From Asterochloris sp. CNOR1 (taxonomy: Eukaryota > Chlorophyta > Trebouxiophyceae > Trebouxiales > Trebouxiaceae), in NCBI GenBank assembly GCA_963969365.1, contig OZ017761.1, positions 1,178,001-1,242,000 of the forward strand: 64,000 bases of DNA. Reading direction: 5' to 3'. The stretch's first letter is position 1, and every line of letters starts with the position of its first letter. The notes beneath the pieces were generated by a model. It searched no databases. It was not told the origin of the DNA and saw only the letters and a list, made by a program, of their open reading frames with translations. Below, piece after piece: positions 1-64,000 of this stretch. The translations under genes were made by a program, and so were the position numbers.

Positions 1-372
1 AACATGGCTGAGCATCAGGAGGTTCACCTCGTCAGGTGGGGGGTCTGCCTACTGCTGTGCATCCCTGCCATGTGATATGATGGTGTCACCTCAGAAGGCT
101 GTGCTTCACCGCAGCATGCTGTTCCTCAAACCATGGCAGCCTTGAACCTTAAACAAAGGCCTCATCGAGACTGTCTGATGCTCAGTGATGGCTTCATTCT
201 GGTCTGAGGCTGCTGCTTCCAGATGGGAACTTCACATCTTGCAGATGACTCTCTTTCAGACCTGCCAAACGTGATGATCAACTCCCGGTGCGGGACCAAG
301 ACTCCAGTACCAGAGCAGCAACACAGCCCCATCTGGCTGTCCAGCAGTGCGCCCGGCCGCTGATCCTACAGG

Positions 373-2726
373 TTGCTGCCTGCAGAGGACTGTGTCAAGG
401 CGCTGCAGCAGCAGCGCAGCCCAATTTGGCTGGCCAGCACAGCCCAGTCTGCACAGCCTCTAGTCACTGCCGCAGCAAGTCTGTCACGGCTCGCATCCCG
501 CCATGAGGACCCACAGTCGCCCCTCAATGAGGGCATGCTCTCGGAGGCCCAGGCAGGGGCTGATGGTGACACTGTGCAGGCCCAGCCTGCAGCCATTCGG
601 GCGCCGGTGGCCATTGTGTTTGCACAGGGCGAACTGTCAGCAGCGTATAGTGATGCTGCCGAGCGCAATGTGTACTTCAGCCTCTCAGGTGAGCCCTGCA
701 ACTGCCAAGGCACCTGCTGTGCTTCAGGAAGAGCTGCACCAGTGTCTTCCTGCTGAAGTGCCACTGCAGGGCCCTGCTGATTTTTAGGTCTCCTCATGCC
801 AACAGCATCTTCCAGCCCTCACTGGCCTGCCCTGGTCTCTGAGACAGATGACTGCCTGCTGCCAGGCTCTTTTGTGCGCAGTTGCCTGCACTGCCCCACC
901 AAGCCATTGCATCCGAGTTTGAGGTTGTGTCAAAGGTTGGCGTGATGTTCAAGGTGCGTGTTTATGGACTGACCTGCCAAACACATGTTGCAGGTTTCAC
1001 GCAGTCGCTGCCATCTGTGGCGGCCATGGCTGTGCTGCTGCACCAGATCACTGCCCTCATGGCCAGGCCAGGTGCTCAGCAGCAGCCACAAAGCCTGAGT
1101 GAGGAGCATCTCCAACTACGCTTGCAGTGGTACAGGTGTGTCTCATAGTCTGCCCCTGCGATTTGCAGACATGGGTTGTCCTTCACCATTTGCACCTGGG
1201 CAGCCTCAAGCACCTCTTTAGTTGCCCAGACCCTTGCTCTGCTGCGCAGGCAGCTGGCTGGGGATGACGCTGACTTGCTGAAACAGTACACAGACATGGT
1301 CCAGCAGCCACTGGCGCCCTTTGCTGACCTCCGCATGCACAGCAGCCGCCAAGATGACAAGCAGACTGCGATTGGCAGCCCCACAGGCGTGGGAGCCTCG
1401 CCTCTTGGCAAGGCAGGCCAAACTGCTGCAGCCTGGCAGCAGCGGCAGCCCACGCCAGACAGCTTGGGTGGCGGCTGGAGCAGCTCGCAGGCTCAGCTTG
1501 CCAATGGCCTGCACAGTCGGCAGGCAGCCGACGAGGAGGCTGCTGCTGCTGCTGCCACCAACGGGGACCCAGGCGCCGGCAGCAGCAGCGCATCACCCTC
1601 ATCTGCAAGCCCCACTGCAAATGGGTGGGGCCCCAAGTCGCCCTCCTTTGCAAGGCCGGCGGCTGGCGCGGACAGGAGCAGCAGTGTGGCCGCAGGTGGG
1701 GGTGCAGGTCTCTCCAAAAGCAATTCCTGCGCTGAGGCACAGAGCTATTGAGCTCCTGACTGCTGGTACGGCCTGCTTGCTTCTGGATGCAGCCATTTCC
1801 TGAGGCCACAGGCACCTCTCTGATACAGGGACGCTGTGCTGGAGTCATACTGCATTGAAACTGTCTGCCTCGTGGACTGACTGACAGCGTCCTCTTTGTG
1901 GTGAAGCGCAGGCACAGGGCCCATCGGCAGCCAGGGCACGCCCCAGGAGTCACCTCTTGCCACTGTGCCAACCCCCAAGAGCAGTCTGTCAGACAGCAGG
2001 GCTGGCAGCATGACAGGAACTCCGCGAGCCAGGCTGCCACCAGCTGCTCCTAGTGTGTTTCAAGACAGGCTTGACGGCGGAGCTGAGGCCAGCAGGGGCC
2101 CCTCCGGCAATCAGGTAGGGCCCAGAGTGGTGAATGTGTGCTGAACTTGTTCTCATGGTGGCTGGGCTGGATTGGCTTGCATTGTGGGACGCTCCGTGAA
2201 ATGCTGGATGGCTCACTGCGTGCAGGTGACACCTAGCAGACGCAGCAATATAGCAGCAGGGAGCCCTTTTGCCCAGCTGCCATCCCCTGCTGGGGGCAGA
2301 GCAGCTGCTGGGAGCCCCTTTGCACAGCCACCATCCCCAGCAAACAGTGGCAAGAGCAGTGTCACAGGGACGTCTGGGCCTCCACACTCGTATGTCCCAT
2401 GGGCCTCACAGGCGGTGGCGCCACCAAACCTTGGCTTCAAATCGCCTAAATTTGTCCAGCCCTCCAGTCAGTCCAGCAGCCCGCTATCTCAGTGCGCTGC
2501 CTACCCACCAGCCTCTCGATTCAGCCCCACCAGCTCCATGAACCTGCCCAACGAAGTTTTCAGTCCCCCCTCGCCAGGCGCCGCCAGCACAGCCAGCTCA
2601 GTTACCACACAGCCAGAGAGTGCTGACCGCGCACGGCGGCGCGGTCAGGTGTTCAGGCGCCAGATGGGAGGCCGCGGGCCTGCCTCCCATGCACTCTCGT
2701 CTGCCATGTCTTCTAATCTTGATTGA
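373..2726 (+). CDS. Unrecognised Ser/Pro/Ala-rich protein, 3' part (5' end not determined)
   Basis: I do not recognise this protein. Open segments in plausible exons run from about 373 to a stop at 2724-2726. Visible pieces are a segment ending at 688 before a GTGAGC donor, one at 994-1135 (after a CAG acceptor, before GTGTGT) containing AVLLHQITALMARPG, and a long Ser/Ala/Gly-rich low-complexity part at about 1204-1750. A last segment at about 2227-2726 is rich in SP and PS motifs and ends in a basic stretch (RARRRGQVFRRQ). I could not make all exon phases agree, so the exon chain is tentative and the first exons may lie left of the window. The low-complexity SP-rich tail suits a regulatory or scaffold protein, but no domain supports a function. 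Bases 1-372 hold nothing I can assign. Confidence 0.4.
2255..2340 (+). repeat. Coding tandem duplication (SPFAQ.PSPA motif, two copies)
   Basis: Within the last segment of the unrecognised protein a block of about 50 bases is repeated, giving two copies of a GSPFAQ-PSPA peptide separated by GGRAA. Both copies stay in frame, so this looks like a coding tandem duplication in a disordered tail. Confidence 0.6.
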
Positions 2727-2910
2727 GTCCAAGTGCAGCTTTAGTTTAGACGAGCTGGCCTGGCCAGGAAACGCCTGTTGTAGCTGCAAGTGGTTCTGTA
2801 TCTTAGCCCGGCCTTCACCATTTTCCAGATAACTTGTCGGATCCCTCGCACTTTCATTCTTACATTCAAACAGAGCTAATAGATACAACACGCCAGTTCC
2901 CGATCGCACC

Positions 2911-4547
2911 ATGAACACCACCATGTCTCAATGCAGAGCGGTACAGGGCGGTGTTGCCGTCCACTCTTCCCTCAGGCAAGTTGCGTGCCAGGCCACGGCA
3001 TGGGCTGCCAGCATTGGCGCAGCAATCAGCAAGGCATTGCGGCCTCTCAGGCAATGCTTGGCACAAGGTGTCCGCAGGCACACTTTAGCCGACCCTGCCC
3101 GCCTCATGCCTTGGGCTGGGGCACGCAAAGCAGCTCCCTGGAGCATTGATCTGCAGGGTCTGCATGAAAGGCACAGATCTTCAGGGCAGCTTCGCACACA
3201 GAAGCGCATATCCAACCTTGTGGGTCTGCAGCCTCACAGTGAGACCTGGCCAGACAATCGTTTCTACCTGCAGGCGTCCATCCCTGACCCTGCGTACACC
3301 AGCCAGACAGGTGGCTGGTGAGTTAAAATTGAGTGCTGCTCCGCACTCCTCTTCTGGCAGTGTGCTTCTCTTACTGTGGCTCTTGCTATGTTGGTGCTGC
3401 CTGCTCATCGGAGATGTTGTCAGGTCAGCAGCCACTCATAGATGCTGCGCCCCTGCTGCTGCAGGACGCCGCAGCTGCACAGTGCAGGCTGTCCGCCAGA
3501 GGAACACCAGCAGCGACCGGGCTGTGCAGGCTGCAGAGGAGAGCACTGAGGAGTTCCAGGTCAAGCTGAATGAGACTATTGACAAGCTGAAGGTGAGCAT
3601 GACGGCTTGGTACATTGTGGCAGCTGGTTGCCAAACACCTCTGCCTGCTCAGATGAGGCGGTCTTGAGCAAAGCCCCGGCAGCTCAGCTCGGGTATGCCT
3701 TGCAGGTGCCTGCTCGTGTTCTCCAGTGGCAGAACTTTCTCATGCCCCATCTTTCATACATGGGCGTCAGACTTGACATTGTCTGGATGTCAAGGCTTCT
3801 GATGCGAGGCTCATCCTGTCAAAGCTGTGCAGAGTTCCATCTGAGCCTTGGCTCACCAATCAGCCTGCTGTCTTCTGCTGATGTTGGTCATGCCACACCT
3901 GCCTGCAGACCAAGTGGGACCAGACAGACGAGAAGCCAGCAGTCATTGGCATTGGTGTTGCCACCTTTGTAGCTATCTGGGCAACCTCTGGCCTCGTGGA
4001 CAGGATCGACAAGCTGCCACTGATCGGAGGTGGGGTGCTTGCAGTGCACGCTTGACCTGCGAAGGATGTCATTGGCTTGGCAAAAGCTGGCTCCCGGCAA
4101 CAGCAAGGTTTTTCCAAGGCACAGCTCTGATGAGCTGCCAATTGTTTGATGGCTCTGCAAGGCGTGCACAATGCCCAGGCAAGAGGACTGCTGAAGTGTA
4201 GTCGGCATCTGTTTGCCACCTTCACACCTGCCTGCTTCTCCTGCAGGCTTCCTGGAGTTCGTGGGCCTCCTGGTCACCGCGTGGGGAGTCTACAGATACC
4301 TGCTATTCAAGTAAGCAATCGAGAGGCAGGACCTGCGACAGACTACTGTACTTGCTCGCACCACCGCCTTTGAGCTCACCACTCTGTGTCCTATTTGAAG
4401 GCCGGACCGGGAGGAGCTGCGCCAAAACCTGGACAAGTTTCTCGACAGGGTATGTTGCCTGACTGTATTGCCAATGCTGCTGTCATCTTTGTCATGCAGC
4501 CCAATGCTTGATATCTTTGTGGCATGCAGGTGACTGGAAGCAAGTGA
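2911..4547 (+). CDS. CURT1: CURT1-type thylakoid curvature protein (CAAD domain)
   Basis: Six exons fit without a frame break: 2911-2950, 3465-3592, 3909-4029, 4247-4310, 4401-4449, 4530-4547, for 139 residues. The start has ATG in context ACCATGA. The N-terminus (MNTTMSQCRAVQG then GRRSCTVQAVRQ) is basic, Ser/Thr-rich and free of acids, as in a short plastid transit peptide. The mature part has an amphipathic segment (FQVKLNETIDKLK), TKWDQTDEKP, a first membrane helix (AVIGIGVATFVAIWATSGLV), the DRIDKLPLIGG loop, a second helix (FLEFVGLLVTAWGVYRYLLF) and the C-terminal amphipathic helix KPDREELRQNLDKFLDRV. This is the CAAD/CURT1 pattern. CURT1 proteins oligomerise at grana margins and bend thylakoid membranes. 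Exon 1 is the least certain part; a longer transit peptide using other donors is possible. Confidence 0.9.
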
Positions 4548-4961
4548 GAACTCCTTTTTGATTTTGACAGTCACGAGACCATGATTAAATGAACAGTTGC
4601 ACTTAACAGGTCGTTCACCACCATAAGGGATGGGAAGCTCTCTCTGTGGTGTCGCGCGTGGTGGGCCTATTACATTCATTACTCATCGGTCAAGCATTCA
4701 GTCCACCGTCTTAAAAGCCGCAAATTTGGTGGGCTATTGGAATTGAAGTTGTCTCTGTCCTGAGCAGCCCGATTGGCACGACCTGCACCCAATTCAAGCA
4801 AAAGCTGACACCGGGTTGCTGCCAGCGGCCAGACAGAGCTTTGTCCAGAACAGCTGAACAGAGGGGCAGCCAGGGACTCCATCGTGCGTGCGACGGTGCC
4901 ATTGAAAGCAGATCATGTGCATGTTGGCTAAAACCTCCAACAGTTGTGCTGCTGCCTACAG
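4548..4961. other. Gap between CURT1 and the first recognised phosphodiesterase exon
   Basis: No conserved protein is visible here. It probably holds the CURT1 3'UTR and the promoter and first exon(s) of the phosphodiesterase, because the exon starting at 4962 enters in phase 1 and so needs an upstream exon. I could not identify its ATG. Confidence 0.4.
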
Positions 4962-7900
4962 GTAGCAACTTGCCATCAGAGAAAATACCAAGATGCTTTG
5001 ACATAAGCACAGAGGAGGGACACGGCCAGCTCAGCACTGGTTGCTTAATGCAAATGGGGGAGAGAGTGGAGGTGCCTGTGCCGTCACTGAGCTGCCTCAG
5101 GCTAGATACAGCCACACCTGTGGACAAGGCGCTCAGCTTTCTGCAAGGCATGCTTAAGGTAGGCAGGTGGCATGCCCACCAGGGATAATAATTCAGTAGG
5201 GATCGTCCCGCTGAGTCATCTCTTCACAAAAGTGACTGGTGCTGTACCCTGAGCGCACAGACCCCTTGGTGCCTAGCAGACCTCAATCAGCCGACATCAG
5301 CTGCAAAGCCCTCTTCAGCCAACCATTACATGGCCTGCCGGTCCAGGGCAGCCAGGTGGGCAGCTATCTTGCCGGCATGTATGGCTGACAGTATGCAGCT
5401 CGCAGCTGCTAATAACTGGCATGAGCACAGCTGACGCATAGCTTGGTCAAGTGGCATGCTGTATGTGAGCAACAGCGGACGAGCCTCCTTGGCACCTGGC
5501 TGAGCCACATGAGGCATCCTCAAGCTGTGCTCTTGTCATGCCACTGATGGCCCGGCATCTTGCGGGGAAGCTTGCAGGGGCTGCGCTCCAATGACACATC
5601 ATTGTCTGCCAAGTCCGCAGCCAGGTCTGTGGCCAAAGAGGCTGAGCATGCTGGGGACCAAGTTGCTTGCTTATGGTCCTGGAGGCAGGCCTGCTTCTGG
5701 AACCCCATCTCTGGTGTGAGGCGAGGTGCAGCGGCAGCCTTGGGGCAGGCATTCTGGAGCACTTTTGAAACTCTGTGATCTGCGCAGCCACGGAGCTTAG
5801 TTGTATCCTCTGCTTGCAGGGGGAGCGGCCGACCTTTGACGAGACTTTGGAGCTGTTCCAGCTGCTGACAGAGTCCCGGGACCTGCGCCAGCCAGTGCAG
5901 CTTGAGCAGCAGCTCTGGGACGACCACACCCTGGATGACAATGTCACGCGGGCCATGCTCCAGATGTTGCAGGTTGGTCCATACATCTGTGTACATATGT
6001 GTCAATGTCCTGGCCAGCCACAACAGACGAGGGTTGTCTGGGTTGATGTGGCAGGGGCTCCCCACTGCCATGCATGCTGATGTCTGCAGGCAGCGCAGGG
6101 TTAGTGTACCTCGCGGAGCCTTTCTCTTGTCCTGGGACCCCTGTTGGCTGCTGTGGCTCGGGCATACTCTGCTGCAGTCACCTGCCAAACAAGTTGTGTG
6201 ATGCCGGTGGACACACAGAAAGCAGCCAGGTGGCTGCCTTGTAGCTCTGCTGCATGAGGCGGTTATTACAGCGTGTGCATCCCGAGTGTGAACTCATGAC
6301 ACATGGCCGACCTCTGCCCAGGGGCAGAGTGACCCCTGCTGGATGACACAGGACCAGGACCAGCTCCCCAAGCTGGAGAAGCAGCCCTGCAGCATTGCTA
6401 GCACTGTTGACAAACCATGACTCGCGCAAGCAATCTCCGCCGAGGTCTGAATCGCAGCACCTCTGCCTGTCACAAAGCGGCCTTAACAATGGTGGGCAAG
6501 CAGCTGCTCTCACTCTGGTCAAGGGCAGGCCATGCTGCTGCTGAACAGATATCAGTGTGCAGCATCATAATGGCAGGCGTTACTGCGCAGGCTGTCCATC
6601 TGCTGACGGGCGCAGGGGCTCTGTGTTACTGCACAGCCACCTAGGACCTCCCCAGGCTTAGCGCTGCATAGCGACTGCCCTGTTGCATCAACATGGTTAG
6701 GCAGTCGAGTGGTGCACTATCATGGTGCAGGGTCACCGGCCCAGTAGCCACCAGCCGCCTGTCAGCCTTCCCAGGGCTGAGTCCTGTGGGGGCACAGTGC
6801 GCATGACGTCTCTGAGCAGCCGCAGCAGCAGCACCGGCACCAGCCTGATGACGCCAGTCAGCTCGCCTATGCTGCGGGCACACCTGAAGACGATGCACTC
6901 CCAGACCTTTGAGGGTGCTAAGGGCAGCAGCCTTGATGGAAGCCCAATGGGAGGCAAGCCAGCGGGATGCTTGGTGGCGTGGCTGGCTGCTTGGAGGCTG
7001 GCTGCCTGTTTGCCGTCGCTGGTGAAGAGCTCTGTCAGGGTAACACAGGCCTGGTCCGCAGCCTGACAGGAGGCAGTCTGCTGTCTGATCTGGCTGGCTG
7101 TCAAGCCTGGCAGTCTCCTTGAAGGGCTCAAAAGTTTGCACCCCAGAGATGGCCAGAACATGGGCTGCTTGCTGGCCCTTGTGGCAGGCCTGACAATACG
7201 CTCCACAGAGGTGACACCCTGCGAGCTGCTGGTCTGGCTGCCTGCCAGTAGTAAGAGTTCTGTTTGCTGCATGGCTGATGGGCAGAGCAAATAGCACAAC
7301 ATGTGCTTGCTGCAGAGGGTGAGATTGCCAGTCATCAACTGCATGAGCAACGGAAAAGTGCTCTCGTGGTGCCTCTTGCATGCATCCGACTCTTTCTCCA
7401 CAGAGTGGGAGGCACCATGACCGTTCAGATGCACCACCTGTTGCATCTCGCTGTCAGAGCACAGCATGACTGATGGGCAGTCATCAAGAGCACACCGATT
7501 GCTTGCTGCAGATGGGGAGCCTGTCCAGCCATTCAGGCGCACCACCAGTGGCATCCTGCTGTCAAGCCAGTCTACCCGCAGCGCGCCTCCCTTTGCCAGG
7601 CAGAGCAGCACCGGCAGCGGTGCTAATGGCACGTTGTCCAAGCAGCCCTCGGGCGTAAGCGGCCTGCGCGGCGACAGCCGCCGGGGGAGCCTCATGAAGA
7701 CCTCGGGGCTCAGCCAGATGAGCACCACCATTGCAGAGGAGGAGGCCCCAGCTGGTGACCATAGCGGGCTTCACATGGGGTTTGTGGCCTTCAATGGGTA
7801 GCTTGCTGCGTATAGTCTGTCTGCTAAATTGGGGCTTAGCCAGATGAGAGCACCATTGCAAGGGAGGAGGCTCAAGCTGGTAAGCTCACACAGCAGCTCT

Positions 7901-10900
7901 TCAGCAGCAGCCCACCCTCTGAGTGACCCGCCAGGTCGACTTGGCCACTGGCTTCTGCACCTGACAAAGTAGCTTGCTGAGTCTTTGCGACTGTTGCTTG
8001 TGCCCAAAGGAGCTCAAGGCTGAGCAGAGGAGCGCCACCATGGCAGAGGTGTACCAGGCTGATGAGCATACACAGCACACCCTCTAAGTGGACCGCCTGT
8101 AAGTCCCTATGCAGCCCCCTGCAGAGGGACTCAACAAGAAGTAACTTGACAGAATAGTCTGCCTGGTCAGTGAGTTGCATGCCTTACAGTGACGTCAGGG
8201 CTCAGCCAGATGAGCGGCACTAATGCAGAGGCGGAGCTCCCAGTCGGTGAGCACACAAAACCCTGACAGTTGCGGATTCTGACTTGACTTCTTGGGTCAA
8301 ATGCTGATGCATGAGGCTTGGGGCTAAGCCATCAGGAGAGAGGGTCTGGCAAGCTCGGGTGCTTTGTCAGCATGACATCTGATCAGCTGTGCAGCCGCCT
8401 CCTGAAAAGGACAGGGTCGCCCAGGTCAAGCCCACAAATGCCTGACGCTCCCCTTCATGTGGCTGCAGCGTTGCCTGGCATCCCCTGGGGCAACTCCTAC
8501 CCTTGCCCATTTGCAGCAGGGCCTGTGTTCATTGCCTGACCATGACTCTGTATTGCTTGCTGAAACGTCGCCAGGTCTCTTCACTTCCAAGCAAGGTGCT
8601 GGGAGCTTGTTGTGAGCCTGTACTGCAGTTCTTGTTCAGCAGCCGCTGATGATTGGCTGCCCTGCATGGTTTGGCGGTGCCCCTGCCAGCCTTCAAAACT
8701 GCACCCGCCACAGCATGCAGGCTTGCACCACCTCATGCCGGGCAGTCTAAGGCGTGACTTTGCGTTTCTTCTCCACACCCTTTGGCTGCTAGCTTTTATT
8801 TGGGATTTGGAGCTCTTGTGCCTGATGCAGCAGATCTCTGATGCCTGCACGCCGCCATGCAACCTCATGCCCAGGGCAGGGCTGCTCAAGGTGCTGGCCA
8901 CTGGTGTGTGCCTTGTGCCTGCAGCGCAGTGGGGCCAGCACAGGGCTCACTTGTAACCTGCAGCCCTGTGGATGCTATTCCTGACAGTGCACCATGTCCT
9001 GGCGTGCAGCGTCGCCAAGGAGCCCCAGGCACAGCTCCTCACCCTTTGCAGCAGCAGTCGCAGTCAGGCAGGCTCAGCAGGGCGAGGACTATACCCATGC
9101 CACCCCAGTTGGGACCCGGCAGCACCCCAGCACGCCAGGCCCCCGCCCAGCCCGCCGCTCCTTTGGGGATGTCCCTGTCAGCCCGGTGTCTGCAGAGCAC
9201 GTCCCAGTGGGCGCTGCAGCCACCTCTTCACCCAGCAGTGGTAGCCCCAGAGGCGGCACCAGGCCAGCAGCTGGCAGCAGCGGTGCCGCTGTGCAGACTG
9301 CCCACCCAACGGGGGAGCAGGCAGCAGACATGATTGAGGGCAGCGCTGCAATCCAGGCAGCGGCGACAGCTGCCTCCAGAGCGGCATCAGCCTTTCCCAG
9401 GCTGTCTGAGCTGGGGCTTAGGGTGAAGGACCGCCAACTAGTGAGAAAAAAGCTCGTATTGATGTGCACCTTGCTCTGCTATGATGTCCCTGCATGTTTG
9501 GCTGCAAAATGCAAAGTATTTGAAAAATTTGATGCCGCTGCGCAGGATGTCCCTTATGGGGTCATCTCTTAAGTGGTGCTACCTGGTCTCGTGCTGCTTG
9601 CATGCTGCTGACCCTGCACGTGGTTCAAAGCTGGCTGAGGTGTGGACAGTGGCACAGTGGTGGCACGCAGGCGCGCCAACAGCTCAGACCCTCTTGCTGC
9701 CATGCCCCACAGCCATTACGCCTGCAGGTGGTGGAGGCCTTTGCTGGGGAGGAGCAGGTGGACATAGCATTTGTGCCTGAGGCAGCAGCGCCCTCCCCCA
9801 GCGGCATGCGCAGGCGAGGTCCGCCCTTGCGCAGCAAGACCTCCGGGTGCCACACCACGCAGGACATGTCGCCCATGGAGCTGACTGCCTGGCTCAGGTG
9901 ACCTGCCTGTTGAGCGAATGCCTTGGTGTTCCAGATCACATAGTGCCCATGGAGCTCTTAGACTTGAGCAGACTGACAAGTGTGTGGTTGGGCCAGCCCT
10001 TCTTGCTGCTTGGCTCGGGCCGCACACTGACAGGGGCCGTAAGATTAGCTGTTGTCTTTGCCTGGGTCTGCACCACCAACACAGAGCAGGGGGTGGCACT
10101 TCCGTGTTGCATTTGCTCCTTTTCAGGCCAGCACACTGCATGGCACCCATTGGGCTGACTGTCTGTGGGCAGCTCACCGCCTGGCTTTAGTCACCAAAAG
10201 CAGGCCCCAGGCCGGCGTGGGCCTGCTCCAAGCATTGCCCGACCCTAGTCATCCTGTTGAGCAATCCAGCAAGGGCCTGCCCAAGCATAAGCACAAGGCT
10301 TAGTTGAGGTCTCTGCATGACCACAAGACTGATGTGCAATGCATGCCGGATGATTTTACGATCATCTGCAGCATCTTGTTATGTCACAAGGTGCCACAGC
10401 GGTGATCCCAGCGCTCAGTATTTCTGGGCTGAAGTCACTGGTCGGCCCATTGCCTTGAGCTGTATGATGTGGCTGCACAAGCATGGACAAAGGCAGCAAA
10501 GGCTACAGCCCTGTCCTGTCCAGGACAAGCTGCCTGTCGTCTTGTAGACTGGCAGCCCTTGCCTGGTTAGAGACACCCGCTGCGGCGCACCATCTCAGAC
10601 TCCAATGGCCCCAAATGCACCTGCAGGACAGTTGTGGGGAAGCCTGCTGAGCTGAGTCTGGGCACAGCCAGTCTGCTGGCACCGTCTGCTGCAAATGGCT
10701 GCACGTGCACAACAGGAACTGCTGGATGCGCAGGGCAGTGGCTGCTGAACAAGGCTCTTAAGGCCCAGGCAGCAGGACCTAGCAGGGTCTGAGACAGCTT
10801 GTTGACCTGCATACCACTAATTGATTCAATTAAAGGCTGCTGAGCCCAGTTCTGAGAGCTGCACTGCTCACCCACCACACTGAAGGACATTGCCATGCCT

Positions 10901-13900
10901 ACAGAACTGTGGAGGCAGAGGCTGCAGAGCCAGGTGCTGAGAGCTGGATTGGGCCCCCCCAGTTCGTGATCACCACCGAGCTTGAACGCCTGCTTTTGGA
11001 AGCAGAGAATTGCTGGGGGTTTGACGCCTTTCAGATGTCTGAGGCTTGCAGTAACCAAGCCCTATCGGTGCTGACCTTCCACCTCATCAAGGTGGGGGAC
11101 TACAAATAGTGACCATTGAGCAAGAGTCACTGCATATTGCCAGCAGAGTGCGTGCATGCAGTGGTGTCCTGACATCATGTTCCCTAGATGGTGCTGCAGC
11201 ATGCTTCCATCTGTCAGTGCATCATCTCAGCCTTTGACCATCCGTCAATGCACCATCTCACCTGAACATCATCTCGGCACCCTTCCAGCATGCCCGCCGC
11301 ACTCTGCCTCGTTACCACTTGGTGCAAAGCTGTGGGCCCTGCTGCACCCTGCCCATTCAGGCATTGCTACCCCTTGGCCTGCATCTGGCCTCCACCAGCC
11401 AGCTGGCCGCTCATAGTCAGCTTGTGCAGTCAGCAAGTCCTCAGGACATCAGAGTGACCGCAGCCACCACAGCCTGCACGGTGATGCAGGTGTCAGGCGC
11501 TATCGATGAGCTGCAGCTGGAGGAAGTTCGTCTACTCAGCTTCCTGAGGCGGGTGGAGGCAGGGTACATGGACGTGCCATATCACAACAGGTGAATAACA
11601 CTGAGCTGCTGGTCTGGTGCCCAGCCAAGTCTACAGCTAACATGCTGAAAATCAATGGTTGCAGCTGGGTGCTGCAGGCTTGCAGAGACGATTTGCAGTA
11701 TACTCCTGTACGGTGGCATGCTGGACACCATGGTGGGAACCCTTTGTCTGCTGCAGGAGTTGCACAGCCACAGAGCTGCAAGTTATGCGCATGCGCCTGC
11801 TCAAGCTGGACCACCTCTGCTGATGGCAGTTCCCTCAGTAGGAAGCGCACCGCCACCATGGTGCAGGCATTGCACATGCAGCTGCACCCTCTGTGTGCTG
11901 CCAAGCCGTGCGCATTGCTCTACACGAGTACATCGTCCTCAACAGTGGCACTCCTGTGCCTGCAGGAACCACGCGGCCACTGTGGTGCAGGCGATGCACA
12001 TGCTACTGCGCCACAGTGGTATGCAGGAGCAGGGGATTGGCCAGGGGGCTGGCCCCATGCTGGCCTGCTACGTTGCAGCCGCCATGCACGATTTTGAGCA
12101 TGGAGGCCTGACCAATGACTTCCTGGTGGCCTCGGCCGATGAGCTGGCTCTCACCTACAATGACAGGAGCCCCTGGGAGTCGCACCACCTGGCAGCTGGT
12201 TTCAAGCTGCTGCAGAGGCCCAAGTACGACTTTTTGCTGGTGGGTTGGGAGGCCTGCAGCACCAGCTGTACCTGCCTGCTGTCATGCATTGTCTGCGTCC
12301 AGTGCAGAACGTCTGGCGAGGCGCACCATCTGGCTAGTTGCTGCAGAGGCCCGGACAACCTGCTAGTGGGCCACTGCGTCCTGCACTGGGTGTTGCCGAT
12401 GCACGCTGCTGGGTGCCACCCTTTCAGCAGTGCCCATTCCAGCATCCTGCCTGCAGAATGCTCTTGTCAGCTTGTGCTGCTTGTCAGCAGGGGTGGCCTG
12501 CACACAACTCTCCATGTCCTGCCCCCAGTCCAGGCGTCAGACAGACTGGAAGCTCCACCTCGGTTTCCTGCAGAACGCACCTGCCAGCCTGCGCAAGACA
12601 CTGCGCTCCACCATCATAGACCTCGTGCTGGCCACCGACATGAAGCAGCACTTCAACTTCATTAGCAGGTTCCAGGTAGGTAGGCAGAACTGGTCTCCCT
12701 CCTGTTGGCTCAAGCCAAAGGTAGTGGGCCATCCAAATGTGCTCAAGCGTCAGCGTGCCACCACCTGCTACATCCACCATGCGCTACGAAAGGCCAGCGG
12801 CAACCTGCAAGTGTGTCACAGTCTGCTTGTGTTGTGGGGCACCAGCAGTCTGCTGGCAGTGCCCCTAGCAGGTGTTGTGCCCTCATGGGGCAAGTCAAGG
12901 CCCCAGCTGTGAGGAGCCTGCCTGCATGATGTGCAGCAACCCTCTGCAGCCTGTGTGCCACCTGGTGTGCAGCACCTGCTGCCTCCCCACACAGCCTGCT
13001 AACGCTGCTGTGCCCACTGCTGTGCGCAGGCAACCTTCAGAATACGGCCAGAGGGCCCTGAGGGCATCCCCCTCGTGATGCCCAGCTTTGGGGCGGACGA
13101 GCAGACTTTGGCGCTGCAGGTGTGCCCAAAACCTGAAGGGCACGCTACAGCCTTATCAATAGACATCATAACTTTGAGGGACACTTGCCTATTGGGCCCT
13201 TCTGTGCCATACAGCTTGGGTTTGAGAATGAGAGCTTGCCATCTAGGGATCCTGCTGTGCAGCAGGGTGTGCCAATACACGACGCTGCAGCCGCCGTTTC
13301 TGCAGTGCAGTCTGGGCATGAAGGTAAAGGCTAGGCTAACAGGCGTCGTCCATGCAGCAGGCCCCGCCAATGCAGCAGCCGCTGCATTTGACTCCTTTGC
13401 AGGGTGCTGTGCACTGCAAGATCTCGTCCCTGTGGTGACTCCTCCTGGCTGTGGACCGAGAATGCCTGCAGGTGCCTGCACCTTAGCAGACCCTCCCACC
13501 CAGGCAGCAGCACAGGCCTGCTGCCTGTCCTGCATGCGGCACGTGTGCACATGCGAGCCCCTTGGCAACCAACCTGCTGCTGAAACACTTTAAGTCCTTC
13601 ACGGAGACGTCATGAGCGTTGATGCAGGTGGCCCCCTTGACTGTGCGGACGTGAGCCCGAGTTGCAGCAGCAAAGTTGAGTTGGTGATGATGCAGGTGGC
13701 CTTGAAGTGCGCTGATGTGAGCCACTTGGCAGCAGACCCTGTGCTGCACCACAAGTGGGCAATAAAGCTGGAGGAGGAGATGTTCAGGCAGGGGGACTTG
13801 GAGCGTGCCAAGAACATGGCTGTCTCCCCGCTGATGGACCGGCACAGCAGCGCGGGAGGGATCACGCGCACGCAAGCAGGTGCTTTTGTATGGCAGCCGC

Positions 13901-14518
13901 TTGTGCGTGCCCTTCTCACAGCCGCTGCATTTAGTCTGACACAGCAGCATGGGGTGGCATCAGGCCCACACAAGCAAGTGGGGCTGCGGTGGGTGTGGCG
14001 CATGCCAGCGTTGCTGCAGATATGCTTGAGCAGCACAGCATGTGGCAGCACATGCACATGAGCTCATGTAAACTTTTGCACAGGGTGAGGGGTCGCTGGA
14101 TTGCAGGGTGTGCTGTTGGTTGTCATGCTGCCAGCCACATGAGAGTCAGCCTAGTGTGAGGGGCCCTGGCTGTGCTGCAGGTATCCATGGCCCCGTCAGC
14201 TTGGGGTGTGAGCACAAACTACCACCGCCTTGCAGGGCTGTTCGAGAGTGTCATGCTGCCAGGCTGCAGGACAGCCCACATCCTTAACTGCCGTGCAGGG
14301 AGGTTGTGAAATGCCATAAGTTGAGGCTCAGCTGAGGGGTTGATCTCTGCCGTGCAGGGTTTTTCGAGATCGTCATGCTTCCTGCCTTTGACAAGTTCAC
14401 GGCCACCTTCCCAGGTGCCCAGCCCTTTGCAGAGGCAGCCCATTCCAACTACCTCTACTGGAAGGCACTGCAGTCACCACAGAACTCTGTCCTGCCCCCC
14501 AAGGCTGCCAACCCCTGA
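4962..14518 (+). CDS. Class I 3',5'-cyclic nucleotide phosphodiesterase (start not determined)
   Basis: Hydrolyses cAMP and/or cGMP. Exons: 4962-5158, 5820-5972, 6731-6953, 7512-7754, 9010-9440, 9728-9897, 10905-11091, 11490-11590, 11966-12239, 12574-12675, 13030-13119, 13696-13879, 14358-14518; phases agree throughout, about 838 residues from 4962. The catalytic domain starts near 10905 (FVITTELERLLLEAEN). It includes the HD-domain metal motifs PYHNRNHAATVVQ (joined across 11590/11966) and AAAMHDFEHGGLTNDFL, the substrate-pocket segment ELALTYNDRSPWESHHLA, LVLATDMKQHF, the metal Asp in ALKCADVSHLAA, and MDRHSSAGGITRTQAGFFE, ending in a normal C-terminal helix. The N-terminal half is mostly disordered Ser/Pro/Ala-rich sequence with one helical block (4962-5972, TPVDKALSFLQGML). 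Nucleotide specificity cannot be read here. The true first exon lies upstream, in 4548-4961 or under other predicted exons. Confidence 0.92.
7829..8250 (+). repeat. Donor ladder: copies of the end of PDE exon 7512-7754
   Basis: The exon end at 7701-7760 (core GGGCTCAGCCAGATGAG, then CACCATTGCAGAGGAGGAG and donor GCTG|GTGACC) recurs three times in the following intron: 7829-7886 (donor-like GCTG|GTAAGC), a poor copy at 8012-8066, and 8186-8250 (TCG|GTGAGC). A fourth fragment lies at 8305-8340. The copies are diverged and frameshifted relative to the exon. Phase continuity from 7754 to 9010 shows the first junction is the coding one. Confidence 0.7.
11758..11889 (+). repeat. Acceptor-side ladder: copies of the start of PDE exon 11966-12239
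   Basis: The exon start coding NHAATVVQAMHMLLRH is echoed at 11841-11889 (core GGTGCAGGCATTGCACATGC) and more weakly at 11758-11808 (GCAAGTTATGCGCATGCGCC). Steps are about 82 and 125 bases to the true exon. The peptide coded by the nearer copy, TATMVQALHMQLH, still resembles the metal-site helix, but it is not in the reading frame of the gene. Confidence 0.7.
12311..12480 (+). repeat. Donor copy and acceptor copy in one PDE intron
   Basis: The intron 12240-12573 contains first a copy of the upstream exon end (12311-12380; GAGGCGCACCATCTGGCTAG matches the exon's GAGTCGCACCACCTGGCAGC, then TGCTGCAGAGGCCC and a G|GTGGG-like end). It then has a copy of the downstream acceptor and exon start (12448-12480; CCTGCAGAATGCTCTTGTCA against CCTGCAGAACGCACCTGCCA). 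The acceptor copy lies 117 bases before the true acceptor at 12573. Confidence 0.75.
13621..13662 (+). repeat. Acceptor copy before PDE exon 13696-13879
   Basis: GATGCAGGTGGCCCCCTTGA at 13621 repeats the true junction GATGCAG|GTGGCCTTGAAG at 13689. Both continue with TGTGCGGACGTGAGCC or TGCGCTGATGTGAGCC. The step is 69 bases. Confidence 0.75.
14097..14315 (+). repeat. Acceptor ladder before the last PDE exon
   Basis: The true junction GTGCAG|GGTTTTTCGAGATC at 14352 is preceded by copies after CAG at 14107 (GGTGTGCTGTTGGTTGTCAT), 14182 (weak), 14236 (GGCTGTTCGAGAGTGTCATG) and 14299 (GGAGGTTGTGAAATGCC, with the same CTGCCGTGCAG lead). Steps are about 75, 54, 63 and 59 bases. Confidence 0.8.
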
Positions 14519-15218
14519 GCTGGCCCGGGACAGGCCTTGCTCTGGCAGCTGTGGAGGTTGTCAATGGCTGCCGCACCTTATAGGCCTCAGATTCAGCCAG
14601 TTGGCATGGGGAGGCCAGCCCCTGAGCCGGCTGGGCGCTGCCACACACGCACCAGTATACTGCCTGGAGCTCTGGCCCACGTCGCCCCTCACAGGCATAC
14701 TGCTGGCTAAACCAAGTCATCCCTAGTCATTTTGCTAGCACCCATCTTCCATCCATCTGTCGAGGTCCAATTAGATCACAGGGGACCACACCGCAATTGA
14801 CAACCAAGCAGGAATATCTTGCAGCTCACACCCGCCGCATTTGGTTGAATACTGGGCTGTTGCCACCCATATGAGCTGGCACTGTATAGCTGGACCAGAT
14901 TGTTGATACAGTGCTTGCTCATCACTCTGTGTTGTAGCCGTAAGCTGCACATTCTGAATGGGCTGTGCGCACTCGTGTGAGGGCCTGTTTGATATGGCAG
15001 GCCTGCTACGCAGCGCTTTCACAGATCTTTGCAGCAGATCACAATTTGCACAGTCTTTTGAGTTGTGAAACCCGCCGCCGCCTTCGTTGCAAGTGCAATC
15101 TTTGTTGATGCCCACACCATGTTGTCTGATGAAGTCATTTGTAACAATGCAGCATCTTCCTCGGGAAGCATCATGTGCTCACAAACAAGACCTAGCATGT
15201 AATCTATGAGCATAAGCG
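14519..15218. other. Convergent intergenic region, PDE and amidohydrolase 3' ends
   Basis: This should contain both 3'UTRs. A minus-strand open frame at 15019-15276 overlaps the end of the amidohydrolase but has no recognisable domain, and I treat it as fortuitous. No other structure seen. Confidence 0.5.
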
Positions 15219-18200
15219 CTACAGTTCTGTCCTTTGGAGAGGTGCTGACCTGATGAGCTGCTGTTGCTGCAGCCATTCCATGGCAACACTGGCATGCAGG
15301 CTTGCCCCCACTGGTAGCTGGCTTTCCAGCATCTGCATCTGCGGAGTGTGCAACTTGTTGGTTGTGCAGCTCTTCTCATCACCAATCCCCAAGAAGACAA
15401 AGGTCCCAGGCGCAGCCTCTGCAGCAAGCATAGCGTGGTTGCTGCGTGCCATCTTGACAGCTTATGAGTACCCAAGAATATAGTTACCCAAGAAGCGGCA
15501 CAAGAGCACCTCATTCGCAGCACAGAGCATCTCTTGTGACAAGACCTTGCCAATGTCCACACAGTACAAAGTGTCTGGGGAGGTACCAGGCACACAGCCA
15601 ATCTCAGCAGCTTCACACTCGTGTATAGAGATAACAGATCCAGCGGCCACAGTGTGGAGACAGGTGCAACCCAGAGGCAGCTGCTAGTGCCAGTGTCAGG
15701 CACCACAGGTGTGAAGCAGTCGAACGCTACATGATTGCCAGCCTGACTGCTGCTTTGCAAGGCCGGCAAGGATTCTGCCAGGTGTAGCTGCCGAGCTGCA
15801 ACACTGGGTGGCGTGGCCTTTGCACTGCGTGGGGGTGGCCCAGCTCAATGCATGCAGACTAGATGCTATCTGCTGCTCAGAGTGCAGCTGGCCGGCAGCT
15901 GAGAGGTGTACTCACCTTTTCCAGAAGGCATGTGGTGGTGGAGGCGGAGTAGTTTCCCTTCAAGACTTTCACTGCCAGCCTGGGAGCATGGCAGGCACGG
16001 GAACCGCAAGCTTGCCAAAGCAGACAAAGTTGGAGGTCGTGAGTGACTTGGGGGCCAATACACTCACCTTGCAGAAAGCCCATGTCCTCGGCAACAAAGG
16101 TCTTGTCTACATCCTGATACTTGACTGCATCAGGGCCCAGCCCTGCAGTGCAGTGCAGCTGATGTTGCTCACCCTGCAGGAAGCCCATGTCCTCAGCCAT
16201 GAAGGTTTTGTCAGTTTCTTCAAATATTGCCACATCAGGGCCCAGGCCTGCACGACACACAGCACCAGGCATGTCAGGCACAGCTGCAAATCCGACAACC
16301 CCTCATCACGACCCAGGGCCTGCAGGGCAAAGGAGGTGTTGGTTCACAAGCCGCGGCCCACATACCCCACCTCGGCCAGCATGTGCAGCACAGGCAGCGC
16401 CAGAAATGCAGTATCCAGGGCCGCGCAACTGCAGAGCCACGTAGGGTGTCATGGCCAGCCTGCCTTACTCATGGGGGGACCCCAGCTTCAGACGGCATGC
16501 ATCAGACACAAAGTCCTGCCCTGGTGGGCTTCTTGAAGCTTCACGCGGTTGCCTGCCTCGATGTGCCGCCCACCTTGTAGGGCCTGCCGCACCACGGCCA
16601 GCACGCCAGCATCATTGCGCACAGGCACATATGCCTGCTTCGTCCACTGGGTGCTGACTTGAGCTCCATACATGGCGCCAGACGCATTCACGACTTCCTC
16701 CACTCGTCTGCGCAATCTGTCGAGCTGCGGGGTGGTGAAGGCGTTGATGGTGCCTGTGATGTTGGTGCTGTCAGCGTGAATGTTGGGGGAGCCCTGGCCT
16801 GCAGCAGGGGATAGACGCCTCTGTGCTGCAGGGGCGCCCACAGCTGTGGTACAGCCAAGGCAGTGATTCAGCCTGTGGATCTGTGCTGTCAGCGTATTTA
16901 AGCGCAGACCTCTGCCCCTGCAGGGCCAGCATATGTGCCTGGACAGGAGTCTGCAGCTGTTGAGGTTGTGCGAATACGGCATTTGTGTATCTGTTGGCAT
17001 GGTTGTTGGGGAGCCCTGATCGGCAGGGCAGTCCCACTCACAGCATTTTTGGCAGGACCTCTTGCAGGATCTTTTGGCAGGCAAATCAGCCTCAGCGTCT
17101 GGCAAGCAGTGCCACGTGAAGCTGTCTGTGTGCTGTGGCGGCCCTGCTCGGAGGACAGTCAGGCATGCCTATCTGTAGTAGTGAGTTGTTCTAAGCAGCA
17201 GGCAGGCAGCAGCAAGGGCCAGATTGGAGACTACGTCTGCAGGGAAGGCCCTGAAGGAGGCAGGCCTCACCCCACAGCAAGCAGGGCATGGTTGCCGGCA
17301 CAGCTTGGCTCTGCATGCAGCTTGTTCCTAGCAGGCAGGGCACACTCCTGTCCTGTAGGCAGGCTGGGCTAGATTGCTGCTGCTGATGAGGCAGGGTGGC
17401 AACCAGCAAGTGTGCTGACAAGCACGAGTGTGTTGATGGGCACTGTCTCTCCAGGCAGCTCGTATGCTGGGTAGCTCTGCAATGCAGAGCCTGGCCGGCC
17501 GAACTGCAGGAGCTTTCCGGTGGCTGCTCCCGCGACGAGGCGCAATGGACGCCCGCTGCAGCTGAGGCTGTCTGTGCAAAGAGCACCTGGCACAGGCATG
17601 CTTCCCAAGAACCCTCTCCTGCTGACCCCAGGACTCCAACTTCACCAGGAGGGTTGACTGGTGTGTATGATTTGAACTGATAAAGGTGACTTCCTCCTGT
17701 GCGCTCTGCAACAGGGAGCACAGCACTGCACACGGCAGGCAGCGTCCCCAAGCTCTGCAGCATCCCTGAACCACTGTAATTCTGTTGACCACTCGACCAC
17801 CCTGACCTGAGTTCATGCGGGTGACTCCCACCACTGCGCCCTGCACGGGGTCCGTCTCCCGGCTGACCAGGGGCTGCAGATTCATCACGGCAGCTGACGC
17901 AGCCACGACGCTGTCGACAACCACTTGAGGGGTGCCCCCATGACCGCCATGCCCTGCAGAGCAGAACCGGCGATTGAGGCTGTCAGGAGGGGCAGCAGCA
18001 GGCAGAGCATGCACCCACGGACCCAGGACGGGAGTCAGGCAGGCTGTCCTGCTGCCTGGCGCAGCAACAGCAGGCAGAGCATGCACCCAGCAGCATCTTT
18101 CCCTGGAACAGGGAGCCGAGCGCCTGTTGAGCAGGACAGGATCACAATCTGAAGCCCCTAAAAGAGTGTCCCAGGTGGTGCTTGTAAGCAGGCATGCAAG

Positions 18201-20832
18201 GTCGCGGCGACTGTGGAAATGGCATGCAGAAGGCTTTTGGCTGTCGCTGCTGTAGTGCTCAATAAGCGCCAAAACCCACAGGCATACCTGCAAAGGTGAT
18301 CCAGAACTTGTCAGTGGCCGCCATGAGGTCCCCCGCCTGCAACACCACACCAGGAATGGAGCAAGTCTGCACTGGGCCGCCTCGCAACGAATTGGAAGCG
18401 GCCTCAGGGAAGATGTGTGCATCGGCAAAGCTGCCGGGCATGGCTAAGCGATGAGGAGGCTGCTAGGCAGGGTGGCTGGCCAGATGTCAGCATTGAAGCA
18501 AGCTGCAAGGGGCTGCTCATGCTGGTGGATGTAGTGGCCAGGCTGCTGGCCGCGCATGTGGCCGAGGCAGCACCCCAGCGGTTGGGGGCAGGCAGCTGTG
18601 CTCGGTGGCCCCCTCCCATCAAAGCCAGACAAAGTCTGGGAGGCAGGAGTTGAGATGCGAACTGCCTCCTAGAATGTTGCCTGGCCTGCACACCCCTGTG
18701 CTATGCAGTTGCCCAGGTGCAGAGCCGCTGAGCAGACCAGGAGGTGTTGGGGGGTCAAGGCAACTGCTGGGGAGGACACTCACCCGGCTCTGGTGCCCAC
18801 AGGTGTGGTGAGTCACATGCAGCACCAACCTGTGCTGATGCTTCCTGATACGGTGTCTAATGCTTGTGCAGGCAAAAGGCCACACATGCAGCCCAGATTT
18901 TGTTCCAAGCATTTGCTTCTGGGAGTGGTGCGGCATGCGTGTGTGGGATGGTGCGACATGCATGTGCAGGCTGGGCGACACATGCAGCCCCAAGCACTGC
19001 CCCTGTTGACTGTTGCTGTCACTTAGCCTGCTTTGGATGGTGCCCAGAGGTGTTACGGGCCATGCATGCGGCCCAGAGTCCTCCAACCTGTGCCCATGCT
19101 TCTCAAACAGGCGTGTGGTGTGTGTGTCCCCGGCGCTCTGGGCATCTTAGACACATGCGGTCCAAGCATTGGCCCAAGCCCTACTGCTGCCGCTTGCCCG
19201 GCTCTGAACGGTTCCCACAGGTGTAGTGGGCCACACGTGCAGCCCAAACACTCCTCCCACTCCCTCCATGGCCCCCTCATCCACCATGACCTTGGCTCCC
19301 GCTCCTCCCTCCTCAGCAGGCTGCAGCCATGACCGCAATCTCAGGTTATTTCAACCACATGCAGACAAGCAGTCCCAAGTTCAAGTTTACAGCAAATGGC
19401 TCAGCCTCACCTGGAACAAAAGCACGACTGTGCCAGGCAGCGCTGCTTCCCGTGCCTTCAGAATCTTGGCGGCTGCAGCAGGCACAGGCACATGGGCTGG
19501 TCACCTCCACCAATGCCCTGTGGGGGCTCCACCAAAGGGTAGAACAGCCTGACGACCAGGCCCAAGGCAGGCCAGGTGCTCAGATGACAGCAAGCTTTTT
19601 GCTGCACCTGCCAGCATGCCTTCTGCACTCCGAGTGCAGTGGCAAGACAGTCTGACTGTGCAGCAGGAGGCAAACAATGTACCAGGCTGCAACAGTGGTG
19701 GATGCTGATCTCACCTCCCAGGAGCATGGCCATGTGGGCATCGTGCCTGCAACAGGCACGCCTCGTCTGTGCAGGCCTGCCACAAATCTTAAGGCAGAGT
19801 TTTGTGAGCAGCTGAGCTGCTGCTCTGCTGCCTGGCCTGTGCTAAGCCCGGCAGCAGTGGACGCACATATGGAGTAAGCAGGTTTGACTGCCGCTCAGCA
19901 GAGATTCTGACATTACCCCAGCTTACCCGCAGGCATGCATCATCCCTGGGTGCCGGCTTCGGTACTCCACCTCCAGCTGCTCCTGCGCTGCATTGTGTGT
20001 GAGTCAGCGGACTGCCATGCACAGGGCCAGGCCCAGGGCTGAAGCCTTGAAGTGCGTGAGGCATGGAAAGCGCTGGCCCAAAAGGCAGCAGACTCCGTGG
20101 AGCATGGGGACAGTGGCTGCCCATGCAAGTAGCAAGAGCCACGGGAGTTGCAGGGCATCTCAAGCCTGGCCTCCTCCCTGCTCAGTTGTCAGGCAGCCCT
20201 GATCTGACCGCTGCAGAACTGGGGGGCAAACAACAAAGCACGGGCGCACCTCAATGGGCAGAGCATCCATGTCAGTCCTCAGAGCGAAGCGGGGGCTGCC
20301 TGAGCCTATCTCTGCAACGATGCCCTGCTTGGCAACTGGGTGCCTGTAGTGGATGTCAAGCTTGTCCAGCTCTCCCCTGCAGGACACCAGAGGTGACTGA
20401 GACCCTGCACTCAAGCTTGTGGCAGCCAGCACGCTGAATGCGTCACTGCTGGGGACCAGTCCACTGCTGTTGAACTAGGCCCAGCACAGATGCCATCATC
20501 ACAGCATTCCACAACAGTGCCTGATGCAGCTGCGCCAGGCTGAGCAGTGAACGATGCTGCACCTCAAAAAAGCACTTGTCTTCTCCTCTTCCCATTTGAT
20601 TTCTGGGATCTGGTGCAGGGCCCTGCAGAATGCATGCTGGCTCAGCTGCAGTCAATGCATGCAGAGGCAGGCGTACGCATCTGAATGCAGTGCATTGAAA
20701 TGGGTTCTAGGTCTCAGATCCAGTCCACCTGCGTCTCTCGACAAGCCATGGTAGATTTGACCTGGCTTCCTGCAGGAGACTTTCAAGACAGCAGACTGGG
20801 ACCAGCAATATGAGTACTGTCAGGACCTTCAT
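15219..20832 (-). CDS. M20D amidohydrolase, IAA-amino-acid hydrolase (ILR1)-like
   Basis: Twelve exons assemble in frame to 419 residues, the usual family length: 20832-20729, 20622-20563, 20376-20250, 19982-19927, 19746-19715, 19472-19411, 19320-19198 (GC donor), 18336-18288, 17953-17807, 16798-16574, 16247-16173 (or its twin 16142-16068), 15418-15219. The ATG opens a signal peptide ([15 protein letters not shown]), then [44 protein letters not shown], the metal motif [56 protein letters not shown], the [10 protein letters not shown] lid-domain motif, [29 protein letters not shown] and [13 protein letters not shown]. Family members hydrolyse amide conjugates of auxin or other N-acyl amino acids, often in the ER lumen. 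The protein ends in RTEL, which only loosely resembles an ER-retention tetrapeptide. The alga's substrate is unknown. Confidence 0.93.
16068..16247 (-). repeat. Tandem duplicated 75-bp exon (copies A and B)
   Basis: Copy A (16247-16173) and copy B (16142-16068) are both exactly 75 bp. Each is flanked by CAG acceptors and G|GTGAG donors, and each enters and leaves in phase 1. They code for 25 residues identical at 17 positions: both begin GLGPD, contain DKTF and end AEDMGFLQ. The intervening segment is 30 bases, too short for a normal intron. Either copy joins 16798-16574 to 15418-15219 in frame. A further donor-side fragment lies near 15917-15945, and an acceptor copy lies before A near 16300-16325 (GCCCTGGGTCGTGATGAGG). 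Confidence 0.85.
16858..17020 (-). repeat. Acceptor ladder before amidohydrolase exon 16798-16574
   Basis: On the minus strand the exon start (CAG|GCCAGGGCTCCCCCAACA, then CGCTGACAGCACCAACATCA) is echoed near 16895-16858 (CGCTGACAGCACAGATCCAC) and near 17018-16960 (CAGGGCTCCCCAACAACCAT). Steps are about 110 bases. Confidence 0.75.
18781..19170 (-). repeat. Donor ladder: copies of the end of amidohydrolase exon 19320-19198
   Basis: Reading minus, the exon end GGGCTGCACGTGTGGCCC...CCTGTGGGAACCGTTCAGAGCC ends in a GC donor (CGG|GCAAGC). The core recurs near 19168-19141 (weak), 19079-19023 (GGGCCGCATGCATGGCCC), 18995-18966 (GGGGCTGCATGTGTCGCC), 18898-18866 (GGGCTGCATGTGTGGCC) and 18828-18781 (GCTGCATGTGACTCACCACA then CCTGTGGGCACCAGAGCCGG). 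The last ends in CGG|GTGAGTG. Steps are about 70-100 bases. Confidence 0.8.
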
Positions 20833-20900
20833 TGTAAAAAAAGGTCATTGCAGGCCTATGTCACACTTGATCCACAAAAGGTTTCCTGTCTCCCCGCATA
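20833..20900. promoter_or_regulatory. Very short divergent start-codon interval (amidohydrolase / SOUL gene)
   Basis: Only 68 bases separate the amidohydrolase ATG (20832, minus) from the first in-frame ATG of the SOUL gene (20901, plus). If both starts are right, the two 5'UTRs and a shared promoter overlap. No TATA-like element is evident. The SOUL start is less secure and could lie further right. Confidence 0.4.
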
Positions 20901-23136
20901 ATGAGAACAGGTAGCACACTACCTGCAGGTGCAATTTCCGGATCCTGCACAAGCTGCAGCTCGAGATTGAAAGGGAGACACCACTCGGTGACAAGGCATA
21001 ATCGGTCTGGGGAAGCTAGCTGGCGCCCAGCAGAAGTGGAACACGCAGGAAGGAGGCAGCATGCGCACCTCCAGTGTGCAGCAGGACTCTTCTCTGGCTT
21101 TCAGAAAAGCGCCTCGCCAGATCAGGGCAATGCTGAGCCACAGCAGAAGCCAGCCACTGCGAAGGTCGAGATGCCAGGTGACGCTTGCAGTTTGCACTCA
21201 ACATGGGCTGGGCCTGCTCATGACCGGTTGCCTGACTTTTTGCAGGATTTCAAATCGTTCAAAAAACAGAGAACTACACCCTGCGGCTGTACGAGGTGAG
21301 CAGGGTTCCACCATGGTGCCTGCCTGTTGCTTGCATGCTGCATGTCTGCTGCTGCCAGCCATGGGGCTGTCACCTGTTTGGGTTCCATTCTTCCTAGAAT
21401 GGTGCTACCTCAGCTAGCCCTGCCTGCACATAGAAGCCGTTGTTGCTCACATCTGTTGCCAATCTGCCACTGCCGCCTCATGCACCCGTTACAATTTGCT
21501 TCTGCCTGGCAGTAGCCTGGCTCACTGGCATTCGGTCCTGCCTGCACCCTCTACCAGGCCAGGCATTACTGCCCGTCCCACATTCACACTGTCACTCGTT
21601 TTGGCAGATGGCTCTAAGCTGCAGGTTGTCACCTCCATTGTGCTGCCCTGTGCAGACGTACCATTTTGCCTGGTGTCCTTACACAAGACGGGATGAGGGC
21701 TGGCTGGCGCTTGGCGGGTGGGAAGTGATGTTGATGCTGAGAATCATCTTGCAGGCCAGCCTGCATGGACCTATGCAACTTCAGTGCGAGTGGTCCATTG
21801 ACACAAGCTTGTTTACAGCAGAGGGACTACCAGACGCTGTCGTAAGAGCAACAGCTTTGGCAAGAGCCTGTGGTATGCCTGCAGATACATGGACGGGGAG
21901 AACACAGAAGGAGCCAAGTTCTGTGAGACACAGCCAGTGTTCATGAGCTATAATCCTGACGTGAGTCGTACTCAATCAGTACTGTGCACCGTGCATTACG
22001 GTGCTCTCAGGAAGGGGAGCAGCCACAGCAGCTCCATCAGCTGATGCCAAAGTGTATGGTACACACAAGGAAGCCTGTCTACTGCTGTTCTGCACGTGCT
22101 AGATACTACGTGGTCTGTAAACGGCTGGCATTCCATTTCAGCGCTCACGCTTGCTTCGACATGCTTGGTCAGCCTCATGAGTTTTGACCTCCCCTATGCA
22201 GGGCTCCAAGCACATGTTGCTGTATGTGGGCTCTCGGCGTGATCAGGCGGCTGCAGATCAGGTTGGGTTCACAGAGGCCTCACCTTGGTTGCGCCACTGA
22301 ACCCTCAGACCATACTGGCATCTGGGCGCTGCCTCCTGTGTCTGACTGCTGCCTAGGAGAGGCCTCCACCTGACCCCCCAATGCAGCAGGCAACCTAAGT
22401 CGCTCTTGATGGCAAGTGTCATGGCTGGCTGCTGTGCAGAAGGAGCACAGTGCCCTTCAGCAGGTGCCGCCAGCACCCACGCAGCCAGACGTGGGACTGG
22501 ATGTGGGCGGTGGAGAGGTGGGCACCTCCAGTCATGCATGTTTGCTAGTCATAGGATTGGTGGGTCCTGCGACTGCTGACAGCCTGATGTGAAGCTAATG
22601 GTGAGGTGGTCAGCTGTGGCTGATGAACTCCTTTGTTCCCTTCGGCAACTTGCAGTTGACTACATCACATGCATGCTTGGGTGCAGTGTGACAAGCAACG
22701 CATCAACACCTAGGTGGTCTGCACTACAGGCTGTGGCTTCAGGTTGGGGCTGCACTGGTGGGGCTCTCCAATTGATGGATGTCTAATTGTCAGGGAGGTG
22801 TTCTTGGTCAGGATGCACCTCTATGCTATAAGGCAAGCCATGTGCCTGCAGGTTGTGGCTGTGGCGCAGTTTGGTGGGTCCGCCACCAAGGAAAGCACAG
22901 AGCTGGCAAGGCGCAGGCTAGCTGCAGCTCTCCAAGCAGGTGTGAGAGGGCATGTGTTCTGTGTATCTCTACTACTAGTGTGTGCATTACCACTGAAACA
23001 TGGGCCCTGTCCACATGCAGATGGCATCGAGCTGGGACTTCAGGAGCAGGCTGGCAAATTCAGGCTGGCCCAGTATGGCCCGCTCAACTCCTTGAAACCC
23101 CGAGTGAATGAGATCATGCTCAAAGTTAGAGTGTGA
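20901..23136 (+). CDS. SOUL family haem-binding protein
   Basis: Eight exons fit in frame: 20901-21177, 21246-21295, 21656-21717, 21885-21960, 22202-22261, 22464-22517, 22852-22939, 23021-23136; 260 residues. The SOUL domain begins at KVEMPGFQIVQKTENYTLRLYE. It continues PYTRRDEGWLALGGYMDGEN, TQPVFMSYNPDGSKHMLLYV, and after a Pro-rich loop EVVAVAQFGGSATKESTEL and FRLAQYGPLNSLKPRVNEIM. The order matches SOUL/HBP proteins, which bind tetrapyrroles; in algae some sit in plastid or eyespot preparations. About 90 N-terminal residues before the domain are Ser/Arg-rich and could be a transit peptide. The haem ligand cannot be assigned. The start at 20901 is the furthest upstream in-frame ATG and is provisional. 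Confidence 0.85.
22724..22772 (+). repeat. Acceptor copy before SOUL exon 22852-22939
   Basis: CTACAGGCTGTGGCTTCAGG at about 22724 resembles the true junction CTGCAG|GTTGTGGCTGTGG at 22846, and the match continues into a GGTGGG run. The step is about 121 bases. Confidence 0.6.
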
Positions 23137-23500
23137 CATGCCTAGCAGTGCCAGACCCCATGTCACATGGTGCCCATGTTGTTGTGTTGTGCAAGGGGAT
23201 ACATCATTATGAGCATTCCCTGATAAACTGATTGCAGTTCAGCCATGTTGCTGCTGAAACAACAGAACACGTTCATCATGCCTGAAGCGGTATGCATCAA
23301 CTGAGGCAGAAAGCCAGAGCACTGCCCCTGCCAATGTTCAGCAACTGGTCTGATGACAGATAGAGGTGGAGGGCTGTACACCTAGTGCAGTCTTGTAAGG
23401 GATCTTTGATTGAGGGCGCAATGAGCCAGAAGGGAGATGTTTTAAACAAAAAATAATGTCAGCAACAGTTGTCAGCATGGTTGAGCGGAAGCCCCAGTTA
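23137..23500. other. Convergent intergenic region (SOUL / ABCG 3' ends)
   Basis: Presumed 3'UTRs of the SOUL gene (plus) and ABCG transporter (minus). No open frame with a recognisable product and no repeat seen. Confidence 0.5.
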
Positions 23501-26500
23501 CTACCGCTTCTGGAAGTTCAACTGCACAGCACGAAAGTGGCAACGTGCAGCCATGGGTGTGCTGCTGCAGCACTTTCCATGACATCTTTGACGGCCACAC
23601 CTCAGTGTGAGGCACTGTGCAGCACAAGAGAAACAGACCCGGCAAAACAAACTACCAAAAGCTCATCAAGCGAAAACCATACCCAGGAAAGCCCACACCA
23701 CCACTCCAGCCTCAGCTCCTCACCTTTTTCATGGCAAAGGCTCCCAGAGCCCAGTAGATGATACACCATGAAAGCAGGATGGCTGAGACCTGCCCCAGGA
23801 AGCCATAGCTGTACTCGAAACGATCCAGCAGGAATTCGGGCACGGTCTGCTGCCCGCCACCATTCCGCAGGGTGACCACCTTCCAATGGACGTCGCCCAG
23901 ATTGCTACCCACCAGCCCGTCTGCAGGCAGGGCAGATGGGGGTGCTGCACTGTATTGATCTGATGGGCAGGGCATGCTATGGTCCCTAGCATGCTGTGAG
24001 ATGGCAGGCGGGGATGCAGTTGCAACTGCGCTGTCTGGACAGCTCAGACAGACAGGCACCAGTGGCGAGAGGCATGCATACACACCAGCCTTCAGGATGC
24101 AGCCAGAATTGATGAGGCACAGTGATGCAAAGCAAGAATGATTGCTGTTGACATTTGACAGAGCTAACTGTCCGCAGCTAGCTTTGAACCAAGCAGTATC
24201 CCTGCCCAGTGGCAGAGCGTCCATGCGCAAGGTGGCTGCCCATGACAGTATGCAGGCTATGCTGTGACAGTATGCAGGCTTTGCGGTGGCAGTGTGCAGG
24301 CTAAGGAGCTTGATCTATGGTGGCAGTGGTCAGCCTACTCACACAAAGTCCAGGCCACAGGATTCAGGTAGTACTGCAGGACAGCAGGTGCAGGGCCGTC
24401 AGCAGGGAGTGCTAGAAGCTGCAATCATTTCGGCAGGGAAGCACAAGCATGGACAGCCGTGTGTTGACACTTTAAGCACTGGAATGCGCAAGAAACCAGC
24501 CAATGTGGGCATGCCCACAGGCCAAGCATGCACAGAGCAGCCAGCAGGGCAAGGCAAGATATAAACTGATGTGCGAGAGGAGCAGGGCCAGCATCGTTGC
24601 GTCAACGCAGCACTGCATTGTCGCAGCACCCACCATCCAGACCCACCACCCAGGCAGGGATCCACGGGCGACGACAAAGCCGGCAAACAGGTTGAAGATT
24701 CCTGCAGCAACAGTGCGCAGTGTGTCTAATTACCCAGCAGAAAGGCTGCACATTCAAGCCGATGAGTCTCAGAAGCTGGGCATAAGCAGCTGCCAGTCTA
24801 CAGTCAACACAACAGATGACAGACACAAGCCAGACAAAGGGCATGATGAGGGTGCTCGTGTGAGCACAGTACGCCGCCAGCGCAACATGAAATATGGGGT
24901 CAAGGCGTACCATAGAAGGCGCCTGAGAGCACAGCTGCCACCAGCAGGTTGGGTGTCACCGCCACACAGGCGATCCCGTAGAAGTTGAAGTACATGAGCG
25001 TGAGGAACATGAACCTGCATGGGCCAGGCCAGACATCTTCACCACTGTCTCTGGTCCCTACTGGACCTGCCTGGGAGGCAGGGCCATCAGCGCGGACCAG
25101 ACTGGCTGGCTGGTGTGCACTGCTGGAGACAGGCATGCTCTGCATCAAGTATTGGGGGCGGGTGCTTAATGTGACTGAGCCTACAGGGACAGGCAGCAGG
25201 CTCGCCAACGCTGGAAGCAGGTGTCGTCTACTGTGGAGTCAGAGGGGCGCACTGACACCAACCAGCCAGAGCCACAGCGCGGGTGCTTACCAGAGGTACC
25301 AGAACCACTTAGCCGGGGACATGTAGAACCATGCCATAGGGTAGGTGATGGCTGCAGGCACAAGGGGGAGGCACTGAGAGGCCAGCCACAGGTGCTAGTG
25401 TGAGGGCATCGAGAACATCCTACTAGAACCTGGGCCCATTGCCGGCCATGCAGCTTGGTGCCAGCCATCATCTGACAGCATGTGTTGGCGTCTGCAATGA
25501 CCTGACTGAAAGCACTGCATGACTTTGCTTGCAACAATGCAGCCCCTACCTGTGTACATGATGGTCTGAACCAGGAGGTAGGAGATCTCAATAACAGCCT
25601 GCAGGAGACATCGAGCCAGTCAGCTGCCGCTCAAGGAGGCCAACGCTCAGCTTGCTGCCACAGCAGCAGCATGGCTGCTGGCAGAGTTTCAGGCAACCTG
25701 CACATGCGCAGGCCCACTGCAGGCTGCTAGATTGCAGCACAAGAAGACATTAAATCGATGCAAAGGGAACCAGTCTTGCTGAGACGCAATGCATTCGTGA
25801 AGAATCATCCAGCACTGGTTTCTGGGCAGGCAGATATATATACACAGCAGTCGTCAAGCTGGCCACTCACAATTCCTAGGTACCAAGGGGCAACAGAGTA
25901 CATGCCGGCTGCACGCTCCCTGTAAAACACGGCCCTCTCATTGGAGAAGATTGGCTGCACGAAGATGCTGTTCATGATACCCAGCTGCAGGCAGAGAGGG
26001 GAGCGTCTCGCTGGTCAATGGTTGGAAGCTGAAGGTCAGCAGGGCATGCCTTGGCAGGCCTTGACAACAACAAAGATGCACACACGGGAGGCGCCAGAGG
26101 GCACATGAAGCAGCAGAGGGCCTTGCCCCCTGGAGATGCCCCGAGCCCCGTGTGTGTGCAGTCAGCAGGCAGGCCAGGCAGGCTGCAGGGGGAGCTACAG
26201 CAGCAAGCAGGCTCAGTGTCAAGACTCACAAAGAGGACTGCAGTGTAGAGGGCGCCCAGAATGTTGTACAGGTCCTGCTCTGTCTCTCTGCAGCAGAGCA
26301 CACATGAGTCCTCAGCTTGGCACCCACTAGAGACATATGCAGAGCGGGGGCATGGGTGCCAGGGCAAGTGATGCCCGGATCAACAAGCAGGCCTGCAGTG
26401 CCTTGTGGCACGCAGCAGGCTGATGCCTGGCATGAACAACCTGACAGTGCTTGCAGCAGGTGATGGATGCCTGAGGAAGCATGCGCCTGAGGAAGCATGC

Positions 26501-29500
26501 GAGCTTGCACTGCCGACTGAATGTGAGCATCACAGGCACAGCGCAGGGCTAAAGATGCCACTCACGACTTGCCGCCCAGGCGCCAAAAGACAGCACCAAA
26601 GATGAGGCCGATGCCCAGTGTGAACGAGAACCTGCAAGGGCAGTGACAGCTACCCTGGAAATGCGGCCGGGGCCAGCAACAACCCCAGCAATGTTCGGGC
26701 CACAGCTTGACTCCGTGCAAAATGAGCTACATGTCTGAGGCACCGACTTCCAGCACCACAGCACACATTCGTCTGCATGCAGCCTGACCAGCAGCCAAGC
26801 CTGTAGGACAGACAGCAGCGCTGTGGCTCGTTGAGGCAGGAACAGCACAGTGAGCTCACCTGACACCATTGTACTCTGGCAGGCGCCAGTAAACAATGTT
26901 GAACTTCCACAGCATGATGCGGAACTGCTCCATGAAGCCACGGGCATACACGCTGCAGCCAGGCAGCACACAACTCACTACACACAGCTGGGGACACTGT
27001 TCTGCTGTGGCTTGGGGACAGGCACTTGGCAGCACACAGATCAGTGCACATAGCTGGGCACACTGCCCCTGCTGTGGCTTGGGGACAGGCACTTGGCCTG
27101 TGCTGTGCTGCCTAGCTGCACACACCCAGACATTTACATGGGCCTGGGCTGGTTAAGCAGCATTGCTGGCAGCAGCGGCGTGGGCGGTATGTACAGCTTG
27201 AATGCTCTGGCTGCTCTGCTGATGAGTGGGTCGGCATGGCATGGCAACCAACAGGTGCGGCGTGGGAACAGCCACCCTTCACGCTGCAGGTGCCAGCATC
27301 ACATACAATCCAGGGTCTTCAGCAGGTGCAGCATGGGAATGCCCACCTCTCAGGCTGCAGGTGCCTGCTTCATGACAGCAGCCAGGCTGCAGCACCCCAA
27401 GGTGTACACAGACACACAGTCATTCATCAGTGCCTCACCTGTCAAAGCTGAGATCCTCTACCCCCTCGCGGGGGGCAGCCTCTGCCTTGACAAGAGCGTC
27501 ACGGTCCCTAGACATGGCAGAGAGACATGATCTGTGCAGCATGGACTTTGAGCAGCATTGCAGTGATGCTGTATTGGTTGCCAGCACCCTGTCTGCAGCG
27601 AGGCAGCTGCCAAGATGGGATGTGCAGAGCAGTGTCCAGTGGGCAGCTCATTTGCTATCCCCGAGGACAAGCCATGCAGATGCAGGCGGTGCTTTGGGGG
27701 CTGCCTGGTGTGTGCACGCAGCTGATTCAAGCAGGTGCCCAGGTGATGGATGCAGAAGCAACAGGAACAGAGTGTTGACAGGCTGCTGCACACAGCACAG
27801 GGGCAACCTGCCAGCGCATGGATGCTGTGCAGCATGGGAGCTGCCCCAGGAAAGGCTGCTGCACGCAGATGCATCACAGTGACAGGCAGCCAGCGCATGG
27901 ATGCTGCGCTGCACCCAGAAGCTGCACCATGACAGGCTGCTGCAGATGCAGCACCAGGGGCAGGTGGCTCACTTGGCCAGCTGGCTGTTGCGATAGACCT
28001 CAGCAAAGTCCACCTGCAGACGGTCCTCCTGGCCAGGAGTGGTGATCTCCAGCATCCTACAGGTCAAGAGCAGCTGAGCCATCAGGCTAAGGTCGGCCAA
28101 GCAGTGGCTGTTGGCATAACACTAAGCAATCCCGCACTTGATGTACACCAGGGATTGTGCACGAGCAGGCCCTGCATGCATGACAAGATGCACGAAGGCT
28201 GACAGGGCACGCACCATGTGGCAGGGTTGAGCCCCTCACGAATACGGGGTACTCCTTGCACAGCCTCATAGTAGTCGATCAGGTCTGCAGAGTCGTGTCC
28301 GAGGGGGCCTGCAGGAACAGCAGGGCCATGCCCTTCCGCAAATGGGTTCACAGACTGCCTGAGGATCTGGAGACAACAGGCGAGATGATGTCCTGCACGA
28401 AGAGCTGGAGGCCACGCAGCTGTTCAGGATGCACCTGTGAGTCAAGGCTGGGCTTGTGTGCTGGCATCACCAGGAGCACTCCTCCACAGGCACAACGGCC
28501 GGCACCCAAGCAGCACTGCCCAGGCCAGCTGGCACAGGAGTGCAGCTTCATGCAGTGCCACCAGCACAGTGCAGTGCTGCGGCGCCCAGCATGTAGCAAG
28601 GCACACAGACGCACAGCACTGCAGGTCCCAACAGCACAAAGTGGCGTGCTTCAAGTGTGCCCACCTGCATAGATGGTCTCTCCACCACGCTTGAGCAGCA
28701 GCAGCTCATCGAAGGACTCAAAGATGTCAATGCTGGGCTGGTGGATGGTGCACACCTGCGACACAGTGCGTTTTACAGTCTGACCACATCAGGATGCCAC
28801 GCTGGTGGTAGTACATCATTGGATCCAGGGCTGCAGACAACAAGCGGTGCTGAAGGCTCTGTGCAGCAGCAGAGGGCTGATGGTGATTACTTCTCACAGT
28901 TTCAGACAAAGGGTCTGGCACTCACGATGGTCCTGCCCGTGTTGACGATGTTGCGTACTGTCCTCATGACAATAGCAGCAGCACGGGCATCCAGGCCTGC
29001 AGCAGCAGTGAGGTTTGTCAGCACAGTGCTGATGCACACAGGGTGATGTGTCCTCCCAAACCGGCCCAGAGCCCGGTTGGCAAGCTACAGGTAGTGCAGA
29101 ACGGGTCCCCAGGAATGCCACAGGCAGCAAGCAGCCCACAGAAGGCACCTACCTGACGTCGGCTCGTCCATGAACACAATGGAGGGATTGGCTACCTGCA
29201 GGACGGCGCAGGGCTTGGAGTTCAGACTCCACACCAGTGGTAGGAAAAACGGTCCTGGCAGTCTTGCACATGACAGCCCTATGCAGGGTGTTTCTCTAAT
29301 TGCTGTGTGCTGGATAACCTATAGCATGTGACTGTTCAGCAACATGCAGTTGATGCAGCGCCCCTGGCAGCGCTGACCTGGCTTCCAGCCCTGCAATGCT
29401 GCTGGGGACAGCAAGACTTACATTGCACATCAGTGCCACTGCAGACAACCACAACACAGTGCACGGTTGCGCACCAGCTCGACAGCAATGGTCAGACGCT

Positions 29501-32500
29501 TCCTCTGCTCCACGCTGAGCCCGCTGACGCCTGGCACACCCACAACTGCATCGCGCAGACTGCCCAGCTCCACCAAATCCATGACCTCATCCACGAAGGC
29601 AGTAATGGTATTGCTATCAACCTGCAGAGTGGCACAGCTGCAATCACCGACCCAAGGCACCAACAGTGCAAGCACAACCCCCAAACTGCAGGTCGTCCTA
29701 GCACAGCCACACAGGCATACAAATGGTACACTCAATCTGCAGGGTGGCACAGTCTCAGGCAGAATGAGACCGCCACATGGTCAAGGCTTGAGCACAATGC
29801 CTTTGGCGGTGGACAGCGACATCTCCAACAGTGAAAGCAGCACGCAGGGGAGCAGCCCGGGTGGGCAAGGTGCAAGGTGCTTCACACCTGATGCAGCCCA
29901 AGCATGTAATGAACTTACCCCCTTGCTGAAACGCAGACGGCCAGAGAACAGCAGAGCCTCCCTGATAGTCGTCTGAGGAGAGTGGACCTGCAGGCAGGAG
30001 GATGCACCAAAGGCTCTCAGCACACCTGGACAGCCACGCCTCTAGGCCTCACTCAGCACACAGCTAAGGCGGAAGGCTCATGCAGCCTGCTATGGGCGTG
30101 CCACGCATCTGTCAGGATTTGGCGTGTGGGTCATTGCGGGACCTTAATAAGCAGTGCCACCAGCAGAAGTGTAAAGCCTCTGGCTCACGTCAAACTGCTC
30201 CACATAGCCTGACACTCTGGCAAAGGTTTCCTGCTTCTTAGGATAGCCATTGATCCTGATGTCACCCTGTATGATGCCACCTGCAGCAAGACAGGGCAGC
30301 TGTCAGGCCCCTGGCTTGGCAATATAGGAGGAGCATTGGGACAGCATGGAGGTAATGGATGTTGGTGTGCTACGCGCCCAGCAACAGTCATTGAGCTGAT
30401 GGGACACCCATCAGACAGGTGGGCAGCACAGGCATTCAGACCTGTCTTGCGACCAGCCAACACGTCCATAAGGGTGGTCTTGCCAGCACCAGAGACGCCC
30501 TGCAGACAGCAGACTGTATGTCAGTCTGCTGATCCCCGTTGGCTTAAGCTGAAATGTTGCAGGCCTGCCTAGCTCACCATGAGGCAGGTGAGGATGCCAG
30601 GGCGAAAAGCGCTGGTGATTCCCTGCAGCAGCTCCAGCTGATCCTTGCCATCCACCTTCTTGATGGTAGGCAGGGATTTGCCTGCAAGGGCCTGCAGACA
30701 CATATGGTGTGAGACAATTTGGTCGACAATGTTGACGGGCGCCCGACATGCTAGCCTGAGCCTGCTGAGAGCAACCACAACTTTGATGCTTAGCCGCCAA
30801 GCGTTCAAGACAACAAACTGGCAAGCAGGCACACCCAGCTGCGGAGCGACCACTTGCACAGGCAGGGAGCGATGCCTGACAGAGTCAGCAGAGAGCCCCC
30901 TGGCTGTAAATGTGCCCCACACGCTAAGCAAGGAACTGTGTGTTCTGCAGCTTTCTCCTCCCCGGCGATAGCACGCCATGGCAGCCCCATGTCGGGCGTG
31001 AGGCACCCACCGCAGGGACATCCACGAAGTAGTGCATGTTGTCAAAGCTCATGGTCAGGGGCTCGAAGGGAAGCACCATGCCGCGCTCAGTTCCCCCAGC
31101 GTCTGCAACGCCGTTGGCCCCATCGCCGGGTGTCCCCTCTGCAAAGCCTGATGACTTTCCGGAGGTGGGGCCGTCTGCAGGCGGCTTGTTGCTGTCAGGG
31201 GACATACAAAGGTTGTGGACTGGCTGGGGATCAGGCATGTGCGGTCAGGCTCAGAGCGCATGGGACTCGCTTGTTGCCAAGCAGCCTGAAGCCAGTGAGC
31301 AGGCAAACGCAGAGAGCAAGTGCTGGTTGGAAGCAGGCTGACACAAGCACATGTGCGACAACAGCCACCCAGCGTGCAGGCATGGCCACAAAGCTCCTGG
31401 AAGGCTTGCCAAGCTGCCAAAAATCACAGCATGCAGGATAGCCGCCCTCATGAGAGGTCAGTGCTGGCTGCAGCATGCAAGGCACCTCAGCCTTCCATAC
31501 GCTGCAATCGATTGTCAAGTGCTGACCTGTCTGAGGATAGCCTGGAGCAGCAGCGCCATTGGGAACTGTGCCATTTGTGCTGGGCTGGCTGCCGTCCTCA
31601 GCGTAGGATTGGAGGCCCTGCAGCACAATAAACACTGAAAAATTGTGCTCAATGCTTGCATTGACCCTGCAGTTGGTTTGGCATGCAACAATCCTATTGC
31701 CTTTACGCTTGCACAGAGAGGCAAGCACCCAGAAGGTGTTAAGGGAGGCACCATGCAGAGCAACAGTGCAACTGCAGGCTGCTGTGTCGTGGAGCAACAA
31801 GCCTGCAGCAGGCCCAAAGGTCACAAGACAAGCCTTCATGCGGTGCGTGCCAGCAGATGTTGGCAGAAGTAACAGGTAGATCACCTCTGCCTCTCCACCC
31901 ACCAGCTTCTTGGAGCCCCCAGGACGCTGCAGCTCGAGGCTGCCCTGGGAGACGTTCATGCTGTGCCGAGAGGTAGGGTCAATACTGCGCCGAGAGGTAG
32001 GGTCAATGGATCTGCGGCAGTACAGAAAAGCTTGATTCACCACTGCCGGAAAGGGCACAGCTTTGGCACTCCAGTCATTTCCCAGAGCAGTTGTCTCACA
32101 TTGCAGTTCTGCTGCCAGACAGGCAGAATCAGTAGTGCACATGCAACCCCTTGTGACGTGTTGCCTTCCATGTCGGGGCCGTCTGGCAGGTCATGGTTCT
32201 AGGAACACAGGCTGCCGCAGATGCTCAGCCCAAGCAGCATGCCCCAGCTGCATCTTAGGAGAGGCAGCCCCCTGACGGCAGCAATCTCACCTCTGACTGC
32301 CAGTGCCGATGGCGCGACTGCTCATGTGCTTGGACGCATATTTCTGCAGCGCCATCCTGCGCTGGCTGGTGCGCTCCTGGTCCTGCAGTTATTCAGCGTT
32401 GATTCAGCTGTTCAATTGAGCTACATATCGAGAGGGCCAGGCTGCTGTGTCTAACCATATTTGAGGGTCCTTGATGTAAGCAACAGCTGCAACCAGAGGG

Positions 32501-35500
32501 GCAGGCATTCTAATCAGGCACAGCACCTGACAAGGACCATGAAAAGCCTGTGGTGCCTGTGCAGAGCAGCCCTCTACAACAACATGCCCTCTGGACCCTT
32601 GCTGCTCCTGAGAGATGCTGAAGGCATGGTCCTGAGCCTGCTGCCCATGAATATCATGCTCACCTTGACATCGATCACCACCTCTGGGGCAGCGTTGGGG
32701 TCAGCGTGCCCCTTGCATGAGATTGCGCGTTCATTCAGCATGTCCTCTGAGACCGTGGTGTTGCTGCCCTCAAAGCTGTCCAGGAACGTATGCGCCAGGA
32801 TTGTGATGCATAGGAAGAACAGGTTGGCAAAGATGAGGACGCCCACACCCAGCCACACCCACCTGCACGTGTCCAGGTGACAGCTCTGTTGGGCAGACCA
32901 CCCAGCAATGACTGCAAATGCATCAACAGAGCCTTGCCCTGACCGGCCCACCTGCAAGACAATTGTACACAGGCATCTAGTTTTGAAGCCTTAGACAGGA
33001 AGAAGGGTGGGCAAAACTGGATGCCAGCGACAGGTATCTGCGTGCATGAGCGCAGGCAGCTGTGCTACTGTCCAGCGAAAGTGCTGATGCAGGTTGGGGT
33101 TCGACCTATCTGGACACAACCTTGAACGACGCAGGAAGCCCTAGTCGCAAGACATGCCAGAAGGTTGGCGCCCTGGCCTTCCAGTGGAAGCCAGGTCAAC
33201 TTCCAGGCAGTGACAGACTCCAGAGAGCAGAGCTTCTGAGGCAGCAGTGGCCACCAGGCGGGGCACCATGCTGCAGGCAGCGGCAGTGTCACAAGCCATG
33301 CCAGGCACATTTTTCAGAGGGTCCAGCAGCTGACCAGTAATGGGATATGAAGCCGTAGGTTGCCAGCTGGTTGTCGCCCACGCTCTGTGTGCTGCCAGGG
33401 ACCAGCAGATTCTGCCAGCGGGGGTCAGTGAACTCATTGATCAGGATGGCACGCTGGGCATACTGCATGGGGTTGATCCAGAAGACCCAGACCCTGCAGC
33501 ACGGGATGGCTGACACCTCAGGAAGCAGACAGGGGCTGCAATTGGGCGCAAGATGTCTCAGGAGGCGGGCATCTTGTCTGACAAAGACTGATGACCCCAA
33601 CCGAGGCACACGCACCTGCTGGCCACTGCTCTACTCAAGTCAGCCAAGCTCTGATGAGCAGGGGTCCTTTAGCAGGCAGAAGTATGACACCAGCGCAGGC
33701 CAGCACTGGTGAGTGGTCTTGCAGAACTGAGCCTTGGCCCAGAGCAGGTGGTGCAACGGGCAGCAGTATGACGCACGTCCAGGGGTGGATGTTGTCCTTG
33801 ACCAGCACAAAGCCACCCATCAGGATGACACAGAATAGCGCCATGGACCCCAGAGCGTTGGCCACCACGATGTTCCTGGCGAGGCTGCCGATGGCCCGGA
33901 ACAGGGAGATGGCCATGTCTGCAAGGCAGAGATGCACCACCTTGGGTCAGCAACAGAGCAATGGCCTCAAACACAGCTCCAGGGAAACAGCCAATTTGAC
34001 TACAAGACATGGGGACCTCTGCCACCGTGCAGCACCTCTCTGGTGACTGCTGCAGACTGAATACCTGGAATGATTCCCAGCACCGTGCAGCAAGACTGAG
34101 GGATGGGCGGGGGGGGGATGGTTGAGCTGGGCAAAAATGAGTTTGAGAAGCATTCAGCTCCACCACTACTCACTGTGGATGAGGAAGATGATCAAGTAGT
34201 ACATGAAGAACCTGCCAGCATTTGGAGCCAGCCCCACCTCCCAGTAGGTCAGGGCTGCAAAGCAAACAAGTGCAGGTGTCAGAGCTTTGGAGAACGGATA
34301 GCTGGCGGCTGACCCTGCATGGGCCATGCTGGCTTTCAGCACTCAACATGAGCAGCAAGCCTGAGGTCACTGCGATCCCCATGGCAGACAGGTTGCATGC
34401 AGCTGCGGTGACCAGTGCTCCACCAGGCCAAGTGTGGACGGGCACACTGCAGTTGGTGGCTTCAGTCTGAGGGTCAGGCAGCCACTGAAGCGCTGCAAGC
34501 CGGCAGAGGGGTGCTGGACTATCAAGACTTCTGCAGCATATCATGTGCAGGCGCCCTCTGCAGGTGATGCCATCCAGTTCCAAGAGCTAGTGGCCCTGAA
34601 GAAGGCTACGACGCACACAGTGTCTCAGTGTTCGACACCAGCCCTGCCGCAGCAGAGAGGCATGAATGGTTTGAGGCATGCACTCACCGACCCAGATGGT
34701 GGTCTCCAGGAAGGACACCGGCACCCGTCCCAGGTTGGTGGGGACAACATAGGCCCAGGTTGGAAAGAACAGGGCGTCACGCTGCTTGTAAAATACAGGC
34801 AGGCGGTCGATCTGTACAGGAACAGCATAAGTGACTGTGGACTTGACGCAGTCAGTGCAGAGGGGCTCTGCTCTTGCGGGGTCCTTGAGCCATGTGCGGA
34901 TAATGACTCAGCACAGGCATGCGTCTCAAGATGTGAGGGGCAGGCAATTCTGAGCTGGCAGGCGCACTGTACTGCAAGGACTGAACAGCAGTAGATTGGA
35001 CGCGGCGTCAGAGCGCAGAGGGCTCAGCTGAGGCAAGCATACCAGGGCGACTGGAGCAAGGCGCTAGCTGCAATATGCACACTGGGGCGGTGGGGGCTGG
35101 CTTGCCCACCGGGGGACTTTGTGACTTTGTCATGACCTAGACCCCAGCAAGTGGATTCTGGGATCAGAGACAACACCCAGGCACTGACCGTGAAGGTCAT
35201 CTCAGCAATGCCATTGAAGAACATCTGGAGAAGTGAGAAGAAAAGCATGGCGGCATAGGACTGGGCCTGGTTTGTACTGTTGGGGTGCAGCTGTGTCCGC
35301 AAGAAGACTGTGCCCACAATGAATGCCACAATGCCAGCCTGCAGGCAGGGATTGGCTGAGAGGGTGGCAACAGCTCAAGGTCTGGTGCAGGCCTGCAGGC
35401 TCCTTCCCCAGTGACAAGGCCACTGCTGCAGGCATGAACTGATGGTGCCAACTCCAGAGGCTGGATGGCAAGCAGAGGTCTGGAAGAACAGTGATCAAAG

Positions 35501-38500
35501 GAGCTCCTTCGATGAGAACTACACTGAAAGCTTACCTGGGTAGCCTTGAAGATATAGACAAAGCTGTTCCTCTCCACCAGCATGTACTCACGCCTCAGCA
35601 GGGCCTTGAAAGACTGCCAGCCTGCATCACAGGGGTTGCCCCATCAGAGGCAAGCGGAAGCACAGCAGCGCCAGTGAAGTGCCCACTGCAACTGGCATAG
35701 CAAGATGGTGAAACCCGCTCCCTAGCTCCCAGCTGTGCTGCACATGCACATCAATATGCCAGACACGCCCCACATGACACGCAGCCTTCTAAAAGTGGCA
35801 GCCTTCAGCCTGCGCATGGACAGGACACAGTACAATGGCAAGGGCATCATAGCCAGCTGGACCCCGCACTCACTGGAGAGGGCATACTTGTCGTAGACCA
35901 GCGCCTGCTTGTGCGCAGACCCGGCAGGGTAGGGCACTGACAGAGCCTCGACATTGCGCTGCCCTGTCTTGTACTGCTTGAATGCGTCTGCAAATGCCAT
36001 GACGGGCACGAACTTGTACGGAGTCTTGGTATTGAACCAGTATTGCTGCAGCAGAAAGGAGGGGCTGAGAGCTTTGACGAGGCTGCAGAGCATGGCTTGA
36101 TTGTGAATTAAGAGGGGGTGCAATGAAGGCTTTGATTACTGGCTGCTGCACAGCAGCTCCAGCAGTCCGACAGAAACAGGGTGACTCTTAACCCGAGCTG
36201 CGCCACCGCATGGCAGTGCGGAAGGAATCCATTGTCCATTGTTGACAACAGTGCTTCAGTGCCTAAAGTGGCGGTGCAGCTCACCTGCTGGTCTTTCCTA
36301 GAGGTGACCTGAAGGCAGCCACACAATCACAGTGAGTAAAGAGCTTCAGTTGGTGACTTAGTCAGCACACAGCCAACAAGACTCTAGGCCTTGGCTCAGG
36401 TGGAGTAAGCAGTGGCAAAGGATTGAACTTCAAGCTGCTGGGGCAGAGGGCAGCGAAGTGCTGGACAAAGCACTGATGCCACACCTCCTGCAGGAAGTCA
36501 GGGACGGCCTTCCTTCCAGGGATCTTGAAGCCGCAGGACTCAAAGAAGGGCAGCACCTCGTCACGGGGCCCATGGTACACAACAAGGCCTGCAGGTAAAG
36601 CGCAGCTTTGAGCACACGCGCCACGCTCTGGGCTGCCACCAGACCACACAGATTCAGGCAAGCAGTGTCGGCCTCTCCAAGGTTGCATGGACCAGTGCAG
36701 ATGGACCCTGCAACATCATTTGCAGGAGGGCAGCTCAGACATGAAGGGATGCAGCTGGGTAGAGGAGTACACACTTCAGCAGCTTGCACATTTGTAGGAT
36801 GTCTGCCTAGGAGTGCTTATGCACCGCAGCAATGTGGCCAGGGCGGTCAAGCTGGCTGCAAGCTGCAGAGGGGGCTTAGGCATTTGCAGCTCACCCTCGG
36901 ACAGCAGCAGGATGTCATCAAAGAGATCATAGCACTCGGGGGCTGGCTGGAGCAGCGCCATGAGCAGGGTTGCCTGCCGGTGGTGCACAAAGTCGCGCAT
37001 GCACTTCACGATCTGGAAGGTGCTGCTGCTGTCGAGGCCAGTGGAGATCTGCAGGCAGGGCGGGGTGTGTGGTGTCAGGACAGCATGCGCAATCTCAATC
37101 AGATGGGATCTGCCGCGTAGTGAGACTTTGCCTGCCTGTGCATGTGCCAGGTTCACAACTAAGCAGCATGCTGTGGCTGCAAAGCCACACAGTCTGGCAC
37201 CGCCACATGCAGCTTGAGCAGCCGGCAGCCTTGTCAAGCCCACCTCGTCCAGGAACAGGGTCTTGCAGGGACCCACAATCATCTCCCCAGTGGTGACACG
37301 CTTCTTCTGGCCACCGCTGATACCTCGAATCATATCATTGCCCACAATGGTGTCCATGCAGACCTGCACCAGCAATGGAGATGGTGTCAGCAGACAGGCA
37401 GTGTGACGTCGCACTGATGAACAGGCAGCGCAGCCTCAAGCAGCGGATTGGGAAAGAACTTGCCATGACGCTATCATGTCACGAGCCTGGCCGCCGCTGT
37501 TGGATACATAGCAGTGTATGCAATAGGTGCACAGATAGGTCAAGCAGCGCTTCAGCTGCACACAAATTTGACGAGCACCATGTTCTGCCCCAGCTGAGCA
37601 TGTGTGCCTAGCTGAGCCTGTGCAGAGCGCAACAAGGCAGCACCTCACAGAGTCAGGGACAGCCAAGATCCCAAGTGAATAAGCAGCACACAGCTGCCTA
37701 TGATGCCCAACCACTGAACAGCGTTTGATCAGGACTCAGAGCCAGCCTCAACATTCCCAGTACCTGGGAGCTCAGCACACAGCTGCCCACAACCCCACCA
37801 AGCCTTTCATCAGCACTTACGTCAAGCCCAAGGATCTTGATGATGTAGTCAGAGACCACAGTCTCGCGCTTGCCCTTGCGCACTTCAGCCTTCATGAAGG
37901 CGTCCAGCCAGGGGTCCACATCCTTGATGCCCTGCTCCTTTTCCCGCTTCAGCAGCTCCTCCAGCTCCTCTGCAGCAATGAAGTCACCAGGTTGAGCCCA
38001 AAATGGAGTGCACGCTCCCGAGCACGGCACATTGTAAGCACTGTTCTCCCTCTCCTCTGCCTCCCCTGGCTGTCACCATACTTGCAGAACTCGTCGTGCA
38101 GCCCCTGGAAGGGATGCATCATCCCCACTTAAGGAAGCAAATGTAGGGGTGCCGAGACATGCATTGTGGTCAGCCCTCAGCAGACTGTTGAGTGCAGACA
38201 AGGTTCTGCCCTGCTCCTCAGCACTTCCTCCAGCTTGTCTACAAAATCAAAATGAATTGGCTTTTGTGACTTTGGGTTTGCAGGAGACTCTGACTTGAAA
38301 CACGGTCCTTGTAAGCAAGCAGGCCCTGAGCTGTTACTGACGGCATGTGCATCCTTTCAGATTGGTGCTTGCCTGAGCACAGCTGCTGAGCACTGCTCTG
38401 GTCCTGGGTGCGGCAGCCTGCTGCCCTGCCCACAAGCTTCCCGACTGATGTGCTTGACGTGTGCTTGCACAGAGCCAAGCACCCAGATTGCAATTGGTCC

Positions 38501-40748
38501 GGGCACTTGCTTGTGAGGGCTCACCTGGCTTTAGCAATGGCCTCAGCTCAGCCCCTGGGTTCTGTCCTGAGTGCCGTGTCAGGCGTAAGAGATCCCCACT
38601 TTGCTGTCAGTGTCAACATCATGCGGTGCCCTGGGGCGCTGCTGTGCTCAATAGCTGCCTGCTGGGTGGAGGTCCATGGCCTTCAGCCTGATGTGCTTGA
38701 GCTTCTTTTGGCTTCAGCCAACTGCACTCCTCAGAACTGCAACTAGTGCATGCATCAGAGTCACTGTTGCTCACCAGCCTTGTGCCCCACGCCCTGGCAG
38801 CGAGAGCTGAAGTCGAAGGTCTCCCGTACAGTCAGCTCCCCCAGGTGGATGTCGGTCTGATCCACATAGGCCGCTGTGCGGCGTGGCACAAATTCGTTGA
38901 AGTGCTTGCCATTGTAGGTGATGTTGCCATCAATCTGCAGGGGGGCAATGATGCTTTGGATTGGGACACTCCTGGGCCACATTGCCATAGCCTGTTGCTT
39001 GCCGAAGCGATTAGCAGCCACTCTCTCACCTTCAGGTCTGAGCCGATCAGCTTGCCAGACAGCGCCTGCAGCAGGGTGGACTTGCCGGCACCAGGAGGAC
39101 CAAGTAGCAGCGTCATGCGCCCTGCAAGCATGCAACGAGCTGCTGGGTAGAAGCCAGAACGTCAGCCTTTGATCTGGTGTGGTGAGCCCCAGATCGTCAG
39201 ATCTGCGGGCATACATTCAGCACAAGGCAGAGGGGAGCCAGGAATGCCAGCCCTGATGTGCTAACTCCAACATGTGTGGGCAAGCGGCAGGCGTCCTGCT
39301 GTACATGCATAGCCAGAAGCCATCAGCAAAATTGCCATGAAGAAAGCAGGACAGGCTTCAAGCGCAGATGCCAGAACTCTGGCATGCCTCACCGGCGGGG
39401 ATGATGCCACTGACATTGTCCAGCATGGTAAACTTGCGCTTGTTGCTCTTGACAAGGCGCAGCATCTGCAAGTATTTCTGCAGAGGCATGTAGAGGGGTC
39501 GGGCAGCAGGGCTGGCAGCCCGTGCAGACTGGCAAAGCTGCCCACTAACGATGACTAATCAAATTCTCAGGTGACCACTCCGGCAGGCAGCAGGCCTCAC
39601 GCCCCTGCTCAAGAGGCTGGAGGGCAGGCAGGCAGCGAACAAACGCCACAGGCAGGGCTATGCAAGGCAGTGCTGGGTGCAGGTGGTACTTCTGGGGCTG
39701 CTCACGTCCACCACATTTCTGTAACTATTCAGCACGGTAGGCAGGGCTCTGCTGCCCACGTAGACCGAGGACTCCACATTGAGGTTCTCAAAGCGCACTT
39801 CCACTTTGGCAAGTTCAATGCCGACCCTGCAGCACACGGCAGACAGCGCAACCCGTCGCACGCCACATGTAAGAAAATTTGTGTGCTGCATCAGTGCGCA
39901 TCAGCCAGCATCATAGTGCAGGCACATGCATGGTTGCACAACGACGGCCACAGCAAGTAGAGCCATATGTGGTTGAGGGTGTAGAAGACAGTATGGGTGA
40001 CGCAAGGCATGACATAAGCTTCCATTGCGCAACACTGCTCAAAACCTCATGCTCACAAGCAACCACATGTGCAGGCTGCGCCCCGCTGTCTCACCTGTCC
40101 ATCCTTTCTCGCACTCTGCGCAGCATGAGCTCCTGGTCTTGGTCCTGCGTGTTGAGAGCCCGGGCCACCAGTTCCTTCCTGGTGTCCCTCCCAGCCTGCA
40201 AGCATGGCAGCACAAGCTCCATGGCTGCTCACAAAGACATGCACCTCAAGTCAGGAGCAACTGCTGCGCTACTAATAGACATCCCATGTCCTGGCATGAA
40301 CTGCAGGTGAGCCTCACTTTGTACAGATCGATCTCGCGGAGGCCCTTCTCTGCATCTTGGTCCTTGCCTGAAGTCAGGGGAGAGTGATCAGGGAAGGAGC
40401 ATGGTGATCTGCCATTGATTGTTGTGAATGTTGCTAATGAAGATTCACAGCATCAGCAGCCAGCAGCCTGCCAAGCAGGTCTAAGATGCACAGCATCAGC
40501 AGCCAGCAGCCTGCCAAGTAAGTCTGCAGAGTCTGCCAGGCAAAATGAAGCAATTCGGCCACATTATGCTGAGGCGCCATGACACACCCACCCGCTGCAG
40601 GAAGATAGGCTGTTCTCCTCCTCCTCAGGCTGTCCAGGCCGGACAGCCTCTCTACTGCCGCTTGCTCAAGCTCTTGAAAGTCTTGGGAATGCCTGGTGAT
40701 GACATCCTGGTTGCCCCGACTCCCCAGATCGCCCGTGGGCAGAGGCAT
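23501..40748 (-). CDS. Full-size ABCG (PDR-type) ABC transporter
   Basis: A plasma-membrane-type exporter with the reverse layout NBD1-TMD1-NBD2-TMD2, spread over 17 kb in many small exons. The ATG at 40748 starts exon 40748-40592; later N-terminal exons are 40367-40318 and 40195-40095. NBD1: Walker [10 protein letters not shown] (39101-39075), [19 protein letters not shown], signature GISGGQKKR (37324-37298), Walker [24 protein letters not shown]1 spans about 36000-33300 ([19 protein letters not shown]). NBD2: [19 protein letters not shown] (about 30500), SGYVEQFD-like Q-loop region, [24 protein letters not shown] (29522-29496), [36 protein letters not shown]2 follows ([43 protein letters not shown]), then [13 protein letters not shown]. 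The last exon is only 21 bp (23521-23501) and supplies LNFQKR and the stop. PDR proteins export diverse hydrophobic compounds; the substrate is unknown. Confidence 0.93.
24243..24307. repeat. 22-bp tandem repeat, three copies, in an ABCG intron
   Basis: TGACAGTATGCAGGCTATGC and its two successors (24265 and 24287) form three nearly perfect 22-bp units. It lies within intron sequence of the ABCG gene. Confidence 0.8.
26968..27110. repeat. About 75-bp tandem repeat in an ABCG intron next to an acceptor
   Basis: Two units share CTGCTGTGGCTTGGGGACAG followed by GCACTTGG, and the lead CAGCACACA. The array abuts the acceptor of the exon coding [13 protein letters not shown] (minus strand, 26954 downwards). 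Similarity of the unit to the exon start itself is weak. Confidence 0.7.
27785..27950. repeat. About 81-bp tandem repeat in an ABCG intron next to a donor
   Basis: Units share CCAGCGCATGGATGCTG and GGCTGCTGCA blocks, with roughly two and a half copies. On the minus strand the array follows the donor of the exon coding [11 protein letters not shown]. Confidence 0.7.
31955..32015 (-). repeat. Coding 24-bp tandem repeat (RSIDPTSR) in the ABCG linker
   Basis: In the linker between TMD1 and NBD2 the peptide RSIDPTSR occurs twice in tandem, coded by near-identical 24-bp units (core CGAGAGGTAGGGTCAAT on plus). A Ser/Arg repeat here could be a phosphorylation site in a region that is often regulatory; that is inference. 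Confidence 0.65.
33675..33775 (-). repeat. Donor copy after the ABCG exon ending KDNIHPWT
   Basis: Minus-strand intron start GTGCGTCATACTGCTGCCCG (about 33770) recurs as GGTGTCATACTTCTGCCTGC about 70 bases further on. Confidence 0.55.
37650..37820 (-). repeat. Donor-side ladder in an ABCG intron
   Basis: On plus, the 37735-37815 segment (ACTCAGAGCCAGCC..., AGCACACAGCTGCCCACAAC, CATCAGCACTTACGTCAAG) is repeated at about 37650-37735 (AGTCAGGGACAGCC..., AGCACACAGCTGCCTATGAT, GATCAGGACT). The right-hand end is the donor of the exon coding [10 protein letters not shown]. Step about 85 bases. Confidence 0.7.
40446..40519 (-). repeat. 43-bp tandem duplication in ABCG intron 1
   Basis: CACAGCATCAGCAGCCAGCA followed by GCCTGCCAAG occurs at 40446 and again at 40489. 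It lies inside the first intron (40591-40368). Confidence 0.85.
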
Positions 40749-42065
40749 GCCGGGCAGATGCCTGGTGCCGGGCGCCCTCTCTTAGTCGCTGGGATGGCCT
40801 AATTAGGCATGCTCATGTGGAGAGTCTGAACCTCAAGGAGCACAGCAAACCACAAAAGTCGTAACTGCTGAGGAGGAAGCTGTAGAACTGCTGCTGCCCA
40901 TCGTCCGGCACTTTGCAGCTCAAAGTTCCACTGTACTGCTCACAGGCCAGTCATTAGCATCTTCAGCACTTCAAGATAACCTTATCATTGCTGCCACTGC
41001 ACACGCCAGCTGCCAGATCTCTGAATCATACGTTCACGCCTTGCCACATGCAAGCATGGGCCACCAGTGCTCCAAGAGAGAAGGTGGAAGTCTTCAATGT
41101 TGCTGGCTCTCTGCTTGATGCTGACCTTCTCAGGGGCCTTGCGCCATCAAATGCCACCTGCAGGTAACCGATATCTCTCATTGACTTGTGCTGGTGGTGC
41201 ATGATTCAACAGAATCTCGCCCAGCCCTGCAGGCCCCTTGTAAGGCTGACTGGCTGGGGGGCTGGAGCTTGCAGCAGGTTCTCGTGAATTTAAGTGCTGT
41301 CTAGGAGTCAATGCTCCCTGCTGGCCATCCAAGAGTGCGCAGGCTTGAGCAAGGGTTCATAATGTTGGCAGCCACTCAGCTTGCACACCAAAGATTGCGC
41401 CTGCTGAGGCATGAATGCCAGGTGGCAGCCATGCACTGTCCCTAGCCTCTTGGTGGTGTTGCGTTGCGCCAAATATTCCTGGCAGGGTCACACCTATGCT
41501 GTGACATTGCAATGCAGAGGCAGCAACATCTCATTCTGGCCTTAGCTTGAGTGTCCACTGAGCCCAGCAAGCTGTGTGCGCCCTTTAGGTGTGGCAGCAC
41601 CTGCAATGGCGATGACCAAATGTCCTGCTGAGACAGGGACACTGCCAGCTGCTGCCTGAGACTGCAGGAGTCTTGATGCAAAAGCCTCCTCATGTGCCAG
41701 TCTGTCCAGACCGCCACCTGCAGTGCACAGGATGTGCACCTGGCTGAGCAAGTCCTTGGAGAATTTTGCCAGCTGCAGTGCACTTTGCACCAGCAAGCTC
41801 ACTAGCCAGGCGCTGGCTACAGCTGCTTGGTCTCAGCGCAGTCAAAGCATCCTGGAGGAGCCTGATATACCACCAACAATGGCTTACATTGCAGCATTGG
41901 TGGACTAAATATCGCCTAGCAAGCACATTCAGCAGAAAGCCGTGGCCTGCCAGCATGAAATTACAATGAAACGTCACTGACTTTCAGCAGATATGGGTTG
42001 CGCAGCGTGCACGGCTGGCCTCAGGCATGCATTTCATTCTGCACCCGCGCTTGGCACATGGCTGT
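40749..42065. other. 1.3-kb region between ABCG start and centrin end; possible small minus-strand ORF
   Basis: This holds the ABCG promoter/5'UTR and the centrin 3'UTR. A minus-strand open frame at 41542-41802 (contains LVQSALQLAKFSKDL and PVSAGHLVIAIAGAA) has amino-acid content like a real exon, but I cannot recognise a family or connect it to other exons. I do not call it a gene. Confidence 0.4.
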
Positions 42066-44755
<2,690 letters not shown>

Positions 44756-44930
44756 TGTGGTGTGTTAAGTGGCGACAATCAAGACAGGCAAGGCCACCTC
44801 CTGGGGTGTCTGCCAGCAACGTCCTGACCTGGGCTGCACCGCAAAAGAGTTGTCTTGCAAAATTTGACTTTCAAAAGCTTTTTCGCTTTCTTTTTTCAGA
44901 GCTTCAGAACCGTTCACCAGTGTGTCCACC
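44756..44930. promoter_or_regulatory. Divergent promoter, centrin / FabG
   Basis: 175 bases lie between the two start codons. They include a T/C-rich stretch (about 44875-44900, TTTTCGCTTTCTTTTTTCAG) just upstream of the FabG ATG. No defined element recognised; a shared bidirectional promoter is inferred from position only. Confidence 0.4.
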
Positions 44931-47069
<2,139 letters not shown>

Positions 47070-47285
47070 CCGCCCATGATTCACCCCACTGCCCACCAAA
47101 TTACAAGGTTGAAGCAGCGTTATGGTCAAAGGGCATCTGAGTGAAGCGAGAGCTGAGTGTACCAGTAAAACATGCAAGTATTGCCCTCAGCTGATGTCGT
47201 TTATGGCCAAGCCGGGGCTGGCAGGCTTTGCTGCCAGACATTCTATTACTGCCAGCAGCTCTCACAGCATCATGAGTGATGCTGT

Positions 47286-48574
47286 CTACTGCATCACGAG
47301 CCTGAAGGCGTCTGCATCAACAGGAGGAAACCTGTTTATCCATTGGGACCCTCCTTGGCTGGTGTGAGGTGGTGGCTCATAGACGTGTACGCATGGCTGG
47401 GTTGCGGTGTTGTGAACCAGCTGCAGCAGGCTACAATGCAATTGAAGCTGCTGCTGGATGCCAACCAATCACCCCCTGTGCTCACCGTTGGTGACTTGGA
47501 AGCTGCTGCCGGCAGGCACGAGGTGAAAAGCCTCGCTGAACATCAGGTGTGGACCAGTTGGCTCTGTCTGCAATGAAGAGGAGGGCATCATGTCACAAAC
47601 CGCAACATGGGGCGCCATGCACCGGGACAGCCAGCCGCAGAGCACGTGCCAAGGCTTCAGCACTGAGGCAGAGCAAATTGAAGGCCCTCAGGCCTGCTTG
47701 CTGGTGCAGCTCTGTTCTCAATAAGCTGTGGCAAAACACAACCCAATGTGTGCCTGCAACGCAGTGACATCCATCCCCTCCCATGCAGTGCACCTGGCAT
47801 GCCTGCTGCCTAGCACGCCTCTTCCTGGCTGGCAGCATAACTGGTGCCACCACAAGCCTACCTGCAAGCTGCCTGTGACAAGAATGAGGATGCCTCCTGA
47901 GGGTGAGGGGTGAGCGTCCACAGTCTTAACATGGTGCTTCACCTGCCAGCCAAGAAGAGGACGCTTTGTTGGGATTGCCACAAGTGCAGGGGCCACTACG
48001 CCACAACGTGAAGCAGCGAGGTTGACAGCAGCTGGCCAGCCCAGCGCTTGGCTGCTGCTTAGCACGTCGCTGCTGACATTGGCCGCACTGCCAGGCACAG
48101 GTAACATCTAGGCTAGACAGCCCTTGCAGCCTGTTGCTGCCTTGAAGGCAGTGCAGGCTGAGAATCCTCATGTGGTCTTTGCATGTGGCACAGCCAGCCC
48201 AACCTGTTGGAAAGGCAGAGCGCCCAGCTTCTGTGAGATGGCCTGCTGGCCAATAACAGGGGTGCTGTCATTGAATGTCAGCACAGCTTGGTCTGAGTAC
48301 AGAGGTGTGACATTTGCACGGTTGCTGTCAAATGTGGTGTAGTAGTGATCTGTGAAGGCCTGCAACACCAGCTAGGCAGGCACCTGTGAGCTGTGCTCTT
48401 CTTGCAAATGGCCCAGGTAAAGTCAATTGAAGAGCACGTCATAGGGCATGGAGGCCACACCCGTTGTTGGTGTAGGTGTGGCAAGATTGCATGCCCAGGT
48501 GTCAAACTGGCACAGCATACTCTGCAACTTGACCATTTGCTCACCTTTGCAATCTGAGCAGCCTGATCCGCCAT
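47286..48574 (-). CDS. NTF2: Nuclear transport factor 2
   Basis: Five exons assemble to 124 residues, the normal size: 48574-48545, 48359-48204, 47942-47862, 47567-47486, 47311-47286. Sequence landmarks are MADQAAQIAK, AFTDHYYTTFDSNRANVTPL, VLTFNDSTPVIGQQAISQKL, LPFQQ, VKHHVKTVDAHPSPSGGILI, LVTGSLQ, MFSEAFHLVPAGSSFQVTN and a short final exon coding DAFRLVMQ. NTF2 is a small cone-shaped dimer that carries Ran-GDP into the nucleus through FG-nucleoporins. The acidic residues normally used to hold Ran lie in the FSEAF and N-D regions and are present. The last exon diverges from the usual DIFRLNYG ending but has the right phase and pattern. It is divergent from the LSD1-like gene over 279 bases. 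Confidence 0.95.
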
Positions 48575-48853
48575 GAATCCCCTAGATTGCTCTGATTCTG
48601 CATCCGTAAGGGCAAGTCAGCGAACGGCCGACATGCCAGGCACCAGGTCACCGAACAGGGCCTACCGCAGATAGGAGCGGACCAGAAGCCACTGGGTCAG
48701 GGCTACGGCCGTGAGCGAGCGATCTGAGCACCCTGGTAGCCAGCGGGGGTTCCAAGAGGGTCTTGCCATTCCTTCTTGCGCAAGAAGGAGCAGTATTGAG
48801 GCCCAGTGCTGAGGCAAAGAGCCTGAGGGGGACCAGATTCAGCTTTCCCAGGC
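48575..48853. promoter_or_regulatory. Divergent interval, NTF2 / LSD1-like gene
   Basis: 279 bases between the two start codons. A perfect short inverted repeat (CCTTCTTGCG CAAGAAGG at about 48771-48788) is visible; its meaning is unknown. A bidirectional promoter is inferred from arrangement only. Confidence 0.4.
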
Positions 48854-51800
48854 ATGGGGGACAGCAGCAAGTATGGCCTGCGAGCTGGGGGCTTCAGCAG
48901 GCGTAGCAGGAGGCAGGTGTTCAGCCAGGAGGATGTGGAGCACCCTGCTGCTAAGGCCACCATTGCAGCAGGACTGCGCCTCGGAACAATGCTCAAAGCT
49001 GAGCGCCAGCTGTTCCAGGGCTGCAGCGCAGCATATATGCAGGCCAGGTGACTTTTGCTTGCAGAATTCATTTCTAGATGGTGCTGCCTCACCAGTGCCA
49101 TAGCAACTTATCAGGCAAAGTCTCTGCAGTGTCGAGCAGCTTGCTGGTATCATGAGGTGCTGTATCCTCTGACTGCCATACACAAACTCCTGCAGGAACA
49201 TGCTTCTGCAGAGGTGGCATGCCAACGATCGTCAGTACTTTTCCCTGTCAGAAGCTCTGGGTAAGCAACGCGTTGCTGTCTGGTGATGCTGCCGACAGGA
49301 CAGTGCAAGCTCTGCCTTGGCACCTGTACGCGCAACTCTGTTTCCTGATCTTAGTTTCCTGCTGCCGATCGAGACCGCTGGTTCTTGCCCGTCAGTTGCA
49401 TGCACAGTAGAACCAGGTCCTGCAGCCCGTGGTGCTGCTCCCTTGCTAGCTCCCTCTTCTCTGGCTGGGCCACCCGTACACCCTGATGCTACTGAGGTCT
49501 CTGCAGAGATGTTTGGAGATGAGGACGAGAGTGGCCTGCTGAGGAGAACTTGGCGCTTCTTGCATGAGCAGGGGTACATCAACACTGGCGTGCTGCATGA
49601 CGACCCCTCCCAGCATGCACGTGAGAGCGCTGTTCTATCGCTCGGCAAGGCGGCTCAGGCTGCAGCTGTGAGGGGCAGCAGCTGCAGAAGTACTTCCTGC
49701 ACACGCACTGACTGCGGAGTTCTGTATAGAGACAACTCCCAGCATGCTTGCAAGTGTGCTGCTCTGGATTTCTGATGCAGAGCTCAGGCTACAGCTCAGG
49801 GGGCAGTAGCACTCTCTGCACGAGCAGGGTCCTCACACTCATGTGCTGCATGATGATCCCTGCCAGCATGCGCGTGAGTGCCTGATCTGGCAGTCATTGC
49901 CAAGCATTGCACTGTCGTGATGCCCTTCTAGGCCCCGTGTGTGCCTGGCAGAGGCATGGGCATAGTGCTTCAGCTGCCTGCAGGTGTCAAGCACTGGGCC
50001 AGCAGCGTCACATCAGTAAAACTTCAAGGACTGATCCCAGCAGCATGTGCTTGATCCTGAGGCCTGGCTGCAGGGTCAGCACCATCACCTGGACCCGATG
50101 GCCCCACAGATGCTGAGCTGACCAGATGGGTAGTGGAGAAGCTGCAAAAGGCAGACATGACGGTGAGAAAGCGGAAACACAGTGAGCTGGCTATGCCAAT
50201 CCACCCTGCAATGGCTCTGTTAGGTAAGTGGGCTCCACACAGCTGCATGATAATGCTCTTAAGGCGTGGTCTGCATGCGCAGGACTTTGCAGAGCATTCT
50301 CCCGGCTCCATTGTCAGGGAAACCGAGGCTTGTGAGGACCACCAGGCAGTGGCGCTCTCTGAGTCCAGGTCAACGCAGTCATCCTGTCCTGCCCTGACAG
50401 ACACTACCTCTGCTGACTACCCCCTTCATCGAGATTGCTGCTGTCTGGCCTGCAGGTCACAACTGTCAAGTCCATCCTGAATGATGCTGGTCAGAAATTT
50501 GGGATGAACATGAAGCCCCGCAAGCCCCTAATCTCTGGCACCATCACCCAATTTCTGGAGGCCACTAAAGCAGGGCAAGACCCTTTTGAGGTACTGGGCC
50601 TGGAGACTCAAGAAGAGGCACCCAACGCCTCAGACGTACGCAAGGTGCAGGGACGGGTGCTTGTGGTGGGGGCAGGGCCTGCTGGCCTAGCGGCAGCGTT
50701 ACACCTCAAGGTGAGCTGATGTGGTGGGAGCAGGGTTGTGCAAGGGGAAAAGTGGCCTGTTGGGCCCCACAATGCAGCCTGGGGATGACATGGCGGCGTC
50801 CTGATCTCGCAGCAGTGCAAGTGGCTTGCCCAATTGCACACGTTCTGTTGCAGCTCACGTGAGAATGCAGCATCCTTCAGTTCACCAAAAGGCAGACAGG
50901 CAGGCAGCATTGCAGCGTGTTGAAGTACCTTTTCGGCTGCCTGGGCAGATATGCTGCTTCTGTAATCGCCCCTTTGCTCCTGCCCGCAATGCTTTCGTTG
51001 GCAGCTGCTGCTCCAAATTCAGCGTCCTCAGGTGGCCGCTCAGCGCATGCTCCGTGTACCTGGCTGCAGAAGTGTGGAGTGGAGGCAGTGGTTCTGGAGG
51101 CGCGTGAGCGTGTGGGTGGCCGTGTCTACACCCACCATGGTGATGGCTTCACAGCCCCTGTCGACCTGGGGGCTTCCATCATTACTGGCACACAGCCCAG
51201 TGTAGAGAAGGGGCTGCGCGCAGACCCCTCAGCACAGGTTGCAAGGTGCGTAGGTTGGGGCCCTTCTGTCTAGCACGGCCTGGAGTGCACCGGCTGCCGC
51301 CTCGCACACTGGCTGTCTTTGCCTGGAATGGTGCTGATGGGTTTCTGGCTGGTGTAGGCAGCTGGGCGTGGAGCTGCATAACCTTCTGCCTGATCTGAAG
51401 CTCTTTGACGGCGTCACGGGGCGCCCTGCCACCCAGGAGGAGGACGACAGGGCAGAGCGCCTGATGAATGCCCTGATGGACGATGCGCGGGCCAAGGTGG
51501 ACTCCATTGGGGCAGAGAAGACCAAGGGTGAGGACTGCGTGCCCCTGCTGGGCCTGCCTCGGCAGGTTGCTGACGAGGGTTGCCCAACACCCTCTCAGCA
51601 TCTACCTGAGCCACAGCACTGCCTGCGGCTTGAGCGTCGCGCTGAAGGCCGCCCTTTTCGGCTGCTTGTGCACATTCACTTGGTGCTCCTGTGCAGTGGC
51701 AGTTGGCTGTCATGGATGGGGTGGCAGGTTTGCATTTTGCAGCTGCATGATCATCCTGAATCTGTCCAGCGCAACCGCAAGGGCTGCCGCCTGCAGGCAT

Positions 51801-54800
51801 GTCCCTTGGCGATGCCCTTGACACAGCCTTTGCCCACCGCATCACCCTGCCAGCCGGCGACCAGGAGCACATGGGAGCCCCAATTGCTGACACAGCAGCC
51901 GCCCAGCTGCCTGACCCCACGGCAGGCCAGCCTGCTGAGGTTGGGCCGGGCAGCATGGAGCAGGACGGCGCTACTCAGCTGCCTGTGGACCTTGGGATGA
52001 TGGTCGCAGGGGCAGACATCTCTGGCTTGCCTGAAGCTGACATGGCCAAGGCTGCAGCAGCAGCAGTGGCTGCCTCGGGCGCGCCTTCTGGGGAAGACCC
52101 TGCACAGGCAGCACTGGATGCTGTGTTTGGCGGGGACACCTCCAGGCAGGGCAGCCTCCAGCAGCAGCAGGAGCAGGAGCGGCAGCGACAGGGGGAGGCA
52201 GTGAAGCAGGACACTGAGGCAGACTTTCTGGCATCCATCCTAGCTGACCCTGAAGAGAAGAAGGAAAGCGATGCTGCCACAGCCCAGCTGTCACAATGGT
52301 CTGAGGCCTCAGGTCAGCAGCACCTGGTGGCACAGATGTTGGCTTGCACAAAGATAGTGAGGCAGCGTCAGCCCAGCCGTCGCAGCGGTAGGAGGCTTCA
52401 GATGAAGCGCTGCTGCTGGCTGAGAAAGTTTGAAAGAAGTGGCAGTGTTGCCAGGGGCCGCAATGCTGTGTGTCGCCCTGCCTACTCCTGCGGCACTTGC
52501 TTGGCACGGAAGCACATGCACTCTCAGATATGTGTCTCAGCTCCTGCACACCCGTTCAGCATGGGCCACAACCTGCAGGCGTTGCCATGGCTGTGCAGCA
52601 GTACATTGTGACACCCCACTCTGCTGCTGATGAGTGTGTCTGCTGCAGTTGAACTGTTGATTGGGTAGAAGTCAGGAAGCTGGTGTCTCACATGCCACCA
52701 TGCCTCTCCTTTGTGGTGCAGGTGCTGCAGCAAACCATGGCTCTGCCCCAGCAGCCTCTGCTGTGCCCTCTGCTTCACCGCAGGCCAACAGCAAGCCAGC
52801 AGAGGCTGAGTCAGCAGACAGTAGACAGGCAGTGGTGCACAAGACTGAGCCTGGGGACCCAGAGAGCATGGCAGCAGCAGCTGAGGTGGCAGAGTCCTCC
52901 ATCCCCTCCAGCCTGACAGAGGCTGAACGCCGATTGCTGGACTGGCACTGGGCCAACCTGGAGTACGGCTGCAGCGCCAGGCTGTCTCAGGTGAGGAACT
53001 CTAGTGATGGCTTGCCCTGCCAGGCTGCTGCATTTAGCTGACCTACCTCAGCAACGGCACAGAGCATGTGGCAGTGCCAGCCTGTCTCAGGCAGCCACTT
53101 TACCGTCTCATGGTGCTAAGTGCCTGTGTTCTTGTGCGTCGCCCTTACATTCACAATCAGTGAGAGATTGTGGTCACAGTGTAGCATAAATGCATCCTGC
53201 TTCGAGCTTCCGGTTTTCTGTGTCCTGTTTCGCCAGGAGGGGGAGGTCTGCAAACCTGCAGTTGCTTTAGATGCTTTCCAAACTTTGAGCCGTGTTTGTG
53301 CTTTGCATATTCTGAAGCTGTGCTGCCCCTTGAGCGCCTGTGTAAGGTGCTGTCAGGTGTCCTTGGGTTGCAGACAGAGGGCTCTGGCCACCTGCTAGCC
53401 AATTGGACTGTCAGTACCGGGAACACCTCTTAAGCAAGCTGTCATGCAGATCTCGCTAGCCAACTGGAACCAGGACGAGGAGTTTGGCGGCTTTGGCCCG
53501 CCCCACTGCATGGTCAAGGGCGGGTACGGCGCCTTGACAGACGCCCTGGCCAAGCAGGTGGATGTACGCTTGGGGCAGCCCGTGAAGCGCATTGCTTACA
53601 ACGGGCAGGGTGTGACTGTAACCACCGCCTCAGGTGAGGGCTGTGGTTGTCTGGCTGCTGTCACTGGTGGCCTTGAGGGGCGCAGCGCTCTTACACGGCG
53701 GCTGGGAGAGCAATGTGGTGTATGAACGGGGCAGCTGGTGAAGGGTGGTATGGCTGCGTGCGGCGGTGACCACTGCCTCAGGTAGGTAGCAATGGCATGT
53801 GGACAGCAGAGGCTGCTGGGGGCCTGAGGCACACTGCCTGCAATGAGCTGGAAGTGACTGACACAGTGAGCATTGCCCGCCTTTAGCCACTGATGCAAGC
53901 AGCGACCAGTTCAGGCTGCAGCCTGCTATAATGCAGGCGCCTTCAGCTTCCTTGCCTGGGCATCAGCCACAACAGCCTGGGTGGCTGCAGATCAGATCTT
54001 CAAAGAGCAGCACTGGCAGTAGTGATCGCCACATTGCCAGAGAATATGCATGGGCCAAGTCCAGTGGGCAGCATGTCACCCTCTTGCCAAGAAGTGCTGG
54101 GTGCCTGGCAGCTGCACCAGGCACGTCCCAGGGGGCAGCATGCGGTCTTCTTCACAAGCACTTAAGTAGCGCCTGGCTGCTGCAGGGGAGAAGTTCAGGG
54201 GGCAACGTGTCATTGTGACTGCCACGCTGGGATGCCTTAAGGCTGGGGACATTAAATTTGACCCTGAGCTGCCCAGATGGAAGTGCGAGGCCATCGCCAC
54301 CCTAGGCTTTGGTAACCTGAACAAGGTGCGGAATTGTTGAGATAATACAATCCTGAATCAGCCTTAAGCCATTGCCAGCCGCCATGGGCTGCTCCTGCCT
54401 CCTAATTGACAAGTCAAGATAGCTCATGGCACATTGAATGCCTGTTACAGTGTAAGAGTCATCAATGTCTGACTCACGCCATATGATGGGCTTGCGCCAC
54501 TGCTTCTGCAATTAGCTTCTGAAAGGTTCTGTCGGCAGCCCCAGGCAGGCACTGCTCTGCTTTTCTCTGTGCTGCAGATCTGCATGGAGTTCCCCCACTG
54601 CTTTTGGGATGCTGAGGCAGACTACTTCGGGGTAGCTGTGGGCGGCGGCCCAGATGGGCGTGGGCAGAACTTCATGTTCTGGAACAACCAGCGCTTCTGC
54701 GGCAGGCCTGTGCTGACAGCTCTGCTGTCAGGTGAGGTTTTCCTGCTTCATTGAGCAGACTCTTCTGCGCATTTATCTGCACCATTTGAGGTGCAATTGT

Positions 54801-57800
54801 GCGTGCAATGGCACTGCTGTCACGCCGGCTCTGGAGCATGTAGCTGTTCACATGCAGCCCCTTTGCCGTTCTGCTTCACTGAAGCCCTCTCCATTCCTCT
54901 CATGGTTTCTGAACAGCTGGCACGTAGCCACCCAGCAGCTGCTGCTCCCTGCAGGTGCGTCAGCTGACCGGTGTGAGCAGAAAGGGGAGGCAGAGGTCAA
55001 GGCCGAGGCAGTCAGCACACTGCGGCGGCTGTTTGGGGAACAGGTCCCTGAGCCCACAGCATCTGTGATGACTTGCTGGAGGCAGGAGCCATACAGCAGA
55101 GGTGGGCCACCTGCTGTGTACTACTGCCTTCCCAGACTGCATCGCCCGTGCCATAGCGGAGCTCCTGCAAGCATCACGCAGGCAGCATGGTGTAGGCAGC
55201 AGGACTCCCACACCTTTTGGGTTTGTCTGCTCACACCACACTGCAGCGAACACTAGACTCACTGCATCTCAACATGTATACCCCTCTCTGCTGCCTGCAG
55301 CCCTTCTCAATGATGCCACTGCCGCTGTCTGCAGGCTCCTACTCCTTTGTGGGGCTGGATGCCTCAGGCAAGACCTATGACACCCTGGCCACGCCTGTCC
55401 AGCGGAGGGTGCTGTTTGCTGGCGAACATACCTGCAAGGTGGGTGCATTCTTTGCCTGAGCAGGGTGCTTGAGCATTTAACCACATCTCTGTGCTGTAGC
55501 CTGGTGCGCAGCTGCTCTTGCAGTGGCTGCAAGCAGCTGGGGAGGGCTCATTCACACACAGGGGCTGGCCCTTGTTTGCTGTGATCCACTTGCCTGCACA
55601 TGAGACCCTTGCTGAGGGCCAAGCCGCACGCTGATGACGCTCCCTCTCTGGCATGCCCTGTGAGCACAGCTCAGACTGGCTCCCCTCCGGCCATGGTGAT
55701 GTCTGGGCTTGACTTCCATGGCTGCCGCGCAGGAGCACCCTGACACCGTGGGTGGCGCCATGCTGACGGGCGTGCGTGAGGCTGTGCGCGCCCTGCACAT
55801 GCTCAAGGGCGATGATGAAGATGATGTGGACGTGGCGGCTGGGGCCGTGGACGCACCTGTGCCCTCCAAGAAGCGCAGCCGCGTGAGTCATGATCTTGAT
55901 TCAAAGTGCAGACCTGCTGATGGGACATAGCAGTGGGCTGCTGCAGCTGTTGCTGCTCTGCTTTGTTTCAACTGTGTGAGTCTGGTGTTGGCCAAGAAGC
56001 ACGTCTGGTTGTTTTGCACAGACTGCTGCCGCTGGCAATCCGGCAGGGTAGTGATTGCCTTGCGGTATAAGCGCTGGGTCTTGTCAATGCACCTGCCTAC
56101 TCCAGCAGCTGGGCAAAGGTGGGGACTGCTTCTGTGCATCTGAGTGCATCGGTGCAAAACCTGTCAGAGCGGCCCCAAGCCCAAGTCGGCAGCCGAATAG
56201 AGCCATCTTGTTTTTCTCTGGTGTTGCAGAAGGACCCAAAAGGCTGCAGATGCCCCGGCCTGATCACTTTGCCATGCTGTGACTGTGCGCACTTCCTTCG
56301 TCTGTTGAGATGCCCGGCCGTTTCATGCATCTGCCCTCATGCTCCAGGCGGAAGAGGATGCTGCAGATGCTGCCTTCCTGGCCACTCTGCTAAGCCATGC
56401 TTGTTCACGGTCTGTCAAGCCCCTTCCAGTGTCACCATGTGCGCCCATTCAAGCAACTGACAGAGGCAGAGGGTGCAGATGCAGCCTTCCAGGCCACTAC
56501 ACCATGCCATGACTCTGTTCGCATTGTTGAGCCTGTTATTACCACCATGCCCCTACCAGGTTGAGCAATCAACTCATGCTGCAGGCGGAGGAGGAGGCGG
56601 CAGATGCAGCTTTCCTGGCTAGTGAGGAGGAGGATGGTGGTGCTCATCCCGGCAAGAGGGTGCGCAAGGACAAACCCGCCAGGCGGCGCCGCCCTGAGGA
56701 AGCAACCTACGAATCTGCTGGTAGGCCCGCGACCTGGCGCTTTGCATGATGCGCTCGCTTATAGCTGCTGTGAGACTGCACCAGCACCTTCATTCATCAG
56801 AGTTGGGCTCTGTGCGATTTTGTGGTGCACACGACAGGCATGCGGAAGCAAGCTGCCAGGCGCAGGCATCTTGTGGAAGCCCCTTATAAGTCTGCTGGCA
56901 AGCCAGCCATCAAGCAGTGTGAACGTTGTGGCTTGCAGGCAGGCCTGCATGCAAGTATGTTGCGGGTGGTAGTAATGCTCCAGCGTGGTGAGTGTCTTGG
57001 TGTGGGGCCGAGCTTGTGGGTATCACATGCCAGGCATGCAGGACAAGCCTGTCAGGTACCAACAGCCCAAACGAGCTCCCTGCAAGTTTGCTGGCAAGCT
57101 GCTAGAGGGTACTCTCAGTAACTTTCGTGGTGCATCATGCGTGTAAGCTTTGCTGTATCTGTTTAGGAGCAGCAGGGAAATGCCACACTCGGCAACCCCC
57201 AGCAACGCCGCTAGATGCCAATGCTGATTGCAACAGTACGCTGTTACACGCGATCGGTGTGCAAGCAGTGATAGCGTCGCTTGCAATTAGCCCAAGACAT
57301 CCTCATACATCTAGCTTGCCCCCCACATGATGCTGCAAGCCCGTGCCGACACGCTTGGCAACAGGCTGCAACTGGCAAACAGCATTATTTGCATGTAGCC
57401 CGGGTCACCCCCATGAAGCTTGTGACCTGCTGCAGTGCACCAACAGCGGCGCTTTTGACACTTGCCCAGCCCCTCAGATTCCCTGCAGAGCAACTGATAG
57501 AGTTTGTCAACTCAACTGGTGCTTTCCATCACTTGAAAGTCACTGATATGACTGCAGTGCAGCCCCGATCTTGCAAGGGCTATGACTCTCATTGTGAGCT
57601 GCTGTGATGGGCCCTGGCCGCTGGTAGTTGTCCGCTCATCTCCACAGCTCTGCACCTCCCTGCTGCAGTTGATCGGGAACGGCGCATGGAGGCCGCTCAT
57701 GATGCTGCAGCAGCACAACGACACCTGGACCAGCAAAAGAAGGCAAGGGGGGAGTCGACAGTGATCTGGACTGCCGTTATGATGGCTTCAAATGGTGGGC

Positions 57801-60800
57801 AGCTTGGGTGGTTTCTTGTGTGGTCAAGCTGCACAGCCCCAGTGGGACTGGACCCCTATAAGGCTGCCTGCCTGTCTGTCTAGCTGGTGGACGATTTTGC
57901 AGCCATCTGGACTGCACTTGTGGTGGCCTTGATGACGGAAGTGCCTGTGGTGGCAGTTCCCAGCAGCCTTGCGCCTGCTGTAGAAACACCTGCCAGTGTA
58001 TGGTGCAATATGGTTGCAGCAGAGTTCTGGTCAAGCTCGGCGACGGCCAGTGTGGCAACTCTGAGCACACAGCCTCAGGTAAAGGAGTAGCTGTCTGCCT
58101 GCTTGTTCTAGCACTTGATATCTGCCCAGGTAGACCTTTTCTAACAAAGTCGCAAGCGACCTACAACACCTCCAGCACACAAGCTAATTGCTTCAGGCTT
58201 TGTGCGGGCAGCTATCTGCTGCGGCATGCTCAACATCAAGTGTTTGCTGCAGGCGATTCTGAGCAGCTGCGCCAGGTCATGGACTCTTACAGCAGCCAGG
58301 CACAGCGCTTGCAGGTCAGCCTGCCCAGGGGTCCTGCTGCCAGCTCACATGCAGTCATGGCCCTGATGCGCCTGGCTGCACAGCCCTGCCCCACTTCCTG
58401 CCTGCCTGGGCTTGGCAAGTATCATACTCATGACATCAAGCATCTCCCTTGTTTCTGCCGGCCCTAATGGTGCCTGGCCTGCGTGCAGCCTACCAGTCAT
58501 GCGGTTGCCTGCCATTTCCCACAATAAGGGGCACAACCGTATTTACTGATCCACAGCACATACTGTGCAGCTGTTGAGCACCTTGCTCCAATTTGGTAAT
58601 GCCTGTCCACGTGGTCACCACGTACCCATCTGGTTCTGTTCTCTTGCAGATCCTCACTGCCCTGCTAGACCGGGCAAAGCAGCAGCAGCAGGGGCGGGCT
58701 CTGGGTTCCCTGGCAGCCAACACCGACTTCCTGCAGCAGTTGGGCATTATTCTGCTGGAGGCTGCTAATGAGCCTGGCGGCACCCAGCTGGCGGAGAAGA
58801 CCATGCAGGTGCACTCTAAGGCATGCTGGCCAAGCATCTGCATTTGGCTCAGCAGCAATCTTTGGGCTGGTTGCTGCCCTGCCAGCAGGTCTGCTTGCCG
58901 CTCAAGGCTGTGCAGATTGCTTGCCAGTGCTCACCAGACCACACAGTGAAATTTTCAGTTGGCAAATCTATGGATGTGCATGGCTTTTGCTGCTGCTCTG
59001 CCTAGCTGCAATTTGGGGCCGCATGTTGCGCAGCGGTGCATCATGTGGCCGTGTGGCAATGTCCTGCTCTGGCAGCTTCCAGTTCTGCTTGCAGGTGCAG
59101 GACAGCTATTCTAGCCCCCACAACCTCCTGCACACATAGCAGTATGTTAGCTGCAATTGTTATCCACCACGATGCCCTACAGCATCTCTCAATGTCTGGA
59201 CTGCTGCCCTGCAGGTGCTGGACTGTATGCACATCAGCTGGAACCTGCTGCATTCCGAACAGCTGATCAGCCACGTTGCCTTCTTCACGCAAGACCACCG
59301 CCCCAAAGTCCTGCGGGATGCGGCAGCTGCCCTGCAGCTCAAATGGCAGAGGCAGCATGATGAGGATCGCAGCAGGACGGCCAAACACCAGCAGCGGCGC
59401 ACTCTGGCTGAGAGGTTGGCAGGGCAGAAGGCGCCGGGGCCAGGTGTGCAGACAGAAAGGATGCACATCTGGAAGCTGACGTGGGAACCTTCGGGAAAGC
59501 ACTGTGCTGCAGGCCTGCAGCAGGGTGCTCACTTCTCTGTCCTGTCCCAACCACTGTGTCATGCTACGTACCCAGAGCGCGGGCAAGCAGCTGCTTGTGG
59601 CTTCAGTCATCTGGCTGCAGATCATGTGACTATGGGGTTTCGTGGCTGCTGCTCCGCCGCTGCTCTACTTGTAAGATCAGGGGTGTGCCACGGCCACTAC
59701 ACTGCAGTACCTGCCAAGCACTGTTGTACCGCATGGTGCGCTGTCTCTTTTGCCACTGCCATTGCCTGCAAAGCAGTGCTCTGCAGACCTGCGCCAGTTG
59801 CATTAGCTGCCATGTTGCTGCCCTTGCCCAAAGGTCAGCGACATGCTGCAGATCCACGGGACGGCGCAACTGCTGCTACCCAGAACTCGCCATTGGGAGC
59901 CTCCCCTATGGAGGTGGACACTGCTCCCCAGCCAGTGCCACCTGTTGCCAAGGCTGGCAGCGTACCCCTGGCCATCGAGGTGAGCACAGTCAAAGGACAC
60001 CATGGTATGCTGAAGCGTGACCACGGCTGGTAAGTTGGACCTCAAGGTGGCAGCCAAGGATGCAGAGGATGCCTCATGCCCTTTAGCCTCATGATTCCCA
60101 TGTCTGTCTCAGTCTTAAGTCTAGTGCAGCGCCAGGCGCCCCCGTGCTGTGCAGGAGATGGACCCGAAAGTGGCTGCCAAAATTGCAGAGGCGGAGGCAG
60201 CGCAGAAGCGAGCTCAAGCAGAGGCACAGCAGGCGGCAGAGGAAGCCCTGGCCATTGAGTCGCAGCTGCAGCTCCAGCAAGAGGCTGCCGGGCAGCAGGT
60301 GAGGATGGTCGGGGTGCACGTATCAGGTTGCGAAGGAGCTCTGGAGATATTCTGTGGGTTGCAGAGCTGAAAAACAAGTTGCAGGTGCCCCTGTTCCTGC
60401 TGATTGGCAGCATGACATGGACATCCTGAGGCGTCTGACGCCCCGCAGCCTCCTGTTAGCATCAGCAGCTGCAGAAACCCTCCAGGTGTCTTGCGAATAT
60501 TCGAATTTCTTCATTGAGCACACTGCATGCAGCGCTGCAGCCCAGGTGATTTGTCAGCTTCACCTACCTAGTGCTGACCTCTGGTCAGCTCCATGTTGCG
60601 TTGTAGGAGGACTTGCTGCCATCCCAACGCAGAATGGCTCCCTGCAGCTTCAAAGATTTGCAGATGTCATTGGCTGCCCATCTCATGGATGCCCAGTGTG
60701 CTGCATGTCCTGTCAGCTTTATGTTGACAGGCCCAGTACCCACATTGCATCAAGCAGTTCTGCACGAGTCTGGTACCGCTGCAGGCACAGGACGGCTTTG

Positions 60801-61736
60801 TCAGCTTCCAGCGTTTCTACAAGGACCAGTTGAAGGCCCAGCAGCAGCGGAAGGCCAACAAGTATTCCAACAGGGGGCGGCAGCACCACCACTCACAGCC
60901 CAGCTCCAAGCACAAGGCGGCCGACAAGGGCAGGGACAGAGTGCAGGAGATTGGCAGTGGGGGTCCCAAGGAGAGGCAAGGATCCGGCGGCGAGGCGGCC
61001 ACCAGACAAAAGGTCAGTGGCTTGCAAGACTGTACCGCGTGAAACAGCTGGCGGCGGCAAGAGCTCTTGGGTGGAATCGCATTGAGCTGTTGCTATGTGG
61101 AGCAGCAAGGTGTGCTTGAGAGTCCTGTGCAGGGGAAGCTGTGTGACCTGCCTGAAGCTGTCAAGGGCAGATGCAGTTGTCCCGTTGCAGCTGTGCTATG
61201 CACAATATATGCAGGAGCCCTGCTCTAAGTGTTCCTAGAGCCCTGCCTGCAGCTGTCCAAGGAGATTGATGATTATGCAGCTGTTGTGCTGAAGCCTGTC
61301 TTCAAGTCGAAGCAGCTCTCCAAGGAGGGATACAAGTGGGTGGTGAAGAGCACCGTTGAAAAGGTGGGCCGTGCTGCTTTGGAGTGCCTTTTGGCTGCTG
61401 TTGGCCGCCACTGCACGTTTGAGGTGGTGGTCAGTACATGGCCATGCAGATGACTGCCTCCCATGCATAGCAACACTGCAACTGTGCAGGTGCATCTGGG
61501 GTCTTGCTGCTGCCATTGATGCTCACAAGATGGCTGTGTTGCCAGGACTGGGGACTGCCCCATTTGATTTGCCTGACAGATGGCTTTTGCGCATTTGCAC
61601 CTGCACACCTGTCGTCTGTGTGCAGGTGCTCCGCGGAGCCACAGGCAACCCTGCTGAGGGGACATTCCTGACAGACGCGCGCAAACAGAAGATTGACAAG
61701 CTGCTGGCTGAATATGTGAAACGCGCACCAAAATAA
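48854..61736 (+). CDS. LSD1/KDM1-like histone demethylase with DEK_C and apparent TND/SRI-like C-terminus
   Basis: FAD amine oxidase of the H3K4me1/2 demethylase family. In-phase exons: 48854-49047, 49196-49260, 49426-49620, 50074-50162, 50456-50710, 51070-51245, 51358-51527, 51797-52312, 52722-52990, 53450-53633, 54186-54325, 54578-54731, 54955-55101, 55335-55438, 55733-55882, 56585-56720, 57669-57742 (GC donor). Order: SWIRM (RWHANDRQYFSLSEAL, WRFLHEQGYINTGVL), DEK_C (PTDAELTRWVVEKLQKADMT), FAD site VVGAGPAGLAAALHLK, VVLEARERVGGRVYTH, an Ala/Gln/acid-rich insert of about 250 residues where LSD1 has its tower, WNQDEEFGGFG, the LSD1-type Lys in GFGNLNK, and LFAGEHTC. A basic NLS-like stretch follows (GKRVRKDKPARRRR). 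Later exons (58253-58314, 58650-58808, 59215-59443, 59834-59979, 60155-60298, 60411-60485, 60758-61012, 61253-61363, 61626-61736) give TFIIS-N-like and SRI-like segments. Joins at 57743-58252 and 60486-60757 are unresolved, so two genes remain possible. Confidence 0.85.
49681..49882 (+). repeat. Donor ladder: copies of the end of LSD1 exon 49426-49620
   Basis: The exon end CTTGCATGAGCAGGGGTACA ... CTCCCAGCATGCAC|GTGAGAG (donor 49621) recurs at 49681-49757 (CCTGCACACGCACTGACT ... CTCCCAGCATGCTT|GCAAGTG, donor-like 49750) and at 49802-49882 (CTCTGCACGAGCAGGGTCCT ... CTGCCAGCATGCGC|GTGAGTG, donor-like 49874). About 70 bases of exon are repeated each time. Steps are 129 and 124 bases. Confidence 0.85.
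53728..53788 (+). repeat. Donor copy after LSD1 exon 53450-53633
   Basis: The exon end GGGGCAGCCCGTGAAGCGCA ... TGACTGTAACCACCGCCTCAG|GTGAGG recurs as GGGGCAGCTGGTGAAGGGTG ... GCGGTGACCACTGCCTCAG|GTAGGT. Step 146 bases. Confidence 0.8.
53980..54150 (+). repeat. Acceptor ladder before LSD1 exon 54186-54325
   Basis: The exon start (CAG|GGGAGAAGTTCAGGGGGC, AACGTGTCATTGTGACTGCC) is echoed at 53980-54037 (GATCTTCAAAGAGCAGCACT), 54060-54102 (TCCAGTGGGCAGCATGTCAC) and 54125-54150 (CCCAGGGGGCAGCATGCGGT). Steps are about 70 bases. Confidence 0.7.
55562..55604 (+). repeat. Donor-side copy after LSD1 exon 55335-55438
   Basis: GGCTGGCCCTTGTTTGCTGT ... ACTTGCCTGCACATGAGACC resembles the exon end GGAGGGTGCTGTTTGCTGGC ... 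CATACCTGCAAG|GTGGGTG. Diverged single copy, about 160 bases downstream. Confidence 0.55.
56228..56584 (+). repeat. 118-bp acceptor ladder before LSD1 exon 56585-56720
   Basis: Three units precede the true exon start CAG|GCGGAGGAGGAGGCGG, CAGATGCAGCTTTCCTGGCT. Copies begin after AG/CAG at 56230 (AAGGACCCAAAAGGCTGCAG), 56348 (GCGGAAGAGGATGCTGCAGA) and 56464 (AGGCAGAGGGTGCAGATGCA). Steps are 118, 116 and 121 bases. The downstream halves of the units also match one another (GCCATGCTGTGACTGTGCGC, GCCATGCTTGTTCACGGTC, GCCATGACTCTGTTCGCAT), so whole units were copied. Confidence 0.85.
56850..57105 (+). repeat. Donor ladder after LSD1 exon 56585-56720
   Basis: The exon end CCGCCAGGCGGCGCCGCC ... CTACGAATCTGCTG|GTAGGC recurs at 56850-56905 (CTGCCAGGCGCAGGCATC ... 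TTATAAGTCTGCTG|GCAAGCC) and 57050-57105 (CTGTCAGGTACCAACAGCCC ... TGCAAGTTTGCTG|GCAAGC). Both copies carry GC rather than GT at the donor. Steps are 177 and 196 bases. Confidence 0.8.
59089..59122 (+). repeat. Acceptor copy before exon 59215-59443
   Basis: CTTGCAGGTGCAGGACAGCT at 59091 resembles the true CCTGCAG|GTGCTGGACTGTA at 59208. Step 119 bases. Confidence 0.65.
61148..61203 (+). repeat. Acceptor copy before exon 61253-61363
   Basis: CCTGCCTGAAGCTGTCAAGG then GTTGCAGCTGTGCTATGC matches the true CCTGCCTGCAG|CTGTCCAAGG then TATGCAGCTGTTGTGCTG. About 50 bases are shared; step about 93 bases. Confidence 0.75.
61483..61517 (+). repeat. Acceptor copy before the last exon 61626-61736
   Basis: CTGTGCAGGTGCATCTGGGG resembles the true GTGTGCAG|GTGCTCCGCGG. 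Step about 135 bases. Short match, so moderate confidence. Confidence 0.5.
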
Positions 61737-62506
61737 GTGTGCACCAGCACCAGCACCCTGAATGTGAGCCTTGCACATGCCCGCTTAACAATGACTGGCT
61801 CACAACAGCTTTGTGCTAGTGTCTGGTGTACACTGATCTGCACCAAAGCCTGCCTTGTGAGCTCATCTGGCCAGAATGCGGTTTTTGCTCGATTTGCAAG
61901 TGGCCTGACGCAGTCATATGGCTGAAATGCAGTAGAAGTGTCAAGTGCTTCATGAACACATCATTAGAAGCTGGGTACAAGCTCAGCAGGCAGGGCATGG
62001 TAAGGATTTGAGAGATGAGTCAACAATGCGGGGGTTCGCTGCAAGGGGCAACAAGTTTTATGTGGTCATAGCTGTACTAGGCAGGCAGCATAAAGCATCA
62101 AATCCCAAGTCCAAATTACCTCCACTCAATGCAATTGCTTCTGCACGGCAAACAAATCGTTCTGGGGAAGAAGACCCGCTGGAAGTAGTGGCCCAGGTGG
62201 CCAGTGCAAGAGTGCAGCGGAGGAGCATGCCCACAGGGCCACAGGGTGGAGCAGGCTTGCCAGCATGGGACTGGCCTGCGTGTGTATTGATGGAGACCTT
62301 CACAGGAGGGGGGCTGTCTGCCGACACAGTGTGGGTAGGTGGGAATGAATGATGAACTGTGCTGGGGATGAATGATGAACTGGGGGCAGCGCCTGGTACA
62401 ATGAGATGTGGTGCGCGGTGCCGCATGTTCGAAGGCCCCTTAGTCCCCCTTCAGCCTGGCAGGGCCAGCCTGCTTTGCAGCACTACGGATCGGCATCAAC
62501 ACATCC
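61737..62506. other. Convergent intergenic region with a short tandem repeat
   Basis: Presumed 3'UTRs of the LSD1-like and Gln-rich genes. At 62341-62383 a block GGGAATGAATGATGAACTG is followed by GGGGATGAATGATGAACTGG, a tandem pair with a period of about 23 bases. No gene recognised. Confidence 0.5.
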
Positions 62507-64000
62507 TCACTTGGCAGCGCCGGCCTGCTGGGCAGTGGTTTTACGGCACTGCTCCAACTGGGCAGCCAGCCTCTCGAGAGCCAAGTCCTCCTGACTCTTC
62601 TGGGCACCTGTATTAGTGGCATCCATGGCGGGACCACCTACAGCAGCAGCACCCCCTGGCTGCTGCTGGGATGACTGGCCCAGCTGCTGCAGCCTTTGTT
62701 GCTGCACCAGCAGGGCCAGCAGCTGTGCAGGCAATGGGCCCGGGGCTCCCTGCAACATGGTCGGCTGCTGCTGCTTCGGGGCCAGCAGCTCAATCAGACG
62801 GTCATGGGTGCCTGCAGAAGGATAAGACTCCATGCTGAGGGGTTTGCCAGTGGCAGGCACAGAGGGAAGCATTTCACAGGGGCAGGCACCCACCCTGCCA
62901 TTGGCAGGCAGGGTGCGTAGCACTGCGCAGGCAGCAGCGTTTGGTTGCGAGGGGGCAGACCACGGCAGGCGGAGGGGTGAGCAGACAACAATGATTCACG
63001 CCGCCGGCGGTGAGAGGTGCCTGACCTCTTGCTGGCTTAATGTTGGCATTGGCATGTGCAGCTCACCTGCTCCAGCACCAGCCTGCTGCTGATGCTGGGC
63101 ACCAGCACCTCCCAGCCCACCACCAGCCATCAGAGCATTCATCTGCTGCCCCGCCAATGGCCTGACCTGCTGCTGCTGCTGCTGGGGCAGCATGGAGCCT
63201 CTCACAGCCATTTCGGCTGTAGCAGCGCGCGGCAACTGCTGCTGAGGCTGCGAGGCCTGCTGCAGGCTGCCCCACAGCATGGTCTCGGCGCTGCTTTTGC
63301 CGGCCAGCTGTGCAGCCAGGGCAGCCAAGGGGTCTGTCAGCTCCTGGGCGACTGCTGTCTGCGGCAGCTGCTGCTGCCGCAGCCCAGCAGGCTCGCCAGC
63401 GGCAGCGCCCAATATCTGCTGCCCGTGGGGCTGCTGATGGGGGGCTGGGCTGGCCCCAGCCTGAGCCTGAGCCTGAGCTTGCATGGTCTGCTGCGTTGGC
63501 TGGGTGATCGGCTGGCACACCAGGCCGGTGGAGGCAGCACTGCTGGTGCTGTCAGAGTTGACACCGATCTCTTTAGCTGGACCCGCAGCCGCCCCTGCAG
63601 CACAGTGCAGACCGGTGGAGAGGGCACAGTCCCATCTGGCAACCCCTCCATGTTGGGCCTGCGGCCACGAAGTGGCCTCCACAGGTCTTCTTGAAAATGC
63701 CACGACACACCTCCACCAGAGAGACCTGGCACGGCTGACGCGCTCAAGAAGCCACACCAGAGGCGCCTGGCCTCGAAACACTGAACAGGCCATGACCCGA
63801 CCTGGGGCTTTCCAAACACGCAGTGAGCATTGCTAGAGGCCCACATCAGCGCCGTTCAGAACTCCAGGGCTGAATCTAGTTCGCATGCAAGATCCTGACC
63901 TGAGGGACCAGGCAGCCCCTCATGGGTGGGCCCCGCCGCGCCCTGCCCGGCCAGCATGGCAGCGATGTGGCTGCCCCCCAGCTGCAGAGCCAGGGAGGCC
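62507..64000 (-). CDS. Gln-rich low-complexity protein, C-terminal part (5' end beyond window)
   Basis: Two clear exons in phase: 63594-63067 and 62811-62507 (stop at 62507-62509). A further exon runs off the window edge with a donor near 63900 (contains LALQLGGSHIAAMLAGQGAA and ends before GTCAGG). The stretch between about 63600 and 63890 is not resolved. The protein is rich in Gln, Ala and Pro, with poly-Gln coded by CAG/CTG runs (about 63168-63191), and hydrophobic helical blocks such as LTDPLAALAAQLAGKS and PAQLLALLVQQQRLQQLG. It ends LAAQLEQCRKTTAQQAGAAK. Such composition is common in transcription coactivators and RNA-granule proteins, but I see no domain and propose no function. Confidence 0.65.

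What the first reader, a model, noticed from the sequence alone, without database searches (positions are those of the whole stretch)
7829..61517. Introns in many genes carry tandem copies of the adjacent exon-intron junction (splice-junction ladders)
At least seven unrelated genes (PDE, M20D amidohydrolase, SOUL, ABCG, centrin, FabG, LSD1-like) show the same thing. Intron sequence contains one to five diverged copies of the neighbouring exon edge with its splice dinucleotide, in the same orientation and usually 60-200 bp apart. Donor copies lie at the 5' side of introns and acceptor copies at the 3' side. This is not a dispersed element: each ladder matches its own exon, not the others. It looks like recurrent local tandem duplication across AG|GT-type junctions, related to tandem-duplication models of intron gain, but lengthening existing introns. 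It would explain the large introns and would supply decoy splice sites and raw material for alternative exons. I cannot tell whether this has been described before.
Basis: partly seen in the sequence, partly recalled or inferred. Interest (0 to 1): 0.88.

Follow-up and report, generated by a model that had tools for sequence, protein, structure and literature searches.

The report
Decayed exon-edge copies inside algal introns
In this green alga, some genes carry old, decayed copies of the end of an exon inside the neighbouring intron, most likely left by short local DNA duplications that did no harm there; they are a visible trace of how introns can gain sequence and decoy splice sites.

Summary
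The core observation is real and found beyond the window, but the gene list was over-read. In the window plus six 50-kb segments of the same genome, 60 of 801 exon edges (7.5%) have a same-orientation copy in their own adjacent intron, against 9 of 7968 in introns elsewhere and 1 of 801 on the opposite strand. Genome searches with two ladders returned only themselves. In the window PDE and LSD1 are supported, M20D weakly; SOUL, ABCG, centrin and FabG are not. Copies look like decaying non-coding sequence. Copied blocks are short, centred on the junction, mostly with unrelated sequence between the copies. Simulated blocks of 40-80 bp crossing a junction reproduce that profile; whole-interval tandem duplication fits worse. 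Intron-only pairs are about as common (55 against 60), as random placement predicts, so junction targeting is not needed. Unexplained: near-identical young copies are rare. Detected blocks are 3.2% of intron bases, so intron size is not explained. Closest precedents: staggered-break repeats in Daphnia neointrons and a junction-crossing duplication in potato.

The parts
7512..7754 (+). exon of the PDE-region gene, source of the donor ladder (last ~50 bp)
   Evidence: gene model; pairs with 7831-7881 at 86.5%, 8191-8253 at 81.0%, 8010-8070 at 73.8%
7829..7881 (+). donor-edge copy 1 in intron 7755-8228, GT kept
8010..8070 (+). donor-edge copy 2
8191..8253 (+). donor-edge copy 3
7407..7464 (+). 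copy of the acceptor edge of exon 7512-7754, in intron 7319-7511
   Evidence: 83%, d 108
10832..10877 (+). acceptor-edge copy, source 10917-10961 (PDE gene)
   Evidence: 78%
10073..10165 (+). donor-edge copy, source 9798-9891 (weak)
   Evidence: 69%
13541..13631 (+). acceptor-edge copy, source 13705-13795 (weak)
   Evidence: 62%
13892..13976 (+). donor-edge copy, source 13787-13878 (PDE gene)
   Evidence: 70%
16063..16252 (-). M20D: tandem pair of a whole ~78-bp exon with both splice sites, 105 bp apart, both open in the same frame
17673..17774 (-). M20D donor-edge copy, source 17808-17906 (weak)
   Evidence: 60%
16842..16911 (-). M20D acceptor-edge copy, source 16723-16795
   Evidence: 72%
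49507..49620 (+). LSD1-like SWIRM exon, source of donor copies
   Evidence: gene model; exon matched by relatives' proteins
49792..49888 (+). LSD1 donor-edge copy, GTGAG kept
49716..49790 (+). weaker LSD1 donor-edge copy (66% over 76 columns)
52346..52401 (+). LSD1 donor-edge copy, source 52257-52312
   Evidence: 71%
56336..56419 (+). acceptor-edge copy, source exon 56585-56720
   Evidence: 87% over 47 bp; 65% over 72 bp
56820..56897 (+). donor-edge copy, source 56635-56720
   Evidence: 73%
60033..60068 (+). acceptor-edge copy, source 60156-60191
   Evidence: 78%
314..371 (+). acceptor-edge copy, source 407-463
   Evidence: 74%
26962..27097 (-). intron-only head-to-tail repeat in an ABCG intron (66-bp unit, 87%)
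27777..27964 (-). intron-only repeat array in an ABCG intron (period 73)

Best explanation
These are decayed remains of short (about 40-80 bp) same-orientation local duplications that fell at random within genes. Most have unrelated filler between the two copies, as repair of staggered double-strand breaks can leave; some are plain head-to-tail duplications. A duplication inside an exon changes the protein and is lost. One that crosses a single splice junction leaves the mRNA intact if the outer splice site is used, so the extra exon edge becomes intronic and drifts, while selection holds the true exon edge and keeps the pair recognisable. Shown: local, direct, own-intron-only, junction-centred, non-coding-like decay, intron-only counterparts. 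Inferred: the break-repair origin, neutrality, loss of the other classes by selection, and that the outer site is the one used.
For: Local direct pairs exceed shuffled and distant controls in the six segments tested: 86 at >=35 bits against 0 in shuffles, while local inverted pairs are 22 against 8; 127 against 2 at a 5-kb offset. Copies only across the adjacent junction, 45 of 696 against 1 of 632. Coverage of exon bases peaks at the junction and falls to a few percent of the peak beyond 90 bp; simulated junction-crossing blocks reproduce the profile (median exon extent 39 or 49, observed 41), whole-interval tandem units do not (63-65). No mean homology outside the blocks. Exon:intron-only 60:55, within the simulated 0.45-1.32. 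Divergence 0.239/0.250/0.289 by codon position; CpG lost in copies 78 against 29 the other way; splice dinucleotides kept in 23 of 49 testable copies, about 0.60 expected.
Against: Young copies are too few: 5 of 60 exon pairs reach 90% identity, where steady formation predicts about a quarter to a half, so formation slowed or copies start out diverged. The PDE ladder shows spacer homology, as tandem duplication of a larger unit would. Spacer length does not grow with divergence. In-frame stops in copies are 11 against 20.6 expected (sd 4.7), with smaller shortfalls in the two control frames. Segment C3 holds 24 of the 55 intron-only pairs; without it the ratio is 50:31, above the simulated range. 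The simulation assumed blocks that cross the junction; copying from anywhere in the exon was not simulated.
Confidence: 0.6

Rival explanations
1. Ordinary head-to-tail tandem duplication of the whole interval (about 100-250 bp) across the junction; the intron half has decayed beyond recognition because both copies drift.
For: PDE spacers share diverged motifs (7908-7932 with 8073-8097, z 6.1); a 95%-identical duplication of 59-bp period crosses a predicted donor in control segment C5; old ages with large indels give a similar aligned fraction for exon pairs (0.33-0.34 against 0.29).
Against: Predicts a median exon part of 63-65 bp, observed 41; intron-only pairs at >=84% identity show no homology beyond the block (mean z -0.08, n=14); 8 of 115 pairs abut; predicts far fewer intron-only pairs if all are old.
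Confidence: 0.22
2. Copies are functional: alternative exon ends or decoys kept by selection.
For: Slight shortage of in-frame stops in copies (11 against 20.6); similarity of exon pairs clusters at 75-85% with few young copies; the M20D exon pair keeps both splice sites and frame.
Against: Near-flat divergence by codon position and offsets modulo 3 of 22/15/23; donor GT kept in 16 of 29 and acceptor AG in 7 of 20 testable copies, not above the ~0.60 expected; none of the four relatives' LSD1 proteins used aligns to the intron copy.
Confidence: 0.08
3. A junction-directed process copies exon edges into introns.
For: Copied blocks are centred on the junction; without segment C3 the exon:intron-only ratio is 50:31.
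Against: Adjacent duplications that leave one copy in the intron must cross the junction anyway (geometry; profile matched), and intron-only pairs are common in proportions close to random placement.
Confidence: 0.1

Closest known systems
Staggered double-strand-break repeats in newly gained Daphnia pulex introns (PMC4202315; passages incl. the abstract's end seen)
   Same: Direct repeats inside introns and repeats of exon-terminal bases; [quoted passage not shown]
   Different: There exon-intron repeats are 4-12 bp, and internal repeats mark new introns (55 of 90) more than established ones (100 of 617); here blocks are about 40-80 bp, decayed, in introns not known to be new, and inside the intron rather than at its far end.
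Tandem genomic duplication model of intron gain (Rogers, Hellsten as cited there) and the potato RdRp case (PMC4974935; passages seen)
   Same: The potato duplication crosses an intron-exon boundary.
   Different: There a new intron arose; here existing introns gain decoy edges and no change in intron number is shown.
Small tandem duplications by fill-in at staggered breaks (PMC8355091; passages seen)
   Same: Small local direct duplications at breaks with complementary overhangs; induced overhangs were as small as 43 bp.
   Different: Made in mouse ES cells and described as tandem; the passages I saw mention no spacer.
Introner elements (PMC9860276; search listing with the start of its abstract)
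   Same: They shape intron content.
   Different: Introners copy themselves into many genes; here each tested ladder matches only its own gene.

Membership tests
Dispersed repeat or introner family | similar copies in many unrelated genes | tested here: not met
   15 distant pairs at >=35 bits in six segments against 9 in shuffles; PDE and LSD1 ladders hit only themselves in 56.4 Mb
Tandem-duplication intron gain (Rogers type) | duplication within or across an exon | tested here: met
   copies hold exon edge and often the splice site
Tandem-duplication intron gain (Rogers type) | a new intron is created | not testable with these tools
   no related algal genome was available here
Tandem-duplication intron gain (Rogers type) | copies abut and homology spans the whole unit | tested here: inconclusive
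   8 of 115 pairs abut; no mean flank homology; PDE ladder has some
Staggered-break duplication with filler | direct repeats flanking unrelated filler | tested here: met
   on average over 100 testable of 115 pairs; profile fits 40-80-bp blocks
Staggered-break duplication with filler | occurs in any tolerated sequence | tested here: met
   60 pairs touching an exon and 55 intron-only, near simulated ratios; 50:31 without segment C3
Staggered-break duplication with filler | break-repair origin | not testable with these tools
   needs young events or mutation-accumulation lines
Mutually exclusive exon duplication | copy keeps coding constraint and both splice sites | tested here: not met
   for the set as a whole; the M20D pair at 16063-16252 is an exception
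Known structured RNA repeats (e.g. snoRNA) | Rfam match | tested here: not met
   0 matches at gathering score in the window and 7 of the 30 fetched loci (134 kb)

The most novel reading that the evidence does not exclude
A past burst of short break-repair duplications seeded a sizeable share of this alga's exon edges with junction copies and then nearly stopped, leaving a genome-wide fossil layer of decoy splice sites that helped shape present introns.
Probability: 0.25. Interest if true: 0.75.

Novelty: new variant of a known kind. Interest (0 to 1): 0.55.

Why it matters
How introns grow is mostly credited to transposons or left open (general knowledge). Here constrained exon edges act as a ruler: only one side of an exon-edge pair drifts freely, so it should stay recognisable longer than an intron-only pair (inference), and the size, rate and age of local duplication inside genes can be read from one genome. 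It also offers a natural test of how splicing tolerates a near copy of the splice site next to the real one.

Tried and rejected
A first unsupervised gene finder drifted to ~38-bp exons and was dropped. It was replaced by one seeded with 27 exon peptides, checked by Pfam and, for LSD1, by proteins of relatives. In one search the ABCG fragment was only a few exons and I gave them in the wrong order for a minus-strand gene, so its weak hit (below cut-off) is no test of ABCG; the ABCG name rests on motifs seen (recalled). Low-scoring short exons, one part of a long LSD1 exon and the second M20D exon copy were left out of the stitched proteins. Interspersed family: rejected. Plain tandem duplication at constant rate: rejected by ages and aligned fraction. 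Spacers growing with age: no correlation. C-to-T hypermutation of duplicates: C>T and G>A are not in excess per base over T>C and A>G; only CpG is raised. Known structured RNA: none in the 134 kb searched. The extension test is faulty (its regions overlapped) and is replaced. blastn drops pairs closer than about 50 bp (recalled; a 43-bp repeat was missing), so one search used a diagonal scan. The 91-point threshold was taken from the controls on six of the seven segments. Dropped before counts: exons scoring under 4 or shorter than 50 bp and introns outside 80-3000 bp, 11 of 60 hits whose alignment ends more than 6 bp from the junction or at an intron end. Simulations (35, 41, 43, 59) use hand-set mutation, indel and age ranges: comparisons, not estimates. 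No second eukaryotic genome was available, so whether the rate is unusual is unknown.
Full report
Setting. The window is 64 kb (57.6% GC) from contig C16 of a 56.4-Mb, 21-contig genome. The best-scoring LSD1 relatives are from Trebouxia sp. C0005 (48% identity over the query), Myrmecia, Coccomyxa and Elliptochloris. Size and GC resemble Asterochloris glomerata as published (56 Mb; 56-62% GC in 98% of the genome; 9 introns per gene on average; PMC6652019, passages seen).

Gene models. A gene finder seeded with 27 peptides settled on donor CAG|GTGAGC and acceptor CTGCAG|G, median intron 245 bp. Of nine stitched window proteins, seven hit a family above its cut-off: PDEase_I (7.7e-52), Peptidase_M20 (9.9e-25), SOUL, EF-hands, adh_short (1.7e-59), Amino_oxidase (6.5e-73; SWIRM just under its cut-off) and CAAD; one had no hit, and an ABCG fragment, mis-ordered by me, hit only below cut-off. 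Proteins of four algal relatives align to the LSD1 exons, the source exon at 49507-49620 included.

Is it more than chance? Local direct pairs (25-600 bp apart, >=35 bits) number 86 in six segments against 0 after shuffling; local inverted pairs 22 against 8; pairs more than 3 kb apart 15 against 9 (pairs there are not made non-redundant). By diagonal scan, 127 near pairs against 2 at a 5-kb offset. Of the 60, 34 are donor edges (in all seven segments) and 26 acceptor edges (in six; none in C3). In one search, 45 of 696 edges matched the adjacent intron and 1 of 632 the exon's other flanking intron, so the sidedness is real. Introns with a copy have a median of 435 bp against 264.5 overall, partly because longer introns offer more room.

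In the window. Junctions beating all of about 150 control introns: PDE 4 of 26, LSD1 2 of 30, its downstream part 2 of 19, the first gene 1 of 6; none in SOUL (8), ABCG (87), centrin (9), FabG (10), CAAD (10), SnoaL-like (7), M20D (23) or unassigned (5). For M20D few introns match its 1-kb intron, which limits that test; two of its edges pass the pooled threshold, at 60% and 72% identity. The PDE donor ladder has three copies; copy-to-copy identities (0.62-0.73) are below exon-to-copy ones (0.74-0.81), as expected if the exon is the conserved source. Whole-genome searches with the PDE and LSD1 ladders return only the window itself; that tool skips very common words.

Nature of the copies. Over the 60 hits, mean identity is 0.756 and divergence by codon position 0.239, 0.250, 0.289. 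Exon CpG became TpG or CpA in the copy 78 times and the reverse 29 times, so the copies are the decaying side. Splice dinucleotides survive in 16 of 29 donor and 7 of 20 acceptor copies that could be tested; about 0.60 is expected from neighbouring bases (binomial p 0.71 and 0.037, together 0.079). In-frame stops are somewhat rare (11 against 20.6 expected; control frames 34 against 40.4 and 34 against 38.8), a weak hint against strict neutrality.

Geometry and mechanism. Coverage by copies is 5.5% in the last 20 exon bases, 1.5% at 50-60 bp depth, about 0.1-0.3% beyond 80 bp, and 2.4% at 10-20 bp into the intron (58 of 727 edges, 5 of these matching by intron bases alone; 0 of 727 controls). 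Simulated blocks of 40-80 bp that cross the junction reproduce this; tandem units as long as the observed offset do not. The simulation assumed crossing, and copying from anywhere in the exon was not simulated; the near absence of copies of exon interiors speaks against it. Beyond the aligned blocks there is on average no residual homology (100 of 115 pairs testable, mean z 0.02). Whole-unit tandem simulations give mean z 0.16-0.72, apart from one setting with nine intron-only pairs at -0.38; the old, indel-rich settings (0.16-0.22) are not far from the data. With confident exons only, 60 pairs touch an exon and 55 are intron-only; segment C3 supplies 24 of the 55, and without it the ratio is 50:31. 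Random short duplications allowed only where the mRNA survives predict ratios of 0.45-1.32. So attraction to junctions is not required by the pooled data: junction-crossing copies survive because they fall into the intron, and stay visible because the exon side is constrained. A mild junction excess is not excluded.

What does not fit. Only 5 of 60 exon pairs and 6 of 55 intron-only pairs reach 90% identity, whereas constant formation predicts about a quarter (model) to a half (model). Either formation slowed, or copies are made imperfectly, or selection holds them at intermediate similarity. I favour slowing but cannot show it. The PDE ladder has repeated spacer motifs, so some events were larger or repeated tandem steps.

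Literature. Nine searches of the held library, of which I saw only the top 1-15 rows each, showed no title or abstract start on exon-edge ladders in green-algal introns; the library lacks most subscription papers, so this is weak. Closest are the Daphnia neointron study, the potato RdRp case and break-induced small tandem duplications. I file it as a new variant of a known kind: longer, older-looking, spread over the sampled genome and in introns not known to be new.

M20D is now called weak, the C3 effect and the assumption are stated, and the confidences moved slightly for that reason (best 0.62 to 0.60, junction-directed 0.08 to 0.10).

Noticed in passing
window 16063-16252 (-): M20D amidohydrolase: a ~78-bp exon is present twice, 105 bp apart, each with acceptor and donor, separated by only ~30 bp; the two could be mutually exclusive or fused in frame.
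   Followed up: partly
control segment C5 (joined L016-L020), positions 18655-18815 (-): A duplication of 59-bp period, 95% identical over 73 bp, across a predicted donor with both GTAAGC sites intact; a further match lies 115 bp away. The youngest-looking ladder seen, though the next (14-bp) exon there is weakly predicted.
   Followed up: partly
control segment C3 (joined L011-L015): Much richer in intron-only local repeats than the others (24 of 55 pairs), including a ~94-bp-period array at 7577-7844.
   Followed up: no
control segment C8 (joined L021-L025): Six direct pairs 600-3000 bp apart at >=35 bits, against two in the other five segments together.
   Followed up: no
window 48863-61733 (+): The LSD1-like protein (SWIRM-like, DEK_C, amine oxidase) appears to continue to a region at 61247-61378 that also matches the Trebouxia relative, making one gene of about 13 kb.
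   Followed up: partly
predicted junctions of the six segments: Acceptors are very uniform, CTGCAG|G (T 0.88, G 0.95, C 0.95 before AG), with a weak upstream pyrimidine signal.
   Followed up: no
window 40440-40525: A two-copy 43-bp head-to-tail repeat, 93% matches, in a predicted ABCG intron.
   Followed up: no
115 local pairs, seven segments: Near-identical young pairs are scarce both among exon-edge and intron-only pairs; cause unknown.
   Followed up: partly
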